Shown here in pieces: positions 1 through 64,000 of a stretch of 64,000 nucleotides of DNA (the first letter of the stretch is position 1; each line of letters starts with the position of its first letter). Location: assembly GCF_000688455.1 (NCBI RefSeq), contig NZ_JIAL01000001.1:1457001-1521000 (forward strand). Reading direction: 5' to 3'. The position numbers and the translations under genes are program-made. A model generated the notes under the pieces. The model had not been told where the DNA came from. It saw nothing but the letters and a program-made list of their open reading frames with translations, and did not search any database. The stretch comes from Pseudacidobacterium ailaaui. Its GTDB lineage: Bacteria > Acidobacteriota > Terriglobia > Terriglobales > Acidobacteriaceae.

Positions 1-205
1 TGTCCGGCATCCGCAGGTCCATCAGCACCACGTCGGGCGGCTGCTGCTTCACTTCCTCAATGGCTTCTGCTGCCGATTCCGCTGCCCCGGTTACAGTAAT
101 CTTCTCCTCGCTGTCCAGCATCGTGCGCAGCCCCACCCTCACAACAGGATGGTCGTCCACAATCAGCACCCGGATGGCATCCGGTCCCTTTCGCTGCCTC
201 GCCAT
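1..205 (-). CDS. NarL/LuxR-type response regulator, N-terminal part (cut by window edge)
   Basis: The 68 visible residues form the start of a receiver domain. They show the acidic pocket in VLIVDDHPVVR and the phosphoacceptor Asp in VVLMDLRMPD, the pattern typical of NarL/FixJ regulators. The HTH part lies outside the window. The start was placed at the ATG giving MARQRKGP, because the other nearby ATG, 4 nt upstream, is in a different frame. In the family such proteins bind DNA after phosphorylation by a cognate histidine kinase; the partner kinase is not visible here. The gene is transcribed away from the S9 peptidase end, on the same strand and downstream of it. Confidence 0.85.
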   Translation of the reverse strand, partial: MARQRKGPDAIRVLIVDDHPVVRVGLRTMLDSEEKITVTGAAESAAEAIEEVKQQPPDVVLMDLRMPD

Positions 206-235
206 GCATGAGATTCTATCTCGCAGCAACCGCCC

Positions 236-2314
236 TCATCTTCCACCATACTGTTGCAGCCACTTCAGCTCTTCCCGCACCTTGATGTATCCGTGCCACG
301 GATTTTTGCTCAGCGAATGGCCCTCACCCGGAAATACCAAAAAGGCATGAGGAATCCCCAGCGCCTCCAGCGCCCGCTCCATCAGCACATCTTCCAGATA
401 GCTCACGCGGACGTCTGCATCCCCACCCACCAGATGTACAGGCGTCCTGACTTTGTTGAATTGAAACAAGGCCGCTTCTGACTGATAAAGGCCCGGGTCC
501 TCCCACGGTCGTCCGCCCAGATACCAGGCATCGTCAAAGGTCAAATCGTCGTTGCCCCAGTTGGCCGCATGTTCGACTGCGCCGGCCCCGGTCACAGCGG
601 CCCGGAAGCGCGTGGTCTGCGTAATCAGCCAGTTGGTCATGTAGCCGCCATAACTGTATCCGCCAATGGTCAGCCTCTCCGGATCGGCAATACCGTCCCG
701 TACCAGCGCGTCCACTCCCTCCAGAATGTCCTTGCCCGGCCGCGACACCAGGTGCGGCGCAATTCCCAGCATGAAGCGGTCCCCATATCCGCTCGATCCA
801 CGGTAGTTTGGGCGGAAGACCAGCCACCCGTTGGCCGCTGCCAGTGTCGCCCAGTCATACCAGTCTGCGCCAAAGCGGTTGCCGTCCGCGTCTGCCGGGC
901 CCCCATGAATCAGCGTCAGCATTGGCAGATGTTTTGCACCTTTCTTGCCCGGCGGATAAATCAGCACTCCCTCCACTGCGGTGCCATCCTCGGCCTTCCA
1001 CCGGTACACGCTCCATTCCACCTGCGCCCGCTGCTGAAAGACAGGATTGAAGGCCGTCACCGCCTTGGCCTGCTCTAAAGCATGGCTTCCTTCTGCAAGA
1101 AAAACCTGGGTCGGCTCCGTCACCGTCGAGTGCAGCACCACAAGCCGCTGCCCTTGCCTTGCGGCATCCAGCCCGGAGTAAGTGCCGGCCAAACCCGGCA
1201 CGGCCTCTGCCTTGTCTCCATCAATGGCGTACACCTGCTGTTCGGTGCCCAGTTGTCCCGTGGCCAGAAGCTGGCCATCTGCTGTGACCGTATAGCCTTC
1301 CCACGAGCCCTCAAAGCTGCTCCCCAGCCTTGCAATCTTTCCCGTACCGGGATCCAAAGCATAAAGCCGCCCCTGCACGTCCCGGTAGGGGCCCTCCACC
1401 GATCCACCCGCCGCGCGCACCAGAAAATACAGCCTCTTGCCCTCCGGAGACCAGCGCAGATTGCTCTCCAGCCCTTCATTGTGCGTCAGTTGCTGCACCG
1501 TCCCGCCCTGCATCTCCACCAGATACACCTCGGCTGCGTGCGGGTCTTCCATCCGGTGAGAGACGCTTTCCGTTTCAAACGCAATCTTCTCTCCATAAGG
1601 GGCAATCTCAGCAATGGCAAAATTGCTTCGCGCAATGACCTGCGCCGACGATGGCAGCGCCGACGCACCTTTCTCCTTCTTTTCATTCTCTGGCAATGAA
1701 ACCTTTGTTGCTGCGTCCTTGGCCGCGTCCAGCCGAAGGGCCAGCAGAACATCGCCGCGCTCCTGCTCGCGCCACCGCACGACGTCCTTCCACTCCTGTT
1801 TCTGCTCCTGCTCCTGCGCCTCAGTCAACGGCTGCTGGACCGCGAACAGGATCCTGCTCCCATCGGGAGACCAGGCAAAGGCATGGGTCTCCAATTTTTC
1901 CCGATACAGCGGAAAGGCCTCGCCACCATCGGCCGCAATCGCCCACACACGCTCGGTCTCGTCCTTGTCCTTGTCCTCCTCATCCTCTCCGGTCAGCGGT
2001 CGCGAAGAGACAAATGCCAGATACTTCCCGTCCGGAGACCACTCCGGCCGCGCATCCGCTCCGCCTTCGGTCAGCAGCGCCAAGGCCCCGGTGCTCTGCC
2101 TCCAAAGCCACAGCTCCTCGCGGTAGCGGTTGTGGCGCCAGTCTGGAGCGGATATGGCCACCACCACCGCCTGCCCATCCGGAGAAATCTTCGCCGCACG
2201 AATTTCCGTCGTGCTCAGAAATTCATCCAGGGAAATCAGGGGCCGCGTCTGCTGTGCGCCTGCCGCGATGGCAAGCGCGCAAATGGCCCAGAAAATGGAG
2301 ACAGCTTTGCGCAT
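236..2314 (-). CDS. Exported S9-family prolyl oligopeptidase-like peptidase
   Basis: This 692-residue protein has a Sec signal peptide (MRKAVSIFWAICALAIAAGA), a WD40-like beta-propeller with repeated SPDG motifs over roughly residues 30-420, and a C-terminal alpha/beta-hydrolase domain. The nucleophile is Ser554 in GGYSYGGYM. The Asp at about 634 (in DVRV) and His666 (GEGH) complete the expected triad. Length and order match acylaminoacyl-peptidase/DPP-type S9 enzymes, which cleave short peptides. With its signal peptide it probably acts in the periplasm on imported peptides. A GGAAG ribosome binding site precedes the ATG. The charged stretch rich in Glu and Lys around residues 105-200 is an insertion in the propeller. 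Exact substrate specificity cannot be read from the sequence. Confidence 0.9.
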   Translation of the reverse strand: MRKAVSIFWAICALAIAAGAQQTRPLISLDEFLSTTEIRAAKISPDGQAVVVAISAPDWRHNRYREELWLWRQSTGALALLTEGGADARPEWSPDGKYLAFVSSRPLTGEDEEDKDKDETERVWAIAADGGEAFPLYREKLETHAFAWSPDGSRILFAVQQPLTEAQEQEQKQEWKDVVRWREQERGDVLLALRLDAAKDAATKVSLPENEKKEKGASALPSSAQVIARSNFAIAEIAPYGEKIAFETESVSHRMEDPHAAEVYLVEMQGGTVQQLTHNEGLESNLRWSPEGKRLYFLVRAAGGSVEGPYRDVQGRLYALDPGTGKIARLGSSFEGSWEGYTVTADGQLLATGQLGTEQQVYAIDGDKAEAVPGLAGTYSGLDAARQGQRLVVLHSTVTEPTQVFLAEGSHALEQAKAVTAFNPVFQQRAQVEWSVYRWKAEDGTAVEGVLIYPPGKKGAKHLPMLTLIHGGPADADGNRFGADWYDWATLAAANGWLVFRPNYRGSSGYGDRFMLGIAPHLVSRPGKDILEGVDALVRDGIADPERLTIGGYSYGGYMTNWLITQTTRFRAAVTGAGAVEHAANWGNDDLTFDDAWYLGGRPWEDPGLYQSEAALFQFNKVRTPVHLVGGDADVRVSYLEDVLMERALEALGIPHAFLVFPGEGHSLSKNPWHGYIKVREELKWLQQYGGR

Positions 2315-2406
2315 GGGTCTTCCGCCTGTTCTGCCGATTTTCCACCACGAGAGGGCCGGACCCCTGCAGCGAAAAACCGCACTCGGGCCAGTCCGGCCAT
2401 GGTGAA

Positions 2407-2606
2407 TCAGAAATCATACCGCAGTGAGAACTGCATGCGCCGCCCAAAGGAAAGCAGCGAACTGGCCACCCCCAGATTGCCGCTGCTGAGCGTGCTGCCA
2501 ATCGATGCCGGATCAAAGCGCACCGTGTTGGTGACGTTGTATACCTCCCAGGCAAAGCGGAGGGTCCCGTACTCCTTCAGTCCCCAGCTCTTCCTCAGCC
2601 CTCAGG
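2407..2606 (-). pseudogene. Remnant of the C-terminus of an Oar-like TonB-dependent receptor
   Basis: The minus strand here reads in one frame as about 65 residues: a stretch beginning RKSWGLKEYGTLRFAWEVYN, then VTNTVRFDP, and ending GRRMQFSLRYDF followed by TGA. This is the characteristic last beta-strands of the large carboxypeptidase-regulatory TonB receptors of Acidobacteria, including the terminal aromatic residue. An in-frame TGA lies just upstream of the match and there is no start codon or room for the missing 1000 or so residues, because the RidA gene begins 45 bp away. It is best read as the tail left after deletion of a receptor gene. The intact receptor at 4.8-8.0 kb has a different C-terminal sequence, so this is not a simple recent duplicate of it. 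Confidence 0.7.
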
Positions 2607-2650
2607 GTCCCGGCTGGAGAGGCCTCCCTCTTTCTCCTGGCTGGGTCCTG

Positions 2651-3121
2651 CTACTTCGGTTTGACCGCAATCACCTCAATCTCCACCAGCGCCGCGGGTG
2701 CGGCCAGCGCTGCCACCTGCATGGCGCTGCGGGCCGGTTTGTTGGGCTGGTCTTTTGTTCCGAAAAACTGCGAATACCCCTCCATGAATCCGGCAAAGTC
2801 CATCTTGCCGCCTTTGCCCGCATCTCCCGTCAGATACACGTGCATCATCACCACATCGCCCAGCGTGAGCTTCTGCGCCTCCAGCGCCTTCTGGATCTGC
2901 TGGAGAACATGGATGGTCTGCGTCTTCGTGTCCCCCGCTTCGCCATGCATCACGGAAGAATCAATCATGCCGCTCAGATACAGTGTGTCTCCTGCCGACA
3001 CTCCCTGTGAGATGGGAAAGTTCGAGTTCGGCAACGGGATGCGCGTGGTCTGCGCCTTCGCTCCTGCGCTGCACAAGATTGTCATCATCCCCGCCGCAAA
3101 CATGGCCCTCTTAAGCTGCAC
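2651..3121 (-). CDS. Exported RidA-family (YjgF/UK114) imine deaminase
   Basis: The mature part is a full RidA fold: SQGVSAGDTLYLSGM near the N-terminus, the conserved aromatic-rich GFMEGYSQFFG, and a C-terminal PARSAMQVAALAAPAALVEIE segment carrying the Arg that binds the carboxylate in RidA enzymes. RidA proteins hydrolyse reactive enamine/imine intermediates to keto acids and ammonia. Most are cytosolic; this one has a signal peptide. I chose the GTG start (156 residues) over the ATG 18 nt downstream because a GGGAGGGA site lies at the right distance and because it adds the Lys-Arg n-region to the signal peptide. It overlaps the end of the upstream amine oxidase gene by 11 nt, so the two are translationally coupled. 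Confidence 0.85.
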   Translation of the reverse strand: MQLKRAMFAAGMMTILCSAGAKAQTTRIPLPNSNFPISQGVSAGDTLYLSGMIDSSVMHGEAGDTKTQTIHVLQQIQKALEAQKLTLGDVVMMHVYLTGDAGKGGKMDFAGFMEGYSQFFGTKDQPNKPARSAMQVAALAAPAALVEIEVIAVKPK

Positions 3122-4682
3122 TCTCAGTCCCTCCCTTTTGCATCGCTGCACCAATCTGATGGATGGTCCGATAGGCGGAAAGCGCCGCACCCTCCTGCCA
3201 TCCGATGAGTCTGCTCGTGTGGTCGCCGGCAAAGTACACCCGTCGGTCCGGAAGAATGATCCGCTGATAGATCTTCTCGTACTCCTCGTCCCGCCCGTGG
3301 ATCCACGAACCATAGTTGTACGGAATCTCTCCCCAGTTCACATACACCGGGTTTTTCAGTTCCCGCGAATGCCCCGGATGCAGCTTCTCGATCGCTGCGC
3401 GCGAGGCCTCCAGCTTGGCCTGCATATTGGGCAACTTCCCAAACGGGGTCCCGTTCTCTATCGAATATCCGCCGATGATGATCCCCGTCTGCGAGAAGAA
3501 AGACGCGCTCGGATACCACACCACATCCACCGTCTGCTGCAAGTACGACAGGCCCCCATAGATGCTGTACTCCTGCTCCCAGAACCTCCGCGATTCCCAC
3601 GCAATCTTGTAGCCCGAATCGTAGCTCACGCCTTCCAGCAGCGCCTTGATCTCCGGCGAAAAGTCTGCGTCCAGGTGCTTCACCACACTGAGGGGCATCG
3701 CGCAGATGCAATAGTCTCCCGTCACCGTTTCCATCTGCCCGGTCTTGGTATCGCGATACGTGACCGTGACCCCGCCCGACGATTGACGGATCCGTTTGAC
3801 CTCCGCCCCGTACCGGACCACCTCTCCCAGCTTCTTCTCAAAGGCGGCAGGAATGCGGTCCATGCCCCCGATGGGCTGGAACATCGTTGCCTGCCAGTCA
3901 ATCTGGTCTTCCACCAGCAGCCCGCGCCACAGGTCTGCATCGAGCAGCGCATGCATCGGCAGCGGGTCCTTTGGCTGCGGCTTTTCCGGCCCGGCCCCGG
4001 GATACACCTTGTATCCGGAGCGCAGCGACCCCCGGTAAACAAACTCCGGGTCCAGGTCGCCGTACTCGCGCAAGAACGCCATCATGCGCTCTTTGTCTTC
4101 GGCCGTCATCTCTTCATCAAGGGCGCCCTTTTTCAGGCTTTTCGCCAGCAGCTCGGCAACATGGCCGCGCGTATCATTCACCATCTGCCGCTGCTCGACC
4201 GCAGCGCCGCCATTCATCCGGTCAGACTGCAACAGCGTGCCCCGCGCCGTGTTTACCTCGACCTCCAGCGGAACGCCCAGCTCGCGGCAATATCCCAGCA
4301 TGGTGGTGTGGATGGAAGGCAGACGCGCCGGGCCGGCATTGAAATAGTGGCCCTCCTCAAATTCGCACAGCTGCTCGGTGCCGTCTGCAAAACTCACCTT
4401 TGTCCCGCGGCGAATGCTCCAGTTCCTTCCCCCGACACGCTGCCGTGCTTCGAGCACCGTACAACGGTATCCCGCCTTGCCCAGCTCATAAGCGGAAACC
4501 AGGCCCGCAATGCCGCCGCCCAGGATCACCACCTTCGTACCCTTGCCGGCAACAGGCTGCAGCTTCTGCGCCTCAGCACCCGGCACCGGCAGCAGTCCCA
4601 GCTGCTGCATCACCAAAAAGGCAGCGCCGTATCCGCCGGCCTGCCCCACTCGCATCAGAAAGTCGCGTCGCGTCAGTCCCAT
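3111..4682 (-). CDS. Tat-exported flavin monoamine oxidase / L-amino-acid oxidase family
   Basis: The 523-residue protein opens with a twin-arginine signal (LTRRDFLMR then a hydrophobic stretch). The FAD-binding motif VVILGGGIAGLVSAYEL follows at about residue 50, then the second FAD motif EARQRVGGRNWS, and the C-terminal FAD motif VYFAGDHTSRLIGWQEGA. This is the flavin-containing amine oxidase fold (PF01593), of normal length. These enzymes oxidise amines or amino acids to imines with release of hydrogen peroxide. The Tat signal implies it is folded with FAD before export. A GGAG site precedes the ATG. The exported RidA protein encoded immediately downstream would hydrolyse the imine product, which argues for an amino acid as substrate; that part is inference. 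Confidence 0.88.
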   Translation of the reverse strand: MGLTRRDFLMRVGQAGGYGAAFLVMQQLGLLPVPGAEAQKLQPVAGKGTKVVILGGGIAGLVSAYELGKAGYRCTVLEARQRVGGRNWSIRRGTKVSFADGTEQLCEFEEGHYFNAGPARLPSIHTTMLGYCRELGVPLEVEVNTARGTLLQSDRMNGGAAVEQRQMVNDTRGHVAELLAKSLKKGALDEEMTAEDKERMMAFLREYGDLDPEFVYRGSLRSGYKVYPGAGPEKPQPKDPLPMHALLDADLWRGLLVEDQIDWQATMFQPIGGMDRIPAAFEKKLGEVVRYGAEVKRIRQSSGGVTVTYRDTKTGQMETVTGDYCICAMPLSVVKHLDADFSPEIKALLEGVSYDSGYKIAWESRRFWEQEYSIYGGLSYLQQTVDVVWYPSASFFSQTGIIIGGYSIENGTPFGKLPNMQAKLEASRAAIEKLHPGHSRELKNPVYVNWGEIPYNYGSWIHGRDEEYEKIYQRIILPDRRVYFAGDHTSRLIGWQEGAALSAYRTIHQIGAAMQKGGTESAA

Positions 4683-4762
4683 ATCAACTCCGTCTCTTGT
4701 TCAGCAGAAAGGGCGCCCCACCACTGCGGGCGTCCCTTCTGAAATCAGCCTGAGAGCGGCCC

Positions 4763-7700
4763 TCAGAAAATGATCTTCAGGCCCAGTTGTGTGTTGAATG
4801 GCTCACCTGCGCCTATGCCAGGAGCTCCGTTGTAGTCGCCAATCGTGTCATACAGAAGCCCCAGCTTCGACCCCACCGTGTTGATGGGAGGCGCAAAGTT
4901 GCTCTTGTTCAGCAGATTGAACATCTCCACGCGGAACTGCGTGTTCACGCGCTCGCCAATCGCCGTGTTCTTGAAGAAGGAAAGGTCCCACGATCCGTAT
5001 CCCGGACCGTAATACTGGTTCCGTCGCGAGTCCCCAAAGGTATACTGGGCCGGGTCTGCAAACGCCGCCGGATTCAGCCACCGCTGCGTCGTGCTCGAAT
5101 TGTGATGGATGCCCTGGTAGGGATTGCCCACCACATTGGCCCGCTGCACTCCCTCGTTGGTCCCGGTAGTATCACTCGATGACATCACGCTGAACGGTTG
5201 CCCGCCATGCAGAGACAGCAGCGAATTGGCCTGCCATCCCGATGTGAGCGCCTTCAGATGACTCGATCCCGGGATCTCATAGGAGAAGAACCCCACAAAC
5301 GTATTCCGCGTATCGAAATCGCTGTTTCCGTAATCACCCTTGAAGTGATGGCTGTCCTGCGGCAGCGCACCACGGTAGGCCGTCACGATGTCCAGATTGT
5401 GGCTCCAGGTGTACATCAGGTTGGTGGTAAGCCCGTGCCAGCTCTGTGTCCGCAGCGTGGCCTGCAACGCGTTGTAATTTGAGGTCCCAATGCTCTCAAT
5501 CTGGTTAATCGGATTGGTCCCCACCAGCGGATTGGCGCTCACCGAGCTTTGCACAAAGGTCGAGTACACTCCCGGAGTCACGCCCAACCCCGGGTCCACA
5601 AAGCTCTGGTTGATGTCCAGCAGGCTCAGCAAACGGCGGCCTTCGCTGCCTACATAGCCAATCTGCGCCACCATCTTGCTGCCCAGGCTCTGCTCCAGTT
5701 GCAGGTTGAAGTTCATGTTGTAGGCATTACGGAAGTTCTTGTCCACGGAGAACAGCGCGCACGGGCAGTCCGCATTGCTGCTGGTCGGAAACACTGGCAC
5801 GCCGCTCTGGATCGGATGACTGCTCCCAATGTTCAAAGGCTGCACCGTCAGCACCGGACTCGGCCCGCTCGGATTTCCTTCCACGCCGTTCGGCGCCCCA
5901 TTCCCCGGACGGTTGTCCAGAAACGGGTTCAGGTTGGGTGTATCAAAGTAAAAGCCAAACCCGCCGCGCACCACCGTGCTGTTCATCGCCTGGTAGGCAA
6001 ACCCCAGGCGCGGGCTGAAGTTCAGCCAGCTTCTGTCATAGAGTGAGCTGATCTGCTGCCCCTGGAACACGATGCCGCCCAGTGATGGCCGAAAAACTGA
6101 GAGGTTTTTGTAGTCGTTGTGCAGCGGCCCTTCATAGTCATACCGGACGCCATAGTTAAAGGAAAATTTCGGTGTGATCTGCCATGCGTCCTGCGCAAAC
6201 ACATCAAAGGTGTTCACAAAAACCTGCCGGTCCGGGTTCCCAATGGCGATCGAAGACGCGGTGGGCGAGACATATCCCGCCATGAAATCGGCCAGCGGCA
6301 GCAGGTTTGTGTCTCCGCCGTAGGCAGCAAGGTCCGCGCTCGTCCACGGCCCCTGCGCTCCGTCGAAAGACAGCGCCCCCAGCGCGTGGCGGTGATAAAA
6401 CTCATCTAACTGCGCCTGCCGGTACTCACCCCCGAACTTGAACTGGTGTTTTCCCACCGTCCAGGAAAGATCGTCCGTCAGGTGCCCGGTAATGTCGTTG
6501 CGTCCCTCCGGAGGCGTCATGCCTACGGGATCAAACTCTCCATTCAGCCCGATATTGATGTTGGGCGACCCGCTGAAAGGCGCTCCCGTCACCAGTCCCA
6601 GCGTGGCCGGTTCAAAGTCCGTTTCAAAATCATGGAAGACCTGGTTGAAGTAGTTCACCCCGGCCAGCACCTGGTTGGTCACGGCCGGCGTAAAGACATG
6701 GTTGTAGACCAGCGCATAATTCTGCACGTGGATCGGGGCCACTTCATAGTAAGGCTTCAGTACGGAACCGACCGGGGCCACCTGGTTGCCCTGTCCGCCA
6801 AACCAGTGCGCGGAAAGGCTGTTGCTCTCGTTGATCGTGTAGTCCAGCTTGATCAGCCCGTTGTAACTGTATCCATATTCCGGGTCCACGCTGGTGTAGT
6901 TGTTGCTTGTTGCCGGTCCATTCAGCGCATAGCTTGGCCACAGCCCTTTGGCGGAGCCGGTGCCGTTGATCAATGCCAGCGCCACCGGATTGACCGCAAT
7001 CCCATGGTTGGCAAGGATCGCCTCGGCCTCCTGCTGATAAGCATGGGACGGCTCCGTCGCCTGTGCGGGAACGCCGATGACAAAGCGCTGCTTTTCAAAG
7101 GTCGTAAACCAGAAGAACTTGTCCTTGATAAAGGGGCCGCCTGCAGAAAACCCGAAGTTGTAATTGCGCACCTCCTGCTTGGTCGCCGTAAACGGGTTCT
7201 TCGCGCCCAGCGCCTCATTACGGTTGAAGTAATAGGCCGAGCCGTGCAGCCCGTTGGTCCCCGAGCGCAGGCTCAGATTGATCGTGCCGCCCGGGTTTCT
7301 GCCCGTTTCTGGCGGCGCCTGCGTCTGTGCAGAGAACTGCTCTACCGCATCAATCGGAAGCACAATGCCGGCAATCCCCGAGACGCCGCCCTGGTTCACC
7401 GCCGGTATGTTGTGCCAGAGGTCGTTGTTATCAATGCCGTCAATCTGCCAGTTCATCTGGTTGGCGCGCGTGCCATTCAGCGATCCATATCCGCCGCCCA
7501 CATATCCGGCAAAGCCCGGCGTCAGTCCGATGAGCTGCGTGAAGTCGCGGCCATTCAGCGGAATGTCCTGCACCGCTTTCCCCTGTAAGACCGTCGTCTG
7601 TGTCGTGGACGTCGTGTCCAGCGTCAGCGCCGCCGCTGAGACCTCCACCGTTGTGGCCTGCGATGCCACCGTCAGCTTCATGGGCAGCGTGTAGAGGGTG

Positions 7701-8008
7701 CCCGCCGTCACCATCACCTTGCCCACCTTCAGCGTTTCAAATCCGCTGGCCGAGGCCGTCACCGTATAGCTGCCCAGCGGAAGGTCCTGAAAAACAAACT
7801 CGCCCGCGCTGGAACTGACCGTCGCATGGGAGACCTGGGTATCATCGGCCGTGGCCGTCACCTGCGCTCCGGCAATCGCAGCACCCGCCTGGTCGGTCAC
7901 CACTCCGTTGATGCCTCCACGGAAGGTCTGCCCTCCTGCCGGATACCGCCAGAGGAACAGACCCGCAAACAAAATTGCCAGGAAATACAAACGTCTGGAA
8001 AAATCCAT
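4763..8008 (-). CDS. Oar-like TonB-dependent receptor with carboxypeptidase-regulatory domain
   Basis: This 1081-residue outer-membrane protein has a signal peptide, a carboxypeptidase-D regulatory-like domain at about residues 30-110 (GVVTDQAGAAIAGAQV ... YTVTASASGFE), a plug domain with IPLNGRDFTQLIGLTPG and WQIDGIDNND, and a long beta-barrel ending LGLKIIF. This architecture is the Oar/cna-B receptor type that is heavily expanded in Acidobacteria and is linked to uptake of large carbohydrate or peptide ligands. The ATG 8 nt after GGAGG was chosen over an upstream TTG. It lies downstream of nothing on its strand, so it is probably its own unit, possibly reading on into the amine oxidase and RidA genes 80 bp further. 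The ligand cannot be inferred. Confidence 0.93.
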   Translation of the reverse strand: MDFSRRLYFLAILFAGLFLWRYPAGGQTFRGGINGVVTDQAGAAIAGAQVTATADDTQVSHATVSSSAGEFVFQDLPLGSYTVTASASGFETLKVGKVMVTAGTLYTLPMKLTVASQATTVEVSAAALTLDTTSTTQTTVLQGKAVQDIPLNGRDFTQLIGLTPGFAGYVGGGYGSLNGTRANQMNWQIDGIDNNDLWHNIPAVNQGGVSGIAGIVLPIDAVEQFSAQTQAPPETGRNPGGTINLSLRSGTNGLHGSAYYFNRNEALGAKNPFTATKQEVRNYNFGFSAGGPFIKDKFFWFTTFEKQRFVIGVPAQATEPSHAYQQEAEAILANHGIAVNPVALALINGTGSAKGLWPSYALNGPATSNNYTSVDPEYGYSYNGLIKLDYTINESNSLSAHWFGGQGNQVAPVGSVLKPYYEVAPIHVQNYALVYNHVFTPAVTNQVLAGVNYFNQVFHDFETDFEPATLGLVTGAPFSGSPNINIGLNGEFDPVGMTPPEGRNDITGHLTDDLSWTVGKHQFKFGGEYRQAQLDEFYHRHALGALSFDGAQGPWTSADLAAYGGDTNLLPLADFMAGYVSPTASSIAIGNPDRQVFVNTFDVFAQDAWQITPKFSFNYGVRYDYEGPLHNDYKNLSVFRPSLGGIVFQGQQISSLYDRSWLNFSPRLGFAYQAMNSTVVRGGFGFYFDTPNLNPFLDNRPGNGAPNGVEGNPSGPSPVLTVQPLNIGSSHPIQSGVPVFPTSSNADCPCALFSVDKNFRNAYNMNFNLQLEQSLGSKMVAQIGYVGSEGRRLLSLLDINQSFVDPGLGVTPGVYSTFVQSSVSANPLVGTNPINQIESIGTSNYNALQATLRTQSWHGLTTNLMYTWSHNLDIVTAYRGALPQDSHHFKGDYGNSDFDTRNTFVGFFSYEIPGSSHLKALTSGWQANSLLSLHGGQPFSVMSSSDTTGTNEGVQRANVVGNPYQGIHHNSSTTQRWLNPAAFADPAQYTFGDSRRNQYYGPGYGSWDLSFFKNTAIGERVNTQFRVEMFNLLNKSNFAPPINTVGSKLGLLYDTIGDYNGAPGIGAGEPFNTQLGLKIIF

Positions 8009-8369
8009 GCCCACCACCTCCAAAAGGGATGAAAGGTTTCAGTCTTTTTTCTGGAAGATCTACAGCTCAGCGGAAGAACGACAAGCGCGGCCGCTCCCAG
8101 GGAAATGCTTCCTTGGGATGACGCGCTGCATGAAACACCTGTGTGAGTTTCATACTTCCCACTTTGTGTGGACAGATTGGTTGTTTCAACAGAAAAACTG
8201 GCGCTATCGATAAAACAGCGGCACTGCCATAAAGAAAGCTAATCAAGGAAGCGGCGTTTCCCGACCGCACGCGCACCCAGCAGACCGCATACAAACCGCT
8301 CTTCTGTTTGCTTTTAAAGAAACCTGCCGGAGATGCCGATAACTCCGGCTTTTGAGGAGAGATAAATTT
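8009..8369. other. Gene-free stretch upstream of the TonB receptor
   Basis: About 360 bp lie between the receptor start and the 3' end of the glycosyltransferase. The open frames here have no family resemblance and no convincing ribosome binding site. The receptor promoter should be here, on the minus strand, but no clear -35/-10 pair stands out. A TTGAAA word followed by an A/C-rich spacer at about 8175-8195 is the best candidate and is weak. Confidence 0.4.
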
Positions 8370-9659
8370 TCATGATTCGCAGCGATGCGGCCTGGTCCCC
8401 AGCCCCTCCAGCGCATCACAGGCCGCCGTAAGCCCGTCTTCCTGCTCCATCTCGCGCTGGATCTTTCGGGCGCGTTCCGCACTGCCCGCATCTTCCAGCA
8501 GCGCGCGCAAAACGCGCGCCACGCGCTCTGCCGTATAGTGCCTGCGCTGGATGATTTTCGCCACACCCATTCTGCGCACCCTCCGCGCATTATCAGGCTG
8601 ATCATGGCTGTAGGGCATCACCACCATGGGACGGCCTGCGCGCATCGCCTGAGCCGTGGTCCCGATGCCGCCCTGATGCACAATGGCGCATGCGTGCGGA
8701 AACAGTCTTGAATAAGGAGCGTAGGGTGCAACACAGATGCTCTCAGGCAGCTGCGCTTTGGGCATGTTGGCCGGATCGCTTCCGGTAAGCAGCACCGCGC
8801 GCATGCCCAGCATCTGCGCGGCCCGCGCACTCTGCTCGTAGAAGTCGCCCGCATCCAGCACCGCCGCCGATCCCAGAGTAAACACGAGCGGCGGCGGCCC
8901 GGCAGCCAGAAAATCACCAAGGGTCGGCGGCAGCTCTGCCTTGCCTGCGTCCCCGTCATAGAAGACAAACCCCGTTACCTTTGTCTTTGCCGGCCAGTCC
9001 GGCTGGGGCGCTCCAAAGACGCGCGAGAACAAGGCCAGCACGAGTTGCCCAGAATGCTTCGCATCAAAGATCGGGTCCTTGCCCCGGCCCAGACCCAGCT
9101 CCCGCCGCAGTGCGTATACCGGCTCGGGCCAGCTGCGCGTTACCCGCCGCGCCACCCATGCCGTCAGATGTCCCAGCCAGGGCACGGCCAGCTGCGCCTT
9201 TGCCAGCGTCGGGAATGGCGGCAGCACTGGCGGATCATATGCAGAGAAAAAAGAGAACGGCGCCAGAACATAAGAGGCCCATGCAATGCCGGTCTTCTCA
9301 GCAACAACCGGCCCGGCATAGGCCAGCTCTCCGGTCACCATCAGGTCTGCGCCTCCATCGGCCTCTACCGCGCAGCGCAGGTCCTCATAGCTCTGCCGCA
9401 GCGCAGGGAAAAGAAACTTGCGCAGGCCATATTCGGTGCCCGTCTTCCGGTTATAGATCCTGGCAACAAGCTCCTTGTCCGTCTGGTCCTGGTCCGGACG
9501 CACCGGGAAAAACCCGATGCCCAGCGGCTCAATCTTGGGACGAAACATCTCTGGCACCGCCAGCACCGGGCGATGCCCGCGCCGCTTCATCTCCAGCGCA
9601 AGAGCAATCAACGGATTGACGTCGCCAAAAGTCCCGAAGGTTGAGAAGACAATGCGCAT
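8370..9659 (-). CDS. GT1-family (UGT-like) glycosyltransferase
   Basis: The 429-residue protein starts MRIVFSTFGTFGDVNPLIALA, the N-terminal motif of GT1 enzymes related to sterol glucosyltransferases and MGT/rhamnosyltransferases. The C-terminal nucleotide-sugar site reads HQGGIGTTAQAMRAGRPMVVMPYSHDQPDN with the expected His, Gly-rich loop and terminal Asp-Gln. No signal peptide or membrane span is present, so it is cytosolic or membrane-peripheral. These enzymes move a sugar from a UDP- or TDP-sugar to a small hydrophobic acceptor. The upstream in-frame ATG at 9704 was rejected because the family begins at this methionine. The adenosine deaminase gene lies 95 bp upstream on the same strand; no functional link is evident. 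Confidence 0.88.
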   Translation of the reverse strand: MRIVFSTFGTFGDVNPLIALALEMKRRGHRPVLAVPEMFRPKIEPLGIGFFPVRPDQDQTDKELVARIYNRKTGTEYGLRKFLFPALRQSYEDLRCAVEADGGADLMVTGELAYAGPVVAEKTGIAWASYVLAPFSFFSAYDPPVLPPFPTLAKAQLAVPWLGHLTAWVARRVTRSWPEPVYALRRELGLGRGKDPIFDAKHSGQLVLALFSRVFGAPQPDWPAKTKVTGFVFYDGDAGKAELPPTLGDFLAAGPPPLVFTLGSAAVLDAGDFYEQSARAAQMLGMRAVLLTGSDPANMPKAQLPESICVAPYAPYSRLFPHACAIVHQGGIGTTAQAMRAGRPMVVMPYSHDQPDNARRVRRMGVAKIIQRRHYTAERVARVLRALLEDAGSAERARKIQREMEQEDGLTAACDALEGLGTRPHRCES

Positions 9660-9754
9660 CTTCTTCGATATCACCTGCCACCAGCCCTTTGTCCTCCCGC
9701 GCACAGGCGCTCTGTCGTCCTGGGCGCCCCTGAGGGACCTGCATGACCCATCGT

Positions 9755-11305
9755 TTAATAGCTGGCCTCAAACCGATGAAAGCGCCGTTCCAGCTCCCAT
9801 TCCTGCTGTGCCTTTTCGCTGGATTGGACAATTGCAGCGCAGGCCCCCATCGGGCTTTCACGTCCAAGCTGACCGCGGCATGGCGCCACAGGCTGCTCCA
9901 GTTTCTCCGGGGTCGAGGACTGCCACAGGCTGGCCCCGGGCAGGAAGCTGTGCTCGATGCTGGCCCGCGCCATCTGCTTCAGATCGCGGTAGTCCAGAGA
10001 ATATGTAACCACAGCGCGTACATATTCATGCGTCAGATCAATGCGGGAAACACCCTCATCATCCGTAGACAATGCCACCGGCACTCCGTATCTGCGATAG
10101 ATCCGGAATGGGTGGTCCTCGCCCTTGATGTTCAGAATCACGTCATTGCTGGTCAGGTTCACCTCTACCAGAACATGCTTTACCGCCATCTCCTTCAGCA
10201 GCGCATACGGCCTGCTCTCATACATCACGTCCACGCCGTGGCCGATGCGCTCGGCGCCCGCCACCTCGACCGCCGAACGGATATGAAAGCTCAGCCCGTC
10301 CGGAGGCACCATCCCCGGCGCCAGCTCGCCGGCGTGCAGCGTCACATGCACTTTCGGATAGAAGCGGTGCAGCACCGCAATCATGTCCATCTGCAGCTGG
10401 TAGTCCCTCATGCAGACAAAGCAGTCCTCCGGCTGTACCAGGTTGATGCCCACCACCTCCGGGTCCACCGAGGCGACTTCAAACCCCAGCAGGATCTGCG
10501 CAAACACTGCCTCCCGCGGCAGTCCGCGCAGTACCTGATAGATGTAGCGGACCTGGACCTTGCACGCGGGCTGCGCATCTTCTTTGCCGCAATGCTCACG
10601 CTGCTGCCGCGCCGCTTCGGCCTCATCGAAGAACGCCCGCGCAGCGGGAACAAAATTGCGGAACCCGGCTGCCAGCAGTTGCTCGCGATACTGCGCAAAG
10701 TCCGGCTGGAAGCCCACCTTGGCCGCCAGCACCGCCGCTGGTTTAAAGTCCGGCGTCTCCATCAGTTCCAGATACTGTTCGTTCTGCGATGCCGCGCGCG
10801 AGGCCACCTCATCAATCCACTCCGGTGTGTGGGCCTTGCTGGTGCCGCCAAACTTGTCAAAGGTGTTAAAGAAATGGTCATGCCCGGACTCGCCCGTCAC
10901 CGGCACAAATGTGCGCATGGAAAAGGAGTCAATCAGCGCATCATAAAGCTTCTGGTCCTGCGGAACGGCGGCCGCAGAGACCTCGCCCGCTTTGCACGCT
11001 CCGTGCTCCGGACGCACAAATTCCAGCCTTACCGTGTCCACGCACAGACCGTCTTCGCCTGCGGCGCGGAGGAAGGACTCCGCATAGACGGCCCCGGAAA
11101 GATGCACATGCAGGTCGCCCCCCTTGGGCATTTCATAGAGAAATGCCCGCAGCGCCAACGGCCCCTCTTTGCGCGCCTCTTCAAAAGCACGCGCCGTCCG
11201 CTCCTCAGCATCTGCAACTCGGACTGGCCGCGCCGCCTGAGCAGCGGCCACAGCACACATCCATAAACACACAGCGAAGAATTGGCAGCGTTTGGCCCAA
11301 TGCAT
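9755..11305 (-). CDS. Exported ADGF-type adenosine deaminase
   Basis: The 516-residue protein has a signal peptide ending near AAAQA and the full adenosine deaminase metal site: LHVHLSG near residue 65, HAGEL with the catalytic Glu, IGHGVD with the catalytic His, and STDDEGVSR with the Asp pair. Length above 500 and export match the ADGF/CECR1 subfamily rather than the 330-residue cytosolic enzymes. It would deaminate extracellular adenosine or related nucleosides to inosine in the periplasm. Cys residues at several positions suggest disulphides. A well-spaced AAGGA precedes the ATG. Its start lies only 25 bp from the start of the divergent glycosidase gene, so its promoter must overlap that coding region. 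Confidence 0.88.
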   Translation of the reverse strand: MHWAKRCQFFAVCLWMCAVAAAQAARPVRVADAEERTARAFEEARKEGPLALRAFLYEMPKGGDLHVHLSGAVYAESFLRAAGEDGLCVDTVRLEFVRPEHGACKAGEVSAAAVPQDQKLYDALIDSFSMRTFVPVTGESGHDHFFNTFDKFGGTSKAHTPEWIDEVASRAASQNEQYLELMETPDFKPAAVLAAKVGFQPDFAQYREQLLAAGFRNFVPAARAFFDEAEAARQQREHCGKEDAQPACKVQVRYIYQVLRGLPREAVFAQILLGFEVASVDPEVVGINLVQPEDCFVCMRDYQLQMDMIAVLHRFYPKVHVTLHAGELAPGMVPPDGLSFHIRSAVEVAGAERIGHGVDVMYESRPYALLKEMAVKHVLVEVNLTSNDVILNIKGEDHPFRIYRRYGVPVALSTDDEGVSRIDLTHEYVRAVVTYSLDYRDLKQMARASIEHSFLPGASLWQSSTPEKLEQPVAPCRGQLGRESPMGACAAIVQSSEKAQQEWELERRFHRFEASY

Positions 11306-11330
11306 TTACGATTTCCTTTTGGTGCGATTC

Positions 11331-13802
11331 ATGACAAGTGTATGGTATTGGCGTCTTCTGGCGGTCCTCTTTTTCTTCCTGCCTGCTTCTGCCCAGTCCT
11401 GGCTCCGGCCCCTGGACCGGTTCCCCCTGAATGCCAGCCCGCTCACCATCCGTCAGCACGCGGAAGCGCAGAAGCCTTTCACCGTGGCCGGGGAGTGCGG
11501 CACCTTCGTCGGCCAGCAGGACGGCAGCTTCGAGGCCTGGATCTTCCCCGTCAAGCTGCTCAGCCACTTCCGCATTCAGGCCCAGATGCAGGACTATCCC
11601 ATCCCCATCGACGTGAATGAGCAGGCCGCTGAAATCGAAGTCTCACCCGGCCACACCACCATTACCTACTCGCATGCCGCCTTCACCGTGCGGGAAGTCC
11701 TCTTCGCCACGCCCTGCACGCAGAACGGCACAGGCATCATGGCCCTCTTTCAGGTCGAGTCTGTTCGCCCCATCAAGCTGACTTTTTCCTTTACTCCGGA
11801 AGTCAAGCGCATGTGGCCCGCACCCAACTACAACGCGCCTTCTCCGGAATGGGTAAAACTGGGCCCCAGCGGTTACTACATCCTGCATACCGATTCCCCG
11901 GACCTGGCCGCGGCCATCGCCATGCCTGACGCGCAGCCCGGCATCCTTGCCCCCTACCAGGAGCGCCCCAGGTTCTGGCCGCTGCAATTTGTTTTAGACA
12001 TAGACCCCAGGCACGATGCGGACAAATACTTTCCCCTGCTCATGGCCGTGGGCAACGATGAAACATCCGCAAAGGCCCCGGCGCTCACGGCGCAACTGGA
12101 GCGGCTCAGCGGGCAGGCCAGACAACTGTATTCGCAGACCGAGGACTACTACGACCATTTCTTTGACCAGCGCCTTACCGCTGAAACTCCCGACAGGAGC
12201 TTTGACGAGGCCCTGCGCTGGGCCGAGCTTTCCATTGACCAGCTCCGCGTGCGCCACGGCGAGGAAATCGGCCTCGTCGCAGGCTTCTATTCCTCCGGCG
12301 ACTCCAACCGTCCCGGCTTCGGCTGGTTCTTTGGCCGCGATACTCTGTACACCCTCTACGCCGTCAATAGTTACGGCGACTTCGCCCTCACCCGCCAGGC
12401 CCTTGAATTCCTCATCCACCGCCAGCGCGCCGATGGCAAAATCATGCACGAATATTCACAGACCGCCGAGATGGTGGACTGGGCGCGATTTCCCTACGAA
12501 TACGCCGCCGCCGACTCCACCCCACTCTTCCTCATGGCCATGGAAGATTACGTGAACACGAGCGGCGATGTGGACTTCCTCCGCCAGCATTGGGACTCGG
12601 TCGAGAAAGCATGGCAGTTCGAACGCACGCATGACAGCGACGGCGACGGCATCTATGACAATTCGCAGGGCACAGGCTGGGTCGAAAGCTGGCCGTCAGG
12701 AATGCCGCACCAGGAAATTTATCTCGCTGCCCTCGACCAGCAGGCCAGCGGCGCGTTTTCGCGCCTTGCGCGCATCATGGACCATCCGGATGCATCCAGC
12801 CAGGCCGCCGCCCGCGCGCAGAAGATCGCCAGCACCATCGAAGCAGAATACTCCGGGCCCATGTACGCTTTCAGCCGCAACGCCGATGGCTCGCTCGACA
12901 AAAGCGCGACCATCTATCCTGCCGTCGCCTGGTGGGACGGCCACTTCTCCCTGCAGCATCCGGATGCCATGTTCCGCCGCTGGGCCTCAGAGGAATTTTC
13001 TACCGACTGGGGCCTGCGCGATGTGGGCGACCGCGAGCCGTTCTATGACCCCATCAGCTATCACCAGGGCTCGGTTTGGCCGCTCTTCACCGGATGGGCC
13101 GCTCTGGCCGAATACCGCACTGGCCGCACGCTCTCCGGCTACGCGCACCTGATGCAGAATGCCGACCTCACCTGGGCGCAGGACCTCGGCGCGGTCACAG
13201 AGCTTCTCTCCGGAGCCTTCTTCCAGCCGCTGGGCCGCAGCACCACGCACCAGCTCTGGTCCTCCGCAATGGTCCTGACTCCTGCCATCCGCGGCCTCTT
13301 CGGCCTCGCCATCGATGCCGAGCACACGACCATCACCGTGACGCCGCACCTGCCCGCAGACTGGGACCACGCCACACTCCGCCATATCTCGGTTGGGGAC
13401 CAAAGGACTGACCTCGAATTTCACCGCGAAGACGGCGCCTTGACCGTCCGCGCCAGTAACAGCAAGGTCAAACTGGCAGGGGAAAAAAACGGAGTGCTGC
13501 GCCTTGCTCTGCCTCCGGTTGAAGTGGGCGTCCCTCACGCGCTGCCTCTGCCCGGTGCGGAGACCCGACAACTGAAAGTCCTGAATCAGAAGCAAGACGC
13601 GCATTCTCTCACACTCGAACTCGAAGCCCAGGGCGGCAGCGCGTATGACTTGCCTCTGCGCCTGAACGGCCTGCACAGCCGGCCCCATGTGGAAGGGGCC
13701 AGCATCGCGCAGCCGGAGACGCCTTCTGCCCTTGGCCGTCTGCATGTGGTCTTTCCGGCAGGAGACGGATACCAACAACAGACCGTGCAGATCACATGGT
13801 GA
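11331..13802 (+). CDS. Exported six-hairpin glycosidase (amylo-1,6-glucosidase / GH63-like)
   Basis: This 823-residue protein has a signal peptide ending at PASAQ, an N-terminal beta-sandwich, and an (alpha/alpha)6-barrel with GWFFGRDTLY at about residue 331, GWVESWPSG at about 449 and QGSVWPLFTGW at about 578. These are the Arg-Asp, acid and Trp motifs seen in glycogen-debranching/GH63-type glucosidases. A C-terminal beta domain follows. It probably trims alpha-linked glucose from imported oligosaccharides or glycans in the periplasm. I took the ATG at the start of the signal peptide rather than the upstream in-frame ATG. No strong ribosome binding site precedes it. GH family assignment between GH63, GH15-like and unclassified is uncertain. 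Confidence 0.82.
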   Translation: MTSVWYWRLLAVLFFFLPASAQSWLRPLDRFPLNASPLTIRQHAEAQKPFTVAGECGTFVGQQDGSFEAWIFPVKLLSHFRIQAQMQDYPIPIDVNEQAAEIEVSPGHTTITYSHAAFTVREVLFATPCTQNGTGIMALFQVESVRPIKLTFSFTPEVKRMWPAPNYNAPSPEWVKLGPSGYYILHTDSPDLAAAIAMPDAQPGILAPYQERPRFWPLQFVLDIDPRHDADKYFPLLMAVGNDETSAKAPALTAQLERLSGQARQLYSQTEDYYDHFFDQRLTAETPDRSFDEALRWAELSIDQLRVRHGEEIGLVAGFYSSGDSNRPGFGWFFGRDTLYTLYAVNSYGDFALTRQALEFLIHRQRADGKIMHEYSQTAEMVDWARFPYEYAAADSTPLFLMAMEDYVNTSGDVDFLRQHWDSVEKAWQFERTHDSDGDGIYDNSQGTGWVESWPSGMPHQEIYLAALDQQASGAFSRLARIMDHPDASSQAAARAQKIASTIEAEYSGPMYAFSRNADGSLDKSATIYPAVAWWDGHFSLQHPDAMFRRWASEEFSTDWGLRDVGDREPFYDPISYHQGSVWPLFTGWAALAEYRTGRTLSGYAHLMQNADLTWAQDLGAVTELLSGAFFQPLGRSTTHQLWSSAMVLTPAIRGLFGLAIDAEHTTITVTPHLPADWDHATLRHISVGDQRTDLEFHREDGALTVRASNSKVKLAGEKNGVLRLALPPVEVGVPHALPLPGAETRQLKVLNQKQDAHSLTLELEAQGGSAYDLPLRLNGLHSRPHVEGASIAQPETPSALGRLHVVFPAGDGYQQQTVQITW

Positions 13803-13931
13803 GTCTTTGCTATACTAAGTGAGGTTGTTTGACGTCAGCTTGCCTCCAGAAGCGGTTCCGCCTGGGCAACTCGCCTTCTCAGACACACCACGCCGCGCGA
13901 CAAGGCGGGGCGTTCCTTGGAATCTCCCCAA

Positions 13932-14006
13932 GGCCAGGTAGCTCAGTGGTAGAGCGCGGCCCTGAAAAGGCCGGCGTCGGCGGTTCGATCCCGTCCCTGG
14001 CCACCA
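13932..14006 (+). tRNA. tRNA-Phe (GAA)
   Basis: A complete 75-nt cloverleaf is present: acceptor arms GGCCAGG and CCTGGCC pair, the D arm is GCTC/GAGC, the anticodon arm GGCC-CTGAAAA-GGCC shows anticodon GAA, the T loop is GTTCGATCC-like, and CCA is encoded. The next 45 bp contain three tandem copies of a 14-bp unit. The 3' half of this tRNA recurs at 14.1 kb and 30.6 kb, so this gene is the probable integration target of the adjoining island. Confidence 0.97.
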
Positions 14007-14009
14007 CCT

Positions 14010-14051
14010 GCACCCCATCCCAAGCACCCCATCCCAAGCACCCCATCCCAA
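14010..14051. repeat. Three tandem 14-bp units after tRNA-Phe
   Basis: The unit GCACCCCATCCCAA occurs three times head to tail directly after the tRNA CCA end. The two other tRNA-Phe-like copies (14.1 and 30.6 kb) contain only one unit at the same place. The expansion is therefore specific to this copy. Confidence 0.9.
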
Positions 14052-14108
14052 AGACCTCCATCCCTGGCCGCGCTCTGTGTCGTGGCGCGCAGCGCCCAGA
14101 CTAGGCCC

Positions 14109-14190
14109 GCGGCCCTGAAAAGGCCCCTTGTCGGCGGTTCGATCCCGTCCCTGGCCACCACCTGCACCCCATCCCAAAGACCTCCATCCC
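14109..14190 (+). repeat. Truncated tRNA-Phe copy and flank (left island repeat)
   Basis: This copy repeats the anticodon arm, T arm, acceptor 3' strand and CCA of tRNA-Phe plus 30 bp of downstream sequence, but lacks the 5' acceptor and D arm, so it cannot fold into a tRNA. From 14121 to 14190 it matches 30571-30640 at 67 of 70 positions. It ends 28 bp before the 3' end of the histidine kinase gene. It is the likely left boundary (attL-like) of the island. Confidence 0.85.
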
Positions 14191-14218
14191 CGAGAGCACT
14201 GTTTAGAAAATCAGGATC

Positions 14219-15688
14219 TTACCTGTGAATCAGAGTCAGGGAGCGAGAAACTTCGATATTCGCTTTACTTCCACGAGGCCAGGAAATGGATAGCGACGCT
14301 CCTCCCTTGGGGCGGTTTGACGCCGTCACACTCCCACCATGCGCGCGCACTACGGCTTCAACAAAGGCAAGGCCAAGACCATGTCCTTTCGAGCCTCTTC
14401 CTTTTACCCGCTGCTCGAATATATGGCGGCTGATCTCTGCAGAAAATCCGGGCCCGTCATCTTCGACAATCAGTGTTGCAAGATCTTCGTTTGCGCTGAG
14501 TGTGATAAAGACGGTGCATGATGCTGGCAAATGATTTAGTTCATTATCCAGAAGATTGGCAATTACACGATGGAGAAGCGCCGCATCTGCCAATACCATA
14601 ACAGGACCCGCACTGCGAAGATTGACCCTAAGCCCTTTTTCTGACATCGATGGCTCATACAGATCGATCATGACTCTCATCAGTTCATCAAGATCGACTT
14701 CTGTCAGAGACAGTCTCAGCGCATCGGCCTTTGCTTCAGCTACGTCGAGAGAAACATTCAGGTATTCCGTCAATCGATCCAATTCATCTATGGCCGAAAC
14801 AAGGGGCTCGCTTTGCCCGGCCTTAAAGTCTCCACACAACGCTATCTCCAGCTTTCCACGAATCGCAGTTAATGGGCTGCGAAGGTCATGAGCTAGAGCC
14901 CCAGTAATGGTATGCAGTTGATGCATCGAACTTTCAATTCGATCCAGCATGTGGTTGAGCGTCTGGGCAAGATGCCCTATTTCATCGTTTCGCTTGCTGG
15001 TCGGGACTCTGCGGCTCAAATCAGATTGCCCAATTTGGGATGCAGCCTCGGTTATCTTGCGAACAAGGCCCAGCATACGTTTAGTAACAAAAAACACAAT
15101 GGCTGAATCGAACAGAACAATCAGTAACCAGAGACAGAAAAATCGCAAGCGGAGATTCCTCAGTACACGCAATTCATCTCGCTCGGAAAGTCCGAGATAA
15201 ATGCGACTCCCATCATCGAGTTGCACTGATGCGATTCGAAATGGAGAATCGAAACCTTTGACATGCAGGTCGTATGGAACTTCAGAAATGAACTTGCGCT
15301 CACGAATCGCTGCAAGATTTGCCAATCCATCCCCAGAGCCTACCCATAGCTTCAAAGCGCCGTCATTCCCGACTTGTAGAAAAAAAACGGAGTCGTTCTC
15401 ATTGCTGTTCGAACGAAGCTTATAGGAAACCTCTCTGCTCGCAAGTTCTGCAACTTCGCCTACTACTCTGCTGTAGAGGCGATCCTTGGGCGTTCGCCCA
15501 GCCACATCACGGAGAACGGCAACTTCTCCCGTAAGCCATGCATCGCTTCTACTCTGAATATCATTCGCTATGAAGCGATGAAGCATAACAAAGATGAGCA
15601 TGGTTCCCACTGCAAACGCAACCGTTCCCCAAAGAGAAATGTGCCATGCGGCGCTCCGCATAAGAGGATTAGCGGTCTTTGAGTACAT
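14219..15688 (-). CDS. Membrane sensor histidine kinase of an OmpR-type two-component system
   Basis: The 489-residue kinase has two membrane spans (about residues 15-40 and 182-203) enclosing a periplasmic sensor region of some 140 residues. A HAMP domain (about 203-255) follows, then the HisKA phosphoacceptor His267 in ALAHDLRSPLTAIRGKLE, and an ATPase domain with NDELNHLP (N box), VEDDGPGFS (G1) and GHGLGLAFVEAVV (G2). I chose the ATG with a GAGG site; it overlaps the response regulator end by 20 nt. A second ATG 8 bp after the regulator stop codon has no ribosome binding site. The pair is divergent from the type III polyketide synthase gene and may control it. The stimulus is unknown. Base composition is lower in GC than in the flanks. 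Confidence 0.92.
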   Translation of the reverse strand: MYSKTANPLMRSAAWHISLWGTVAFAVGTMLIFVMLHRFIANDIQSRSDAWLTGEVAVLRDVAGRTPKDRLYSRVVGEVAELASREVSYKLRSNSNENDSVFFLQVGNDGALKLWVGSGDGLANLAAIRERKFISEVPYDLHVKGFDSPFRIASVQLDDGSRIYLGLSERDELRVLRNLRLRFFCLWLLIVLFDSAIVFFVTKRMLGLVRKITEAASQIGQSDLSRRVPTSKRNDEIGHLAQTLNHMLDRIESSMHQLHTITGALAHDLRSPLTAIRGKLEIALCGDFKAGQSEPLVSAIDELDRLTEYLNVSLDVAEAKADALRLSLTEVDLDELMRVMIDLYEPSMSEKGLRVNLRSAGPVMVLADAALLHRVIANLLDNELNHLPASCTVFITLSANEDLATLIVEDDGPGFSAEISRHIFEQRVKGRGSKGHGLGLAFVEAVVRAHGGSVTASNRPKGGASLSISWPRGSKANIEVSRSLTLIHR

Positions 15689-16346
15689 ATCCAATACCTC
15701 GTACGGTTCGGATGAGCGGTTCGCGGCCTTCTGTATCCACTTTGCCGCGCAAACGGTAGATATGCACATCAACAACGTTGGTGTTTGGCTGGAATCGCAT
15801 TCCCCATACTTCGGAGAGCAGCATCGAGCGAGTGATGACACGACCCGCATGTCTACATAAATAAGCCAGAAGCACAAACTCCTGCGGGGTTAGATTTAGG
15901 ACCTCTCCCCCGCGAGAAGCCCTACGATTGATGAAATCCAGTTCCAGATCCAGTACCCGGAGACGAGCTGCTTCTTCAATGGGAGCCGCATTGCGCCGCA
16001 AGAGATTGCGCAGTCTGGCCAACAATTCTGCCAGTGCAAAAGGCTTTGTCAGGTAGTCGTCTCCGCCTTGCTCCAGACCTTTGACTCTGTCATCCACTGA
16101 TCTTCTGGCTGACAGTATTAATACTGGACTACGGATGCCGGATTGTCGGAGTTGGAGAATCAGATCAATGCCATCCTGATCCGGAAGTCCCAAATCAACA
16201 ATGAGTCCGTCGTAGGCCTGCCTGGATGCCAACTGAGTTGCGGCACTCCCATTTTCTGCTGTATCTACTTCGTAGCCGGCCTCAACCAAAGATTGCTTGA
16301 CAAAACTTGAAATCTCCGGTTCGTCCTCAACCAGTAGAAGTCGCAT
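15669..16346 (-). CDS. OmpR-family response regulator
   Basis: The 225-residue protein has a receiver domain with the acidic pair in LLVEDEPEI, phosphoacceptor Asp51 in VDLGLPD, and Lys101 in YLTKPFA. A winged-helix DNA-binding domain follows, with LTPQEFVLLAYL and VDVHIYRLRGKVD and the C-terminal IRTVRGIGYVL hairpin. It is the first gene of a two-gene operon with the histidine kinase. Its start lies about 410 bp from the polyketide synthase start on the opposite strand, and this shared region is the natural place for its binding site. Closest in layout to the QseB/CzcR/PmrA group, but the signal cannot be told. Confidence 0.93.
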   Translation of the reverse strand: MRLLLVEDEPEISSFVKQSLVEAGYEVDTAENGSAATQLASRQAYDGLIVDLGLPDQDGIDLILQLRQSGIRSPVLILSARRSVDDRVKGLEQGGDDYLTKPFALAELLARLRNLLRRNAAPIEEAARLRVLDLELDFINRRASRGGEVLNLTPQEFVLLAYLCRHAGRVITRSMLLSEVWGMRFQPNTNVVDVHIYRLRGKVDTEGREPLIRTVRGIGYVLKDR

Positions 16347-16754
16347 GATTCATGTTAAGCCATTTGATCCGCAATTCTCTTGCCTCGGAAGCCCTGAGGA
16401 TCACGATTTGTTCATCATGCTTCACAGCATGATGGATCACCCCAAAAAACCGCCAATGCACAGGAGAGTCGAATCATGACTTCAGCCGCAAGATACGCAG
16501 GATAATAGATTTCTCAGGCCCGTACTTTCAATCATTTCTTCTTCCATGAACAAATCGTAATCCTATCCTCCCCCCTACAAGTGCTACCGAATGATCAATC
16601 TGCTCGTCTCATGGAGCAGCCATACTATGACAAAATATGAAGATTGTTCTCTCAAGCGTCGCCTGTCCAGCATCATCGTCGCTTCGTGGTTCGGCTTCTC
16701 CGGGTACAGAAAGGGTATGGAATGCCGGAAATTTGGGCTGGAGGTCGATTACCT
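16347..16754. other. Divergent intergenic region, response regulator / polyketide synthase
   Basis: No gene is supported here; the open frame that runs from 16644 into the synthase lacks a ribosome binding site and family resemblance before the ATG at 16755. The region holds a perfect inverted repeat, CATCATGC and GCATGATG, at 16413-16420 and 16427-16434, flanked on both sides by GATCAC. It could be an operator or a small hairpin. The promoters of both the two-component operon and the synthase operon must be here, but I cannot place them confidently. Confidence 0.5.
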
Positions 16755-17816
16755 ATGACGACAGCGTATCTGAATCGCATTGCCACTGCCGTACCAGAAC
16801 ACGATATACATGACGCCTTCGTCGTCTTTGCAGAAAAGATGCTTGGCGATCAACGATTGCGTACGATCTTCCGACGCATGGCAAGCCGCGCCAATATTGC
16901 GCATCGCTACTCCTTCTTTGAGCCTCAGGAAGGATATGAAAAGTTCTTTTCACATGAAGTCAATGAGTCGTATCAACTTGGCAATCTGCCTAGTACCGCG
17001 CGGCGTATGGAGATTTTCGAGAAGAGCGCCCCTGTGCTCATGAAGATGGCCGTGGACCGTCTTGCGCTCAATGCACAGGAGCGAGCCGGCATAACACATG
17101 TCCTGGTGACCTGCTGCACCGGACTCTATGCTCCGGGGCTGGACTTTGAGATTGTCGATCATCTGGGGCTTTCCACAGACGTTGAACGAACCATGATCGG
17201 CTTCATGGGTTGCTATGCAGCGATCAATGCATTGAAGCTGGCACGGCATATCATACGTTCAGATCCTGAGGCCGGCGTTCTGATGCTCAATCTGGAGTTG
17301 TGCTCCCTGCATTTACAGGAGACACAGGAACTGGAGCAGGTGCTCTCCTTTCTGATCTTTGCCGATGGTGCGGCGGCGAGCCTGATAACTGCGCGTAATC
17401 AGGGCTTTGCTTTAGATAGCTTCAAAACAATCACCATACCTGGTACAAGGGGGTTAATTACATGGAAGATTCGTGGTCTCGGCTTTGACATGCTGCTCTC
17501 AGGACAAGTGCCAAGAGAATTAGGAAACGCGCTGCCTCAGAGCGGATTGATGGCCGAACGAGACGACATCCACCTGTGGGCAGTACATCCCGGCGGACGT
17601 TCTATTCTGGACGCCGTAGAGAAAGGATTAGAACTTCCTGCCGATGCGTTGAAGGCATCACGCGAAGTGTTGGCTTCCTTTGGCAATATGTCTTCAGCAA
17701 CCATAATGTTTGTGTTACAGCGGATCATGCAGCAGGCGCGCCCTGGACAGCGTGGATGTGCGATGTCCTTTGGTCCGGGCCTGACTGCGGAAACGATGCG
17801 CTTCCATGCAGTCTAG
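16755..17816 (+). CDS. Type III polyketide synthase (chalcone/alkylresorcinol synthase family)
   Basis: The 353-residue enzyme has the full catalytic triad: Cys121 in VTCCTGLYAPGLD, His278 in WAVHPGGRSILD and Asn311 in FGNMSSATIM. GFMGCYAAINAL and FADGAAA are further family landmarks. Type III synthases extend a CoA-linked starter with malonyl-CoA and cyclise it to resorcinols, pyrones or related aromatics. A GGAGGT site precedes the ATG by 10 nt. The methyltransferase start overlaps its stop, so the two are translationally coupled. With a methyltransferase and an FAD oxidoreductase nearby, the set resembles Streptomyces srsABC, which makes methylated phenolic lipids; the product here is inferred, not known. 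Confidence 0.93.
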   Translation: MTTAYLNRIATAVPEHDIHDAFVVFAEKMLGDQRLRTIFRRMASRANIAHRYSFFEPQEGYEKFFSHEVNESYQLGNLPSTARRMEIFEKSAPVLMKMAVDRLALNAQERAGITHVLVTCCTGLYAPGLDFEIVDHLGLSTDVERTMIGFMGCYAAINALKLARHIIRSDPEAGVLMLNLELCSLHLQETQELEQVLSFLIFADGAAASLITARNQGFALDSFKTITIPGTRGLITWKIRGLGFDMLLSGQVPRELGNALPQSGLMAERDDIHLWAVHPGGRSILDAVEKGLELPADALKASREVLASFGNMSSATIMFVLQRIMQQARPGQRGCAMSFGPGLTAETMRFHAV

Positions 17817-18603
17817 TGCCAAAATCCATCTGCGTACTCAGACCCTTCTTCTCCAAGCATTGCGTTGGATGACCGGCTTGCCATCGGAGGCCAGGCTTGA
17901 TTTCAATCACCGGGTCTCTCCTCACCAGTTGCCGGAACTAATGGATGGCGATTGTAGCTATGAAGATTTTTGTGATTGTCTGCGCAGCCTGGAGCAGGTG
18001 AATCGCTGGCTGTTAGGTTATCGACCAACATTGGCCTGGCTGAAGCGGCTGTCCCATGGATTGCCTCACCCCATACACATCGTCGACGTCGGTTGTGGCG
18101 GCGGCGATCTGCTGCGGAAGATTGCAGACTGGGCAGCGAAGGAAGGCGTTGCTGTCCAGCTTACTGGCATGGATCTGAATCCTTATTCTGCGCGAGTAGC
18201 AGCGGACTCCACTCCACAGAAATCTGGTATTACCTGGGTGACCGGCGATGCGCTGGCCTATCGGCCAGACAAGCCTGTCGATGTCATCGTGAGTTCACTG
18301 ATGGCACATCATCTGGAAGACAGCGATATCGTTTTGCTGCTGCGATGGATGGAAGCGACGGCGCGACTAGGCTGGTTTATCAATGATCTGGAGCGGTCTG
18401 AGCATGCCTGTTTGATGTTCGCATGCATAGCGAAAGTGGTGAGATGGCATCCATTTGTGCGGCACGATGGGCCGGTATCTTTTAGGCGGGCCTTTCGAAA
18501 AGAGGATTGGATACATCTGCTGGCTGCGGCGGATGTACCTCAGGAGGCAATCACGATAGAACATTGGCGCCCGGGACGACTGTGTGTAGGGCGATGGAAA
18601 TAA
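17806..18603 (+). CDS. Class I SAM-dependent methyltransferase of the polyketide operon
   Basis: The 265-residue protein shows motif I VDVGCGGGDLLRKIA, the acidic motif II loop in LTGMDLNPYSARVA, and motif III in WVTGDALAYRP, the order of a Rossmann-type methyltransferase. The start codon overlaps the synthase stop by 11 nt. Methyltransferases at this position act on the ring or hydroxyl of the phenolic product made by the type III synthase in characterised clusters; that role is inferred here from position. No membrane span is present. Confidence 0.9.
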   Translation: MQSSAKIHLRTQTLLLQALRWMTGLPSEARLDFNHRVSPHQLPELMDGDCSYEDFCDCLRSLEQVNRWLLGYRPTLAWLKRLSHGLPHPIHIVDVGCGGGDLLRKIADWAAKEGVAVQLTGMDLNPYSARVAADSTPQKSGITWVTGDALAYRPDKPVDVIVSSLMAHHLEDSDIVLLLRWMEATARLGWFINDLERSEHACLMFACIAKVVRWHPFVRHDGPVSFRRAFRKEDWIHLLAAADVPQEAITIEHWRPGRLCVGRWK

Positions 18604-18706
18604 GGCTGATGGCTATACAGCGTCTGGTCTGTGCAGCAAGTGCCACCCAGCGCCTTCGCCCTTTTGGGACGCACCCCCTCATCTCAAATTCTCTGAGAGG
18701 CAAATC

Positions 18707-19372
18707 ATGTCGACTTCTGCGCTAAGAGCACCCACCTCTTCCCGTTCCCGATTCAAGATGATTCTCTGGATTTCGCTTGGCCTTACTGTACTCTTTGTCT
18801 TCATTACCTCAGAGCTGCTACTCATCACCGACTATCCGATGTACCACGCCTACCGTTTACAGTTGATCGCCGACCGCGGTTTTCTCATTCCTCATACTAT
18901 TGCTGGAATTCTTGCTCTTTTCATCGGCCCCATTAATTTCTCTTCGCGTATCCGAGAACGCCATACCCGACTGCACCGCGTCCTTGGCTGTATCTATACG
19001 ATTTCTGTCTTTGTCGGCTCTTATACTGGGATTGCCCTCGCGGCTGGCAGGCCGGGGCTTCCCGGAACATCCATGCAGGCCGCTGCATGGATGGTGTGTA
19101 CCACGGCAGCTTTTCTGGCCGCCCGCACTCGCCAGTTCACCATACACCGCCAATGGATGGCTCGCTCCTACGCCGTTACCTTTACCTTCATTTCCAGCCG
19201 CATACTGAATCTTTGGCCGGCCTACTGGAGACACCTTGGCGATGTCTTGTCCGCTGTTGGCGTGATCGCCTTCACACTTGCCTCGCTGCTAATCGTAGAT
19301 ATTGGTCTCGATTGGCGTGAACTTACCACCTGTCGTAACGAATCATCAGCCAATAGGTGTTACAAGAATTAA
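18707..19372 (+). CDS. DUF2306 multi-pass membrane protein
   Basis: The 221-residue protein has about six hydrophobic spans and the DUF2306 signature: a GILALFIGPINF span followed by RLHRVLGCIYT, and a later HRQWMARSYAVTF. Function of the family is unknown; the paired His-Arg motifs at membrane edges resemble haem- or quinone-associated membrane proteins, which is only suggestive. An AGAGG site precedes the ATG. It lies about 100 bp after the methyltransferase on the same strand and is probably co-transcribed. A membrane partner would fit a lipid product. Confidence 0.8.
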   Translation: MSTSALRAPTSSRSRFKMILWISLGLTVLFVFITSELLLITDYPMYHAYRLQLIADRGFLIPHTIAGILALFIGPINFSSRIRERHTRLHRVLGCIYTISVFVGSYTGIALAAGRPGLPGTSMQAAAWMVCTTAAFLAARTRQFTIHRQWMARSYAVTFTFISSRILNLWPAYWRHLGDVLSAVGVIAFTLASLLIVDIGLDWRELTTCRNESSANRCYKN

Positions 19373-19399
19373 CAGACAGACTTAGCCAGGGTCCCATTT

Positions 19400-20173
19400 C
19401 TAAAAGCTGGTCCCGACCAGGTCCGAGCTGATTACAGGTCCATAGCCACCGAGTTGTCCAACAATGACTGCCACCGCAGGCTCCTCTCCTTCCAGTACCC
19501 ACACCCTCACGTCTTTTGGCTGTAGACCAAGTAGCCGCGCTATCAGTCTCACAAATCCGTTTATTTCCGGATGAATGCGAAACACTGTCGCAGGCAGGCC
19601 CTGCCCATTCAGGTACACGGTCTGCTCATCCTCTGGTGAGATTTGGAGCTGAATCAACCTTCCACCTCCGACTGGTGCCAGCATCCATACACGAAACGGT
19701 GTCGTATGGGAAGGAACATTCAGCAGCAATGTCCCTACCATACCGTTCGCGATGTCTTTCGGAAAATTCATATGCTTACTCTCGACGTGTGTCTTGCCAT
19801 TCTTGTCCGTTGTGCGAATGATCACCATGCCGGTAGCAGCTTCTACTGTGAAATCAATGGGCCTTGTAAAGAACGGGCCTTCCTGGATGTGATGATTTCG
19901 CACCAATCGAAACGTACCCTGCTGCACATAGGTGGTCTCTTCATCATCGATCGAGCCATCAACAAAGCGATATGTCATGCGCATCGTCACCTCATCGCCT
20001 TGCACAACCTGCAAGAACTCCCCTCTGGCAATCGTTTTTCCATCCTCAGAGCGGGCCACCATGAATCTCTGCATGGGTCGTTGAATATGTCTCACTGGAA
20101 TCTGTTCAGCAATGGCCACCATACCGATCGTCATCGCCCCCAAAATGACGATCAGGAATTTGTTTCTCCTCAT
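19400..20173 (-). CDS. Exported protein of unknown function
   Basis: I do not recognise a family. The 257 residues start with a signal peptide (MRRNKFLIVILGAMTIGMVAIA) and continue as a mainly beta protein with alternating hydrophobic and charged residues. The segment with FTVEAATGMVIIRTTDKNGK and the closing GLQPKDVRVWVLEGEEPAVAVIVGQLGGYGP look like an exported beta-barrel or attachment domain such as those in DUF3108-like proteins. It lies opposite to its neighbours, between the DUF2306 gene and the FAD oxidoreductase, and its 3' end is 28 bp from the DUF2306 end. Confidence 0.75.
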   Translation of the reverse strand: MRRNKFLIVILGAMTIGMVAIAEQIPVRHIQRPMQRFMVARSEDGKTIARGEFLQVVQGDEVTMRMTYRFVDGSIDDEETTYVQQGTFRLVRNHHIQEGPFFTRPIDFTVEAATGMVIIRTTDKNGKTHVESKHMNFPKDIANGMVGTLLLNVPSHTTPFRVWMLAPVGGGRLIQLQISPEDEQTVYLNGQGLPATVFRIHPEINGFVRLIARLLGLQPKDVRVWVLEGEEPAVAVIVGQLGGYGPVISSDLVGTSF

Positions 20174-20218
20174 GAAACACCTCGGTCTAACACCTTAGAC
20201 GTCAAACGATTCCAGCTA

Positions 20219-20232
20219 TATTGGATTCAATA
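20219..20232. promoter_or_regulatory. Inverted repeat between divergent genes
   Basis: TATTG-GATT-CAATA is a perfect 5-bp inverted repeat in the 142-bp gap between the unknown exported protein and the FAD oxidoreductase. The surrounding sequence is AT-rich relative to the genes. It could be an operator for either gene. No regulator can be assigned. Confidence 0.35.
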
Positions 20233-20315
20233 TGACGATTTAGACAGAATGGCCCGCCAAGCTGTTTTTTTGCGCGTCTACTAGAAGGATGGACTACAGG
20301 TTCACGGAATTTCCA

Positions 20316-21449
20316 ATGACTAGGAGTGCCACTTTGCAAGAAGAAGTCCTCATCCTCGGTGGTGGAGTGGCAGGCTGCGCGGCTGCGATTGCGCTCGCTC
20401 AAAAAGGACGAAGCGTCACCCTCATCGAACGTGAGCGCACGCCGCGCCATAAGGTATGTGGGGAGTTTCTCAGTGGTGAGGCCCTCGAAGATCTGCATGC
20501 GCTCGGCATCGATGTCGTGTCACTTGGCGCCGTGCCGATCAATTACGTTCGCCTCGCAGCTGCACAGCGGGCCGCGGAAGCACCTTTGCCGTTTCCGGCC
20601 AAGTCGCTCACGCGCAAGGCGCTCGATAAAGCCCTCATCTCCAGGGCCATCGCCGTAGGAGTTCGAGTAGAGCTCGGTCGCAGCGTACAATCGCTCAACC
20701 GCACCGCAGCTAGTACATGGCAGGTAACTCTGGAGGATGGCTCTATACGTGAAGCTCCGACGGTCTTTCTCGCCACTGGCAAGCACGATCTCCGAGGTCA
20801 CGCGCGTCCTAAGGACCCTCATCGGTGGGTTGCCTTCAAAATGTATTACCGGCTGTCTCCTGCTCAGGCGGATGATCTGGGCGACGCCTCTGAGCTTACG
20901 CTTTACTCCGGAGGCTACGGTGGCATTCAGCCTGTGGAAGATGGCATCACAAATTTTTGCTGTGTGGTGCAACGGCGGTATTTTGAGCGTGCCGGTCTTC
21001 GCTGGGAGGGTCTGATTGCAAATATGCAGAAGGACTGCCCCCACCTGGCTATGCGTCTCGCCGGAGCGCAACCGTTGCTCGATAAGCCGATAGCCATCAC
21101 CCATATTCCGTATGGCTACCTCCGGCGCACAACTGAAGATAGCCTCTACTGCATTGGCGATCAGGCCGCCGTCATCCCATCGTTCACCGGCGATGGAATA
21201 TCCGTTGCACTGCATACCGCCCGGTGTGCTGCCGCAGCCTATCTGGCCAGAGAGTCTTCGTCGGTCTTTCAACCAAAACTCCGTTCGGCAATGCTACCCC
21301 AGATGCGACTTGCCCAGGCTGCCGCGAATGGCTTAAACAACGCCCTTGCGCGCGCTGTGCTTCCGTTCTTTCTTCGCGTCTGGCCGGGTGCAATGCAGGT
21401 AACAGCCAGGCTCACCCGCGTCACCCAACCAGCTGCGCTTGCACCTTAG
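20316..21449 (+). CDS. FAD-dependent oxidoreductase (geranylgeranyl-reductase / hydroxylase type)
   Basis: The 377-residue protein begins with the dinucleotide fold LILGGGVAGCAAAIALAQKG, then ERERTPRHKVCGEFLS, the pattern of geranylgeranyl-reductase-like and lipid-acting flavoproteins, and has the second FAD motif LYCIGDQAAVIPSFTGDGISVAL. A hydrophobic C-terminal segment suggests membrane association. The ATG at 20289 was rejected because AGAAGG touches it directly; the chosen one has GGA at 8 nt. In characterised phenolic-lipid clusters a flavoprotein hydroxylates the resorcinol to a quinone precursor. It may do that here, or reduce a prenyl chain. Confidence 0.85.
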   Translation: MTRSATLQEEVLILGGGVAGCAAAIALAQKGRSVTLIERERTPRHKVCGEFLSGEALEDLHALGIDVVSLGAVPINYVRLAAAQRAAEAPLPFPAKSLTRKALDKALISRAIAVGVRVELGRSVQSLNRTAASTWQVTLEDGSIREAPTVFLATGKHDLRGHARPKDPHRWVAFKMYYRLSPAQADDLGDASELTLYSGGYGGIQPVEDGITNFCCVVQRRYFERAGLRWEGLIANMQKDCPHLAMRLAGAQPLLDKPIAITHIPYGYLRRTTEDSLYCIGDQAAVIPSFTGDGISVALHTARCAAAAYLARESSSVFQPKLRSAMLPQMRLAQAAANGLNNALARAVLPFFLRVWPGAMQVTARLTRVTQPAALAP

Positions 21450-21500
21450 GCGTTCGCCAGTTGAACGGAAGCAGCAAAATCTGCTTAGGGGAGATAGGAA

Positions 21501-22064
21501 ATGAAACTCTTCACAGTCTTTATTCTCACGGTCATACTTGCTCCTGGGGCTCACGCCCAGCGTCAAAGCTTCACTGTTGATCCCGATGCAAGTCAGGTCA
21601 GCATCACGCTCAATACAACCCACGAAGTCGTCCATGGAATGTTTCATATTCAATCTGGCCTGGTTGAATTTGACCGCAGCAGTTCTACGATGTCCGGCTC
21701 AGTGATTGTACTGGCGAACTCTGGGAAGACAGGGAACAGCAGCCGCGACAAGAAGATGGACAAGGACATTCTCAAGGTGGACCAATACACGAAGATTTCT
21801 TTTGCTCCTACAACCTTTGCCGGGACGATCGCGCCTTCAGGTAACTCAACCATTCAGGTCAGGGGTGTATTTACCTTGCTCGGCAATCCTCACGACCTGA
21901 CGGTTCCCATGCAGATTCACATCGATGGCCCCAGGGCAACAGCAAGGGCGCAATTCACAATTCCTTATGTACAGTGGGGTCTCAGAAATCCGAGCTTCTT
22001 GTTCTGGAAAGCCGAGGATTACGTAGCGATTTCTCTGAATCTTGTCGGCAAGCTTTCCAACTAA
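21501..22064 (+). CDS. YceI-family periplasmic lipid-binding protein
   Basis: The 187-residue protein has a signal peptide ending AHAQ and the YceI fold: SFTVDPDASQVSITLN at the start, the KMDKDILKVDQYTKISF segment, and GVFTLLGNPHDLTVPMQIHI. Family members are extended lipocalin-like barrels that bind polyisoprenoids or other amphipathic lipids in the periplasm. It follows the FAD oxidoreductase by about 50 bp on the same strand, with a GGAGATAGGA-type ribosome binding site. In this setting it may carry or store the lipid product of the polyketide operon; that is an inference from position. Confidence 0.88.
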   Translation: MKLFTVFILTVILAPGAHAQRQSFTVDPDASQVSITLNTTHEVVHGMFHIQSGLVEFDRSSSTMSGSVIVLANSGKTGNSSRDKKMDKDILKVDQYTKISFAPTTFAGTIAPSGNSTIQVRGVFTLLGNPHDLTVPMQIHIDGPRATARAQFTIPYVQWGLRNPSFLFWKAEDYVAISLNLVGKLSN

Positions 22065-22213
22065 CAAATGGAGCACGCTGTTTCATCGCTATAACGGGCC
22101 TTTCCTTATCTGGAGGCTTTCCCAGACGGCAACACCCGCAAACACTTTCCTGGTCAACCCTCTTTTCTGCATCGAAATGCACATCGGAGCGAGGACAACG
22201 CTTTTCTGTATGT

Positions 22214-23182
22214 CTATTTCACCTTTTTGTTCAGAAAAGCCAGGATGTACCCTGAAATCGTCCCGGAATCCTCTTCCAGAGCAAAATGTCCTGAATCCAC
22301 AAAGTGGATCTCGGCCTCAGGAACATCGCGCTTGAACGCTTCAGCGCCCGCCGGCAGGAAAATGGGATCATTTTTCCCCCACATCGCCAGCACCGGCGGC
22401 TTATATCTGCGCAGCGCTTCATGCCATTGCGGATATTGCTTTACATTGTTCTGGTAGTCATAGAACAGCGCAAGCTGGATCACATCATTGCCGGGACGGT
22501 CGAGCGTCATCTGGTCAAACATATAACTATCAGGACTCACATACTCCGGATGACTGTATCCCTGCGTGTACTGGTACTTCGTCACTTCAAGCGTGAGCAG
22601 GTCTCGAACCCTCTTCTCATTGGCCGGGCTTTTCTCTTTCCAATAGGGAATAATGGATTCGGCCCAGAAGGGGCTCAAGCCTTCTTCATATGCGTTGCCA
22701 TTCTGCGTAATGATCGCCTGAATCCGCTCAGGGTGCCTCAGGAAAAGCCGAAACCCAATCGGAGAACCGTAGTCCTGGATATAAATGCTGTATTTGTTCA
22801 CTCCAACCGAATCCAGGAAGCGGTCCATCACTTCCGCAATGTGGTCAAATGTGTAGTCAAACTGGTCGGAAGGCGGCTGGTCGCTGTAACCGAACCCCGG
22901 CATATCGGCGGCAATCACGTGATACTTTCCGGACAATTCCGGGATCAGGTCGCGGAACATGTGTGACGAAGATGGAAATCCATGCAGCAGCACAACGGTG
23001 TGACGAGACGGATCGCCTGCTTCCCGATAGAAAATCTTCACACCATCCACAGCTTGTGTCTTATATCGAATTTGTTTCATGCTTTGGCTCCTTTCACTTG
23101 CCAGCGCATTCAGTGCCATGATGAGGAACCCAATGCCAATGCCAATGCTAAGGTTCCATACAAATTTCATAATGTTGATCAT
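22214..23182 (-). CDS. Exported alpha/beta hydrolase (epoxide hydrolase / haloalkane dehalogenase-like)
   Basis: The 322-residue protein has an N-terminal signal or anchor segment and a hydrolase domain with the oxyanion motif LLHGFPSSSHMF, nucleophile Asp137 in YIQDYGSPIGF, and catalytic His299 in DSGHFALEED. An Asp at the nucleophile elbow points to C-halogen or epoxide hydrolysis, not to esterase activity. The start is preceded by GGAAAG. It is divergent from the HD-domain gene. A copy of the CGACCAGTCGG motif lies about 165 bp upstream, shared with the divergent gene. Confidence 0.87.
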   Translation of the reverse strand: MINIMKFVWNLSIGIGIGFLIMALNALASERSQSMKQIRYKTQAVDGVKIFYREAGDPSRHTVVLLHGFPSSSHMFRDLIPELSGKYHVIAADMPGFGYSDQPPSDQFDYTFDHIAEVMDRFLDSVGVNKYSIYIQDYGSPIGFRLFLRHPERIQAIITQNGNAYEEGLSPFWAESIIPYWKEKSPANEKRVRDLLTLEVTKYQYTQGYSHPEYVSPDSYMFDQMTLDRPGNDVIQLALFYDYQNNVKQYPQWHEALRRYKPPVLAMWGKNDPIFLPAGAEAFKRDVPEAEIHFVDSGHFALEEDSGTISGYILAFLNKKVK

Positions 23183-23345
23183 CTTTCTTTCCGCAAGCTT
23201 CCCCGCTGTGGCCCGCAGGTAGAATGTGATTCATTCCCTCTCTGATTGGCCGTCCTAAGAAAATCCATTGTCGCCATTCTTCAGTTTGCGACCCAGCCTG
23301 ACACGCATCCGGTCGAGTTGGTACTTACGTTTGCTATCTAGATGC

Positions 23346-23356
23346 CGACCAGTCGG
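23346..23356 (-). promoter_or_regulatory. Putative TetR-type operator, copy 1
   Basis: CGACCAGTCGG, here extended to CCGACCAGTCGG, a perfect 5-bp inverted repeat with a 2-bp centre. It lies in the gap between the alpha/beta hydrolase and the HD-domain gene. Read on the minus strand it is followed by TAGATA, a possible -10 box. The same 11-mer occurs at 25254, 27883 and 30249. Confidence 0.55.
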
Positions 23357-23472
23357 TAAAGTTACAGAAAAATCCCTCAAAGGGAGACCTCAACGCACAT
23401 GGCCGAAATTGCTGCTTTTCTGTCATGGCATGAAGTCACAGCCTCCGCTATCTTCATTCCTAAGAGGAAGAA

Positions 23473-24135
23473 ATGATGAGCACTCCTTCACCCTACAACT
23501 CTTCTATTGCTGGCGTTAGTATTCCGGACTCCCAGCTAGCGCACGAAATTACAGAGTTCATACGGGATTCGGAAACAGAGCTGCTTTTCCACCACTCCAG
23601 CCGCGTCTACTATTTCGCCGCCTTGGCCGGAAAGCAGCGCGGCCTGGCCTTCGATCCGGAATTGCTTTACGCCAGCGCCATGTTTCATGACCTCGGCCTG
23701 ATGCCGGACTACAGCAGTCCACAGGACCGCTTCGAAGTAGATGGAGCCAATGCCGCTCGCGACTTCCTGCAGGTGCGCGGAATCTCTCCAGAAGACCTCG
23801 GCATCGTGTGGACCGCCATCGCTTTGCATACCACACCTGGAATTCCGCAGTATATGCACCCCGTCATCGCGCTTGTCACCGCTGGCGTGGAAATGGATGT
23901 CCTCGGTCTCTCTTATGCGGAATACGAAGATGCGGTGCGCAATGCCATCGTCGCGCGTCATCCCAGGACCCCCCACTTCAAGGAGGACATCCTCCAGGCC
24001 TTCTACGATGGCATTCATCAAAAGCCAAAAACCACTTTTGGCAATGTCAAAGCCGATGTCCTCGCCGACAAAGACCCCGCCTTTCGACCCGGGAATTTCT
24101 GCCAAACCATCCGTAGTTCGCCCTGGGCCGGATAA
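23473..24135 (+). CDS. HD-domain hydrolase, cyanamide-hydratase-like
   Basis: The 220-residue protein has the metal-binding pattern of the HD family: LLFHHSSRVYYFA around residues 38-49, then MFHDLGL with His72-Asp73, and later conserved His in ALHTTPGIP. The LFHHSSRVY opening is typical of the subgroup that includes fungal and yeast cyanamide hydratases (Ddi2/3 type). No membrane span or signal is seen. A GAGGAAG site precedes the ATG. A GlxA-type regulator gene follows after 46 bp on the same strand and is probably in the same operon. Isonitriles, cyanamide or similar small toxic compounds are plausible substrates, but not proven. Confidence 0.83.
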   Translation: MMSTPSPYNSSIAGVSIPDSQLAHEITEFIRDSETELLFHHSSRVYYFAALAGKQRGLAFDPELLYASAMFHDLGLMPDYSSPQDRFEVDGANAARDFLQVRGISPEDLGIVWTAIALHTTPGIPQYMHPVIALVTAGVEMDVLGLSYAEYEDAVRNAIVARHPRTPHFKEDILQAFYDGIHQKPKTTFGNVKADVLADKDPAFRPGNFCQTIRSSPWAG

Positions 24136-24181
24136 GCCCTCTTCACGACCCGTAGCAGCGCGCTCTTACAATAAGAGGCGT

Positions 24182-25123
24182 ATGCGCAGAGTCGTCATCA
24201 GCGGCCCTCCCCCTGTTCAGATTCTCGATGTAACCGGGCCGCTTGAGGTCTTTTCCTGTGCATCAGGCTATCAGGTACAGTTGGTCGCCTTTGACGACTC
24301 CGGCCATCTCCCCACCAGCCGTGGCTTCAGCCTCGCCGGGGCCATACCGCTTCAGCACATCTCCGGTCCCCTGGATACTCTTGTCATCGCAGGCGGTCCG
24401 GGCGCGGAAAATGGTCACTACGACGACACATATATCCGCTGGGTCGCGGCAATGGCGGCCCGTTCCCGACGCGTCGCTTCCATTTGCACCGGCGCTTTCG
24501 TCCTTGCAGCGGCCGGACTGCTCGACGGCAAAACTGCGGTCACTCACTGGAGCTTCTGCGATCGCTTTGCCCGCGAGTTTCCCAAAGTAAAGGTCCTCTC
24601 CGATCCCATTTTTCTTCGCGACGGGGCTGTCTATACCTCGGCCGGCATTACCTCAGGTATGGATCTCGCCCTCGCTCTGGTCGAAGAAGATCTTGGCCAT
24701 CAGACCGCTTTGTCCATTGCGCGCCAGCTTGTCATGTTTCTTGTGCGTCCCGGCGGACAGGCGCAGTTCAGCCACATGCTCTTGCGGCAGGCAACAACCT
24801 TCAAGCCTCTGCGTGAGCTTCAGGTTTATATGCTTGAAAACCTCAAAGCCGACTTGTCCGTCGAAGCGCTTGCCGCGCGTATCGGAATGAGTCCACGCCA
24901 CTTTTCCCGCGTCTGCTTGCGTGAGCTCAAGCTTAACCCCGGTCAGCTTGTGGACCATCTTCGCGTAGAGGCCGCCCAGCAGATGATCCATAGCTCTTCT
25001 CTCGGACTGAAAGAAATCGCTGATGTCTGCGGTTTCCGCTCACCCGATGTCATGCGGCGTGCTTTCCAGCGAGTGATCGGTATTACTGCTGCCGAGTATA
25101 GCGAAAGATTCACCCGCAGCTGA
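24182..25123 (+). CDS. GlxA-family regulator (DJ-1/PfpI domain plus AraC HTH)
   Basis: The 313-residue protein has a DJ-1/PfpI-like N-terminal domain with the conserved Cys102 in ASICTGAFVLAAAGLLDGK and the LVIAGGPGAE motif, then a C-terminal AraC-type double HTH (about residues 215-313; SVEALAARIGMSPRHFSRV and EIADVCGFRSPDVMRRAF). Such regulators sense small molecules through the catalytically silent DJ-1 domain. I started at the ATG with AGAGG 4 nt upstream; the longer open frame covers the HD gene. Location directly after the HD gene suggests that it controls that operon. Confidence 0.9.
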   Translation: MRRVVISGPPPVQILDVTGPLEVFSCASGYQVQLVAFDDSGHLPTSRGFSLAGAIPLQHISGPLDTLVIAGGPGAENGHYDDTYIRWVAAMAARSRRVASICTGAFVLAAAGLLDGKTAVTHWSFCDRFAREFPKVKVLSDPIFLRDGAVYTSAGITSGMDLALALVEEDLGHQTALSIARQLVMFLVRPGGQAQFSHMLLRQATTFKPLRELQVYMLENLKADLSVEALAARIGMSPRHFSRVCLRELKLNPGQLVDHLRVEAAQQMIHSSSLGLKEIADVCGFRSPDVMRRAFQRVIGITAAEYSERFTRS

Positions 25124-25208
25124 CGTTGTTTCCACTCCGCTCATGGCTCCGAATACACCTGCCCCCTTCCTAGAGCCTGTTTCCCTGCTCCTGCTCCGAA
25201 CACGCGCG

Positions 25209-25856
25209 TCAGGCAGATGTCAACATAGCCGTCGGAGCAGCTCCCGCGCTTAACCGACTGGTCGTACTTTTTATGGAAAGTTTTTTCTGTATCATATGTC
25301 GTGCCCGGTGCAGTCTCACCTTTACCGCCACCCGGGAAATGCGCAGCGCCCGCGCCGACTCATCGATCGTAAAATCATGGACTGCTCGCAACAAAAACAC
25401 CTGCTGATACTTCAAAGGAAGACTCCGAATCGCTGTCCCCACTACCCTCAGCAGTTGTTGCTGTTCAAGATGTCTTGCCGGATCATATTTTGCGCCTGCC
25501 AGCAACGCCATAGGCGCCCCATCCGATGCCAGCTCGTCAATCGAATCCGATGGCATTCGCTTCGTTTTCCGCAGCCTCATCCGTGCTTCATTCAGAACAA
25601 TGCTCAGCAGCCACGTGCCAAAGCTGGACTACATGCGAAACAGGCTGAGATTGCGAAAGGCCTTGATGCATGCCTCCTGCACCGCATCTTCTGCATCTGC
25701 ATCATTCCGCAGCACAGAAAATGCCATCCTGTAGGCCGCCCGTTCATAAGGAACCATCAGTTCCTGAAAGCGTTCCTTTTCGCCACTCTGGATTGCGGCA
25801 ATCAGATGGGCTTCGTTCCTCAGAATGCTTTCCTTCGTTTCTGCTGTCTGCTTCAT
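25209..25856 (-). pseudogene. ECF sigma factor interrupted by an in-frame amber codon
   Basis: Two halves lie in the same frame. The first has the region 2 sequence FQELMVPYERAAYRMAFSVLRNDADAEDAVQEACIKAF split by TAG right after LFRM. The second continues SSFGTWLLSIVLNEARMRLRK with linker and region 4 (IRSLPLKYQQVFLLRAVHDFTIDESARAL). The stop at 25629-25631 falls where intact family members read F-x-x-x-x-F-x-TWL, so a single base change (for example CAG to TAG) explains it. AGAGGA precedes the ATG. Unless the stop is suppressed or a sequencing error, no functional sigma factor is made. No anti-sigma gene is adjacent. The C-terminal tail contains one copy of the CGACCAGTCGG motif. Confidence 0.8.
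25254..25264 (+). promoter_or_regulatory. Copy of the TetR-type motif inside the sigma-factor remnant
   Basis: CCGACTGGTCG is the exact reverse complement of CGACCAGTCGG. It lies in the 3' end of the broken sigma factor gene and not near a start codon, so it may be a chance copy, a decoy, or a leftover from rearrangement. Confidence 0.3.
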
Positions 25857-26106
25857 TCTTCGTTCCTCTTCTTCTGTCCGAGGGCTTCAATCATTCGTGG
25901 AATGCTGGGCTTCTTGCCCATGCGTCCGCTCTGGATTTTGCTCTCATTTGGCCGTAACTCCTTTTCGGGTTTGCCCGGATTGCGCCGCACCTGCCTTCAT
26001 ACACCGCCATGCGACAAAACATGTATGATTGCTGCGTCCTGCGCAATCATCGCAATCCTGTGGCAGACAAAATTTACAAAGCTCATATGTTTCAACGTCG
26101 CTCTTC
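25857..26106. other. Gene-free stretch between sigma remnant and catalase terminator
   Basis: About 250 bp with no supported gene. The sigma-factor promoter should lie at the left end on the minus strand. A word ACATGTATGATTGC with AT-rich flanks at about 26019 is the only part that stands out. Short open frames on the plus strand have no family resemblance. Confidence 0.4.
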
Positions 26107-26157
26107 TAAAAAAAGGATGACCAGCAGGGGAGCAGAGAAAAAATCTGCCGGCCATCC
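26107..26157 (-). terminator. Rho-independent terminator of the catalase gene
   Basis: On the minus strand a 13-bp stem (GGATGGCCGGCAG with CTGCTGGTCATCC, two G-U pairs) is followed by seven T residues. It starts about 50 bp after the catalase stop codon. Confidence 0.8.
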
Positions 26158-26209
26158 TCAGGAAAACTGCGCCGTCACGCAGGTCTTCCCATCAGGCAAA
26201 ATGGGAAGC

Positions 26210-27667
26210 TTAAACTTCAGGGGTTACCTGAATGCCCAAAGCACGCGCGACGCCCTCTCCATAAGCAGGGTCGGCCTTCAAACAGTTCCTGATATGGCGA
26301 AGCATGACCTCTTCAGAGGCTCCGCTTATCGCGCGGGCCGTGTTTTCAAACAACGTCTGCTGCTGGGCCGGTGTCATCTTACGGAACAGATTGCCCGGCT
26401 GCTCATAGTGGTCATCGTCCGCATAATGATCCCATCTGTCTGCATCTCCATGCAGTTCCAGTGCAGGCTCAGCATACTTCGGCTGGTTGTCCCATACACC
26501 TTGTGTGTTCGGGTTGTAGCTCACCGTTCCGCCCAGATTGCCATCCAACCGCATCGCGCCGTCCCGGTGATATGAGTGATGAAATGGACATCCTTTGGCA
26601 GAATTCACCGGTATCTGATTGAAATTCACGCCCAGCCGATAGCGCTGCGTGTCACCGTATGAGAACAACCGCGCCTGTAGCATCCGGTCCGGTGAGAACC
26701 CAATACCAGGCACAACATTTGCCGGTGAGAATGCCGCCTGCTCTACCTCTGCAAAATAATTTTCCGGATAGCGGTTCAGCTCCAGGACACCCACTTCCAC
26801 CAGCGGGTAATCTGCTTTGGGCCACACCTTCGTCAGATCGAATGGATTGTGCTTGTGCTGCCTGGCCTGCTCTTCGCTCATGACCTGAATAAAGAGCGTC
26901 CAGCGTGGAAAATTCCCCGTGTCAATCGCGCTGAGCAGGTCCCGCCCATGTGTCTCCCGGTCTTGCGCCACCAGTGCTGCCGCCTTGGCATCTGAGAGGT
27001 TCTCAATGCCCTGCTGTGTGCGAAAATGAAACTTGACCCACACTCGCTGGTTGTCCGCATTGATCATGGAGAACGTGTGGCTCCCGAATCCATGCATGTG
27101 GCGGAAGCTCTTCGGGATTCCCCGTTCCGACATCACAATCGTCACCTGATGAAGCGCCTCAGGAAGACTTGTCCAGAAGTCCCAGTTGTTCTGCGCACTG
27201 CGCAGTCCGGTCCTCGGATCACGCTTGATCGCATGGTTCAGATCTGGAAATCGCAGCGGGTCGCGAAAGAAGAAGACTGGCGTGTTGTTCCCTACAATGT
27301 CCCAGTTCCCCTCTTCGGTATAAAACTTGATCGCGAATCCGCGAATGTCCCGCTCCGCATCAGCCGCACCGCGCTCCCCTGCAACGCTTGAAAACCGCAC
27401 AAACAGAGGCGTCTGCTTTCCGATCTCCGAGAAAATCTTCGCCTTCGTATAGCGAGTAATGTCATGCGTCGTGGTGAATGTACCGTAAGCCCCCCATCCC
27501 TTTGCATGCATTCTCCGCTCTGGAATGACCTCGCGGTCAAAATGGGCCAGTTTTTCAATCAGCCATATGTCCTGCAAAAGTACGGGCCCGCGTGGACCCG
27601 CAGTGAGTGAGTTTGTATTATCGGCCACCGGCGCGCCGGTCGCATTCGTAAAGATTTTGTCTGCCAT
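26210..27667 (-). CDS. Monofunctional haem catalase (small-subunit, clade 3)
   Basis: The 485-residue enzyme has distal His in [14 protein letters not shown], the distal Asn in VGNNTPVFF, and the proximal haem ligand Tyr in [14 protein letters not shown]. Length fits clade 3 (KatA-like) enzymes, which lack the extra C-terminal domain of large catalases. It breaks down hydrogen peroxide in the cytosol. An AGAGGA site precedes the chosen ATG; the extended frame to 27769 lacks resemblance. A copy of the CGACCAGTCGG motif sits about 215 bp upstream inside a possible promoter, so control by the TetR protein of the island is plausible. A strong terminator follows. Confidence 0.95.
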
Positions 27668-28234
27668 CGTCGTCCTCTCAGGTTCGTTGTTTTGTTCTTT
27701 CAGTGACCGGCTACCCTGGTTCGCCTTTCGACTAGTCAAAATGCCCGTAGTTTTCCATCTGCGCACCATAACAGGAGATACAGGATCGAAGATAGCTCTG
27801 CCAGGGTCCCATCACCATGACAGAAAAACTGCATTTTCGGACAACTCGTTTCTAGCAGCAGCTGCTTTCCGATATGATGTTGCGACCAGTCGGAAGTTTC
27901 AATTTCGCTGATCTGCTCTTCCACGAAGGGGGCTATGCCGCTGTTGGCATTCAGGGAATCGTCGAACGGGCGGGCATTGCTCTTCCGTGCCGCCTCTCTG
28001 GCGAATTTTCTCTTCAACAGCTGGGAAGGTGCCCTGATTAGAATGCGCACCCCAAAAAAGCACCATCCCTTGGCTTGAATTTCAACAGTTCCTCTTCGGC
28101 AAGCTTCTGCTTTGGTCTCCGCAGCTCTTGCCGGATCAGGTCATCAGGATGCGCCAAAATCTCACCCCGGTGAGGATTCGTTGTAACCTCTCCGCCTGGG
28201 TCTAAATCAACTCCGTAGACGAGGAGGATCTCCC
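27668..28234. other. Intergenic region between catalase and cupin genes
   Basis: This 567-bp gap separates the divergent catalase and cupin genes. It contains the putative operator at 27883-27893. On the minus strand TTGAAA stands just before that operator and CATCAT/TCATAT after it, which would place the operator between -35 and -10. Open frames of up to about 100 codons exist on the minus strand but show no recognisable family and no ribosome binding site. Confidence 0.45.
27883..27893 (-). promoter_or_regulatory. Putative TetR-type operator, copy 2 (catalase side)
   Basis: CGACCAGTCGG lies between a TTGAAA word and a CATCAT word when read on the minus strand, 17 bp apart. That is the position of a repressor site overlapping a promoter spacer. 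The catalase start is about 215 bp downstream. Confidence 0.55.
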
Positions 28235-28633
28235 ATGTTCTTTCAGGCTCCGTCTATGCCACAAACGGACCATCAGGAAATCATCACCATGGTCTCCAGA
28301 GATACTACAACCGATGTAGGTGGGCCGGTCCGTTATCTCTCCACGCCTGCTCCTGAAGTGTCTTCCGTCATCCTCACCCTTCCCCCCGGAGGAAAAACCG
28401 ACTGGATGACCCACCCTGTGCCAGGCTACATCTACATTCTGGAAGGTGAGTTGACCGTAGAGTTTGAGGATGGCCACCGTCTTCACTACCATGCCGGACA
28501 GGCCTTCATGCAGGCCCACACCCAATGGCACCGCGGAATCAATGAAGGCAAAACGCAGATGCGTTTTCTCGCCGTCTTTTTTGGTGAAAAAGGCACTCCT
28601 GTTGTCCTTCATCCCCCAAAAACGTCGCATTAA
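28235..28633 (+). CDS. Small single-domain cupin protein
   Basis: The 132-residue protein is a cupin: motif 1 around THPVPGYIYILEGELTVEFEDG and motif 2 around GQAFMQAHTQWHRGINEG. The His residues that bind metal in this family are present in THPVPGY, MQAHTQWH. A GAGGAGG site lies 8 nt before the ATG. Small cupins of this type often act as dioxygenases, isomerases or quercetinase-like enzymes; the reaction cannot be told. It converges with the TetR gene, with a shared hairpin between the two. Confidence 0.82.
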   Translation: MFFQAPSMPQTDHQEIITMVSRDTTTDVGGPVRYLSTPAPEVSSVILTLPPGGKTDWMTHPVPGYIYILEGELTVEFEDGHRLHYHAGQAFMQAHTQWHRGINEGKTQMRFLAVFFGEKGTPVVLHPPKTSH

Positions 28634-28668
28634 AAGCACTGTCTCTTCTTCCGTCCAGTCGGTTTTTT

Positions 28669-28697
28669 GTACCAGGTGTCTTTCTCTTTCCTGGTAC
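28669..28697. terminator. Bidirectional hairpin between convergent cupin and TetR genes
   Basis: GTACCAGG and CCTGGTAC form a perfect 8-bp stem with a 13-nt loop. A run of six T precedes the stem on the plus strand and an A-rich end follows, so it can terminate minus-strand transcription. A near-copy of the operator motif (CGTCCAGTCGG, one mismatch) lies directly beside it at 28652-28662. Confidence 0.55.
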
Positions 28698-28723
28698 ATT
28701 TCTCCGGCTGGCCCCATAATGCC

Positions 28724-29314
28724 TTAACACCTTTTTATGCTGATCGAATTCAGATATAGCTGAAGATGCCGCCCCGCCGTTTGCAGACATCCTGCCTTTT
28801 TATCCAGGCGGTCTAGCGCCATCGCCCCCTCCAGCAGCGAGATCATCACGGCTGCCACTTCCTTGGGAACAATTTCAGGCTTAACTTCCTTCCGGCGCTG
28901 GCCTTCTTCCAACGTTCCCTCGATCAGCATCCTCCACTGCTTTAGCGCCTCTTTCGCGGCTTTTTTTAGTGCTGCATTGCCATCGTCGCTATCGGTAATG
29001 GTGTTCAGCAGCGGGCATCCGCCAGGAAAAGCAGGAAGGGAGACAACGTTCTCCAAATGGACCCTGAGTTTCGCAATAGCATCGGTTGCCGTGTCCATCC
29101 CAGCCATCCGGGCCTTGCTTGTTTCACTCCAGGCATGTTCAAAAGCGGCCACCGCCAGCTCTTCTTTTGTGGCGAAATGGCCGTATAGGCTGCCCTTCTC
29201 CAACCCAACCGCTTCTACAATGTCCTGCATCGAGCAGCCTTCATAGCCCTTCCGGTTAAAAAGCGGGGCCGCCTTCGCAATGATTCGTTTCCGGGTTTCT
29301 GCGCCTTTGCTCAT
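28724..29314 (-). CDS. TetR-family transcriptional regulator
   Basis: The 196-residue protein has the N-terminal TetR HTH (ETRKRIIAKAAPLFNRKGY ... SMQDIVEAVGLEKGSLYGHFATKEEL) and a C-terminal ligand domain with the GGCPLLNTITDSDDGN motif that marks the LmrA/YxaF-like group. The start was set at MSKGAETR; the upstream extension has no resemblance. Repressors of this group control detoxification or efflux genes. Four copies of an 11-bp palindromic motif lie within 5.4 kb of it, three of them upstream of genes, which makes it the natural candidate for the protein that binds them. The downstream neighbour on its strand side is the SDR remnant 140 bp upstream of its start. Confidence 0.9.
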   Translation of the reverse strand: MSKGAETRKRIIAKAAPLFNRKGYEGCSMQDIVEAVGLEKGSLYGHFATKEELAVAAFEHAWSETSKARMAGMDTATDAIAKLRVHLENVVSLPAFPGGCPLLNTITDSDDGNAALKKAAKEALKQWRMLIEGTLEEGQRRKEVKPEIVPKEVAAVMISLLEGAMALDRLDKKAGCLQTAGRHLQLYLNSISIKRC

Positions 29315-29453
29315 ATCGGTCTCAACTCGTCTGACTCTTTTAGTTTCACATGACGCAGTATTCCATATGGCTTCTGGTTCTCCAGGTTGCGCTCTCGATG
29401 CTGCACAGATATGGCGTTTCGTCTCCCTTTCCGCGCAGCACCATGCGCTATCC

Positions 29454-30200
29454 CTACCAGGGCAGTTCCTGTCCGTTGTGTACGAACTTGCCGCTCGGAC
29501 CATCCGGTCCCAGCAAAGCATACACCACACTGGTCTTGGCGCCCTCTGCCACTTCCAATTGGGCGTACTGTGTGCCAAGCTCTGTCTTTACCCAACCAGG
29601 GTGTACCGAGTTCACCTTGATCTTCGTGTCCTTCATCTCGGCGGCAAGGTGCACCGTAAACTGGTTCAGCGCGGTCTTCGATGCGTTATAAGCAAATGCC
29701 TTCATCGGCGCAAATGGGGCTGTTCGGCATCGCTTGCAGGGTAAGCGAACCAAGAATGCTCGACAGATTTACAATCCGGCCTGCCGGACTCTTCTCCAGC
29801 AGAGGCAGAAACTCTCTCGTCACCGCAACTACCGAGAAGAGATTGGTCTGGAACACCCTCTGTGCAGCTCTTCCTCACTCGTCGTGATCGTGTGCGCGTT
29901 CAGCAAGCCTCCATCCCCGCCCATTCCCGCGTTGTTAATCAGAATATCGAGCTTCCCAAACTTATCGGTAACATAGGCCGCCGCTGCTTTGCGGTCCGCC
30001 TCCTTGTTCACGTCAAGGACAACCGGATAGGCCTCGATCCCCTCCGCCTTGAGCGTTTCCGCGGCTTCCTCCGCAGACGGTAGGTTCCTTGCACCCACCA
30101 CAACTGTGACGTTCTTCTGCCCAAGCTGACGTGCTGTCTCCAGTCCTATTCCACGATTGACACCCGTAATGCGCGCTACCTTTCTATCCTTCGACATCAT
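29454..30200 (-). pseudogene. Short-chain dehydrogenase/reductase with two frameshifts
   Basis: The first part starts MSKDRKVARITGVNRGIGLE with the NAD(P)-binding TGxxxGIG motif and LDILINNAGMGG. Near 29852 two extra bases shift the frame, so the first frame ends in SSR. In the next frame the protein goes on with VFQTNLFSVVAVTREFLPLL and NLSSILGSLTLQAM. One extra T near 29715 then restores the original frame with APMKAFAYNASKTALNQFTVH, which holds the catalytic YNASK, and the normal C-terminus SGKFVHNGQELPW. All SDR motifs are thus present but the reading frame is broken twice. An operator motif lies 49 bp upstream of the start. Confidence 0.8.
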
Positions 30201-30558
30201 GTCCCTCCTGCTTATTCGATTGGGTTTTGTTTCCTGAGTTTAATAAAACGACCAGTCGGATGTTTGGAAGGTTATACTTTTGCACACTTCCCTGTGGTGG
30301 AGCGAAAGAAATTGCTTAAAGAAGAAGCCTTGTTGTTCTGCTCCGGCTTTCGTTGCGAAGATACAATCATGGGTGAGTGGAACAAAGAAGAACTCGTAGT
30401 CCAGTCCCTGAAATGCGCGCGCCCTCCCAAAGCAATCCGCTCCCATCGTCACCGCTCTTCTTGCCTACCATGAGAACAACGGCTTTTTCAGCAAATAGGA
30501 AGATGTTTGACCGGGATCAGGCTTGGTCCGTCTCGCAGGTTGTGCGTACCGGCGTGGG
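30201..30558. other. Gene-free stretch at the right end of the island
   Basis: About 360 bp with the operator copy at 30249-30259. Open frames of about 70 codons exist on both strands (30264-30473 plus, 30240-30452 minus), and neither has a family resemblance or convincing ribosome binding site. This may be degraded sequence next to the island boundary. Confidence 0.4.
30249..30259 (-). promoter_or_regulatory. Putative TetR-type operator, copy 3 (SDR side)
   Basis: CGACCAGTCGG lies 49 bp upstream of the SDR start. On the minus strand it is followed at once by TTTTATTAAAC, an AT-rich -10-like element, so a protein bound here would block the promoter. Confidence 0.55.
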
Positions 30559-30650
30559 GCGCGGTCCCAAAGGCCCCTCGTCGGCGGTTCGGTCCCGTCC
30601 CTGGCCACCACCTGCACCCCATCCCAAAGACCCCCATCCCTGGCCGCGCC
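30559..30650 (+). repeat. tRNA-Phe 3'-end copy (right island repeat)
   Basis: The segment 30571-30640 matches 14121-14190 at 67 of 70 positions, including the T arm, the acceptor 3' strand, CCA and the CACCCCATCCC flank. Further right it matches the flank of the intact tRNA copy (TGGCCGCGC then GTGTC) rather than the left repeat. The anticodon arm is degraded. It lies about 40 bp before the LysR gene and is the likely right boundary of the island. Confidence 0.85.
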
Positions 30651-30690
30651 GTGTCCGCTCATGTACGCTCATTTAGACTACTGACACCCG

Positions 30691-31656
30691 ATGCCCGTGC
30701 AACCCAATCTCCATCTCGACACTCTCCGCACACTCGTGGTGGCCCAGGAGCTTGGAAGTCTGGCGCAGGCTGCTGAGCAGCTTGGCCGCACGCCCTCAGC
30801 AATCAGCCTGCAAATGAAACGCCTCCAGGACGACCTTGGCATGGTCCTCTTCCGCAAGCATGGGCGTAATTTAGCTCTGACGGAAAATGGCGTGGTTGTG
30901 CTCGATTATGCGCGTCGGATTCTTGCCCTCAACGATGAGCTGCTCGACATCATCCAGGGGGCGGCCCTTGCGGGCGAAATTCGCCTGGGGTGTGCGCAGG
31001 ATTTCGCCTCACTTCTTCCGCCGGTCCTGTCGCAGTTTTCTTTACTTTATCCGCGCATGAAGATCGAGCTTCGCATTGAAGGCAATACCGCTCTTGCCGA
31101 CGCGGTTGAGGCATCCCAGATTGATTTTGCAGTCGTCATCGGACAGGAAGGCCGCGCCGCAGCCCAGACCATAGGTCATCTTGACCTGATGTGGATTGCC
31201 GCATCAGGCTTTGCTTTGCCACAAGATCAGCCGTTGCCCTTGGCTGCTCTTGGCCCGCAGTGTATCTTCCGCAAGCGCATGATCCAGCACCTCGATGAAC
31301 GGGGGATACCGTATCGCATTGCTGCCACCAGTCCCAGCCTTGATGGTCTCTGGGCTTCCTTACTCGGTGGTCTTGGTGTTACGGCGCGTACTGCGCTGAA
31401 TCTTCCAGACGGTCTGATTGCCTCTGGCTCGCTCTCTTCACTGCCTGAGCTTGGAAAGCTGCCCGTGACCCTGCAAAGGGGCGCCCGTTCTTCCAGCAAG
31501 GCCATGGACCGCATGGCCGACCTTCTCTTACAGTCGCTCCAGTTGGCCCTGGCATCCCGCTCCAATCGGAAGGCTCATGCGCATCAGAACAACAGCGTCA
31601 TCGACATTTCTGCCAGCCCCAGGCGGAAACGTAAATTGCGCTCAACCATGGGTTGA
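30691..31656 (+). CDS. LysR-family transcriptional regulator
   Basis: The 321-residue protein opens with a winged HTH (LDTLRTLVVAQELGSLAQAAEQLGRTPSAISLQMKRLQ) and continues with the two-lobed periplasmic-binding-like effector domain (EIRLGCAQDFASLLPPVLSQF). Its C-terminus is unusually long and basic (PRRKRKLRS). It sits just outside the right island repeat. The lipocalin-like gene starts 46 bp after its end on the same strand, so the two may be co-transcribed. Its target and effector are unknown. Confidence 0.9.
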   Translation: MPVQPNLHLDTLRTLVVAQELGSLAQAAEQLGRTPSAISLQMKRLQDDLGMVLFRKHGRNLALTENGVVVLDYARRILALNDELLDIIQGAALAGEIRLGCAQDFASLLPPVLSQFSLLYPRMKIELRIEGNTALADAVEASQIDFAVVIGQEGRAAAQTIGHLDLMWIAASGFALPQDQPLPLAALGPQCIFRKRMIQHLDERGIPYRIAATSPSLDGLWASLLGGLGVTARTALNLPDGLIASGSLSSLPELGKLPVTLQRGARSSSKAMDRMADLLLQSLQLALASRSNRKAHAHQNNSVIDISASPRRKRKLRSTMG

Positions 31657-31702
31657 GAAGAATCAAATTGTGCCGCCCTTGGTTGATTGCTACATTGGCC
31701 GC

Positions 31703-32212
31703 ATGAAGACCAGATATTTCTCGCTTCTTCTTTTTCTCTCCATGGCGACCCTCGCTGCTGCGGCACAATCTCCTTCCCCCGCCGCTCGAAAATCTCCTTC
31801 CATTGTTGGCACATGGGTGCTGACCGCTGCGTACAAAATACTTCCCGATGGCATGCACGCTTCTGATTACGGAGATCATCCGCAGGGCCTTGTGATCTTT
31901 ACCTCCGACGGCCATTACTCGGTTCAAATCTATCGTGCAACGCGTCTGAAGTTTTCCTCGGGAGATAAATTCAAGGGGACCGCTGAGGAATACAAACAGG
32001 CCTGTCTCAGTACGAGCGTCCACTTCGGAACTTACACTCTGGACCCTGTAAATCATACAATCACCTTCCACATTGAACATGCTTCCTTTCCCAATGAGGA
32101 TGGCACCACACAAGTACGCCCTTATCAAATGAGCGGAAGCGAGCTTTCCTGGAAGGTTGCACCGAGACCCGACGGCTCTGTTCCGGTCACAGTGCTGCGC
32201 CGCTTTCCATAG
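31703..32212 (+). CDS. Exported lipocalin-like protein
   Basis: The 169-residue protein has a signal peptide ending LAAAAQ and a lipocalin-like domain: SIVGTWVLTAAY at the start, FTSDGHYSVQIYR, FGTYTLDPVNHTITFHIE and a closing LSWKVAPRPDGSVPVTVLRRF. This is the Lipocalin_5 type pattern of GTW followed by antiparallel strands. Function in the family is mostly unknown. The start was set at the signal peptide methionine. Confidence 0.8.
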   Translation: MKTRYFSLLLFLSMATLAAAAQSPSPAARKSPSIVGTWVLTAAYKILPDGMHASDYGDHPQGLVIFTSDGHYSVQIYRATRLKFSSGDKFKGTAEEYKQACLSTSVHFGTYTLDPVNHTITFHIEHASFPNEDGTTQVRPYQMSGSELSWKVAPRPDGSVPVTVLRRFP

Positions 32213-32395
32213 AACGATGGTCCTCATGGAAACTCCAGCCCGCGCCACGAGGATGCACCGGGCTTTGGACCCGGTGACATCTCGATCCCCCAAAAGGTGG
32301 CTTCAGCCCGGCCTGTTGCCAGCGGCAGAGGCACCCGACTCCTGCATCATGGCCGCTTGGTCCCTTTTTCTTTTCGCTACGTTTCCTGAAAACTC

Positions 32396-33496
32396 TCAGT
32401 GATACCGTTCCAGCCAATATGCATAGGGCGGAGGCAAGGTCGTCCATGCGGCTTTCTCCACCCCCAATGCCTTCGCGGCCATGTAAGGCCAGTGTGGGTT
32501 CACCAACAAGGGCCGCCCAAGCGTAACCAGGTCGACCTTCTCTTCGCGGATTAAGCCATCGGCCTCCTCAGGCTGCGAAATATACCAGCTGGTCGTCACC
32601 GGTAGGCCTGTCGCACGGCGGACCGTCTGAGCAATATCAGCAAGAAGATGCGGCGCCCACGGGACCCTGGCCTGTGGCGTATTAAAACCGATGGACAGGT
32701 CCACCAGGTCCAGGCCCTCTTGCTTCATCTTCTTCAACAGCGCAATGGATTCCTCCAGCATCTCCTGGTCATGTTTTGGATCATCGTACTCCACCACACT
32801 CAGCCGCACAGTGAGCGGGCGGTCTTCTGGCCAAACCTTCCGCACGGCACAGAAAGTTTCCAGCAAATAGCGCGCGCGGTTTTCTGCACTGCCGCCATAT
32901 GCGTCCGTGCGCCGGTTTGAAAGAGCAGAAAAAAAGTTTTGCGCCAGATATCCATGAGCAAAATGCAGTTGCATCCACTCGATGCCAAGATCTCGGGCTC
33001 GGATCGTGGCCTGGACCATATCTCCCTGCACACGCGCGATCTCTGCAACGCTCATCTCTTCCGGTACGCGCGGCCGGTTCCCTCCAAAGGCCACCGCTGA
33101 AGGAGCAATGGTCCTCCACGAGTTTGGCTCTCCTTGCGGGATATGATCGTCCCCTTCCCATGGACGGTTTGCCGATGCCTTACGTCCTGCGTGGGCCAGT
33201 TGTATCCCTGAGATGGCTCCCCACTTTTTGATTTCAGCCAGGACCGGAACCAAGGCTTCAGCCTGCGCGTCATTCCACAGTCCCAGGTCGGCCCAGGTAA
33301 TGCGTCCCTCCGGGGAGATGGCCGTAGCTTCAAGAATGACAACGGCCGCCCCGCCCCTGGCCAGTGATCCATAGTGCACATAGTGCCAATCATTGGCCTT
33401 GCCGTCCTGTGCCATGTACTGACACATCGGTGAAACCACAATCCTGTTGCGCAGCTTTGCACTTTTTAAAGAATATGGGTCAAAAAGTCCTGCCAT
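32396..33496 (-). CDS. Old yellow enzyme family NADH:flavin oxidoreductase (YqjM/XenA type)
   Basis: The 366-residue enzyme has SPMCQYMAQDG with the Cys near residue 25 that tunes the flavin in thermophilic-like OYEs. It has the FMN and substrate motifs HFAHGYLAQNFFS (His pair pattern) and VDLVTLGRPLLVNPHWP. These enzymes reduce the C=C bond of electrophilic alkenes and nitro-compounds with NAD(P)H. The gene is divergent from an HxlR-type regulator 125 bp away, a common arrangement for electrophile-induced OYE genes. The start follows GAGGAAG at longer than usual spacing. Confidence 0.92.
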   Translation of the reverse strand: MAGLFDPYSLKSAKLRNRIVVSPMCQYMAQDGKANDWHYVHYGSLARGGAAVVILEATAISPEGRITWADLGLWNDAQAEALVPVLAEIKKWGAISGIQLAHAGRKASANRPWEGDDHIPQGEPNSWRTIAPSAVAFGGNRPRVPEEMSVAEIARVQGDMVQATIRARDLGIEWMQLHFAHGYLAQNFFSALSNRRTDAYGGSAENRARYLLETFCAVRKVWPEDRPLTVRLSVVEYDDPKHDQEMLEESIALLKKMKQEGLDLVDLSIGFNTPQARVPWAPHLLADIAQTVRRATGLPVTTSWYISQPEEADGLIREEKVDLVTLGRPLLVNPHWPYMAAKALGVEKAAWTTLPPPYAYWLERYH

Positions 33497-33580
33497 GCAG
33501 AAAAACAGCTTCCTCCTTCATAAAAAGGTATCTTCTGTTCTATGGATGCCAGAGCTGCCATAAAGTTCTAAATTTTGTTG

Positions 33581-33617
33581 TACTTACATTTTTGTCCTAT
33601 ACTTACAGAAAAGTAAG
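33581..33617. promoter_or_regulatory. Probable HxlR operator between OYE and HxlR genes
   Basis: TACTTACA occurs twice, 19 bp apart, and the second copy is part of the inverted repeat CTTAC-AGAAAA-GTAAG. The block ends 5 bp before the HxlR ATG. Such paired AT-rich palindromes are the usual targets of HxlR/MarR-like repressors, so autoregulation and control of the OYE gene is likely. Confidence 0.55.
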
Positions 33618-33621
33618 CATC

Positions 33622-34059
33622 ATGAAATTGCGTCGCCACAAATACTACGAGCTTCATACAGGCTGCTCCGTCGAGGCATGTTTGGAGGTCATTGGCGGAA
33701 AGTGGAAAGGCGTGATCCTTTATCATCTGATGACCGCCCCTTCGGGCGTTCTCCGCTTCAGTGAAATGCAAAGACTCAAGCCTGAACTCAGCCCTCGCAT
33801 CCTTACCGCACAACTCCGTGAACTCGAAGCCGATGGCGTCATCGTGCGCAAGGTCTATCCTGTTGTCCCTCCGCGTGTTGAGTATTCTCTGTCAAAGGCC
33901 GGAGAGTCGCTCCGCCCGCTGATCATGGCCATGCAAAAATGGGGCGATGCCTACCTTCTGCGCAGTCGTGCACCTTTGGGTCGCAATGCTGTTTCAGGCA
34001 AGGCCCCTCGTCAGAACGGGGTGAAGAAAGAAAAAATGCCTTTGCGCAATCAGCAATGA
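33622..34059 (+). CDS. HxlR-family winged-helix transcriptional regulator
   Basis: The 145-residue protein has the HxlR core: GCSVEACLEVIGGKWKGVILYHL, with the conserved N-terminal Cys that senses electrophiles in several members, then FSEMQRLKPELSPRILTAQLRELEADGVIVRKVYP and a C-terminal helix. A basic tail follows the domain. The start was placed at the ATG after the operator; the longer frame runs back across the OYE gene. It probably represses the divergent OYE gene until quinones or aldehydes modify the Cys. Confidence 0.92.
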   Translation: MKLRRHKYYELHTGCSVEACLEVIGGKWKGVILYHLMTAPSGVLRFSEMQRLKPELSPRILTAQLRELEADGVIVRKVYPVVPPRVEYSLSKAGESLRPLIMAMQKWGDAYLLRSRAPLGRNAVSGKAPRQNGVKKEKMPLRNQQ

Positions 34060-34109
34060 CGTACCTCTACTGGATGCCGGCTCCTCCGCATCTCTGTTTC
34101 TGCCAAAGG

Positions 34110-34140
34110 TTGCCCCGGGCGGGCAAAAAACTTTTCTTTT
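34110..34140 (+). terminator. Weak terminator after HxlR
   Basis: TTGCCC and GGGCAA pair around a 5-nt loop, followed by AAAAC and then a T-rich run. It lies 50 bp after the HxlR stop codon. The stem is only 6 bp, so the call is tentative. Confidence 0.4.
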
Positions 34141-34287
34141 CAGCTTCCAACCACGAGGCTCGCAACATCCTCAAAGAAAGCGTGTCACAACTACACGTGG
34201 GATGAGGGGACCCCACAGGAAGAAAGAAAGGCGCCAGGACGTTTCCTCGGAAGATCCACCGGCGAAGGATGCCTGGCAAGGTGCATT

Positions 34288-35364
34288 GTGAAAGCAAACG
34301 TAAAACGACTCCTTCAGATCTTTGTCCTCATCGTCTTCGCCGCAGGCCTCTCGGCCTCGGCCCGCGCACAGGTCAGTATCGGCATCTCGGTACGCATTGG
34401 TCCGCCGCCGCTTCCCGTCTACGAACAGCCATTCTGCCCCGGACCAAACTACATCTGGGTGCCCGGCTACTGGGCCTGGGACGGCTACGATTATTACTGG
34501 GTGCCTGGGACCTGGGTGCTTGCGCCGCAGCCCGGTTACCTCTGGACCCCCGGATACTGGGGTTGGAACGCCGGCTTTTATGTCTGGCATCCCGGATACT
34601 GGGGACCCCACATCGGCTTCTATGGCGGGATTAACTACGGTTACGGATACTTCGGCACAGGTTATGAGGGCGGTTACTGGCGTGGCGGTACCTTCTTCTA
34701 CAACACGGCCATCAATCGCGTGAATACGACCGTCATCCGGAATGTGTACGTGAACAAGACCGTCATCAACAATGTGAATGTCACCCGCGTCAGCTACAAC
34801 GGCGGACAGGGCGGCATCCAGGCGCGTCCGACGCCGCAGGAAATGGTGGCCGAGCGCGAACGTCACATCGGTCCTACCCAGGTCCAGCAGACCCATGCGC
34901 AGATGGCCCGCCAGGTGCCCGGCAACTTCTATAAGCAGAACCACGGCGCTCCGGTGGCCGCAGCTCTGGCCCGGCCCGCAACCTCGGTCAATGCTTTCCA
35001 CCGCGATGCGGTACCCGCGCGCAATGCCTCCATGCCGGCCAAGAACAACCACATGCAAATGAACCGGCCCGGCTACACGGCCACTCCGCAGAACCGTCCG
35101 CAGAACATGCAACGGCCGATGCAGCAGGCCAACCGCCCGCAGCCTGAGAACCGTCCGCAGAATTACCAGCAACATCCGCAGAGCTTCCCGCAACAGCACC
35201 AGGAAGTCCGGCCGGCTCCGCAGATGGAACGTCCTCAGCCCCAGACGAGGCCGCAGGAGTACCACCCGGCCCCGCAGCAGATGCATCCGGAGAACCGCCC
35301 GGCCCCCGAAGCCCGTCCTCAGCCTCATGACGAGCCCCACGGCGGAGGCAGGTTCGGCCGCTAA
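34288..35364 (+). CDS. YXWGXW-repeat exported protein with Pro/Gln-rich tail
   Basis: The 358-residue protein has a signal peptide (to about residue 28, ASARAQ) and a run of aromatic repeats such as YIWVPGYWAWDGYDYYW, GYLWTPGYWGW and YVWHPGYWG at about residues 52-110, which is the YXWGXW motif class. An Asn/Val-rich segment follows (NTTVIRNVYVNKTVINNVNV). The last 130 residues are low-complexity and rich in Pro, Gln, Asn, Arg and Met. The start is GTG with AAGG upstream. Such proteins are abundant in Acidobacteria and Planctomycetes and are probably surface or periplasmic; function is unknown. A terminator follows, facing the convergent dnaN gene. Confidence 0.85.
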   Translation: MKANVKRLLQIFVLIVFAAGLSASARAQVSIGISVRIGPPPLPVYEQPFCPGPNYIWVPGYWAWDGYDYYWVPGTWVLAPQPGYLWTPGYWGWNAGFYVWHPGYWGPHIGFYGGINYGYGYFGTGYEGGYWRGGTFFYNTAINRVNTTVIRNVYVNKTVINNVNVTRVSYNGGQGGIQARPTPQEMVAERERHIGPTQVQQTHAQMARQVPGNFYKQNHGAPVAAALARPATSVNAFHRDAVPARNASMPAKNNHMQMNRPGYTATPQNRPQNMQRPMQQANRPQPENRPQNYQQHPQSFPQQHQEVRPAPQMERPQPQTRPQEYHPAPQQMHPENRPAPEARPQPHDEPHGGGRFGR

Positions 35365-35382
35365 CATCCACCTGCAACAGAA

Positions 35383-35415
35383 AAGGCCCGGATTCGACCC
35401 CGGGCCTTCTTCTTG
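35383..35415 (+). terminator. Terminator after the YXWGXW gene
   Basis: AAGGCCCGG and CCGGGCCTT form a near-perfect stem with a short loop, followed by TCTTCTTGT. It lies 20 bp after the stop codon of the YXWGXW gene. Confidence 0.75.
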
Positions 35416-35480
35416 TCTGCAGTTTCCTTCTGACTGACTTCTTCTGAAAAATTTCCTTCTGACTTCTTTCCGATGTCCCC

Positions 35481-36650
35481 TCAGATCCTCATCGGCATAA
35501 TGATGTAACGATATTTGTATTCGTCCGATCCGTCTTCCGGACGCATCTGTCCGGCAGACTGGGCGTCTTTAAATTCCAGCCGGACCTCTCCTGTGTTGCC
35601 TACGGCCTTCAGAAAATCCAGCAGGTATGAGGAATTGAACCCGACCACCAAAGGATCAAAGTGGTATGGCGTCTCAATCACGTCTTCGGATTCTCCTGCA
35701 TCGGTCGATGAAGAGGAGATGCGCAGTTCGTTCTGCTCCAGCCGTATTTTGATGGCCCCGGAGCGCTCATCGGCAAACTGGGCCACACGCTGGATGGAGC
35801 TGGTCAGGTCCTCACTCCGCACCACGACAAATTTGTTGTTATCGCGCGGCATCACCGCCTCGTAATTCGGAAACTGACCTGTCAGCTTGCGGCTGGTCAG
35901 CGTGCGATGGCCGATGCGGAAGAACAGCGTCTGCTCATCATCAGCAAATTCCAGATACTCGTCTTCGCTCACGGACAGCAGCGATTGCAGCTCCTGCAGC
36001 GCCTTGCGCGGAATCAGCGTGCGCTTCTCGCCGCTGATATTGGAGAGTGTCTCTCCCGATTTCTCAATATGTGCCAGACGATGCCCGTCCGTCGCTACCA
36101 TGGTCAGGCTCTCCGCCTTGAGCACCAGCAAAGCGCCGTTCAATGTATAGCGTGATTCCTCATTCGAGATGGCGAAGATGGTCTTTGAAATAAGGTTTTT
36201 CAGGGAAGAAGTCGGAATCCGGGTCAGGCTTGTCTCGGGAAACTCCGGCACCTGCGGAAAATTGGCCCGCGCCATGCCCACCATTTTCGTATTGGAGCGG
36301 CCCGCGCGGATCTGCACCCAGTGGTTTTCCAGCAGCTTGATGGAGATATCACCGTCCCCCAGCAGCTTGATATAGTCATACAGCTTACGTGCTGGAATCG
36401 TGCAGGAACCAGGCTTCTTTACTTTGGCCGCGCACGAGGTCTTCATGCTCTGGTCCAGGTCAGTGCCCGTGATGGTGAGCCGGTCGTTGTCCGCCTCCAG
36501 CAGAAAGTTGGAAAGGATCGGAATCGTCGTCTTGCGCTCAACTACGCTCTGCGTTGCTGTAAGCTCGCGCAACAACTCCTGCCTGCTGACGCTGATCTCC
36601 ATCGCTCCCTGCGCTGTCTGTTTTTCCTGCTCCAAGCCTACGCCAGGCAT
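35481..36650 (-). CDS. dnaN: DNA polymerase III beta subunit (sliding clamp)
   Basis: The protein is the DnaN clamp, with three homologous domains. Its first domain reads MEISVSRQELLRELTATQSVVERKTTIPILSNFLLEA, and the C-terminus carries the canonical YIIMPMRI tail. It forms the ring that tethers the polymerase to DNA. Two starts are possible: the ATG at 36650, with a well-spaced AGGGGG, and an inner ATG at 36602, which gives the usual DnaN N-terminus. I used the outer one because of its ribosome binding site, though a 16-residue N-terminal extension is unusual. dnaN next to parAB and rsmG marks the chromosomal origin region. dnaA is not in this window. Confidence 0.96.
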   Translation of the reverse strand: MPGVGLEQEKQTAQGAMEISVSRQELLRELTATQSVVERKTTIPILSNFLLEADNDRLTITGTDLDQSMKTSCAAKVKKPGSCTIPARKLYDYIKLLGDGDISIKLLENHWVQIRAGRSNTKMVGMARANFPQVPEFPETSLTRIPTSSLKNLISKTIFAISNEESRYTLNGALLVLKAESLTMVATDGHRLAHIEKSGETLSNISGEKRTLIPRKALQELQSLLSVSEDEYLEFADDEQTLFFRIGHRTLTSRKLTGQFPNYEAVMPRDNNKFVVVRSEDLTSSIQRVAQFADERSGAIKIRLEQNELRISSSSTDAGESEDVIETPYHFDPLVVGFNSSYLLDFLKAVGNTGEVRLEFKDAQSAGQMRPEDGSDEYKYRYIIMPMRI

Positions 36651-37502
36651 ACTTTGCCCCCTTTAGGGATTTGCCTCAATTTACACTACTGCGCGCAAAA
36701 GAATGAAGCGCACAGCCCTTTGGCATTCATTCTATTGATAAACAGCTTGAATTGTATCTGCGGAAAAACTGGGGCTGCGGAGGAAAATTTTCTGCGGGTC
36801 CTCGATTGCGCTGCGGTGCGAGTAAGGCTTTGATGAAACAAAATGACAGTTTTAACCAGCAGCCGCAGCAGATGGCTGCGGAAATGTGGAAAGATGTCCC
36901 GAAATCAATCCCTACAGCGGCATCCATCGGTACCTGTTTTAGAAAACCCGTCCCGAAAAAACGCAAAACTTGGATGAACGGACAAAAACACGGCAAAGCG
37001 TACCGCAATCTCCGCAACTCACACAGCCCGCATGGAAAACCCGATGTGGAAAGCTGCGTCTCACCGTGGAAACTGCGTCCCCGTGCAAGCCGTACAGGGG
37101 TCTCATGCACACCAGAAATCCACGGTTGTCGCAAAATCCGCAGCTTCCACAGTGCCGCAATTTGCCAGCGCTTATTCTTGTTTTGGGTGGTGCAGAAAAA
37201 AGGCCGCAGCGCGCGGAAGGCAAGGATTGCAACCATCTGCTGCCGCCTTGGCGCAGAAGGTCAAAGGTGCAGCGCTGCTTCAAGAAAGATGCAGCGTTCC
37301 CTCTGTTTCTCTGCCAGGACCGGCCGGCTTTCTGTCTAGCGACAGAGGAACACGGCAGAAAAAAAAAGAGGAGGGCCCTGGGAAACAGCAAGCGCTGCTC
37401 GCGCAAAAAGACGTGTGTCTTTATGGGAGAAGATGAGGAGAGAGTCAGAACAGGCAAAAATACCGTATCGGGGTATGTTACCCACTGAGCGTGAAAGGAA
37501 AG
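36651..37502. other. Gene-free region between dnaN and parB: candidate replication origin
   Basis: No coding sequence is supported in these 850 bp; the many overlapping open frames have no resemblance to families and differ in composition from genes. DnaA-box-like words TGTGGAAAG occur twice (36885-36893 and 37045-37053), with CGTGGAAAC at 37065, CATGGAAAA at 37032 and CTTCCACAG at 37144. Sequence is AT-richer than in neighbouring genes, with TTGATAAACAGCTTGAATTG at about 36735. The location next to dnaN and parAB fits an oriC, but the boxes are imperfect matches to TTATCCACA. Other functions, such as unannotated RNA genes, are possible. Confidence 0.35.
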
Positions 37503-38420
37503 TCAGTGTACGCCCAGCATGTCAAGCAGCGTATCAAAGTCTTCCAGTCGCGAATATTCAATAATGACGCGGCCCCTGCCGTTCTTGTCTTCGATGGTGA
37601 CCTTCATGCCGAGGGCCCTCTGAAGCAGGTCGCGGGCCTCCCGGACATTCGGATCAAGAGGTTCTTTCACCTTTTCTTCTCTTTTTTTCTGCTGCTCAGG
37701 GGTGAGGATATTCTGGATATAGGTTTCCGTCTGCCGTACAGAAAGGGAGAGCGCAGTGATCTTCCGCGCGGCTTCCAGGATCGACTGGGGGTCTTCAAGC
37801 GCCAGAAGGGCGCGGGCGTGTCCAAAACTGAGCTGACCGTTCTCGACTTTCTCCTGGACCTCGGGAGGAAGACGAAGAAGTCGCAGGAAATTGGCAATGG
37901 TGGCACGGTCCTTGCCCGTGCAGAGCGCCATCTGCTCCTGTGTAAACCGGAACTCGCGGCCCAGCCGGTCGAAGGCGCGGGCCTGCTCCATGGGATTGAG
38001 GTCGCTGCGCTGGAGGTTTTCGACGATGGTCATCTGCATGGCCTGCTCGTCGGAGACCTGGCGCACAATGGCAGGAACTGTCTTTTTACCGGCCTTCTGT
38101 GAAGCCAGCCAGCGCCGTTCCCCGGCAATCAGCTGGAAGCGACCATCGGGCAAGGGGCGGACGACGATGGGCTGCACAACTCCAGTGGCGGCAATCGACT
38201 GCGCGAGCTCCGCCAGCTGCTGTTCGTCCACCTGGCTGCGCGTCTGGTAGGGATTGCGTTCAATATCGCCCACTGGAATTTCGCGCGGCTTTCCGGTGGC
38301 TTCTTCCACGGTCGGCACGGCGTCCTGCCCAGTGGGGGTCCCAGAGTGCAGGCGGGGCAGCAGAGACTCAAGCCCCTTGCCAAGGGCGCGGCGTTTGGGA
38401 GCGTCGGTGGTTGTGCTCAT
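37503..38420 (-). CDS. parB: Chromosome partitioning protein ParB
   Basis: The 305-residue protein begins with the ParA-stimulating N-terminus rich in Arg-Lys (KRRALGKGLESLLPRL). The CTP-binding ParB/Srx fold contains GERRWLASQKAG and IVENLQRSDLNPMEQARAF, and the HTH (FTQEQMALCTGKDRATIANFLRLLRLP) recognises parS. A C-terminal dimerisation domain follows (VTIEDKNGRGRVIIEYSRLEDFDTLL). It loads at parS and spreads as a CTP-dependent clamp. The gene lies 48 bp after parA on the same strand. Seven parS sites occur upstream of parA. Confidence 0.97.
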   Translation of the reverse strand: MSTTTDAPKRRALGKGLESLLPRLHSGTPTGQDAVPTVEEATGKPREIPVGDIERNPYQTRSQVDEQQLAELAQSIAATGVVQPIVVRPLPDGRFQLIAGERRWLASQKAGKKTVPAIVRQVSDEQAMQMTIVENLQRSDLNPMEQARAFDRLGREFRFTQEQMALCTGKDRATIANFLRLLRLPPEVQEKVENGQLSFGHARALLALEDPQSILEAARKITALSLSVRQTETYIQNILTPEQQKKREEKVKEPLDPNVREARDLLQRALGMKVTIEDKNGRGRVIIEYSRLEDFDTLLDMLGVH

Positions 38421-38468
38421 CTTTGTGACCTCAGGATAGGATTTTCGCGAAAGCAGACGGGCCGGCCC

Positions 38469-39314
38469 TTACGCATACGGCCAGAAGCGCACCTCTTTTT
38501 TCTCTCGTTTGGCACCCGCATCTTTTCGTTCTCTGGCGCGAGGGCTTTCCATGCCGTTCCTTTGCAGGATCTCCTCGGCCAGGTTGCGATAGCTTTCTGC
38601 TCCGCGCGAGCGCTCGTCATATAACAGGACCGGCTTGCCATAGCTGGGGGCCTCGGCCAGGCGCACATTGCGGGGAATGGCTGTCTTGAGCAGCTTGTCC
38701 TTAAAAAATTCGCGCAGATTTTCGGTGACCTGTTGGGCCAGATTGGTGCGGTCATCATACATGGTGAGCAGGACACCTTCAATTTCAAGCTTCGGATTGA
38801 GGCCTGCCTTGACACGTTCGAGCGTCTGCATCAGCTCACTGATGCCTTCGAGAGCGAAATATTCAGCCTGCATAGGCACCAGGAGAGCATCGGCGGCAAC
38901 CAGAGCATTCAGCGTCAGAAGGTCAAGCGCCGGAGGACAATCCAGGACCACGAAGTCGTACTGGTCTCGGACCGGAGCCAATGCTGTTTTCAGGCGGTCT
39001 GAGCGGTTGTCCTGCTGCACCAGCTCGACATTGGCCCCAATCAGGTTCTTGCTGGAGGGGACCAACTTCAGCGTCTCGATCTCTGTCGGCAGCAAGGCGT
39101 CGGCCAAGTCTGCCTCGCCCAGGAGAATGTCATAAGTGGATTTTCGCTCCTCATTCCGGGCAAAGCCATAACCACCAGTGGAGTTGGCCTGCGGGTCGCA
39201 GTCAATCAGAAGGCACCGAAGGCCTTCCAGGGCAAGCGCGGCCGCAAGATTGATTGCAGTGGTGGTTTTGCCGACCCCGCCCTTCTGGTTCACAACCGCC
39301 AGTACTTTTCCCAT
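38469..39314 (-). CDS. parA: Chromosome partitioning ATPase ParA (Soj)
   Basis: The protein opens MGKVLAVVNQKGGVGKTTTAINLA with the deviant Walker A motif that has the signature Lys (KGGVGKT), followed by LLIDCDPQANSTGGYG (Walker A'), and FVVLDCPPALDLLTLNAL (Walker B). The 281 residues include a lysine- and arginine-rich C-terminal extension. It binds non-specific DNA as an ATP dimer and is released by ParB bound at parS, which moves the origin region. It is the first gene of the parAB operon. The gap to rsmG upstream contains the parS cluster. Confidence 0.97.
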   Translation of the reverse strand: MGKVLAVVNQKGGVGKTTTAINLAAALALEGLRCLLIDCDPQANSTGGYGFARNEERKSTYDILLGEADLADALLPTEIETLKLVPSSKNLIGANVELVQQDNRSDRLKTALAPVRDQYDFVVLDCPPALDLLTLNALVAADALLVPMQAEYFALEGISELMQTLERVKAGLNPKLEIEGVLLTMYDDRTNLAQQVTENLREFFKDKLLKTAIPRNVRLAEAPSYGKPVLLYDERSRGAESYRNLAEEILQRNGMESPRARERKDAGAKREKKEVRFWPYA

Positions 39315-39515
39315 GACACCTTTGGGAAAAGACTAATGGCTGGGGGTGGAGAAGTTCAATCTCAGCCGCTGTGAAGAACTGGTACCAAATTGTGGAAGAC
39401 TGAGGGGAGCGTCCAGGAAGAACCTTGTAAATTCATGAAAATAAATTAGATAAATGCCAAATTTTGAGGTCGCCAGGTTTTAGCAACCATTTGGGACCGG
39501 TGGAAAACTTCTGAG

Positions 39516-39531
39516 TGTTCCACGTGGAACA
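39516..39531. other. parS: parS site 1
   Basis: TGTTCCACGTGGAACA, perfect palindrome, no further symmetric flank. Confidence 0.95.
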
Positions 39532-39620
39532 ATGCCGCTATTTGCATCTCCCTGCGTGCGGGTTTCCTCGTGCCAGAAGGTTTTCAAAGCTGCCTGGGCC
39601 GGTCCTAATCAGGGCGAAAA

Positions 39621-39636
39621 TGTTCCACGTGGAACA
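39621..39636. other. parS: parS site 2
   Basis: Same 16-bp palindrome; symmetric flank extends to AAAATG and CATTTT. Confidence 0.95.
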
Positions 39637-39690
39637 TTTTGAGTGTATTACGCGGGGCGATGATCTGGAAGGCAATTCTTAGTTCCCGAG

Positions 39691-39706
39691 TGTTCCACGT
39701 GGAACA
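39691..39706. other. parS: parS site 3
   Basis: Same 16-bp palindrome; symmetric flank CGAG and CTCG gives 24 bp in total. Confidence 0.95.
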
Positions 39707-39763
39707 CTCGAAATGCCAAATCGGAGACCAAGGCGTTCTGTTTTAGCGAAGAAAAGGCAAAAT

Positions 39764-39779
39764 TGTTCCACGTGGAACA
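39764..39779. other. parS: parS site 4
   Basis: Same 16-bp palindrome inside a 28-bp perfect palindrome (39758-39785). Its 30-bp surroundings (39754-39783) are identical to those of site 7. Confidence 0.95.
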
Positions 39780-39892
39780 ATTTTGGCCCTCTTAGGAAGG
39801 TCCAGAGGGAATTTCGTTAAGTCTTGGAGTGTCTACGAAAGGGAAAGGGTTTGCCAGGGACACCTTGCTCACATCCGATGGCCTCATGGGAT

Positions 39893-39908
39893 TGTTCCAC
39901 GTGGAACA
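39893..39908. other. parS: parS site 5
   Basis: Same 16-bp palindrome; symmetric flank AT on both sides, 20 bp in total. Confidence 0.95.
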
Positions 39909-39952
39909 ATCCGCTGGCGCTTCGCGGCCCCAAAATCTTTGCAGCGCAGAAA

Positions 39953-39968
39953 TGTTCCACGTGGAACA
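39953..39968. other. parS: parS site 6
   Basis: Same 16-bp palindrome within a 22-bp palindrome (39950-39971). Confidence 0.95.
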
Positions 39969-40067
39969 TTTTCTGAGGGCAAGCTGGGTTGTTTCCATGG
40001 AAATGCTCGCGGAGGTCTTTCCCTCCTACAGCTTTTCTGTGGCCGCGCGGCAAAGAGAAGGCAAAAT

Positions 40068-40083
40068 TGTTCCACGTGGAACA
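40068..40083. other. parS: parS site 7
   Basis: Same 16-bp palindrome, 3 bp beyond the stop codon of rsmG; its 30-bp surroundings (40058-40087) repeat those of site 4, so a local duplication produced one of them. Confidence 0.95.
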
Positions 40084-40086
40084 ATT

Positions 40087-40689
40087 TCAGGGCTTTCGTC
40101 CTAACAGAAGTACACGCTGCTCCGATCCCGGAAGCGAAATGAATCTATCCCAGGCGATTTCGGGTAACAAGTCCTTGAGCTTTTGTGCGGCAGACAAGGT
40201 CGTCATCGGGGCCAGCCACCCTCCGGGGGCCACTTTATCGGCTGCCAGCCGACAGGCATCCTCCATTTTGTCGACTGCCCGGAGAGTGACCGCGTCCCAT
40301 TTCCTCTCAAGGGCCTCGACCCGGCCAGCATGGACCTCGGCATTGGAGAGTTCCAGGGTCCGGACGGTTTCCCGAAGAAATGCCGCCTTTTTGTTCTGGG
40401 ATTCTGCCAGAGTCACGCGAAGCTCCGGGCGGCATAGGGCCATGGGCACCCCGGGAAACCCGGCCCCAGAGCCAAAATCCAGAAGCGTAGGAATGCCTGC
40501 GGGCAAAGAACGCGCGGCTGCAATGCACTCGGCAAAGTGCCGCTGTACGATTTCCTGCGGAGTACGGACAGCGGTGAGGTTCAGGCGGGCATTCCACTTC
40601 ATCAGCAGGTCGAGATAGGCCCCAAAACGGGCGAGCACCTCAGGAGGCAGCGATCCAACGCCGGTCTTTTGAAGGACTTCCTGGATCAT
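40087..40689 (-). CDS. rsmG: 16S rRNA (guanine-N7)-methyltransferase RsmG (GidB)
   Basis: The 200-residue protein has the RsmG pattern: YLDLLMKWNARLNLTAVR near residue 30, LLDFGSGAGFPGVPMAL (SAM motif I), and VTLAESQNKKAAFLRE. It methylates G527 (E. coli numbering) in the 530 loop of 16S rRNA. The start overlaps the preceding peptidase stop as ATGA, so the two are translationally coupled. It is the last gene of the folC operon. rsmG beside parAB is a long-conserved origin-proximal arrangement. Confidence 0.95.
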   Translation of the reverse strand: MIQEVLQKTGVGSLPPEVLARFGAYLDLLMKWNARLNLTAVRTPQEIVQRHFAECIAAARSLPAGIPTLLDFGSGAGFPGVPMALCRPELRVTLAESQNKKAAFLRETVRTLELSNAEVHAGRVEALERKWDAVTLRAVDKMEDACRLAADKVAPGGWLAPMTTLSAAQKLKDLLPEIAWDRFISLPGSEQRVLLLGRKP

Positions 40690-41423
40690 CGCGCGATCGA
40701 TTCCCGAACCTCGCGCGGCCTCCATGCGCGGGCAGCATCCACAAAAGCAGCAAAGATGGCCCGGGACTCGGCCTTCTGCTCAAAGCTCCGCTCCGGATGC
40801 CATTGCACACCCAGAACATAGTGGCTGCCCCGCTGCTCGACCGCTTCAATGGTCCCGTCGGGCGCCATGGCGATGACCTCCAGGCCATCCCCCGGCACGG
40901 CGATGGCCTGGTGATGACTGCTATTTACGGCGAGGGTCTGAGGAAGTCCTGCCAGACGCTGGGCCCCTGCTGCAATTTCGACCGGATGGGCTTCCAGGAC
41001 TTCACGTCCTGCCTTGTGCTGGACCGCGGTTGCCAGATGCTGAACCAGGGTCCCGCCTTTCCAAACATTCAGAGATTGTGTCCCGTAGCAGATGCCCAGA
41101 AGGGGTTTGTGCAGATGAAAGGCATCCTGAAGCAGCAGCTCATCTATGGCTTCCCGGGCCGGGTCTGCTGCGGCGCACTCCGGAACAGGGCTTTGCCCGT
41201 ATTTCTGCGGATTCAGGTCGGCCGGACTTCCTGGCAGCAGGACGCCGGAGCAGGAAAACACCAGATTGGCCACCTCGGCTGGCGGGGCAAGCAGGGAAAT
41301 TCGCACGGGAAGTCCTCCAGCGGCCTCGACGGCGTGGGCATATTGCGGCCAGCTCCGCTGGTTGTATTCCAGCTGTGTGGAGTTCGGCTCCGGGATGGCG
41401 ATGCGCGGACGGTCCTGGTTCAT
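40686..41423 (-). CDS. Class I glutamine amidotransferase-like peptidase (C26, PuuD-like)
   Basis: The 245-residue protein has the C26 active site: Cys in LLGICYGTQSLNV, the SSHHQAI motif, and the catalytic His-Glu in GVQWHPERS. The N-terminus PRIAIPEP and WPQYAHAVEAAGG fit the gamma-glutamyl-GABA hydrolase group. The family cleaves gamma-glutamyl amides. In this position, between an acyltransferase and rsmG and after folC, a role in gamma-glutamyl chain turnover is possible but unproven. Starts and stops overlap by 4 nt on both sides. Confidence 0.88.
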   Translation of the reverse strand: MNQDRPRIAIPEPNSTQLEYNQRSWPQYAHAVEAAGGLPVRISLLAPPAEVANLVFSCSGVLLPGSPADLNPQKYGQSPVPECAAADPAREAIDELLLQDAFHLHKPLLGICYGTQSLNVWKGGTLVQHLATAVQHKAGREVLEAHPVEIAAGAQRLAGLPQTLAVNSSHHQAIAVPGDGLEVIAMAPDGTIEAVEQRGSHYVLGVQWHPERSFEQKAESRAIFAAFVDAARAWRPREVRESIAR

Positions 41424-42244
41424 ACAATGCTCTCCGGCGAGGGAGACAGTTCTTCCAGTGAGGGCTGCGCGGGTTCCCGCAAATAGGAGTGCGCATAATA
41501 AAGATGCGCAATTTTGTCCCGGAGCCGCTGGGTAAGCTGTTCAAGGTCACGCATGGAGTAAGACGACGTGTCGATCGGCTCGCCAATGGCCAGGGTGACA
41601 GGAACAGGATAAAACTGTCCTGTGTGGACAGGCAAAAGCTCATGCGTACCGACCAGGGCCATGGGGACGATGGGGACCTGCGCGCGCAGCGCCATGAAGG
41701 CTGGTCCATTTAGAAAAGGTTGGAGGTGGCCATCTTCACTGCGGCCCCCCTCGGGGAAGATAAACAGAGGCATTCCGGACTTCAGTGTTTTGACCGCGCT
41801 GCCCAGGCTTGCAATTGAGGCCCGCGGATTGTCCACGTTCACGGCCACCTGCCCGGAGCGCCGCAGGTGCCAGCCGATAAAAGGCAGCTTCCAGAGGTCA
41901 TGCCGCGCCACAATCCGGAATTGAAAAGGAAGCGAGCTGAAGATGACCGGCGTGTCCATGTAAGAGAGATGATTGCAGGCATACACGGCAACAGGATGCC
42001 TGCGCAGATGTTCCGCTCCGACGACGGTGACGGGCACCGCGCTGATCCAGACCGAGACACGCGCCCAAAGCTGCGCAATCCTGTGCTGGAGGCGGCCATG
42101 CTTTTCAAACAGGGAAGCAAGGAGGGAAAGACTACCGAAAAACGCCGTTGCAGCAAAAAAAGCGGGTGCCTGCACACAGTTGGAAAAAAGGCGGTTGATG
42201 AGGGGCAGTTTTCGGGGCCGAGGGCCAAGAGGATGGACGATCAC
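41420..42244 (-). CDS. 1-acyl-sn-glycerol-3-phosphate acyltransferase (PlsC type)
   Basis: The 274-residue protein has the PlsC motifs NHLSYMDTP (the HX4D site), FPEGGRSEDG and VPIVPMALVGTHELLP, with hydrophobic segments near the N-terminus that anchor it to the membrane (PAFFAATAFFGSLSLLASLF). It transfers an acyl chain to lysophosphatidic acid in phospholipid synthesis. The start is GTG within the folC stop (GTGA overlap). A paralogous role, such as an ornithine-lipid acyltransferase, cannot be excluded. Confidence 0.87.
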   Translation of the reverse strand: MIVHPLGPRPRKLPLINRLFSNCVQAPAFFAATAFFGSLSLLASLFEKHGRLQHRIAQLWARVSVWISAVPVTVVGAEHLRRHPVAVYACNHLSYMDTPVIFSSLPFQFRIVARHDLWKLPFIGWHLRRSGQVAVNVDNPRASIASLGSAVKTLKSGMPLFIFPEGGRSEDGHLQPFLNGPAFMALRAQVPIVPMALVGTHELLPVHTGQFYPVPVTLAIGEPIDTSSYSMRDLEQLTQRLRDKIAHLYYAHSYLREPAQPSLEELSPSPESIV

Positions 42245-43551
42245 TGTGCCAGCTCCGCCCGCAGTTTCCCGACCAGGTAGACGGACCCGGTGCCGACGAT
42301 GAGCCCCGAGGCAGGGACCATCTCCTGTGCATACCTGAGGGCCGTGCCTGCATCGGGCATCGCTTCATAGGCTGCGCCGGTGGCCTGCGCGGCAGCTTCC
42401 AACTCCGCCATGTCGGCTGCGCGGGGAGAATCAACAACCGAGAGCAGGACACGGTCAAAAAGAGGAAACAGGATTTGGGCCATCTCGAAGACGGGCTTGT
42501 CTTTCAGGCAGCCAAAGATGAGTACGCGGGGCTGTTCGCTGGTCTGGGCCAGGGCCGCGCGCAAGGCCCAGGCGCCGGCCGGGTTGTGGCCGACATCCAG
42601 CAGGATGCGTGCTCCAGAAATGGAGCGAAAAGACTCCAGACGTCCGGGCCAACGTGTATTTTGGACGCCCTCGGCAATCTGCGCGGGCGTCATTCTGTAA
42701 CCGTGATGGTTGCTTAATTCAACAGCGGCGGCGATGGCCAGGGCCAGGTTCCGCTGCTGGTGCTGGCCGGCCAGCGGGGAGGCAATCTCGACCTGCTCGC
42801 CCAGGAGCTGTAGCGGATAAGGACCGGAGGCAACGGAGCGAGGAGGCAGATACTCTGCCGCATTGACGCCGCGCACCTTCAGGGCGGTGGCCACTTCGCC
42901 CAGCACCTGGTTGGCCTCTGGGTGCTGCGGCAGGGTGACCATGACACCGCCAGACCGCAGAATGCCTGCTTTTTCCCGTGCGATGGCGCTGATGGTAGGG
43001 CCAAGCCATTCGGTGTGGTCCAGAGAAATATCGGTGATGATGGAAAGCAGCGGATCGACGATGTTGGTGGCATCCAACCTGCCGCCCATGCCTACTTCGA
43101 GCACGGCGATGTCGAGTTTGGCCTGCGCAAAGGCGGAGAAGGCGAGGGCGGTCATGGTCTCAAAAAAGCTGGGTGGATGGGGCAGCCTGCCTTCATGCAC
43201 GAGCCGGCGCGCCACATCGTCCACGGTGAAGTAAAGGCGGGCAAAGTCATCATCGCTGATCTCTGCCCCGTGAATGCGGACGCGCTCGTTGACGCGGACC
43301 AGGTGCGGCGAGGTGTAGAGGCCGGTACGGTATCCAGCGGCCTGGAGGATGGAAGCCAGTGTGGCCGAGGTCGAGCCCTTGCCGTTGGTCCCGGCAATCA
43401 GGACGGAGGGGAATTTACGCTCGGGATGCCCGAGTGCCTCGGCGAGCACGCGCATGTGTTCCAGATCGAACTTGCGCCGCCGCTGTCCCGGTGCAGAATG
43501 GAGCTCTCCAGCGAGCGCAAACAGGCTTTCAATGGCTGCCGCGTAGGACAT
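42241..43551 (-). CDS. folC: Folylpolyglutamate synthase / dihydrofolate synthase
   Basis: The 436-residue enzyme has the FolC P-loop GTNGKGSTSATLASIL, the family motif TSPHLVRVNERVRI, EVGMGGRLDATNIVDP and LDHTEWLG, and a C-terminal Rossmann-like domain with LLDVGHNPAGAWAL. It adds glutamates to dihydropteroate or tetrahydrofolate. It is the first gene of a four-gene operon with plsC-like, C26 and rsmG genes. Confidence 0.95.
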   Translation of the reverse strand: MSYAAAIESLFALAGELHSAPGQRRRKFDLEHMRVLAEALGHPERKFPSVLIAGTNGKGSTSATLASILQAAGYRTGLYTSPHLVRVNERVRIHGAEISDDDFARLYFTVDDVARRLVHEGRLPHPPSFFETMTALAFSAFAQAKLDIAVLEVGMGGRLDATNIVDPLLSIITDISLDHTEWLGPTISAIAREKAGILRSGGVMVTLPQHPEANQVLGEVATALKVRGVNAAEYLPPRSVASGPYPLQLLGEQVEIASPLAGQHQQRNLALAIAAAVELSNHHGYRMTPAQIAEGVQNTRWPGRLESFRSISGARILLDVGHNPAGAWALRAALAQTSEQPRVLIFGCLKDKPVFEMAQILFPLFDRVLLSVVDSPRAADMAELEAAAQATGAAYEAMPDAGTALRYAQEMVPASGLIVGTGSVYLVGKLRAELAQ

Positions 43552-43574
43552 GGTTTGATTTTAGTGGATTGCAT

Positions 43575-45139
43575 TTATCGGCATCCCTGGTTTGCTGCCG
43601 AGGGCAGGGTGAGGAAAGTGATGCTGGCAGGCGGAAGGAGCAGAACGCCAGCCGAGACAGGACGGCCGTCCAATGCGGGAAGAGAGCCGTCTGGGGAGGC
43701 ATGCAGCGGCGCTCCATTGAGCCAAACCTCGGTCGAATCGAGGGCAGGTGCGGTAAGGGTATAACGTTTTGCAGGGACGGGGATGCGGAGGCCCTGCTGC
43801 TGCGAAGTACTGGTATTCAATGCGAGGAGAGCAACGCCACCTGAGCGGTCCTTCAAACAATGGGCGTAGAGGCGCAGGGACCCTTGCGACGACGTGCCGG
43901 GATCGAGGACGACGGTGCCCATGGTCCGTTTCCAAAGCAGGGCGGCCCAGTAATTCGGCTTGGGCGTGAAGGTATTTTCCGTAAGGAGGCCGTAATCGCT
44001 GGCTGCCAGAGTGTTGTGCATGACGACCTGCACGCCTTTGCGGGCCAGGGCGCCGAGCTGGTTGAGGAAACGGAACGTATCCGCAAACTGGCCGGCAATC
44101 GGGTCGCCACCGCAGGCGGCCTCGGCAGTTTCCGTAAGCCAAAGCGGTTTGCCGGGCAGGTATGTCTGCTGGAGTTGCTGGTAGAAGGCCTCAGCGGTAT
44201 TGGTCCGGTCAAGCCACTCGGCGGAGAGGGCCTGGCTGAGAGGGATGCCGGCGCCGCAGCGACGGGAGACCGCGCCATAAAAGTGATAGGAGAAGGCATC
44301 GTAGACCGGACCGGTGGCCTTCATCAGGTCCTCGGTGCGCAGCATTTTCAACGAGAGATTTCCTGGTGTGAGCGGCACGCCCTCGCCGGTGCCGCTGGGT
44401 CCTAAAAAGATGGTTTCTGGAGATTCCCTGCGCAGAAAGGCGCGAAAAAGACGGACGTCCTTGGCGTAGTCTTCCGGTCCATAGTGGGGCGGTGCGCCGC
44501 CGATTCCGGCGAAATTCGGCTCATTCATAAATTCCATTGCTGCAATTTGTGTATGAAGATGTCGGGTGTAATCGAGGAGCGCCCGGGCCTGGTCCGGCAT
44601 CCAGAGACCGTTCGCATCCCGGGTGCCGGCACTGACGGCCGCGGAGGTGACAAGCTTTGCCTGGACTGCGCGGGAGAACTCGACGACGCTTCTCCACTCG
44701 GCCCGGGTGAGGACGCTGGCAAAGCCGCGGGGGGGCTGCTGCGGCGCAGGCGCATCCTTGTCCTGAAAGTAGGTGCTGTTGGCCCAGGTCCCGCTGACGC
44801 GCATGTAGGAAGGGGCCAGTGCCGCAGCGAGCCTGCGCAGGCGGGAGTTGTTCAAATCAATGGGTGGACGATACTCAAAGAGGTCAGACGGCAGGCCGGG
44901 GGCTGGTCCTGCTGCGTGGCGGCAGCAGTGACGGGACCCTGAGCAGAAGAGGGATAGGGTTTCCAGAAACGGCCTCCGGTGACCTCGACCATCTCGACGT
45001 TGAAAGACAGAAAGCGCGGACTGACGGTGCCCAGTGTGGGCATGGTAGCAGGGGAAAGATCCGTCTGCGCCCTGAGCGAAAGGGCGATGATGAACAGAAA
45101 GGCGAGAGAAAGAAAAGACTGGTACCTCGGTGTTCTCAT
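43575..45139 (-). pseudogene. GH79-type (heparanase-like) exported glycosidase with a frameshift
   Basis: The N-terminal part, in one frame, reads MRTPRYQSFLSLAFLFIIALSLRAQ (signal peptide), then FLSFNVEMVEVTGGRFW and ends at QDQPPA. The rest continues in another frame as GLPSDLFEYRPPIDLNNSRL, MRVSGTWANST, MEFMNEPNFAG (general acid Asn-Glu), LWLTETAEAACGG (nucleophile Glu) and a beta-sandwich C-terminus. The switch occurs at the run of five C residues at 44898-44902 (G on the plus strand); six would restore one 521-residue enzyme. It is either a true mutation, a slippage site or a sequencing error. The enzyme type is beta-glucuronidase/heparanase-like. It is 100 bp after the alpha-glucuronidase gene on the same strand. 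Confidence 0.8.
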
Positions 45140-45239
45140 GTCTGGATGATCTTCTCCGGGCACCATCGTACACCCCAGCAGGCTTAGAGGGCCCTTGAGT
45201 ACCGCGGGAGGGGACAGGACGGCGGCGCGTTCCCCGAGC

Positions 45240-47747
45240 CTACTCGCGGTAGACTTCGACATCATCCAGGCCAGCCACGTCGCCCCCGCCGGGGAGTCCC
45301 TCGATGCGAATGGTATCGCCGGGGGCAAGAGGAAGAGGCCCGGTGATGTGCCGGGTGGAGGTGTTGCCGTCCATTTTGGAAGAAGGCAGCGTGTCATCTG
45401 CGGCCCACGCATCCATGAGCTTGCCATTTAAGTACAGGCGGAAATGCGCAACGCCGGTGTTCAAATCAAAATACTGTGCGGCCAGAGCGTAGCGGCCCGC
45501 ATTGCCCTGAAACTGAAACGACGCCGAGCAGCCGCTGGTCCGGTTGCAGGCCACGGCCTTTCCGCCGGAGGCTGTTTCCCAGGGGGTGACGTTGACGGGT
45601 GTGTAGCCGTCAAGCTGCATGGATTCGGCTTCGATGCGGCCGGGATGGTGTCCGACGCGGCCTTTTTCGTCAGCGATGCCGGAGGTCCTCTGGAACCACT
45701 CGCAGATGGCATCGCGCCAGACGATGGCATGGCCCGCCTGATAGGTGAGCCGCTTGAGGACTTCGGCGTAGCGCTCCTCATCCACGCGGCCTTTGAGTGT
45801 CTGCCACTGCTGGACGAGATGGGCTGCATCTTCGGCGCCCTGGTAATGGGTGTCAAAGATGTGCTGGATGACGGTCTGGCCAGAATGCAGCTTTTCGGTA
45901 TAGGGAACGTGGTGCATGAAGAGCAGCAGGTTGTCCGGACATGTTTTGAGCGACTCATACATGGCGGCAACGGGCCGATGATACTGGCCGATGTAGCCGG
46001 TGCCGGTGGCGACGGTGCGGTCCATGCCAATGCCTTGGTGGTCAGCGCGGAACCACTGGCCCCAGCCGTTGCGCTCGGCCGATTCAATGCCGGGTCCGTA
46101 GTGCGAGCCGAGGATGTCGGTCATGGTGCCTGCGCCCAGCGGTCCGGTATAGCTCTCATAGATGTGCCAGGAGGCGAGCTGCATGGCGGTGATGGTGCGG
46201 ACCACCTGCGGGTCATTGCCGAAGGTGAGGCGCGTCCACTCTTCGGCGATCTGCTGCGCACTCAGGTCGGGGTCCCAGGCCAGCCGCGCGAACCCGTAAA
46301 GATTGGCCATGGCCAATGGATGGCCGAGCCAGTTGGGGTCTAGCCCCACGTTCGCAACGGCGACCATTCCACCCAGCGGGCGGTGAAAGGTCTTTCCCGC
46401 AATCAGGTCTTTGACGGGTGTGCCTGCGCGGTCCGCATGGAGGTCAAAGTCGAGCACCTCTTTCCACATGGGAACCAGAAAGCACAGATGACGCTGCTGT
46501 CCGGTATACTCCTGCGTGACCTGCACTTCCATGGCTTCGCTGGTGTGCTCAAGAGCGCCGAGCAGTGGCGAGACCGGCTCGCGCGTCTGGAAGTCGATGG
46601 GGCCGTGTTTGATCTGGAGCACGACGTTGCTGTCGAAGCGCCCATCAAGGGGATGGAAGATGTCATAGGCGGCGCGGGCGCGGTCGGCCTTCGGGTCGCG
46701 CCAATCCAGATGATGGTTGTAGACAAAGGTGCGGTATAGCACGATGCCGCCGTGAGGCCGGAGGGCGCGGGCCAGGGTATTGGCCGCATCCGCAGGCGAG
46801 CGGCCATAGTGCGAGGGGCCGAGCTGGCCCTCGGAGTCGGCCTTGACGGTAAATCCGGCAAAGTCGGGGATGAGGGAGTAGATTTCATCTGCCTTGCTGC
46901 GCCACCAGGCCGCAACCTGCGGGTCGAGCGGATCGAAAGTGCTGAGATGGCCGATGGTCTGCGGGCTGGCCATGCTGACAGAAAGGGCCAGGCGCACACC
47001 CCAGGGGCGGAAGGCGTCGGCGATGCGGGCAAGCTCGCGCAAGCTGCTGCTGGAAAGCACATCCGGAGCGGCATTGACGTTGTTCACATTGCAGCCGTTG
47101 ATGCCGACCGAGGCCAGCAGGCGCGCGTATTCGGCTGCGCGGGTGAGATCGGTGCGGACGTGGCCCTGGTTGAAGAAGACGGAGCGGCCCGCGTATCCGC
47201 GCTCGATGCTGCCATCGGGATTGTCCCATTGGTCGACCCAGCGGATGGGAGCAGAGGGGACCTCGCGGTCGTCCAGGTGGCTGAGGTCTTGCTGCTGTGC
47301 GATGCGGCGGAGGAGCGCGAAGGTCCCGTAAAGGACGCCGCGGCTGTTTGCCCCGATAATCAGGACCTGGCTGCGTCCGCGCTGGCGGAGCGCTTTGAGC
47401 CAGAAGCCATCGCCGCCCATGGAGGCAGGCGTGAGCCAGGGAAAGTACTTCTGCGCTTCTGTAACTGTGACGAGTACAAATGCGTCCTCCGAACGGGGGA
47501 CGTCCGTCACGGGCACTTCCCTGCCGAGCATCCCGCGCAGTCCTCGCTGGAGTTCGGAGGCGGCGCTTTGCGCCACGAGGCTGTGGTCGAGCAGGACGAT
47601 GGAGTGCGGCAGCCAGACATCGGCCGGCTGATTTTCAACCGGGGCGTAGCGGAGCCAGGCGGCCTGGCCGGATTCGGCAGACAAGTGATGGACCAAGGCG
47701 AAGACGAGCAGCAGGCAGAGGAGACGGAGAAAGCGAGGAGCGGTCAT
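45240..47747 (-). CDS. Exported GH67 alpha-glucuronidase with C-terminal carbohydrate-binding-like domain
   Basis: The 835-residue enzyme has a signal peptide, an N-terminal GH67 domain (SQVLIIGANSRGVLYGTFALL), a TIM barrel with RWVDQWDNPDGSIERGYAG, GINGCNVNNVNA, FTVKADSEGQLGPSHYGR and a C-terminal domain with LFMHHVPYTEKLHSG. These match alpha-glucuronidases that remove 4-O-methylglucuronic acid from xylan oligomers. The last 135 residues (from about 700; RIEAESMQLDGY ... PGDTIRIEGLPGG) resemble a CBM6/35-type beta-sandwich, which is an extra part relative to classical GH67. It lies upstream of the GH79 gene and divergent from the GH43 gene. Confidence 0.92.
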   Translation of the reverse strand: MTAPRFLRLLCLLLVFALVHHLSAESGQAAWLRYAPVENQPADVWLPHSIVLLDHSLVAQSAASELQRGLRGMLGREVPVTDVPRSEDAFVLVTVTEAQKYFPWLTPASMGGDGFWLKALRQRGRSQVLIIGANSRGVLYGTFALLRRIAQQQDLSHLDDREVPSAPIRWVDQWDNPDGSIERGYAGRSVFFNQGHVRTDLTRAAEYARLLASVGINGCNVNNVNAAPDVLSSSSLRELARIADAFRPWGVRLALSVSMASPQTIGHLSTFDPLDPQVAAWWRSKADEIYSLIPDFAGFTVKADSEGQLGPSHYGRSPADAANTLARALRPHGGIVLYRTFVYNHHLDWRDPKADRARAAYDIFHPLDGRFDSNVVLQIKHGPIDFQTREPVSPLLGALEHTSEAMEVQVTQEYTGQQRHLCFLVPMWKEVLDFDLHADRAGTPVKDLIAGKTFHRPLGGMVAVANVGLDPNWLGHPLAMANLYGFARLAWDPDLSAQQIAEEWTRLTFGNDPQVVRTITAMQLASWHIYESYTGPLGAGTMTDILGSHYGPGIESAERNGWGQWFRADHQGIGMDRTVATGTGYIGQYHRPVAAMYESLKTCPDNLLLFMHHVPYTEKLHSGQTVIQHIFDTHYQGAEDAAHLVQQWQTLKGRVDEERYAEVLKRLTYQAGHAIVWRDAICEWFQRTSGIADEKGRVGHHPGRIEAESMQLDGYTPVNVTPWETASGGKAVACNRTSGCSASFQFQGNAGRYALAAQYFDLNTGVAHFRLYLNGKLMDAWAADDTLPSSKMDGNTSTRHITGPLPLAPGDTIRIEGLPGGGDVAGLDDVEVYRE

Positions 47748-47844
47748 CTGGTTAAAGCGATTTACTGAGCATGATTTCCTCTGGGGTGAAGGGCTGTCAA
47801 TGCGTGGGGAAGAGGCGGGGTGGGAAATTCGGGAAAGAAGGAGC

Positions 47845-47873
47845 TTGTCAAGGGATTCTGTAAGCGCTTACAC
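47845..47873 (+). promoter_or_regulatory. LacI-type operator and possible promoter of the GH43 gene
   Basis: TGTAAGCGCTTACA (47859-47872) is a perfect 14-bp palindrome with the central CG of LacI/GalR-family operators. It lies 37 bp before the GH43 start, after a TTGTCA that could be a -35 element. No LacI-family gene is in the window, so the regulator must act in trans. The divergent GH67 gene starts about 110 bp away and may share the control. Confidence 0.65.
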
Positions 47874-47909
47874 TGGGTCGCCAGAACCCAAAAAGGAGAG
47901 TCCTTCCCC

Positions 47910-49724
47910 ATGTCTTTTCTCAAAGCGGCCGCTTTGGCAGCCGTATGTTCCTTCGCCCTAGCCTTTGGCCAGACGAACCCTCCGCTGCATGTTTCCTGGC
48001 CTGCAACTTACACGAACCCCCTAACGCTGAGGACGGCAAATGGGCCAGCGGAGAGCTGCCCGGACCCGGCGATCATCAAGCAGAGACAGAGCGGGTTTGA
48101 CACCTGGTATTTGTACTGCACGGGTGATCCGCTCAACTCTGCTGATGTGGATGCTAACGGCAATCTCAGGCCGCATCTGATTCTGCAATTCAAGTCCTAT
48201 GACCTGGTGCACTGGACGTATCTCAGCGATGCGTTCCAGAAGACCCCGGCATGGGTGGGAACAGCGACGGCGCAACTGTGGGCGCCGGCGGTGAAGCACT
48301 TCAACGGCAAATATTACCTGTACTACGTGGCGCCGAACACGATGCAGGGTGGCAGCGCCATTGGGGTAGCGACGAGCGCGAGTCCGGCGGGGCCGTGGGT
48401 GGACAGCGGCGCACCGGTGGTGGCGCCGGAGAACAATCCTTATAACAACGCGCCGGGGCGGGCGGTGATTGATCCGGACGTGATCGAAGACAATGCAGGG
48501 CAACGCTACATTGCCTATGGCAGCTTTAACGGCGGCATCAGCATTCGCAAGCTCTCGGCAGACGGGTTGACCTCAGACCCGGCCTCAGAGCAGCAGCTTG
48601 CGATTGACAACTACTACGAGGGGGCGAACTTCTGGAAGCACGATGGGTACTACTACCTGATGGTTTCCGCGTCCACATGCTGCGATGGTCCGCTGAGTGG
48701 GTACAGTGTGCGGGTAGGACGGGCGTTGACGCCGCTGGGTCCTTTTGTTGACAAGAACGGGGTGTCACTGAACACCTTTGCTCCGGGCGGGACGTTTGTG
48801 ATTGCGGCCAATGGCAACCACTGGGGCGGGCCGGGAGGCAATGTGGTTTTTACCGACGACTCAGGGCAGGACTATATGCTGTACCACGCCGTAGACCTGA
48901 ATGCGCCCTATTTTGATGGATTTCCGGGGGTGACGCGGCGGCCTGCACTGATTGATCCAATTGACTGGGTGGACGGATGGCCGGTGGTGCGCGGCGGACT
49001 TTATGCTTCTGCCGGGAAGCAGCCTGCTCCGGCGGCGCAGCCGTGGCAGTACAACACATATGTTGCGAAGGACGAGACAGTGATGGACCTTCCGGGACAG
49101 AAGATTGCCGCCTTGTCCGATGAGTTCAACAGCATGACGCTCTCGCCGCAATGGCACTTTGTGCATCCGCAGGCCAACAATACCTATACGCTGACGGGCA
49201 GTGCGTATGAGGTGCAGACGCAAGGGCCGGATGAAGCTTCAGACCCGGCGCAGGTTTCGATTCTGGCAGAGCCGGTGCCGGCAACGGGCGACTGGATGGT
49301 GGAAACGAAGGTGACGACGAGCGTGCCGTTTGACAACTCGTGCTGCTACAACTACGCGCAGGGGGCGCTGTTCATCTATCTGAATGACCAGAACAGCATC
49401 AAGCTGGATGTGGTGCCGATCTGGGACACGCGGCAAGTGGAGTTTGGCAAGCAGGTGGGTCCGGTGCCGCAGAATTATCCAACGTATGACCATCAGGTGG
49501 TGGGACCTCCATCGACGACAACGTGGCTGCGCATTGTGCGGCGGGGGCATGGAGATGCAGGCGAACTGTATACCGCCTACAGCTCTAACGACGGAGAGCA
49601 TTGGGTGAAGGGGGGTACGTGGCAGCACCAGCTTGGGTCGAGCGCGCAGATCGGGATCTCGGCGGAGAATACGGCCGGCTTCACGATGGATTTTGATTAT
49701 GTGCGGGTGTACCGGCTGAAATAA
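47910..49724 (+). CDS. Exported GH43-family arabinanase/xylosidase-like enzyme
   Basis: The 604-residue protein has a signal peptide and a five-bladed propeller domain with CPDPAIIKQRQ (catalytic base Asp), WAPAVKHFNGKYYLYYVA, DPDVIEDNAGQRYIAYGS and NYYEGANFWKHDGYYYL, which holds the general-acid Glu. A C-terminal beta-sandwich follows from about residue 420 (LSDEFNSMTLSPQW ... VRVYRLK), as in GH43 arabinoxylan enzymes. It probably removes arabinose or cuts arabinan in plant cell-wall polymers. AGGAGAG precedes the ATG. It is divergent from the GH67 gene and under the LacI-type operator. Exact activity in GH43 cannot be read from the sequence. Confidence 0.88.
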   Translation: MSFLKAAALAAVCSFALAFGQTNPPLHVSWPATYTNPLTLRTANGPAESCPDPAIIKQRQSGFDTWYLYCTGDPLNSADVDANGNLRPHLILQFKSYDLVHWTYLSDAFQKTPAWVGTATAQLWAPAVKHFNGKYYLYYVAPNTMQGGSAIGVATSASPAGPWVDSGAPVVAPENNPYNNAPGRAVIDPDVIEDNAGQRYIAYGSFNGGISIRKLSADGLTSDPASEQQLAIDNYYEGANFWKHDGYYYLMVSASTCCDGPLSGYSVRVGRALTPLGPFVDKNGVSLNTFAPGGTFVIAANGNHWGGPGGNVVFTDDSGQDYMLYHAVDLNAPYFDGFPGVTRRPALIDPIDWVDGWPVVRGGLYASAGKQPAPAAQPWQYNTYVAKDETVMDLPGQKIAALSDEFNSMTLSPQWHFVHPQANNTYTLTGSAYEVQTQGPDEASDPAQVSILAEPVPATGDWMVETKVTTSVPFDNSCCYNYAQGALFIYLNDQNSIKLDVVPIWDTRQVEFGKQVGPVPQNYPTYDHQVVGPPSTTTWLRIVRRGHGDAGELYTAYSSNDGEHWVKGGTWQHQLGSSAQIGISAENTAGFTMDFDYVRVYRLK

Positions 49725-49765
49725 GGCCATCCAGGGCAGGATGCGGGGCCTGGCATTGCTGACAA

Positions 49766-49791
49766 GGCCGGGCCCCTGCACGGACCCGGCC
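49766..49791 (+). terminator. Stem-loop after the GH43 gene
   Basis: GGCCGGG and CCCGGCC form a perfect 7-bp stem with a 12-nt loop, 42 bp after the GH43 stop codon. It lacks a T-run, so rho-independent termination is doubtful. Confidence 0.35.
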
Positions 49792-49843
49792 CCGAGGGTT
49801 GAATTCGACCGCATGGCGGGGTGGAGTGTAGCATTTTTCTCTC

Positions 49844-50473
49844 ATGAGGACGGGCTCTTTTGCGGAAAAGGGGATGCTGGCAACCGGCGCGCTGATTGGG
49901 GCTGCGGGCATCGGGATGCAGTTTTATTTCATGATGCAGGTCCCAGGCGTTTCACGGGCAGAAGCAGTGGTGCGCTTTTTCAGCTTCTTTACGATTCTGA
50001 CGAACCTGCTGGTGACTGTGGGATATCTGGCGCCGCTGCTGGCACCGGGGACGGCGGTGGGAAGGGTGATGGCCCGAGCGGCGGTGCGTGGGGGGACCCT
50101 GGTCTATATCGTCGTGGTGGGAGTGGTGTACAACCTGCTTCTGCGGCAGCTTTATCATCCGAAGGGATGGGCAAAGGCGGCCGATGTTCTGGTGCATGAC
50201 GCTGCTCCTGTTTTCTACCTTCTCTACTGGCTCCTGTTTGCCAGGAAGGCGGGGCTGCGTGCGGCCCATGCGGGCAAGTGGCTGCTGTATCCGCTGGCCT
50301 ACCTGATCTATACGATGCTACGCGGTGCGGTCGTGGGGTATTATCCATATCCATTTGTGGACGCAGCGGTGCTGGGGTATGCGCGGGTGCTGATGAATGC
50401 GGCGGGACTGACGGCCGTCTTCTGGGTGCTGGGACTCATGGTGGTGGCCGCCGCCCGAGGGGCTGCGGACTAA
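49844..50473 (+). CDS. Pr6Pr-family six-span membrane protein
   Basis: The 209-residue protein has about six hydrophobic spans, with the family pattern FFSFFTILTNLLV in span 2, GVVYNLLLRQLY, and HDAAPVFYLLYWLLF. It belongs to the Pr6Pr group, whose function is not established. The gene stands alone between the GH43 gene and a convergent hydrolase gene. The upstream frame at 49741 is not supported; this ATG gives the full fold. Confidence 0.8.
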   Translation: MRTGSFAEKGMLATGALIGAAGIGMQFYFMMQVPGVSRAEAVVRFFSFFTILTNLLVTVGYLAPLLAPGTAVGRVMARAAVRGGTLVYIVVVGVVYNLLLRQLYHPKGWAKAADVLVHDAAPVFYLLYWLLFARKAGLRAAHAGKWLLYPLAYLIYTMLRGAVVGYYPYPFVDAAVLGYARVLMNAAGLTAVFWVLGLMVVAAARGAAD

Positions 50474-50513
50474 TCCGGAGTTTGCTGCGGGACGGTGCGC
50501 TGGGGCCGGAGGG

Positions 50514-51434
50514 TCAGTTGTCCAGAGGGGTGGTCAGCATATATTTCCATACGTTTTCAAAATCGGGAAAAAGGGTCGAGTTGTGGTGCATTTTCGTGGG
50601 CAGGTCGTTGACGAGGATCTGATGCGTTCCCACGATGGATGTGCCGGGGCTGACCATGAGGGGCTGAGGCTTGGTCAGATGCATGAGGGCCATGCAGTTG
50701 GCAATCTGATGGTCCACATTGAAGGGGTCGTGCAGGTTGAGAAAGGCGAAGAAATGGGAGGGCGGCGTTTCACTGCTGCGTGAAAGCCAGGGCGCAGGCC
50801 GATGCAGTTCATCCATGTAGTCCTGCGGGCCGGAGAACATGAGCACACGGTCCACGCGGAACAGCTGCCCGATGTAGGCGGCGTGGCCGGAACCCTGAGA
50901 ATGGCCGGCGACGATGATGCGGTCCCAGGCAGGCTGGCCATCATGCACGAACTGCTCCCAGCCGCCAGAAGGGTCGTTCCTGACCAGATAAACCAGCAGC
51001 TTCCGGAACCTGTTCAGAATGGAGTTGGCGGGGTCGACTTCGACTTCGTCACTCACGGAGGCGCCGGAGAGGATCTCTTCGCGGTAGTGGGTAAAGGCGG
51101 ACGGGTCGGAACTGTGGGCGCAGACCACGGTGATGACGTTGTTCTCGTAGTCGAGGCTGATGACGTGATAGCCCCATTGGGCCAGGATTGTGTCCATCTC
51201 CAGATTGCTGGTGGTTTTGCTGCGGGTACCGACCAGGAAGAGGACGAGCCGGTGGCGCGGTACGGCGCGGGGGTCGTAGAGGGCCAGATGCGGGGCATGG
51301 ACCATCTCGATGCCGGGTCCGGTCAGGGCGGGGTCGATACGGAGGACTTCTGTCTCCGCGTGCAGGGGGAGTTGTTCCACGAACAGGGCCAGAAGCAAGG
51401 CAAGGAAGATGCGGGCAGAGATGTGTTTCGCCAT
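50514..51434 (-). CDS. Exported alpha/beta-hydrolase-like protein
   Basis: The 306-residue protein begins with a signal peptide (MAKHISARIFLALLLALFVEQLPLHA) and contains an alpha/beta-hydrolase core: LVLFLVGT, nucleophile Ser in IIVAGHSQGSGHAAY, and LMFSGPQDYMDE. A His near the C-terminus (STLFPDFENVW region) may complete a triad but is not certain. A longer start at 51599 was rejected: it lacks a ribosome binding site. It is convergent with the Pr6Pr gene. Substrate unknown; similar acidobacterial proteins are annotated as hypothetical. Confidence 0.75.
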   Translation of the reverse strand: MAKHISARIFLALLLALFVEQLPLHAETEVLRIDPALTGPGIEMVHAPHLALYDPRAVPRHRLVLFLVGTRSKTTSNLEMDTILAQWGYHVISLDYENNVITVVCAHSSDPSAFTHYREEILSGASVSDEVEVDPANSILNRFRKLLVYLVRNDPSGGWEQFVHDGQPAWDRIIVAGHSQGSGHAAYIGQLFRVDRVLMFSGPQDYMDELHRPAPWLSRSSETPPSHFFAFLNLHDPFNVDHQIANCMALMHLTKPQPLMVSPGTSIVGTHQILVNDLPTKMHHNSTLFPDFENVWKYMLTTPLDN

Positions 51435-51624
51435 CAGGGAACGCAACCTTTGTGCCGGATATAAGCCAGAATCGTAGCACACTCCCAGAAAGATGAGGCC
51501 CGCGAGGACGATGGGCGTAAGGACCAACAGCGCTTTTTCCTGCCAGGTCGTCTTTGGGAGCCGGCTGTGCACAACAATGCGCAAGCGCCTTTTGCGCATG
51601 GGCAGGAGAGGAGACAGGTGCCGG

Positions 51625-52314
51625 TCATAGCGGCGGGGGCGAGGGTCTACCGTTCAGGTCGCAGGCGCGCCAGAGATACCAGCTTGCCACCGAGCGCCAG
51701 GGGCGCCACTTTTCAGCGCGGCGGAGCATTTCTTTGGGCAGGGCCAGCATGGTGGCGTCAAACGGCCTGTTCTTCGGCAATCTGTTGAAGGTCAGGGCGA
51801 AGCCCTTGCGGACGCCGTAGTCGGTGACGGGGAAGACATCGGGGCGGCCGAGGCGGAAGATGAGCAGCATCTGGACGGTCCAGACACCGATGCCGCGCAC
51901 CTGCGTCAGTCTTTCCACGATTTCCTCATCACTCATGCGGCGGATGGCGGCAAGCGTGGGAACGGTGCCATCCAGAGTTTTGGCGGCGAGGTCGCGCAAG
52001 GCCTTCATTTTGCTGGCCGAGAGTCCGGCCAAGCGGAGCATGTCGTCGCTGGCCGTAAGAAGGTGCTCGGGGCTGGGGTGGACCTCTCCAAACAAGGTGA
52101 GCAGGCGTTTTAGAATCGCTGCGGCGGCCTTTCCGTGAAGCTGCTGGAAGATGATGGATTCCAGCAGCGCTTCAAAGGGGGAGTGCTGGCTTTTGAGCCG
52201 CAGGGCGAACGGGCCGGCCCGCTGGATGAGGAGGCCGAGTTTCGGATCGGCGGCGGAGAGTTCGCGGCAGGCGAGTGCGGCATCGTATCGTACAGGGCGG
52301 CGTCCGTCAGTCAT
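51625..52314 (-). CDS. DNA-3-methyladenine glycosylase (AlkA/HhH-GPD type)
   Basis: The 229-residue protein is an HhH-GPD glycosylase: LLESIIFQQLHGKAAAAILKRL, then the helix-hairpin-helix LTQVRGIGVWTVQMLLIF and the catalytic Asp in FPVTDYGVRKG. It removes alkylated bases during base excision repair. No iron-sulphur cysteine loop is present, which separates it from EndoIII/MutY. It is divergent from the aldehyde dehydrogenase gene with starts 31 bp apart, so both promoters overlap. Confidence 0.9.
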   Translation of the reverse strand: MTDGRRPVRYDAALACRELSAADPKLGLLIQRAGPFALRLKSQHSPFEALLESIIFQQLHGKAAAAILKRLLTLFGEVHPSPEHLLTASDDMLRLAGLSASKMKALRDLAAKTLDGTVPTLAAIRRMSDEEIVERLTQVRGIGVWTVQMLLIFRLGRPDVFPVTDYGVRKGFALTFNRLPKNRPFDATMLALPKEMLRRAEKWRPWRSVASWYLWRACDLNGRPSPPPL

Positions 52315-52345
52315 GACAAGGAGAGTGTACTTGAAAAGAGAAGAA

Positions 52346-53794
52346 ATGGCGAAGAGTTCCAGCCCGGGTGCGATCGAACGCGGCTTTCTGGCGTGCGGAC
52401 GGGAATTGCAGGAAGGCCGGGAGGTGGTGGTGCGGTCGCCGTGGGACCAGAGCGTGGTGGGCACGGTACGGGAGGCAAGTCATGGGGCCGTGATGGAAGC
52501 TGTGGGCAGCCTGGAGCGGTCATTGGCGGCGACGCGTAAACTTTCAGCGCATGAACGGAAGCGTATCCTGCTGGCCGTAGCGGAGAAGATCGCGGCGCAG
52601 AAGGAGGAGCTTGCGCGGCTGATTGTGGCCGAAGCAGGCAAACCGTTGAAGGCGGCGCGGGTGGAAGTTGAGAGGGCGGTGTTGACCTACACCACGGCGG
52701 CCGAAGAGGCGGTGCGCATGACGGGCGAGGTGCTGCCGCTGGACCTGCTGAAGGGAAATGAGGGCCGGTGGGGAATGGTACGGCGGTTTCCGGCTGGACC
52801 AGTATTTGCGATTACGCCGTTTAACTTTCCGCTGAACCTGGTGGCGCACAAGCTGGCCCCGGCAGTGGCGGTGGGGTGCCCGGTGCTGTTGAAGCCTGCT
52901 CCGCAGACGCCCTTGAGTGCACTGAGGCTGGGCGACTTTCTGCTGGAGGCGGGCTGGCCGGCCGAGGCGCTGGCGGTGATGTTGTTGTCCAACGAAGACG
53001 CGGAATTTTTGCTGGAGCAGGAGGAGCGGCTGAAGGTGCTGAGCTTTACCGGCAGCGCAAAGGTGGGTTGGAAACTGAAGCAGAAAGCGGCGAAGAAGCG
53101 CGTGCTGCTGGAGCTGGGAGGGAATGCGGCAATGGTGGTCCACGGAGACTGGGGCGATGTGGAGGGTGTCGCGAAGAAGGCCGTACTGGCCGGCACCAGC
53201 TATGCGGGGCAGAGCTGCATCTCAGTCCAGCGTGTGTATGTGGAGCGCGCGGTGTTTGACGATTTTGTTGCGCAGGCGGTGAAACAGGCGGGGAGGCTGG
53301 TGCTGGGGGACCCGGCGAATGAGGAAACCGATGTCGGGCCGGTGATTCGCGAGTCTGACGCAGAGCGGATTGAAAGCTGGGTGGACGAGGCCCGCGCGGG
53401 GGGCGTGACGGTGCTTGCCGGCGGCTCGCGCGAAGGCTGCGTAGTAGAGCCGACGCTGCTGACGGGCACGCGGCGCGGAATGAAGGTGCTCGATGAAGAG
53501 GTATTTGCGCCGGTGTTGGCGATCGAACCCTACGATGATTTCAATGCGGTCCTGGATGAGGTAAACCACTCGCCGTATGGATTGCAGGCCGGGCTCTTTA
53601 CGCGCGACGTGGGGCGGATTTTCCGGGCGTATGAAACGCTCGACGTGGGCGGCCTGATTGTGGGCGATACGCCGACGTGGCGGATTGATCCGATGCCCTA
53701 CGGCGGGGTGAAGGACTCCGGGCTGGGCCGCGAAGGCGTGCGCTACGCCATGGACGAGATGACCGAGCCGAAGCTGCTGGTGATGGCGGTGTGA
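52346..53794 (+). CDS. NAD(P)-dependent aldehyde dehydrogenase
   Basis: The 482-residue enzyme has the family motifs FNFPLNLVAHKLAPAVAVG, FTGSAKVGW, the general base Glu in VLLELGGNAAMVV, and the catalytic Cys in YAGQSCISVQRV. Signatures EEVFAPVLAIEPYDDF and PYGGVKDSGLGREG close the domain. Its layout is like the lactaldehyde/succinate-semialdehyde dehydrogenase group. The start follows AGAGAAGAA and gives the standard length; the longer frame to 52151 runs through the AlkA gene. Substrate not assigned. Confidence 0.93.
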   Translation: MAKSSSPGAIERGFLACGRELQEGREVVVRSPWDQSVVGTVREASHGAVMEAVGSLERSLAATRKLSAHERKRILLAVAEKIAAQKEELARLIVAEAGKPLKAARVEVERAVLTYTTAAEEAVRMTGEVLPLDLLKGNEGRWGMVRRFPAGPVFAITPFNFPLNLVAHKLAPAVAVGCPVLLKPAPQTPLSALRLGDFLLEAGWPAEALAVMLLSNEDAEFLLEQEERLKVLSFTGSAKVGWKLKQKAAKKRVLLELGGNAAMVVHGDWGDVEGVAKKAVLAGTSYAGQSCISVQRVYVERAVFDDFVAQAVKQAGRLVLGDPANEETDVGPVIRESDAERIESWVDEARAGGVTVLAGGSREGCVVEPTLLTGTRRGMKVLDEEVFAPVLAIEPYDDFNAVLDEVNHSPYGLQAGLFTRDVGRIFRAYETLDVGGLIVGDTPTWRIDPMPYGGVKDSGLGREGVRYAMDEMTEPKLLVMAV

Positions 53795-53827
53795 CGCTCG
53801 ATTCAAAGGGTGAAGTATGATTTGGTT

Positions 53828-54100
53828 ATGGCCACAATCCACATCTCGGAAGGAGAGGCGGTGCGCGATTTTGCCGGACTGCTGGCCCGGGTGCGCGCGG
53901 GCGCCGAGGTGGTCATTGAAAATGGTCCCATTGCTGTAGCTGTCCTGCATGCTCCGGTCCCACCGGCACGTTCTCTCACGGAATGCATTGCGTTGCTGCC
54001 GGAAGATTCGAAAGCCACCATCGATGAAGATTTTGCCAGGGACGTGGAATCGGCCGTGGAGGCCCATCGCGAGCCGTTGCATCCTCCAACATGGGACTGA
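53828..54100 (+). CDS. Antitoxin of a VapBC-type pair (Phd/YefM-like)
   Basis: The 90-residue protein has a Phd/YefM-type N-terminus (ATIHISEGEAVRDFAGLLARVRAGAEVVIENG) for DNA binding and dimerisation, followed by an acidic C-terminal tail that would neutralise the toxin. The stop overlaps the toxin start by 10 nt, the usual linkage of such pairs. The start was placed at MATIHISEG because it lies on the conserved domain. It would autoregulate the operon with the toxin. Confidence 0.85.
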   Translation: MATIHISEGEAVRDFAGLLARVRAGAEVVIENGPIAVAVLHAPVPPARSLTECIALLPEDSKATIDEDFARDVESAVEAHREPLHPPTWD

Positions 54101-54504
54101 TTCTGGATTCCAGTGTTTTGATTGGCGCTGAGCGTAAAGGCCAGAATGCGCGCCAGGCCCTGACTGCGATTTTCCATCAGGTAGGCGGGGTGGAGGTCGC
54201 TGTCTCTGTCGTTACGATCATGGAGCTGGCGCATGGAGCAGCCCGCGCCGATAGTCCGGCACGTAAGGCAAACCGGCAGCAATTTCTAGAGGAACTTTTA
54301 CTGGCCTTGCCTGTCTATCCCATCACCACATCCATTGCGCTTCGCGCGGGACAAATTGACGGTGAGAATGCGGCCAAGGGAGTCCGGCTGGCGCTTTCAG
54401 ACCTATTGATTGGAGTCACCGCGCTGCAACTTGGATATCGTGTGGCGACCTCGAATGTGAGGCATTTCGGCCTGGTGCCCGGTCTCGATCTTGTACAGCT
54501 TTAG
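54091..54504 (+). CDS. PIN-domain toxin of a VapBC-type pair
   Basis: The 137-residue PIN protein has acidic residues Asp6 (LILDSSVLI), Glu45 (TIMELAHGA) and Asp104 (LALSDLLIG). The fourth position is Asn122 in TSNVRHF, a variation common in VapC. Such toxins cleave tRNA or rRNA. It is translationally coupled to the antitoxin and stands between the aldehyde dehydrogenase and the Rieske gene, so it is a small mobile cargo. No other link to its neighbours is seen. Confidence 0.9.
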   Translation: MGLILDSSVLIGAERKGQNARQALTAIFHQVGGVEVAVSVVTIMELAHGAARADSPARKANRQQFLEELLLALPVYPITTSIALRAGQIDGENAAKGVRLALSDLLIGVTALQLGYRVATSNVRHFGLVPGLDLVQL

Positions 54505-54515
54505 AATTTAAGACG

Positions 54516-55622
54516 ATGGCCAGGAAACCTAGAGAAAGTGTGGTCCCGCTGGGGCCGGCGACGGAGCTGATTTACAACGACTGGTATCCGGCGATGCGCA
54601 GCGAGGGGTTGCGCGGCAAGGAGCTGGCGACCACGGTACTAATGGGCATTCCGATGGTGCTGGGGCGGCGTGCGGACGGGCGCATTTTTGCCATGCGCGA
54701 CCTTTGTCCGCACCGGGGGATTCCCTTGTCCTATGGGTGGTTTGATGGTCAAAAGCTGACCTGCAAGTATCACGGATGGTCGTTTGAGCCGTGCAGTGGG
54801 CAGTGCGTGGAGATTCCGTCGCTGACCAGCCGCGACACACTGGACCCGAAGCGGATCTATGGAACGGCCTTTCCCTGCCAGGAGCGCGACGGGTATGCGT
54901 GGGTCTATGTGCCGGGGCCGGGAAAGGGACGGGTGACGAACGGGGATGCACTGCCGCCAGTCCCGGAGCTGCCGAAGTTCAGCGCGAAGTTCCGCAGCCA
55001 GCATCTGACGGCGGATCTGCCGTGCAATGTAGACCACGGCATTATCGGGCTGATGGACCCGGCGCATGGGCCGTTTGTGCACCAGTCCTGGTGGTGGCGC
55101 AAGCAGGCGAGCATCCACGAGAAGGAAAAGCACTTTGAGCCGATTGAGCAGGGTTTCCGGATGGCCTCCCATACGCCTTCGGCCAACAGCGCGCCTTACA
55201 AGCTGCTGGGGGTCTACGGGGAGGCCATCACGACGACGATTGATTTTGTGCTGCCGAACCGGCGGTATGAGACGATCCGCGCCGGAGATAAATGGTTTTC
55301 CAGTATCACAACTGTAACACCAACAGTTACGAATGCGTGCAGGATCGATGTATATGCGGCGTGGAACGTGTTTTATCACGTTCCATTTGTAACTGCCATT
55401 GCTACGTTTTTTGGACGACGATTTGTGGCCCAGGACCAGGTGACGATGGTGCAGCAGGCCGAGGGACTGAAGCATGATCCGGCGCTGATGCTGATTGATG
55501 ACGCAGACCGTCCGGCGAAGTGGTATTTCGCGCTGAAACAGGCGCGTCTGGAGGCAGAAAAAACAGGTACGCCGATGAAGCACCCGATGGACGGCCCGGT
55601 GACGCTGCATTGGCGGAGCTAA
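54516..55622 (+). CDS. Rieske-type ring-hydroxylating oxygenase, alpha subunit
   Basis: The 368-residue enzyme has a Rieske [2Fe-2S] site with Cys64-His66 (CPHRG) and Cys83-His86 (CKYHGWSF), and the mononuclear iron motif in NVDHGIIGLMDPAHGPFVHQSWWW. It is of the single-component size of the pheophorbide-a-oxygenase/VanA-like group. It oxidises aromatic or fused-ring compounds with electrons from a separate reductase, which is not encoded nearby. It starts 12 bp after the toxin gene, so reading through from the VapBC operon is possible. Confidence 0.9.
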   Translation: MARKPRESVVPLGPATELIYNDWYPAMRSEGLRGKELATTVLMGIPMVLGRRADGRIFAMRDLCPHRGIPLSYGWFDGQKLTCKYHGWSFEPCSGQCVEIPSLTSRDTLDPKRIYGTAFPCQERDGYAWVYVPGPGKGRVTNGDALPPVPELPKFSAKFRSQHLTADLPCNVDHGIIGLMDPAHGPFVHQSWWWRKQASIHEKEKHFEPIEQGFRMASHTPSANSAPYKLLGVYGEAITTTIDFVLPNRRYETIRAGDKWFSSITTVTPTVTNACRIDVYAAWNVFYHVPFVTAIATFFGRRFVAQDQVTMVQQAEGLKHDPALMLIDDADRPAKWYFALKQARLEAEKTGTPMKHPMDGPVTLHWRS

Positions 55623-55668
55623 AGAGCGCCACGATGAGGGGCCGTTTGTGAGGGGAATTCGCCGTGCA

Positions 55669-55857
55669 TCAATAATAGTCGGCGCAGCTCAGATAGTAAC
55701 CGCAGCGGGTGCAGACGAGCTTGCAGCGGTGCCCGGTAAGCCGGGTGGAGCAGTTTGGGCAGTAAACAGAATGGTGCTGCGGAGCGGGGGCCTCAGGCGG
55801 GTCCTGCGGGCGGGGCGGAAGAGCAGGGTTTTCCGAAGATGGGTAGCGAAGCATCAT
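55669..55857 (-). CDS. Very small zinc-ribbon protein
   Basis: This 62-residue frame has a Pro-rich N-terminus and the compact cysteine pattern [30 protein letters not shown] at its end, six Cys in 30 residues. The pattern of two CxxC pairs followed by [10 protein letters not shown] recurs in small acidobacterial and planctomycete proteins that I recall as conserved hypotheticals. No ribosome binding site precedes the ATG, which lowers confidence. It is convergent with the Rieske gene. Confidence 0.6.
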
Positions 55858-56049
55858 AGCAAGGTTAGCGCATTTTTCTCAGCCTGGGTGAGAGAAGACA
55901 TGGGCCGGGGAAAAAGAACGGCATCGAAACAGGAAGCAGATTCGACGCTGAACGGCGGCGTTGATATGCTCAAAGTCGCAGAGTGATGAAATTCCGCGTC
56001 CTCGGCGCGGGACACGCAAGAAAATTTCTACCTTGAAAAGGAGCAATCC

Positions 56050-56478
56050 ATGGAACGTACGGCGAGTGCTGTGTGGAAAGGCGGCCTGAAAGACGGCAAA
56101 GGCGTAATTTCAACCCAGAGCGGGGTACTGAAGGAGACACAGTACTCCTTTAGCACGCGGTTTGAGAGCGGAACAGGCACAAATCCGGAGGAGCTGATTG
56201 CAGCGGCCCATGCCGGGTGCTTTACGATGGCGCTGAGTGCGCAACTCAGCAATGCGAACCTTACGCCGGAGTCGTTGGAGACAACTGCCGCGGTGAAGTT
56301 TGAGAAGACGGACGCCGGGTTCACCATTACGGCCATCCATCTGACGACGCGGGCCAAGGTGCCGGGCGCCAGCCAGGAGGCCTTTGATACCGCCGCGGAG
56401 AACGCCAAGAAGGGCTGCCCGATATCGAGGCTCTTCCAGGGAAACACGGAGATCACCCTGGACGCGAAGCTGGTCTAA
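56050..56478 (+). CDS. OsmC-family peroxiredoxin
   Basis: The 142-residue protein has the OsmC pattern with catalytic Cys57 in AAAHAGCFTMALS and Cys123 in KKGCPISRLF, plus the Arg-Glu region in TRFESGTGTNPEELI. OsmC proteins reduce organic hydroperoxides with dithiol donors. AAGGAG stands 8 nt before the ATG. It is a single gene and fits the oxidative stress profile of the segment. Confidence 0.93.
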   Translation: MERTASAVWKGGLKDGKGVISTQSGVLKETQYSFSTRFESGTGTNPEELIAAAHAGCFTMALSAQLSNANLTPESLETTAAVKFEKTDAGFTITAIHLTTRAKVPGASQEAFDTAAENAKKGCPISRLFQGNTEITLDAKLV

Positions 56479-56537
56479 GGGCCGGGGACCTATGCCCTGT
56501 TCCTTGTGCTGCCTGATGAGGAACGGGGCAAGGCGGC

Positions 56538-56792
56538 TTACGCGGTAGTCTCCTGGCTGTGGGAGCGGACGTAATCGCGCAGTTCGCGGTTCAGGCTGGT
56601 GGCCTGCCGCACTCCCTGTTCCAACAACTGGTGCCATTGCTGCGCGGGGCCTTCGAGGCCGGCGGTGCCGAGCAAATAGCTGGTCTGAAGGATGATTTCA
56701 AGCGCGTTGCTCAGATCATGAAGCAGGCGGCGGATGTGGCTGGCCTGTTCGGCGGGAATCGAAGGCACAGAACCGGGGCTGAAGCTGGACAT
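56538..56792 (-). CDS. Small protein resembling an isolated histidine-kinase dimerisation domain
   Basis: The 84-residue protein has HIRRLLHDLSNALEIILQTSYLLGT, which has the look of the HisKA phosphoacceptor helix with the His at about residue 24 (LLHDLSN). A second helix follows, with GVRQATSLNRELRDYV. There is no ATPase domain. It may be a phosphotransfer protein, a kinase inhibitor, or simply a small structural protein. The gene is on the strand opposite to tRNA-Leu, 130 bp away. The longer open frame up to 57032 crosses the tRNA and is not real. Confidence 0.6.
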   Translation of the reverse strand: MSSFSPGSVPSIPAEQASHIRRLLHDLSNALEIILQTSYLLGTAGLEGPAQQWHQLLEQGVRQATSLNRELRDYVRSHSQETTA

Positions 56793-56920
56793 AGATTTGA
56801 CTGCTCTCTTTCTTGTTTGTGATGCGATGATAGCGCAAGGCGAGTGAAGCGAGAGCCGATGTTTGACACATTCTGCCTGACTCCGTAATCTAAGAATTGC
56901 TGCTTCTCTTCCTACCCTTT

Positions 56921-57007
56921 GCCGAAGTGGCGGAATTGGCAGACGCGCATGGTTCAGGTCCATGTACCCGCAAGGGTGTGGGGGTTCGAGTCCCTTCTTC
57001 GGCACCA
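56921..57007 (+). tRNA. tRNA-Leu (CAG)
   Basis: An 87-nt class II tRNA: acceptor GCCGAAG pairs with CTTCGGC, anticodon arm CATGG-TTCAGGT-CCATG shows CAG, a variable arm (TACCCGCAAGGGTG) is present, the T arm is GGGTTCGAGTCCC-like, and CCA is encoded. No repeat of its 3' end is visible in the window. Confidence 0.97.
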
Positions 57008-57235
57008 TAGGCCCGTTCCGGGCTTGGCCCATCAGGAAAACAACGGGAAATGAAAATAGATCCAGAAACGGGGCGCGGATGGCGCTGCGGTTTCCTTTGC
57101 TTGGGAAATCAGACCGGACATGGGAAGTGTGGCGGAGCAGAAGCGCGATGGTAAAAAACTAAGCGGTGCACACCGGGGAGCGAGGAGAGCAAGTGGTATG
57201 CACCGGAAGGTCTTTTGGGAAGTAAGATCTGTGGG

Positions 57236-57748
57236 CTACAGCTTCTTTTTCAGGTCCCAGGCCATATTTTTATGGGCGGCGACCATGGTCTTGTTTTTGA
57301 GCACGGCGGCCTGGAACTTCTTGTCCTGTGTGTCTTTGGCCTCATCCTTGTATTCATCGTAGACCTTGGCGTGGTCGCTCAACATCTGGTCAATGTACTC
57401 CTTGTCGAAGTCTGATCCAGAAAGGCCGTTGAGTTTGTTCCAGGCCTTCTGGCCGTCTTCATCGAGGTCTGCAGGTGGCGTAACGCCCCAGGATTCAGCG
57501 AAGGGCCGGAAGTTTGCGGCCATGATTTTATGTTCCTTCACCATCTTGTTGGCGTAGGCTTTTACGGCCGGATTGGTGGCTTTCTGTTGTGCCAGTTCGC
57601 TGAGCTTCACCTCGTCGACATCGGCCTGGCTGACTTTCGCCAGAAATTTCTTGTCATCGTCGGACTGGGCGATGGCGTGGATGGGGAGAAGTGTTGCAGC
57701 TCCGCTGAGAGTCAGGGTCAAGCAACATAATGCTTTTTTCATTTTCAT
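57236..57748 (-). CDS. DUF4142 exported protein
   Basis: The 170-residue protein has a signal peptide ending IHAIAQ and a four-helix DUF4142 domain: DKKFLAKVSQADVDEVKLSELAQQKATNPAVKAYANKMVKEHK, and the closing VLKNKTMVAAHKNMAWDLKKKL. Family members are periplasmic ferritin-like-fold proteins of unknown function, common in Acidobacteria and Bacteroidetes. The start is the ATG of MKMKKALCC. Confidence 0.9.
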   Translation of the reverse strand: MKMKKALCCLTLTLSGAATLLPIHAIAQSDDDKKFLAKVSQADVDEVKLSELAQQKATNPAVKAYANKMVKEHKIMAANFRPFAESWGVTPPADLDEDGQKAWNKLNGLSGSDFDKEYIDQMLSDHAKVYDEYKDEAKDTQDKKFQAAVLKNKTMVAAHKNMAWDLKKKL

Positions 57749-57924
57749 TGGATTGTCTCCATAACAGCTGTGGGTTTTGCGGGGAACACGAAGGTCGTTC
57801 CCTTCTGTAGGAGCGCAGGTCAAGAAAACAGGTTGCACGCTGATGCTGGAATGTTGGCCAAAAGAATGTCGCGGATGCAGAAGGCAACAGGAGAGTGACG
57901 GACAAGACCAGGAGGGACAACGGT

Positions 57925-58830
57925 TCAGCGTCTGCGCGAGGGCCTTTCAAAGAGGCCGGAAGAAGCCAGAGTGTGGACCATGTGCTGCACGAGGGGAGCA
58001 GGGTTTCGCCGGAGAAAAGCGAGGCCGATCTCGGAGCGAATGCGCTCGCGGGTGAGCGGAAGAACCACAAGGGAGCTTTTGTGGCGGCGGGCAATTTCCT
58101 GGGGCACGATGGCAACACCGACCCCGGCGGAGACCAGGGCCAGGACGGTTTCCATTTCCGAGGCCTCCTGTACGATGCGGGGAGTAAAGCCTGACTTGCG
58201 GCAAAGGCCCGTCCAGTGCTGAAAAAAGGCGGGGGCCTGCCGTTCACAGTAGGAAACAAACGGCTCCTTTTCCAGGTCGCGGAGAGAAAATTTCTGTTTC
58301 TCCCGAAGGGGATGCTGCCGGGAAAACACGACAGCGAAGGGTTCACTGAAGAGAGGAAAGATTTCGATGTCTGGTTCGTGGAGCGGCAGTCGTACGACAC
58401 CGATGTCGATTCTGTGATCACGGAGAGCGTCAATCTGCTGCACGGTAGGAATGTTTTTCAGCGAGAGGGCGACTTTGGGAAAGGCCTTGTGGAAGATCTG
58501 GGTCATGCGCGGAATGACCGGGTGAGTTGCAGAGGCCACAAAACCAATTCTGAGCGTACCGATGGAACCTTTCGCGCTACTGCGGGCCCGGTGCCGGATG
58601 GCATCGGCGTGGTCGAGGAGCCGAACGACATCATCGAGAATTTCCTGGCCGGTTGCAGACAACCGGACGTTCCGGCGATCGCGAAGAAAGAGTCTGGTTT
58701 CAAGCTCCTCTTCCAGCAGGCGGATTTGGTGGCTGAGAGCAGGTTGGGAGATGTGCAGTCGATTTGCGGCCCGGCTGAAGCTGAGGGACTCGGCAACTGC
58801 AACAAATGCCCGCAGGTGGTTCAGATTCAT
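57925..58830 (-). CDS. LysR-family regulator next to oxalate decarboxylase
   Basis: The 301-residue protein has the HTH MNLNHLRAFVAVAESLSFSRAANRLHISQPALSHQIRLLEEELETRLF and an effector domain with IGTLRIGFVASATHPVIPRM and GVGVAIVPQEIARR. It belongs to the CbnR/BenM-like group by its layout. It is divergent from the bicupin gene 175 bp away, so control of that gene is likely. The start was set on the first residue of the HTH. Confidence 0.92.
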   Translation of the reverse strand: MNLNHLRAFVAVAESLSFSRAANRLHISQPALSHQIRLLEEELETRLFLRDRRNVRLSATGQEILDDVVRLLDHADAIRHRARSSAKGSIGTLRIGFVASATHPVIPRMTQIFHKAFPKVALSLKNIPTVQQIDALRDHRIDIGVVRLPLHEPDIEIFPLFSEPFAVVFSRQHPLREKQKFSLRDLEKEPFVSYCERQAPAFFQHWTGLCRKSGFTPRIVQEASEMETVLALVSAGVGVAIVPQEIARRHKSSLVVLPLTRERIRSEIGLAFLRRNPAPLVQHMVHTLASSGLFERPSRRR

Positions 58831-59004
58831 GCTCATGATTGTGTGCTTGTTGAGGTCGTCGGGGACCTCCATTGCAAGGATACAAGCATAACAAAAATGA
58901 ATGACAGCATATCAATCTTTGCATAAAAGAAGCAGAAACCTTTTGGTCCCCTGTAGTGTCTGGACGGATGTGACCCCGGAAGATCCGGGCGGGAAAGGAA
59001 AGCC

Positions 59005-60291
59005 ATGAGGACAGACATCGAGCAGGATGCCGAAACCAGTCAGCAAAGGCCAGAACAAGGGGAGGAACAAGGTGTGAGTCGGCGGGCATTTCTGGGCGCT
59101 GCTGCTGTGGCGGGTGCGGGAGCGGCCCTTCAGGCGATTGCACAGACGCGGACGGAACTCGAGCGGGGACGCGCGGGAAGCAGTGCTTCAGACCCCGGTC
59201 CGGAAAACACTGTTTTGCTGAAGGCGAATCCGGACGCGAACCTGCCGCCGTTTACAGACCGGGGAAATATGCATCCCATCTGGTACTCGTTCGATCTGAC
59301 ACAGAAGCGTCTCCAGGCGGGGGGATGGACGCATCAGGTGACGTCGCGCGAGATCTCGCAGTCGCGGGAGCTGGCGGGCGTCAATATGCGGCTGACGGCC
59401 GGATCGTTCCGCGAGCTGCACTGGCACCTGGCGGATGAATGGGCCATCATGCTGACGGGAAGGGCGCGCATTAGCGTGATGCAGCCGGACGGAAAGATGT
59501 TTCTGGACGATGTGGGTCCGGGAGACTTGTGGTATTTTCCGGCTGGTTATCCGCATTCCATTCAGGGATTGGAAGGGGACGGATGTGAGTTTCTTCTGGT
59601 CTTTGATCAGGGAGACTTCTCAGAGGACGACACATTTCTTCTTTCCGAGTTTCTTGCCCACACGCCTCCGGAGGTCGTGGAGAAAAATACAGGCTGGACG
59701 CGCCAGGAGTGGGACCGGCTGCCCCAGACGGCCCTGTACATTTTTGAGGCTGCACTGCCCGGTCCGCTCGAAGAAGAAAGGCGTTTTCTGGGAAAACACC
59801 TGGAGGAAGAAAACCGGTACACCTTCCGGATGGGGGCCATGCCGCCGAGTTTTGCAGATGCTCATGGCAGTGTGCGGATTGTGGATGCAACAAATTTTTC
59901 CGTAGCAAGAAACATTGCGGCGGCCATGGTGAGCATTCAGCCGGGTGGAATCCGGGAGATGCACTGGCATCCAAATGCGAGCGAGTGGCAGTACTGGATC
60001 AAAGGCCAGGGCCGGATGACGGTGGTCGGAACGGAAGCCAAGGCGCGGACGATGGATTTTCGCGCCAATGATGTTGGCTTTGTGCCCGCCATGGCGGGCC
60101 ACTCAATCGAAAATACGGGAACAGAAGAGCTGATTTTTCTGGAGATGTTCAAGGCATCGCGGTACCAGGACATTTCCCTGAATCAATGGATGTCCCGGAT
60201 GCCGGATTCCATGGCAAAGGCGCATCTCAGGCTGCCGCTTTCCACGATTCGCCGCGCGCCCCAGGAGCGTGTTCCGATCCTTCCCCGGTGA
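59005..60291 (+). CDS. Tat-exported bicupin oxalate decarboxylase
   Basis: The 428-residue protein has a twin-arginine signal (VSRRAFLGAAAVAG). Two cupin domains follow. The first has metal ligands His139, His141, Glu145 and His184. The second has His320, His322, Glu327 and His366. The flexible lid at 206-210 reads SEDDT instead of the SENST of Bacillus OxdC; the key Glu is kept, so decarboxylase rather than oxidase activity is expected. It would turn oxalate into formate and carbon dioxide in the periplasm with Mn(II). AAGGA stands 6 nt before the ATG. A divergent LysR gene probably controls it. Confidence 0.9.
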   Translation: MRTDIEQDAETSQQRPEQGEEQGVSRRAFLGAAAVAGAGAALQAIAQTRTELERGRAGSSASDPGPENTVLLKANPDANLPPFTDRGNMHPIWYSFDLTQKRLQAGGWTHQVTSREISQSRELAGVNMRLTAGSFRELHWHLADEWAIMLTGRARISVMQPDGKMFLDDVGPGDLWYFPAGYPHSIQGLEGDGCEFLLVFDQGDFSEDDTFLLSEFLAHTPPEVVEKNTGWTRQEWDRLPQTALYIFEAALPGPLEEERRFLGKHLEEENRYTFRMGAMPPSFADAHGSVRIVDATNFSVARNIAAAMVSIQPGGIREMHWHPNASEWQYWIKGQGRMTVVGTEAKARTMDFRANDVGFVPAMAGHSIENTGTEELIFLEMFKASRYQDISLNQWMSRMPDSMAKAHLRLPLSTIRRAPQERVPILPR

Positions 60292-60535
60292 GCAGAGAGA
60301 CGGGACCTGATGCGCGCAAAATGTTGAGCCAAACAGGGGACGTGCATCAGGCCGCACCGAAGCGCAGGTAAGCCGAGGCAAGTAAAGCTGGATGAGCCAA
60401 GGCAAACATTCGACTGTGTCCAGCGGAGAGGAGCCGGACTTTGGCGGACCTGATGCGCGCACTGGCGCGACCTGGGTTTCTCCTGCGGAAAGGGGCATCT
60501 GTTCCTCATTCCTGCCTGCAAAGACTGTGCCAGCT

Positions 60536-61855
60536 TTAGTGGCTGGCGGTGCGGGTGTCGGAGGCGGCGCTGAGGATGTCTGTGATCGACGATGCATCGA
60601 GCTGATAGAGAATGTCTTCCCCCTGCCGGCGGGCAAGATCGTCCTTACCTGAGGTTGCAATCTGAATGCGCTCGACGCGCTTTCCGCCATCCGATGTCAC
60701 GGAGAGCTCAATCTCCGGACGAGTGAATCCGGAGTGTACGAGCTTGCTTGCGGTGAGATCGCGCAGCTTTTCAACCAGGGACCCCATACGGACGCTGTCC
60801 ATGCTTTTGCCTCCGGACGACCATGTGGAACCATTGCGGGTGAAGAGGAAGTCTTTGGCGCCGTCGTGGATTTCAATCTTTTCCGGTACGGCTTCTCCAA
60901 AGTCGAAGAGCTTTTTGCTGCGGAAGTCATCGAGGGCCTTTTCGACGGCCTGACCCAGGGCGGCATCTACTTTGTAGGCCCCTTCGAGGACGCTGGACCT
61001 GGCGTAATCGTTGTCTTTCTCTTTGCGGACCTCAAGCGTCTGACGGTCTGTATCGGTGATGAGCGTGACAGTTGCGACAGGAGCGGCCTGTGCAAATTTT
61101 GCAGAGACGTTGGCGGAGGTCATGGTCTGGCCCGATGCGATGGTGCTGCCGGTGAGTGTGGAGACAAGGTTGTCTACGGCAAAGGTGTCTGTGCGGAGTG
61201 GACGGGGACGGACGATCTGCCAGTCCTGCTTTTGCCGGACAAATACGATGTCCTGCGAGTTCCTGTGCAGTTCGACCTGACGGACTTTGTCTGCATTCAG
61301 GTCCAGCAGGTGCTTGTCGCGCAGATCATCGAGGTCTTTATCAAGACTGCTTTTCACATAGCTGGCGATGGTGAACAGACGGGGGTCTCCGGAAAGCATG
61401 GCGTAAACATCGCTTCCAGACGGGGTCGTATCGCCAAAGAGCAGCTTCCAGGCCGCTTTATTTTTGGCCTGGATGTCCACTTCGAGAGCAGGAGTCCTGA
61501 TTCCATAGGCTGCAAGTGCAGCGGGCGAAGAGTGGTCTTCGAGAATACGATCGGGGACCAGAGGCGAGAGGGCCGAGAGCATGGAAGAGACAGTGTCCTG
61601 ATCGGCGCGAAACGTCTGGGGACTACGAATTTGCCACTGTCCGGAGGGAGCTTTGACGAGCGTGATGGCCGGTGCGTCTTTTCTGTGGACCGTCAACTGC
61701 TCGATGGAGGACGGGTCCAGGGTGAGCACAGCGGACGGAGCAGCGGCATCGAGGGTGCTGTTCCGTGCAGAGGTCTTGTGGTGCTGCGACCAGAAGAGAA
61801 GACCACAGAGAATGGCCAGAACACCTGTTGCGAGAACCAAACGACGGACGCTCAT
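60536..61855 (-). CDS. DUF4340 membrane-anchored protein
   Basis: The 439-residue protein has an N-terminal membrane segment (LVLATGVLAILCGLLFW) and the DUF4340 pattern of beta-rich repeats with WQIRSPQTFRADQDTVSSMLSAL, ILEDHSSPAALAAYG and YVKSSLDKDLDDLRDKHLL. Proteins of this type follow GldG-like ABC auxiliary genes in many bacteria. It starts 20 bp after the GldG-like gene and is the last gene of the module. No enzyme motif is seen. Confidence 0.85.
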   Translation of the reverse strand: MSVRRLVLATGVLAILCGLLFWSQHHKTSARNSTLDAAAPSAVLTLDPSSIEQLTVHRKDAPAITLVKAPSGQWQIRSPQTFRADQDTVSSMLSALSPLVPDRILEDHSSPAALAAYGIRTPALEVDIQAKNKAAWKLLFGDTTPSGSDVYAMLSGDPRLFTIASYVKSSLDKDLDDLRDKHLLDLNADKVRQVELHRNSQDIVFVRQKQDWQIVRPRPLRTDTFAVDNLVSTLTGSTIASGQTMTSANVSAKFAQAAPVATVTLITDTDRQTLEVRKEKDNDYARSSVLEGAYKVDAALGQAVEKALDDFRSKKLFDFGEAVPEKIEIHDGAKDFLFTRNGSTWSSGGKSMDSVRMGSLVEKLRDLTASKLVHSGFTRPEIELSVTSDGGKRVERIQIATSGKDDLARRQGEDILYQLDASSITDILSAASDTRTASH

Positions 61856-61874
61856 AAGCACAAAAGGACTTCTT

Positions 61875-63251
61875 CTATCGTCTCTTCCACCACACCAGCA
61901 ACCCGGCAACAACAACCAGAAGGGGAAGCCCGAACTGGCTGGTGAAGCGCACACGGCCCAATTGTGCGCGGGTCATGGTGATGCGCCGGTCATCGCGCTC
62001 TTTGGGGCGGATGGAAATCAGGTCTTCATCGGAGGTCAGCCAGTTGACTGCGTTCAAGGCGAGGTCTCCGTTGCCATTAAAGCCAAGAAAACGGTTTGCG
62101 GCCCAGCTGGAGCTTCCGGTAACAACAAACCTGCCCTGCAAATTCTCTTTGCCTGTGTTGTAGGTCCCGGCTGCGGCCAGCGGGAAGGGGCCCTTTTTGT
62201 TTTTCGGGTCATCCACGTTCACGGCCGCAGAGGAGAGGTTTGTGGTGGCAAGGCTCGTGCTGGAGGAACCGAACAGTTCTTCGACGCTGGTCTTGCTGGT
62301 GTCTTTGATTTGCAGAGAGCGGGCAAGAGGAAGGCCGACGGCCGTGCCCTTCAGGTCATTCACAATGGGATGAAAGCTGTAGCTGGTCACCAGGGCCACC
62401 TGCGGGCCGAGTCCCGCCAACTGGCCAATGGGGTTCAGGTCGAGGACCAGGTCCTGATCCAGGGTGATGCCCCAGGAGCTGAGGAGGTCAGCCAGAGCAG
62501 TGTTGGGGTCAATTTGTGAGCGGCCCAACTGGAAGGGCGGATCCAGCATGAAGAAGGCGCGTCCGCCATTTTCCACATATTTCCGGATGGCATCCACAGC
62601 AGACGGCTGATAGTCATGCGTTGGTCCGGCGATGACGATGGCGGTGCAATTGCCGGGGACCTCGGCCTTTTGCAGAAGGTTGATGGTCTGTGACTGATAG
62701 CCGTCCTTAGAGAGCAGGTCCCGGAAGCGGGAAAAGCCGTCGCGCTCGGTGTCATCGATCTGGTGTTCGCCGCTTCCGGTGGCGAAGCATACCGTGCGGG
62801 CCTCGCCCTTGATGGCAAGAATCAAGGCCCCGGTAATGCCTTCTTCCGTCATGCTTTTGGCGGTCTCTTTTCTGTCACCCATCTGCACGACGGCCGTGCC
62901 AAAGTCACGGACACCATCCTGCCGCGCCAACTGAGGGTCCTTGTCCGGGTCCACATACTTGATGTGCACGCGCGGCGACAGATCGGCGTATTCGTCAAGA
63001 AGGTCTTTTCCATCGCGGAAACGCGAACTCTGGTTGAAGTAGGTAATGGTGACGTCTTGTTTCAGTCCGCTGATGATCTTGCGGGTCTGGGCGGACAGGC
63101 TGTAGCGTTTGTTTGCAGTCGTATCCAGAGACTTGTTGTAGCGGTTGGCCAGAACGTTGAGGGCAACAACAATGGCCAAGACCAGCAGCACGTAGATGGA
63201 CACGTAGGCAGCGTATTTTGTCTGTCTTGCTTTGAGCCACTGTTTCTCCAT
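61875..63251 (-). CDS. GldG-like auxiliary subunit of an ABC exporter
   Basis: The 458-residue protein has an N-terminal membrane helix (about residues 18-36), an extracytoplasmic region with IKYVDPDKDPQLARQ, ALILAIKGEARTVCFATGSGEHQ and RAFFMLDPPF, and a C-terminal helix (LPLLVVVAGLLVWW). This is the GldG/DUF4350-type component that pairs with a GldF-type permease and an ATPase. In gliding bacteria such a module is needed for motility; in others its substrate is unknown. The permease gene ends 1 bp before its start. Confidence 0.88.
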   Translation of the reverse strand: MEKQWLKARQTKYAAYVSIYVLLVLAIVVALNVLANRYNKSLDTTANKRYSLSAQTRKIISGLKQDVTITYFNQSSRFRDGKDLLDEYADLSPRVHIKYVDPDKDPQLARQDGVRDFGTAVVQMGDRKETAKSMTEEGITGALILAIKGEARTVCFATGSGEHQIDDTERDGFSRFRDLLSKDGYQSQTINLLQKAEVPGNCTAIVIAGPTHDYQPSAVDAIRKYVENGGRAFFMLDPPFQLGRSQIDPNTALADLLSSWGITLDQDLVLDLNPIGQLAGLGPQVALVTSYSFHPIVNDLKGTAVGLPLARSLQIKDTSKTSVEELFGSSSTSLATTNLSSAAVNVDDPKNKKGPFPLAAAGTYNTGKENLQGRFVVTGSSSWAANRFLGFNGNGDLALNAVNWLTSDEDLISIRPKERDDRRITMTRAQLGRVRFTSQFGLPLLVVVAGLLVWWKRR

Positions 63252-64000
63252 CTACGACCTCCAGCGCAGGGACTCAAGAGAACGCGCGGTCAGGAAGAGT
63301 CCCAGAAAGATTCCGGTGAGATAGAAAACGACGTCTCTGGAGGCGAGGACGCCTTTGGCAAAAGAATCAAAGTGCGTCAGTACGGAAAGATAGGACAGGA
63401 CCGAAGCCCAGGTGGCGGACTCGTATCCGCTGACCCAGTCGCTCACCCAGAGAAGAAGACAGATGCCAAAGGTAAGGGCGCCGGCAATGATCTGGTTTTT
63501 GGTCAGGGTGGAAAGAAAGGTGCCAAGCGCCAGCAGCAGGCCGGCCTGTAAGAGAAGGCCCAGATAGCCGGCGGCGAGCGGCTTCCAGTCTGGATTGCCG
63601 TAAACAAAGAGGAAGGCGAAGTCGGCTGCGGTGAACAGCAGCAGGCAGGTGTAGAGGACCAGGGCCGCGAGCCATTTACCAAGGATGATTTCCATGTCCC
63701 GGACCGGAGATGTGGCCAGCAGCTCAAAGGTGCCAGACCGCTTTTCTTCCGCGAAGAGCCGCATGGTAATCATGGGGATGAAAAAGAGGCCCACGACACT
63801 GACGTTGGAGAGCAGGGGCCGCACAATCTGCTCATTGACATTCATGGGGAAGCTGGATCCGCGCAGCTGCATTTCGATGCCTTCAATGACAAAGAAACCA
63901 AGCGCATTCCAGAAGAAGAAACCAAAGATCAAACCGAACATCGTCAGCAGAAGATAAGCGATGGGAGAGGCAAAGTAGCTTCTCAGCTCCTTCTGGCAGA
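63252..64000 (-). CDS. GldF-like ABC-2 permease (continues beyond the right edge)
   Basis: The readable 249 residues include several membrane spans (FGLIFGFFFWNALGFF, VSVVGLFFIPMITMRLF, LAALVLYTCLLLFTAADFAFLF and others) and the ABC-2 family segment EEKRSGTFELLATSPVRDMEIILGKW. The frame does not begin at the ATG at 63941: it stays open to the window edge with QKELRSYFASPIAYLLLT, the conserved N-terminal motif of this permease family. The start and the ATPase gene should lie just outside. Confidence 0.88.
   Translation of the reverse strand, partial: CQKELRSYFASPIAYLLLTMFGLIFGFFFWNALGFFVIEGIEMQLRGSSFPMNVNEQIVRPLLSNVSVVGLFFIPMITMRLFAEEKRSGTFELLATSPVRDMEIILGKWLAALVLYTCLLLFTAADFAFLFVYGNPDWKPLAAGYLGLLLQAGLLLALGTFLSTLTKNQIIAGALTFGICLLLWVSDWVSGYESATWASVLSYLSVLTHFDSFAKGVLASRDVVFYLTGIFLGLFLTARSLESLRWRS

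Follow-up and report, generated by a model that had tools for sequence, protein, structure and literature searches.

The presence of a partial copy of a tRNA gene downstream of the intact gene is commonly taken as the footprint of an integrase. The stretch of the Pseudacidobacterium ailaaui chromosome analysed here (64,000 nucleotides, referred to as the window) contains an intact tRNA-Phe gene, confirmed where the initial annotation had placed it, followed by two partial copies with approximately 16 kb of accessory genes between them (Table 1), and the question is whether these copies are the attachment sites of a genomic island or belong to something else. In the genome of this organism (G000; one contig of 3,686,523 bp) the repeat gives three strong matches, which are the intact tRNA-Phe, copy 2 and copy 3, the next match having E = 0.002, so that the dispersed, many-copy repeat family which had been named as a possible refutation of an island is not found in this genome. 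Positions 14119-14190 and 30569-30640 are 96% identical across 72 nt, and a 30-mer of the repeat (up to three mismatches) occurs three times in the window against none in 100 shuffles. The 70-bp repeats originally reported at 14121-14190 and 30571-30640 are therefore real but were drawn too short, as the homology of copies 2 and 3 begins at the anticodon stem (14108/14109 and 30560/30561) and the intact tRNA also carries the repeat. Both copies share a trailer that extends through CATCCC, approximately 30 nt beyond the CCA. Copy 3 lies 16.6 kb from the tRNA on the same strand, while copy 2 follows at an interval of 154 bp.

Table 1. Features of the tRNA-Phe locus, in positions of the window.
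Feature	Position	Strand	Remarks
Intact tRNA-Phe (GAA), head of the array	13932..14006	+	ARAGORN, Rfam RF00005; DNA conservation with G001 ends there
Unit 1 trailer, C-rich, with an extra 14-bp tandem repeat	14007..14064	+
Stem-loop, GC-rich, with outer stem GCCGCG/CGCGGC (the GCCGCG side antisense to a portion of the tRNA) around an inner GGCGC-GCA-GCGCC hairpin	14065..14114	+
Copy 2: tRNA 3' part (anticodon stem to CCA) and 30-nt trailer	14108..14190	+	Array interrupted beyond
Inserted accessory block, no integrase found	14191..30559	.
Eight-gene type III polyketide cluster	14219..22064	.	Pfam
HD-domain protein and DJ-1/PfpI-AraC regulator	23473..25123	+	Homologous DNA in G151, G142, G164, G300
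Catalase	26210..27769	-	PF00199; homologous DNA in G096, G238, G131 and others
TetR regulator and SDR gene with premature in-frame stop	28724..30203	-
Copy 3: tRNA 3' part and trailer, further array unit	30560..30640	+
Probable stem-loop remnant after copy 3	30641..30686	+	Alignment with the stretch after the unit 1 trailer

Judged by their sequence, the repeats look like units of a small array that trails tRNA-Phe in some soil Acidobacteriaceae. Tandem tRNA-Phe 3' halves with a common spacer plan are present in 18 of 398 genomes of the family, in 10 genera, where an array is defined by a tRNA 3' half repeated approximately 100-210 bp behind tRNA-Phe and more than one unit is not required (20 pattern matches, two of which, G011 and G159, were judged unrelated; a backwards control pattern gave 0). 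The unit consists of a trailer, a GC-rich stem-loop and a tRNA 3' half running from the anticodon stem to the CCA, and is mostly 104-154 bp in length. Nine of the 18 genomes have one unit and the maximum is five (G151), the units often being near-identical within one genome. The CCA-to-CCA distances, in bp, are five times 116 in G151, three times 114 in G140, three times 113 in G254, 121, 116 and 119 in G071, 114 and 113 in G127, 104 in G295 and 154 in G000; the array of G000 comprises one complete unit and one displaced copy. The outer stem GCCGCG/CGCGGC pairs 6/6 in 17 of the 18 units tested, with both sides changed in G136 and G008. For this test (17 of the 18 array genomes, without G249, plus G008) the pairs were counted by a script, because the MAFFT alignment A1 had misplaced G008; the script chose other sites in G082 and G421. 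A phylum-wide search matched 7 of 396 genomes, with arrays in G000, G107, G151 and G171 and seemingly unrelated matches in G011, G052 and G634, although absence elsewhere carries little weight since the pattern was drawn from Acidobacteriaceae tRNA-Phe. Rfam returned the tRNA family RF00005 as the sole match, at E up to 5 for window positions 13850-14300 and at E up to 1 for L237, L209, L232 and L238, and a limited search of the literature found no description of such tRNA-Phe arrays.

The window contains one complete unit of 154 bp, including the spacer stem GCCGCG/CGCGGC around an inner hairpin, with the next copy 16.4 kb away. The antisense piece taken alone is weak in G000, its length being reached in 3 of 100 shuffles. 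The tail following the unit 1 trailer can be aligned with the tail following copy 3, in a short alignment whose score was reached by 4 of 2000 shuffles, and neither aligns with the tail following copy 2 (scores reached by 1743 and 1243 of 2000 shuffles respectively). At the breakpoints the stem-loop is thus absent beyond copy 2, while a remnant is present beyond copy 3. As copy 2 completes a unit, and copy 3 has the trailer of copy 2 followed by what remains of a stem-loop, the block appears to lie inside the array. The stem-loop was also considered as a dispersed repeat, but three patterns run over 544 kb of G000 gave 7, 48 and 5 matches against 6, 32 and 0 for the reversed control, the match at 14067 being the array itself, with no clear family.

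We tentatively favour, at somewhat less than even probability, a reading in which the block entered the array by recombination between array units, with tRNA-Phe at the head of the array. The repeated unit sequence (approximately 80 bp, comprising the tRNA 3' half and the trailer) would have served as the recombination site, most likely in general homologous recombination with circular or duplicated DNA carrying a unit, and an integrase acting at the tRNA would not have been the agent. Removal of the block together with one repeat length (16,450 bp) would leave the tRNA followed by a single unit, with trailer and broken stem-loop as a tail, an arrangement that is seen in G295. A block-free array was not seen in a close relative, the sole same-genus genome (G001) having no array, and no displaced unit was found in the further 4.2-20 kb of eight arrays, so that splitting of an array is not an established pattern. 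Since no specific mark is left by general recombination, the proposed mechanism rests on the missing signs of an integrase.

These signs bear directly on the main rival, a classical tRNA island in which a tyrosine integrase inserted an element at tRNA-Phe or at an array unit, leaving copies 2 and 3 as att sites, before the integration module was lost by deletion, which we consider unlikely though still the strongest of the alternatives. It draws support from the use of tRNA-Phe as an integrase target in Acidobacteriaceae, with integrase ORFs just 3' of the tRNA in G006 (274 aa) and G027 (429 aa), a 411-residue match in G096 and integrase fragments beside partial tRNA-Phe copies in G027, G034 and G006, and from the start of the window repeats at the anticodon stem, as in integrase-type fragments. 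However, PF00589 has no match in the six-frame translation of the window read through stops (E up to 10), and tblastn of six integrases or integrase fragments from relatives against the window gave a best E = 0.04, outside the block; the initial impression that no integrase is visible is thereby upheld, and no remnant was found either. Pfam names no mobility gene among 20 ORFs of the block and flanks, and of 10 ORFs compared with PHROGs the kinase and the SDR alone gave a match. In relatives, most fragments of the integrase type are followed by an arm motif immediately behind the CCA, and their flanks differ from that point on, unlike the 30 nt common to the copies here. An arm profile built from the flanks of 22 relatives without the window, which recovers 19 of the 22 on leave-one-out (two scoring <1), finds no match at 14101-14400 and so none after copy 2. 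A candidate integrase arm at 14202 was rejected: the pattern, formulated post hoc (up to one mismatch), is unique in 544 kb, but the site is missed by the profile, being absent also from its 20 best matches. With a shared trailer, a family-specific array type and neither integrase, remnant nor arm, the repeats do not read as an ordinary integrase footprint, and the attL/attR interpretation first given to them is only partly supported.

In G082 and G107, sequence resembling an arm is visible by eye behind the final unit of the array, so that integrases may use array units, a point against the favoured reading. The candidate integrases beside these last units were discarded, the ORF of expected geometry in G107 being a glycosyltransferase and two ORFs in G082 matching TetR domains, in one case with a score under the cut-off; six integrase queries found nothing beyond the last unit in the next 20 kb (G107) and 9.3 kb (G082).

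The block is a mosaic of ordinary accessory genes, its left half being the polyketide cluster. The eight genes of this cluster (histidine kinase, response regulator, type III polyketide synthase, methyltransferase, DUF2306, unknown, FAD oxidoreductase and YceI, by Pfam) occur elsewhere in other genera, with all eight present and their order kept in five of six family loci, while two genes were not found in G407; no tRNA lies near the cluster in the six relatives' 16-kb stretches. As the searches of relatives scored 13, 8, 8, 2 or 1-2 candidate places per genome, such counts are lower bounds and absences are weak. One of two genes described as broken could be shown to be so, the homology of the SDR continuing in one frame over 30203-29457 past the end of its ORF at 29829; the sigma-70 gene (25209-25580) has region 4 only. 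The lower GC content noted by eye holds against the outer flanks (53.1% versus 60.6% and 60.0%) but less so against the genome, where 20 sampled 16.4-kb stretches have a mean of 56.75% (SD 2.2). The block lies approximately 1.7 SD below this mean, 2 of the 20 samples are as low or lower, and its tetranucleotide distance falls inside their range; foreign composition was therefore set aside as evidence.

DNA identity with the same-genus genome G001 is approximately 76% as far as the final base of the tRNA (14006); beyond it the sequence of G001 is unrelated, and no counterpart of the block was found in it, the one genome of the genus examined. The segment had been described as bounded by the repeats; it does look accessory, but accessory DNA runs on past copy 3 up to dnaN without a clear stop, the region 30.7-35.4 kb being unmatched next to both the tRNA and dnaN in G001 and its genes matching relatives at other places. 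The anticipated empty site, with the glycosidase and LysR genes adjacent, was not seen: no LysR homologue was found behind tRNA-Phe in 18 relatives (approximately 7 kb upwards each, E <= 1e-8), and LysR with its lipocalin neighbour is far from tRNA-Phe in G151 and on a separate contig in G171. The same gene order, whose presence in most relatives had been named as a further possible refutation of an island, was not seen in relatives, with few places per genome scored. A chromosomal rearrangement near the replication origin that split the array and moved copy 3, with no insertion as such, is improbable. G000 and G001 do differ strongly in the layout of the origin region, where one has dnaN 21.5 kb after the tRNA and the other 37-38 kb before it, and accessory DNA extends to dnaN. 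Yet copy 3 keeps the array orientation and is followed by the part that copy 2 lacks, and an insertion is the simpler account of a 16-kb gap between units on the same strand.

The conserved stem-loop and the often near-identical units raise questions of transcription, of copy-number variation and of use by integrases in place of the intact tRNA. At the speculative end, there is a slim chance that the unit is a non-autonomous mobile element of approximately 115 bp, with the tRNA 3' half as attachment core and amplification in trans by tRNA-Phe integrases, or that it is transcribed and the RNA processed into a tRNA minihelix ending in CCA. If this were true, the essential tRNA would have a set of spare attachment sites next to it, one of which would have taken up the 16-kb block in the window.

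Among known systems, E. coli tyrT is followed by distal repeats (rtT RNA) in tandem, each of which contains a fragment of the 3' end of the tRNA; their period is 178 bp and they include approximately 19 nt of the tRNA. The window array is likewise tandem with a tRNA 3' piece but differs in period and in tRNA share, and it matches no Rfam family beyond tRNA. The arrays of relatives (G071, G127, G140, G151, G254 and others) have the same unit plan, while a long block between units is seen only in G000, eight others having been searched. The integrase-bearing elements of G006, G027 and G096 use the same tRNA, with fragments that start at the anticodon stem or loop, but they have an arm such as TCAAnnACTTA soon after the CCA and an integrase facing the tRNA, neither of which occurs in the window. 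Finally, in the Islander definition (PMC4383910), an island is recognized by a same-strand 3' tDNA fragment downstream, 2-200 kb from the tDNA, with an integrase gene inside. The locus resembles such islands in its tRNA gene, same-strand 3' fragment, intervening 16 kb and accessory content, and under the length rule copy 3 passes whereas copy 2 would fail. It departs from them in that no integrase was found in the window, the trailer beyond the CCA is also common to the copies and the fragment is itself an array unit; a footprint-like signature here comes from a repeat array, and a tRNA gene and fragment alone can therefore mislead island callers.

The P. ailaaui genome is a single contig of 3,686,523 bp (window at 1457001-1521000), and a search of it found no further site scoring comparably to the three tRNA-Phe repeat places of the window, which argues against a dispersed repeat family. 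The two partial 3′ copies behind the intact gene, copies 2 and 3, show 96% identity across 72 nt, and in both the variable region is altered (CCCCTTG and CCCCTCG versus CCGGCG in the intact tRNA-Phe). Measured CCA to CCA, the intact tRNA and copy 2 are 154 nt apart, an interval made up of a trailer, a stem-loop and a tRNA 3′ half. Copy 2 retains the shared trailer until 14190, after which unrelated DNA follows, its tail aligning with neither of the other two (1743/2000 and 1243/2000 shuffles reach the score); behind copy 3 come the trailer and a probable stem-loop remnant, which can be aligned with the tail behind the intact tRNA (4/2000 shuffles). Left of copies 2 and 3 the flanking sequences show no alignment to each other (1879/2000 shuffles). 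In the simplest sequence of events an array of such units would have existed first, and the 16.4-kb block separating the two copies would have been inserted inside it later.

Features of the tRNA-Phe locus and its surroundings (window positions)
Feature	Position
Intact tRNA-Phe	13932-14006
Copy 2 (tRNA-Phe 3′ part)	14108-14190
Copy 3 (tRNA-Phe 3′ part)	30560-30640
Eight-gene cluster	14219-22064
29-nt inverted pair	23400-23428 / 27815-27843
dnaN, parB, parA, gidB	35481-40725

A survey of 60 relatives and the genome itself found partial tRNA-Phe 3′ copies in at least 8 of 37 family genomes (the present one, G000, and G003, G006, G008, G015, G023, G027 and G034). Immediately 3′ of tRNA-Phe, G006 and G027 carry integrase ORFs, and integrase fragments adjoin partial copies in G027, G034 and G006. 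A second type of partial copy lies 100-210 bp behind tRNA-Phe (G000, G003, G008, G071, G127, G082, G107). A search with the array pattern matched 20 of 398 family genomes and none of the control; 18 of the matches, spanning 10 genera, were accepted as arrays, and G008, whose spacing the pattern missed, is a 19th array genome. In G249 the second tRNA-Phe copy is without the acceptor end. Units are nearly identical inside G151, G140, G071 and G254, less alike in G279 and G300, and differ from genus to genus. The spacer stem, GCCGCG/CGCGGC, encloses a smaller hairpin and is altered on both sides in G136 and G008, a covariation that gives modest support because the stem derives from the tRNA on both strands. 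Several inner hairpins present GNA loops, and GNA-loop hairpins are very stable in DNA. At the three sites with a long close copy, among 42 tRNA-Phe sites compared (one more being too short), the spacer holds 11, 9 and 15 nt antisense to tRNA positions 19-33, lengths matched by 3, 6 and 0 of 100 shuffles; the other 39 sites include G018 with 12 nt (0/100) and G036 with 9 nt (6/100). Taken alone the antisense piece is weak, and the case is carried by the alignment across genera. In the 4.2-20 kb following eight of the arrays there was neither an extra tRNA-Phe copy past the edge of the last unit nor a match for six integrase queries. No description of this array type came up in limited searches of open-licence papers.

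Other arrangements at tRNA-Phe were also observed. G008 has a 186-nt array unit with an additional long hairpin (L156) and, near the end of another contig, a further copy followed by a putative transposase gene, read by eye (L155). Copies of the acceptor end, some 35-50 nt behind the tRNA, in G035 (L050, ~22 nt) and G090 (L217, short, read by eye) form a third kind of close copy. Two genomes of a different family in the same order carry an integrase on the 5′ side of tRNA-Phe (L160, G041:C75:37905-43349; L161, G042:C27), and G041 has a copy of tRNA positions 1-37 ~5 kb further upstream, which suggests an element located 5′ of the tRNA. A putative dnaA-start-like sequence was seen by eye on the opposite strand ~600-700 nt upstream of tRNA-Phe in G063 (L210).

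The block looks accessory, as the initial annotation had proposed; the lower GC content given there needs qualification. At 53.1% the block is well below its outer flanks (60.6% and 60.0%), but 16.4-kb samples of the genome average 56.75% (SD 2.2, n=20) and two of the 20 are equal to or below it, so that the block is low yet no outlier and it is the flanks that are high. Pfam names a histidine kinase, a response regulator, a type III polyketide synthase, a methyltransferase, DUF2306 and YceI proteins, an FAD oxidoreductase, a hydrolase, an HD protein, a DJ-1/AraC regulator, a sigma-70 region 4 protein, a catalase, a TetR regulator and an SDR; the largest gap between gene models is 629 bp. Two genes had been read as broken, and for the SDR this is borne out: it carries a premature stop, since one-frame alignment to a relative's protein across 30203-29457 outruns the ORF end at 29829. 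The inverted pair, 86% complementary, may be a shared operator: one member precedes the start of the HD protein gene and the other that of the catalase gene, each by ~45 nt.

DNA identity to G001, the one same-genus genome compared, is ~76% over 9756-14006 and ends there, the next common stretch beginning at 35480 with dnaN (151.7 kb of G001 compared); a search of G001 with 14200-34190 gave one 125-bp match (8 of 60 candidate places scored). At least 155 of 398 family genomes gave a match at E ≤ 1e-40 (one to two places scored per genome), piecemeal. The longest stretch matched elsewhere is the eight-gene cluster. Of six loci fetched, five hold all eight genes in collinear order, and the remaining one, G407, gave no match for two of them and has another split into two parts. 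The six 16-kb stretches holding the cluster contain no tRNA according to ARAGORN. It is a conserved type III polyketide cluster that includes a two-component system, and in several family genomes it is collinear and situated away from tRNA genes. The catalase has matches of its own in other genomes, as does the HD/AraC pair; the LysR and lipocalin genes give one continuous match in G152 and G182 and adjacent matches in G151 and G171, and the OYE and HxlR genes adjacent matches in G124. These separate matches indicate that the accessory stretch extends beyond copy 3 toward dnaN and that the block is a mosaic. The dnaN-gidB stretch, with a GC-skew shift near 36-37 kb, holds the origin of replication, and this region is rearranged in comparison with G001.

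No integrase had been visible at first reading, and this is confirmed: PF00589 read through stops gave six matches above cut-off genome-wide and none within the window. A separate search of the window with six integrases or integrase fragments of relatives yielded no integrase fragment either, its best hit (E = 0.04) lying at 32.1 kb, outside the block. A profile of the integrase-type arm sequence, built on 22 relatives' flanks chosen among 80 listed for a motif such as TCAAnnACTTA soon behind CCACCA, recovered 19 of the 22 in a leave-one-out control and found no match at 14101-14400 of the window. An integrase that inserted the block and has since been lost may nevertheless have acted; arm-like sequence lies behind the last array unit of G082 and G107, although no integrase was found there. 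Because the common sequence runs 30 nt past the CCA, and neither integration module nor arm was found, we favour entry of the block by recombination between unit repeats. The ordinary reading as a genomic island at tRNA-Phe is only partly supported: its repeats are real and its block looks accessory, while the missing integrase and arm and the shared trailer past the CCA speak against it. Minus the block, the locus would resemble that of G295, in which a single unit follows the tRNA and is trailed by a tail made up of trailer and broken stem-loop.

Follow-up and report, generated by a model that had tools for sequence, protein, structure and literature searches.

Related Operons and Envelope Lipid Carriers

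Type III polyketide synthases (PKSs) are encoded in one operon with a methyltransferase and a FAD oxidoreductase in cyanobacteria (hidABC, hierridin type) and in Planctomycetota (mtr-fdo-t3pks), and operons with these enzyme types make alkylresorcinol-derived lipids (PMC10896814, PMC8086630). The planctomycete synthases form pentadecyl- and heptadecylresorcinols (PMC10896814), the cyanobacterial genes have been reported in the order hidC-hidA-hidB (PMC8086630), and one operon of this kind also includes a gene for a lipid/isoprenoid-binding protein. Similarly, srsABC of Streptomyces griseus combines a type III PKS with a methyltransferase and a flavin-type oxygenase, yielding methylated phenolic lipids and quinones (PMC6669644, PMC10896814), and its methyltransferase, SrsB, is an isoprenylcysteine-carboxyl-methyltransferase (ICMT)-type protein (PMC6669644).

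Two further protein families are of interest here. YceI proteins bind ubiquinone-8, and the periplasmic YceI lipocalin BcnA of Burkholderia is encoded with LcoA, a cytochrome b561 membrane protein proposed to be redox-active, in an operon that contains no lipid-synthesis genes; both proteins guard against lipid peroxidation (PMC9113575). Epoxidation in fungal pramanicin biosynthesis requires PraC, a DUF2306 protein encoded together with a polyketide synthase and a FAD monooxygenase; a scaffold role has also been discussed for PraC (PMC12895699). YceI and DUF2306 proteins are both widespread, but little is known of the natural ligands of the former and the reactions of the latter. In the locus described here, both are encoded beside a synthase of predictable product class, which makes ligand and reaction directly testable. 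No publication joining a type III PKS and YceI was found in the literature searched.

Organization and Integrity of the Locus

The window, i.e., the whole stretch of 64,000 nucleotides from the soil bacterium Pseudacidobacterium ailaaui (Acidobacteriaceae) that was analysed, contains six genes at 16755-22064 that a preliminary description had grouped together, and all of them have intact frames with the coordinates reported there. The group is real, as indicated by these frames, the family matches of its products and its recurrence in 28 loci. Purifying selection acts on all six genes, including the one on the opposite strand, with dN values of 0.09-0.28 against dS values from ~0.9 to saturation. 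Recurrence of the set in 28 distinct loci, together with dN below dS for each gene, shows that the grouping is not due to chance.

The borders of the cassette, drawn around these six genes in the preliminary description, proved slightly narrow, since a kinase/regulator pair at 14219-16346 also belongs to it. This pair, which accompanies the related modules in 12 of the 28 loci (several contigs being too short to decide), is encoded on the - strand, divergently from the PKS gene, and consists of a sensor histidine kinase (HAMP-HisKA-HATPase; 14219-15688) and an OmpR-type response regulator (15669-16346). The open frame of the kinase begins at 15877, but its probable start is at 15688, because its homologues begin at the same point. 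The regulator subfamily was found in 20 places in 150 genomes, 11 of which are at type III PKS modules, while at least five further places adjoin a YceI or YceI-like gene. Moreover, kinase, regulator and YceI occur together without any type III PKS at three loci (L244, L245 and L251), and the link between the two-component system and YceI also holds where the synthase is absent. The alpha/beta hydrolase gene at 22214-23182 was considered as a further member and rejected, given that no close copy adjoins the modules of relatives.

Conservation and Relation to Known Operons

The 28 loci, all from Acidobacteriaceae and here called clade I, encode PKSs that are 73-83% identical and form one clade with support of 100/100 in the PKS tree. 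Cultured relatives that possess the module include Edaphobacter lichenicola M8UP30, Granulicella mallensis X5P3 and Granulicella rosea DSM 18704. DUF2306 is encoded in every one of them (28/28) and in none of the 57 sister-clade PKS loci, in which PKS, methyltransferase (MT) and FAD genes are present. This distribution amounts to one change on the PKS tree, and the DUF2306-bearing form has a single origin. The order PKS-MT-DUF2306-(EXP)-FAD-YceI, where EXP stands for the opposite-strand gene of an exported LolA-like protein, is kept in most of clade I while the outer flanks vary, and PKS, MT and DUF2306 remain linked even in those clade I loci where the YceI or LolA-like gene is missing. Thus, the co-occurrence of type III PKS, DUF2306 and YceI in other genomes, on which the preliminary description had staked its reading, is conserved, and the conservation of the cassette supports its view that genes for lipid-handling proteins of the membrane and periplasm have been added to an operon of the phenolic-lipid type. 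Among the loci read, conservation of the full set is limited to Acidobacteriaceae.

Judged by gene content and order from published descriptions, the core appears to be an alkylresorcinol operon of the hierridin/planctomycete type rather than srsABC. Its PKS-MT-FAD order equals that reported for hidC-hidA-hidB, with DUF2306 and the opposite-strand gene interposed; DUF2306, the LolA-like gene and the two-component system set the cassette apart, none having been described for hidABC or mtr-fdo-t3pks. The likeness to srsABC noted in the preliminary description holds for the logic of the pathway but not for the type of methyltransferase, which is of the ICMT type in SrsB and a class I SAM enzyme in the window. 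This difference rules out membership of the cassette in srsABC, which also lacks DUF2306, YceI and LolA-like genes, and the hidABC and mtr-fdo-t3pks operons are nearer in gene content and order. Homologues of the core, mostly in the same order, are present in the sister-clade Acidobacteriaceae and in alphaproteobacterial plasmid operons, with identities of 46-66% for PKS, 44-55% for MT and 36-52% for the FAD enzyme. DUF2306 is absent from the six alphaproteobacterial plasmid regions read, and YceI lies near one sister-clade locus only (L128). The enzymes of the synthesis half belong to a known kind, whereas DUF2306 and the putative carriers added to them have not been described together, as far as the literature was searched.

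Enzymes of the Synthesis Core

The type III PKS (16755-17816, + strand) matches both the N- and C-terminal Chal_sti_synt domains above cut-off (PF00195/PF02797, E 6e-18 and 7e-23), presents the Cys-His-Asn catalytic triad as C153, H278 and N311, and retains PKS18-like residues of the long-acyl tunnel. Its W237 aligns with the Trp of PKS11, at the ArsB/PKS11 position where resorcinol formation depends on this residue and where the pyrone synthase PKS18 has Leu (PMC5916927). The enzyme is probably alkylresorcinol-forming, as far as these residues indicate. The MT gene (17806-18603, + strand) overlaps that of the synthase by 11 bp, its ATG lying inside the PKS gene, and the same junction is found in relatives. 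Its product matches Methyltransf_25 (E 1e-11), and in the profile search it matched class I SAM families and none of the ICMT type. The third enzyme is a FAD-dependent oxidoreductase/monooxygenase of the geranylgeranyl-reductase superfamily (20289-21449, + strand; alternative start possible at the ATG at 20316), which reaches 103 bits with the GG-red-SF profile, below the curated cut-off of 158.8.

Membrane Protein and Putative Periplasmic Carriers

DUF2306 (18707-19372, + strand) is a polytopic membrane protein of 221 aa that matches PF10067 with 78.2 bits against a gathering score of 31.6 (E 1e-21). Residues H63, H90 and H147 are invariant in 27 diverse proteins of the family, as are Arg and Trp residues family-wide, while H47 and H176 are conserved in the module clade. 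Profile comparison relates the protein to DUF420/CtaM, a group tied to copper-oxidase assembly. PraC belongs to the same Pfam family and shares the company of a polyketide synthase and a FAD monooxygenase, but is a fungal protein of 393 aa from a PKS-NRPS pathway, whereas the window protein is bacterial, shorter and encoded with a type III PKS. A relationship to cytochrome b561, to which LcoA belongs, was not found at the sequence level, with an hhalign probability of 0.6% for PF01292 and no Pfam match; the cassette thereby differs from the LcoA-BcnA system, in which a b561 gene lies upstream of the YceI gene. The structure model is of moderate quality (pLDDT 77), and Foldseek returned nothing under E 0.001 with it. 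Superposition on b561 (4o6y) gave Z 9.3 over 158 residues, a value tied with unrelated helical bundles, and in the model the His residues are predicted to lie near helix starts on both membrane sides. A Granulicella plasmid carries a DUF2306 homologue with no type III PKS gene nearby.

The exported protein (19400-20173, - strand), described initially as of unknown family, indeed matches no Pfam family, but it is predicted to adopt the LolA/LolB/EipB-type half-barrel of lipid carriers. Its model (pLDDT 85.8) superposes on 6ntr with Z 13.8 over 206 residues, on LmcA with Z 9.8 and on LolA with Z 8.6, and Foldseek also linked it to 6ntr (E 3e-6). Distant homologues (33-42% identity) are located away from type III PKS genes in the loci read, so there is no general link between the LolA-like family and polyketides.

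The last gene (21501-22064, + strand) encodes an exported lipocalin-like protein of the YceI family (PF04264, 73.7 bits against a cut-off of 23.7, E 3e-20) with a signal-like sequence at its N-terminus (MKLFTVFILTVILAPGAHAQ). The combination of type III PKS, FAD enzyme and YceI is also found at 15 of the 57 loci of a second, PKS11-like type of synthase, with which YceI is associated independently. Neither of the two putative carriers is strictly needed, since the remaining 42 of these 57 loci are without YceI and, within clade I, YceI is missing in at least five loci and the LolA-like gene in six. The losses of the two genes in clade I look complementary, as no complete locus lacks both, except for the decayed L036. 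Suggestive as this is, chance alone would give only about one double loss and, therefore, the pattern is not claimed.

Proposed Function and Alternatives

The gene content points to an envelope phenolic-lipid cassette that would make a methylated, oxidised alkylresorcinol or (hydro)quinone, with DUF2306 acting in the membrane and the YceI and LolA-like proteins carrying the lipid in the periplasm, a proposal whose chances we regard as about even. Firstly, the type III PKS would add malonyl units to a long-chain acyl starter and fold the product to an alkylresorcinol. Secondly, the coupled MT may methylate the ring, and the flavoprotein may hydroxylate or oxidise it toward a hydroquinone or quinone, as proposed for related operons. 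DUF2306, as a His-containing redox-type protein, would then have the lipid as its target in the inner membrane, the most likely activity being oxidative tailoring as in the case of PraC, and this is the least certain step. Finally, the lipid could be bound and carried in the periplasm by YceI and the LolA-like protein, and the set would be controlled by the divergent kinase and regulator. A bolder version, tentative and rather unlikely, is an envelope redox-lipid cycle, in which the operon would supply the cell with its own quinone-like lipid, held in the periplasm by YceI and the LolA-like protein and charged or tailored in the membrane by DUF2306, a CtaM relative that would act as a redox enzyme with a metal or heme, under the YceI-linked two-component system.

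Among the alternatives, the one that survives best is that a redox-active polyketide lipid held by YceI scavenges lipid peroxyl radicals or serves as an electron shuttle across the envelope, with DUF2306 re-reducing it in parallel to LcoA/BcnA. This function is possible but doubtful. It is consistent with the protective role of BcnA/LcoA and the ubiquinone-8 binding of YceI (PMC9113575), with the regulator's link to YceI outside PKS modules, and with the His residues on both predicted membrane sides of DUF2306 and the superposition of its model on b561. However, that superposition is within reach of unrelated helical bundles, sequence kinship to PF01292 is lacking, and the retention of DUF2306 in loci without YceI fits tailoring better than recycling.

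DUF2306 might instead be a membrane scaffold or flippase, not a catalyst, through which the completed phenolic lipid would reach the carriers in the periplasm. A small polytopic protein encoded between synthesis and carrier genes would suit this role, as would the scaffold function discussed for PraC (PMC12895699), but the family-wide invariant His, Arg and Trp and the kinship to CtaM/DUF420 argue for a metal or redox role and make it distinctly unlikely.

It is more improbable still that YceI, the two-component system and the LolA-like gene form an independent envelope-stress unit merely beside a phenolic-lipid operon, as the three loci with kinase, regulator and YceI but no type III PKS might suggest, since the interleaved gene order is kept in most of clade I while the flanks change, and YceI is associated independently with a second type of synthase. 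The recurrence of type III PKS, FAD enzyme and YceI with this other synthase type also suggests that carrying polyketide phenolic lipids in the periplasm is a recurring theme in Acidobacteriaceae.

Gene organization of the locus

The genome carrying the window consists of one contig of 3.69 Mb, and its relatives are Acidobacteriaceae. All six genes listed in the preliminary description, which proposed a phenolic-lipid gene group resembling srsABC with additional DUF2306, YceI and exported-protein genes, were recovered, each with an unbroken reading frame. The type III polyketide synthase (PKS, 16755-17816, + strand) and the methyltransferase (MT, 17806-18603, +) overlap by 11 bp, the PKS stop codon lying within the MT gene, and this junction is identical in relatives, which suggests that the two genes are translationally coupled. 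The DUF2306 gene (18707-19372, +) follows the MT on the same strand, while the gene of the exported protein (19400-20173, -) is reversed and diverges from that of the FAD enzyme (20289-21449, +), which is followed at its 3' end by YceI (21501-22064, +). Upstream of the PKS, a sensor kinase (14219-15688, -) and an OmpR-type regulator (15669-16346, -) are transcribed divergently; judged by comparison with relatives, the kinase probably starts at 15688, giving a shorter frame than the longest open one. Past the module, the opposite strand encodes an alpha/beta hydrolase resembling haloalkane dehalogenases, with a hydrophobic segment at its N terminus (22214-23182), which is not conserved together with the module.

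Core enzymes and their relation to known operons

The window PKS contains the Cys-His-Asn triad, and its residues T122, A126 and C183 align with T144, A148 and C205 of PKS18, the tunnel residues for the binding of long acyl chains. Moreover, W237 occupies the alignment position of the PKS11 Trp (4jao); a Trp there is reportedly indispensable if ArsB is to form resorcinols, and FtpA, SrsA, PKS10 and PKS11 share it (PMC5916927). Because the triad, the tunnel residues and W237 are all present, the first product is likely to be a long-chain alkylresorcinol. The match of the FAD enzyme to the geranylgeranyl-reductase superfamily does not reach the cut-off, and among solved structures its similarity to MHPCO oxygenase, squalene monooxygenase and halogenases is weak.

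The biosynthetic core belongs to an already known kind of alkylresorcinol operon. The likeness to srsABC is limited by the methyltransferase, since SrsB is of the ICMT type whereas the window MT belongs to the class I SAM enzymes. The same three genes occur on alphaproteobacterial plasmids, in most cases in the same order (identity to the window proteins 44-50% for MT and 36-44% for FAD), and the same gene types form the cyanobacterial hidABC operon (PMC8086630) and mtr-fdo-t3pks of Planctomycetota, whose PKSs produce pentadecyl- and heptadecylresorcinols (PMC10896814). In the open-access literature, to which the search was confined, an extension comprising DUF2306, a LolA-like protein and YceI with a two-component system was not found; the sole hint of anything similar is one of the planctomycete operons, that of 'Saltatorellus ferox', which also encodes a lipoprotein and a putative lipid/isoprenoid-binding protein. 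The conserved extension is a variant on the known alkylresorcinol core.

Conservation and decay of the cassette

A contig search with seven PKSs as queries yielded 80 loci, which fall into two groups; the taxonomic label is Acidobacteriaceae or Acidobacteria for nearly all of them and Verrucomicrobia for one. The first, clade I, comprises 28 distinct loci (the window, L034, L036, L037 and L052-L075) with PKSs 73-83% identical to that of the window. DUF2306 is present in all 28, the opposite-strand gene and YceI are each intact in 20, several of the remaining loci being broken, rearranged or truncated at contig ends, and the kinase/regulator pair accompanies 12. The second group consists of 57 distinct sister loci (PKS identity 56-66%) with the order PKS-MT-FAD and no DUF2306; in a few, MT or FAD was undetected or the contig end was reached. 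One of them, in Terriglobus roseus (L128), has a YceI gene, 59% identical, about 2 kb past FAD. In the PKS tree, the DUF2306-bearing loci form a single group with support of 100/100 and one state change. Granulicella mallensis X5P3, Granulicella sp. L46 and a further genome (G064) each carry one locus of either kind, and these are therefore not interchangeable alleles. The outer flanks vary between genomes, which defines the borders of the cassette, and dN is far below dS for all six genes.

Two loci are cases of natural decay. In Acidobacterium sp. S8 (G070; L162:6126-12669), the PKS has been lost and only remnants of MT are left, while YceI-FAD-EXP-DUF2306, EXP being the exported protein, and the kinase/regulator pair are retained. 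This genome also carries a sister-type PKS-MT-FAD set elsewhere. In genome G072 (L036:11375-12740), the FAD gene terminates early, its final fifth lying inverted just downstream, and YceI is only partly left.

The DUF2306 protein

None of the other added proteins is as conserved as DUF2306, whose mean identity to the window protein is 77%. Among 27 diverse family members, H63, H90, R91, H147, W150, R153 and R165 show little or no variation (H63, H90, R91 and H147 none), and H47 and H176 are invariant inside the module clade. According to the topology read from the helix order of an AlphaFold model of moderate confidence (pLDDT 77), H90 and H147 should lie near the starts of two helices beginning on one side of the membrane, and H63 and H176 near helix starts on the opposite side. 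Profile comparison relates the H147 region to DUF420/CtaM (probability 87%, E 4e-6; Pfam E 0.0024) and shows no such link to b561 (0.6%). The helix motif of the HRxWM region is common to DUF2306 and the DUF420/CtaM copper-oxidase assembly proteins.

Quinol and cytochrome oxidases that contain copper depend on CtaM (PMC9145763, PMC13344008), and the only DUF2306 member found with a tested role is fungal PraC, on which an epoxidation depends (PMC12895699). Owing to the conserved residues, the kinship with DUF420/CtaM and the need for PraC in an epoxidation, our best guess is that DUF2306 would act oxidatively on the lipid in a metal- or heme-dependent manner. The main alternative for the module protein is the recycling of a quinone. 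A homologue with 37% identity adjoins a phytanoyl-CoA dioxygenase family gene on plasmid pACIX902 of Granulicella tundricola (L204:4911-6756).

Putative periplasmic carriers

The exported protein has no Pfam family. Its model (pLDDT 85.8) matches DUF1849/EipB (Z 13.8 over 206 residues), as well as YmcC-like proteins, LmcA, LolA, LolB, RseB and ependymin-related proteins; several of these matches bind lipids or lipoproteins. The ligands of YceI proteins are isoprenoids, and one purified from the periplasm contained ubiquinone-8; moreover, the Burkholderia YceI protein BcnA counters lipid peroxyl radicals jointly with a cytochrome b561 (PMC9113575). Taken together, the exported protein and YceI look like putative periplasmic lipid carriers for the product of the operon.

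Association of YceI with the regulator and a second synthase type

Most other type III PKS genes in Acidobacteriaceae belong to a second type, which has mycobacterial PKS11 as a relative. FAD and YceI genes adjoin the PKS in 15 of the 57 type III PKS loci outside the module's own group, namely the PKS11-like loci L047, L051, L163-L169, L205, L206, L212, L222, L228 and L232. Since genomes of several Mb contain one to six YceI genes, such adjacency would be expected by chance at approximately one locus in 100 or fewer. A kinase/regulator pair of the window's subfamily is also present at six of the 15. This subfamily, defined by at least 57% identity to the window regulator, was found in 20 places in 150 genomes: five at the clade I module, including the decayed locus of Acidobacterium sp. 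S8, six beside the second synthase type, and at least five others adjacent to YceI or YceI-like genes with no type III PKS (L244, L245, L247, L248 and L251). The subfamily looks like a YceI-linked two-component system and, given these placements, the regulator and YceI form one linked unit, with two different type III PKS systems attached to it.
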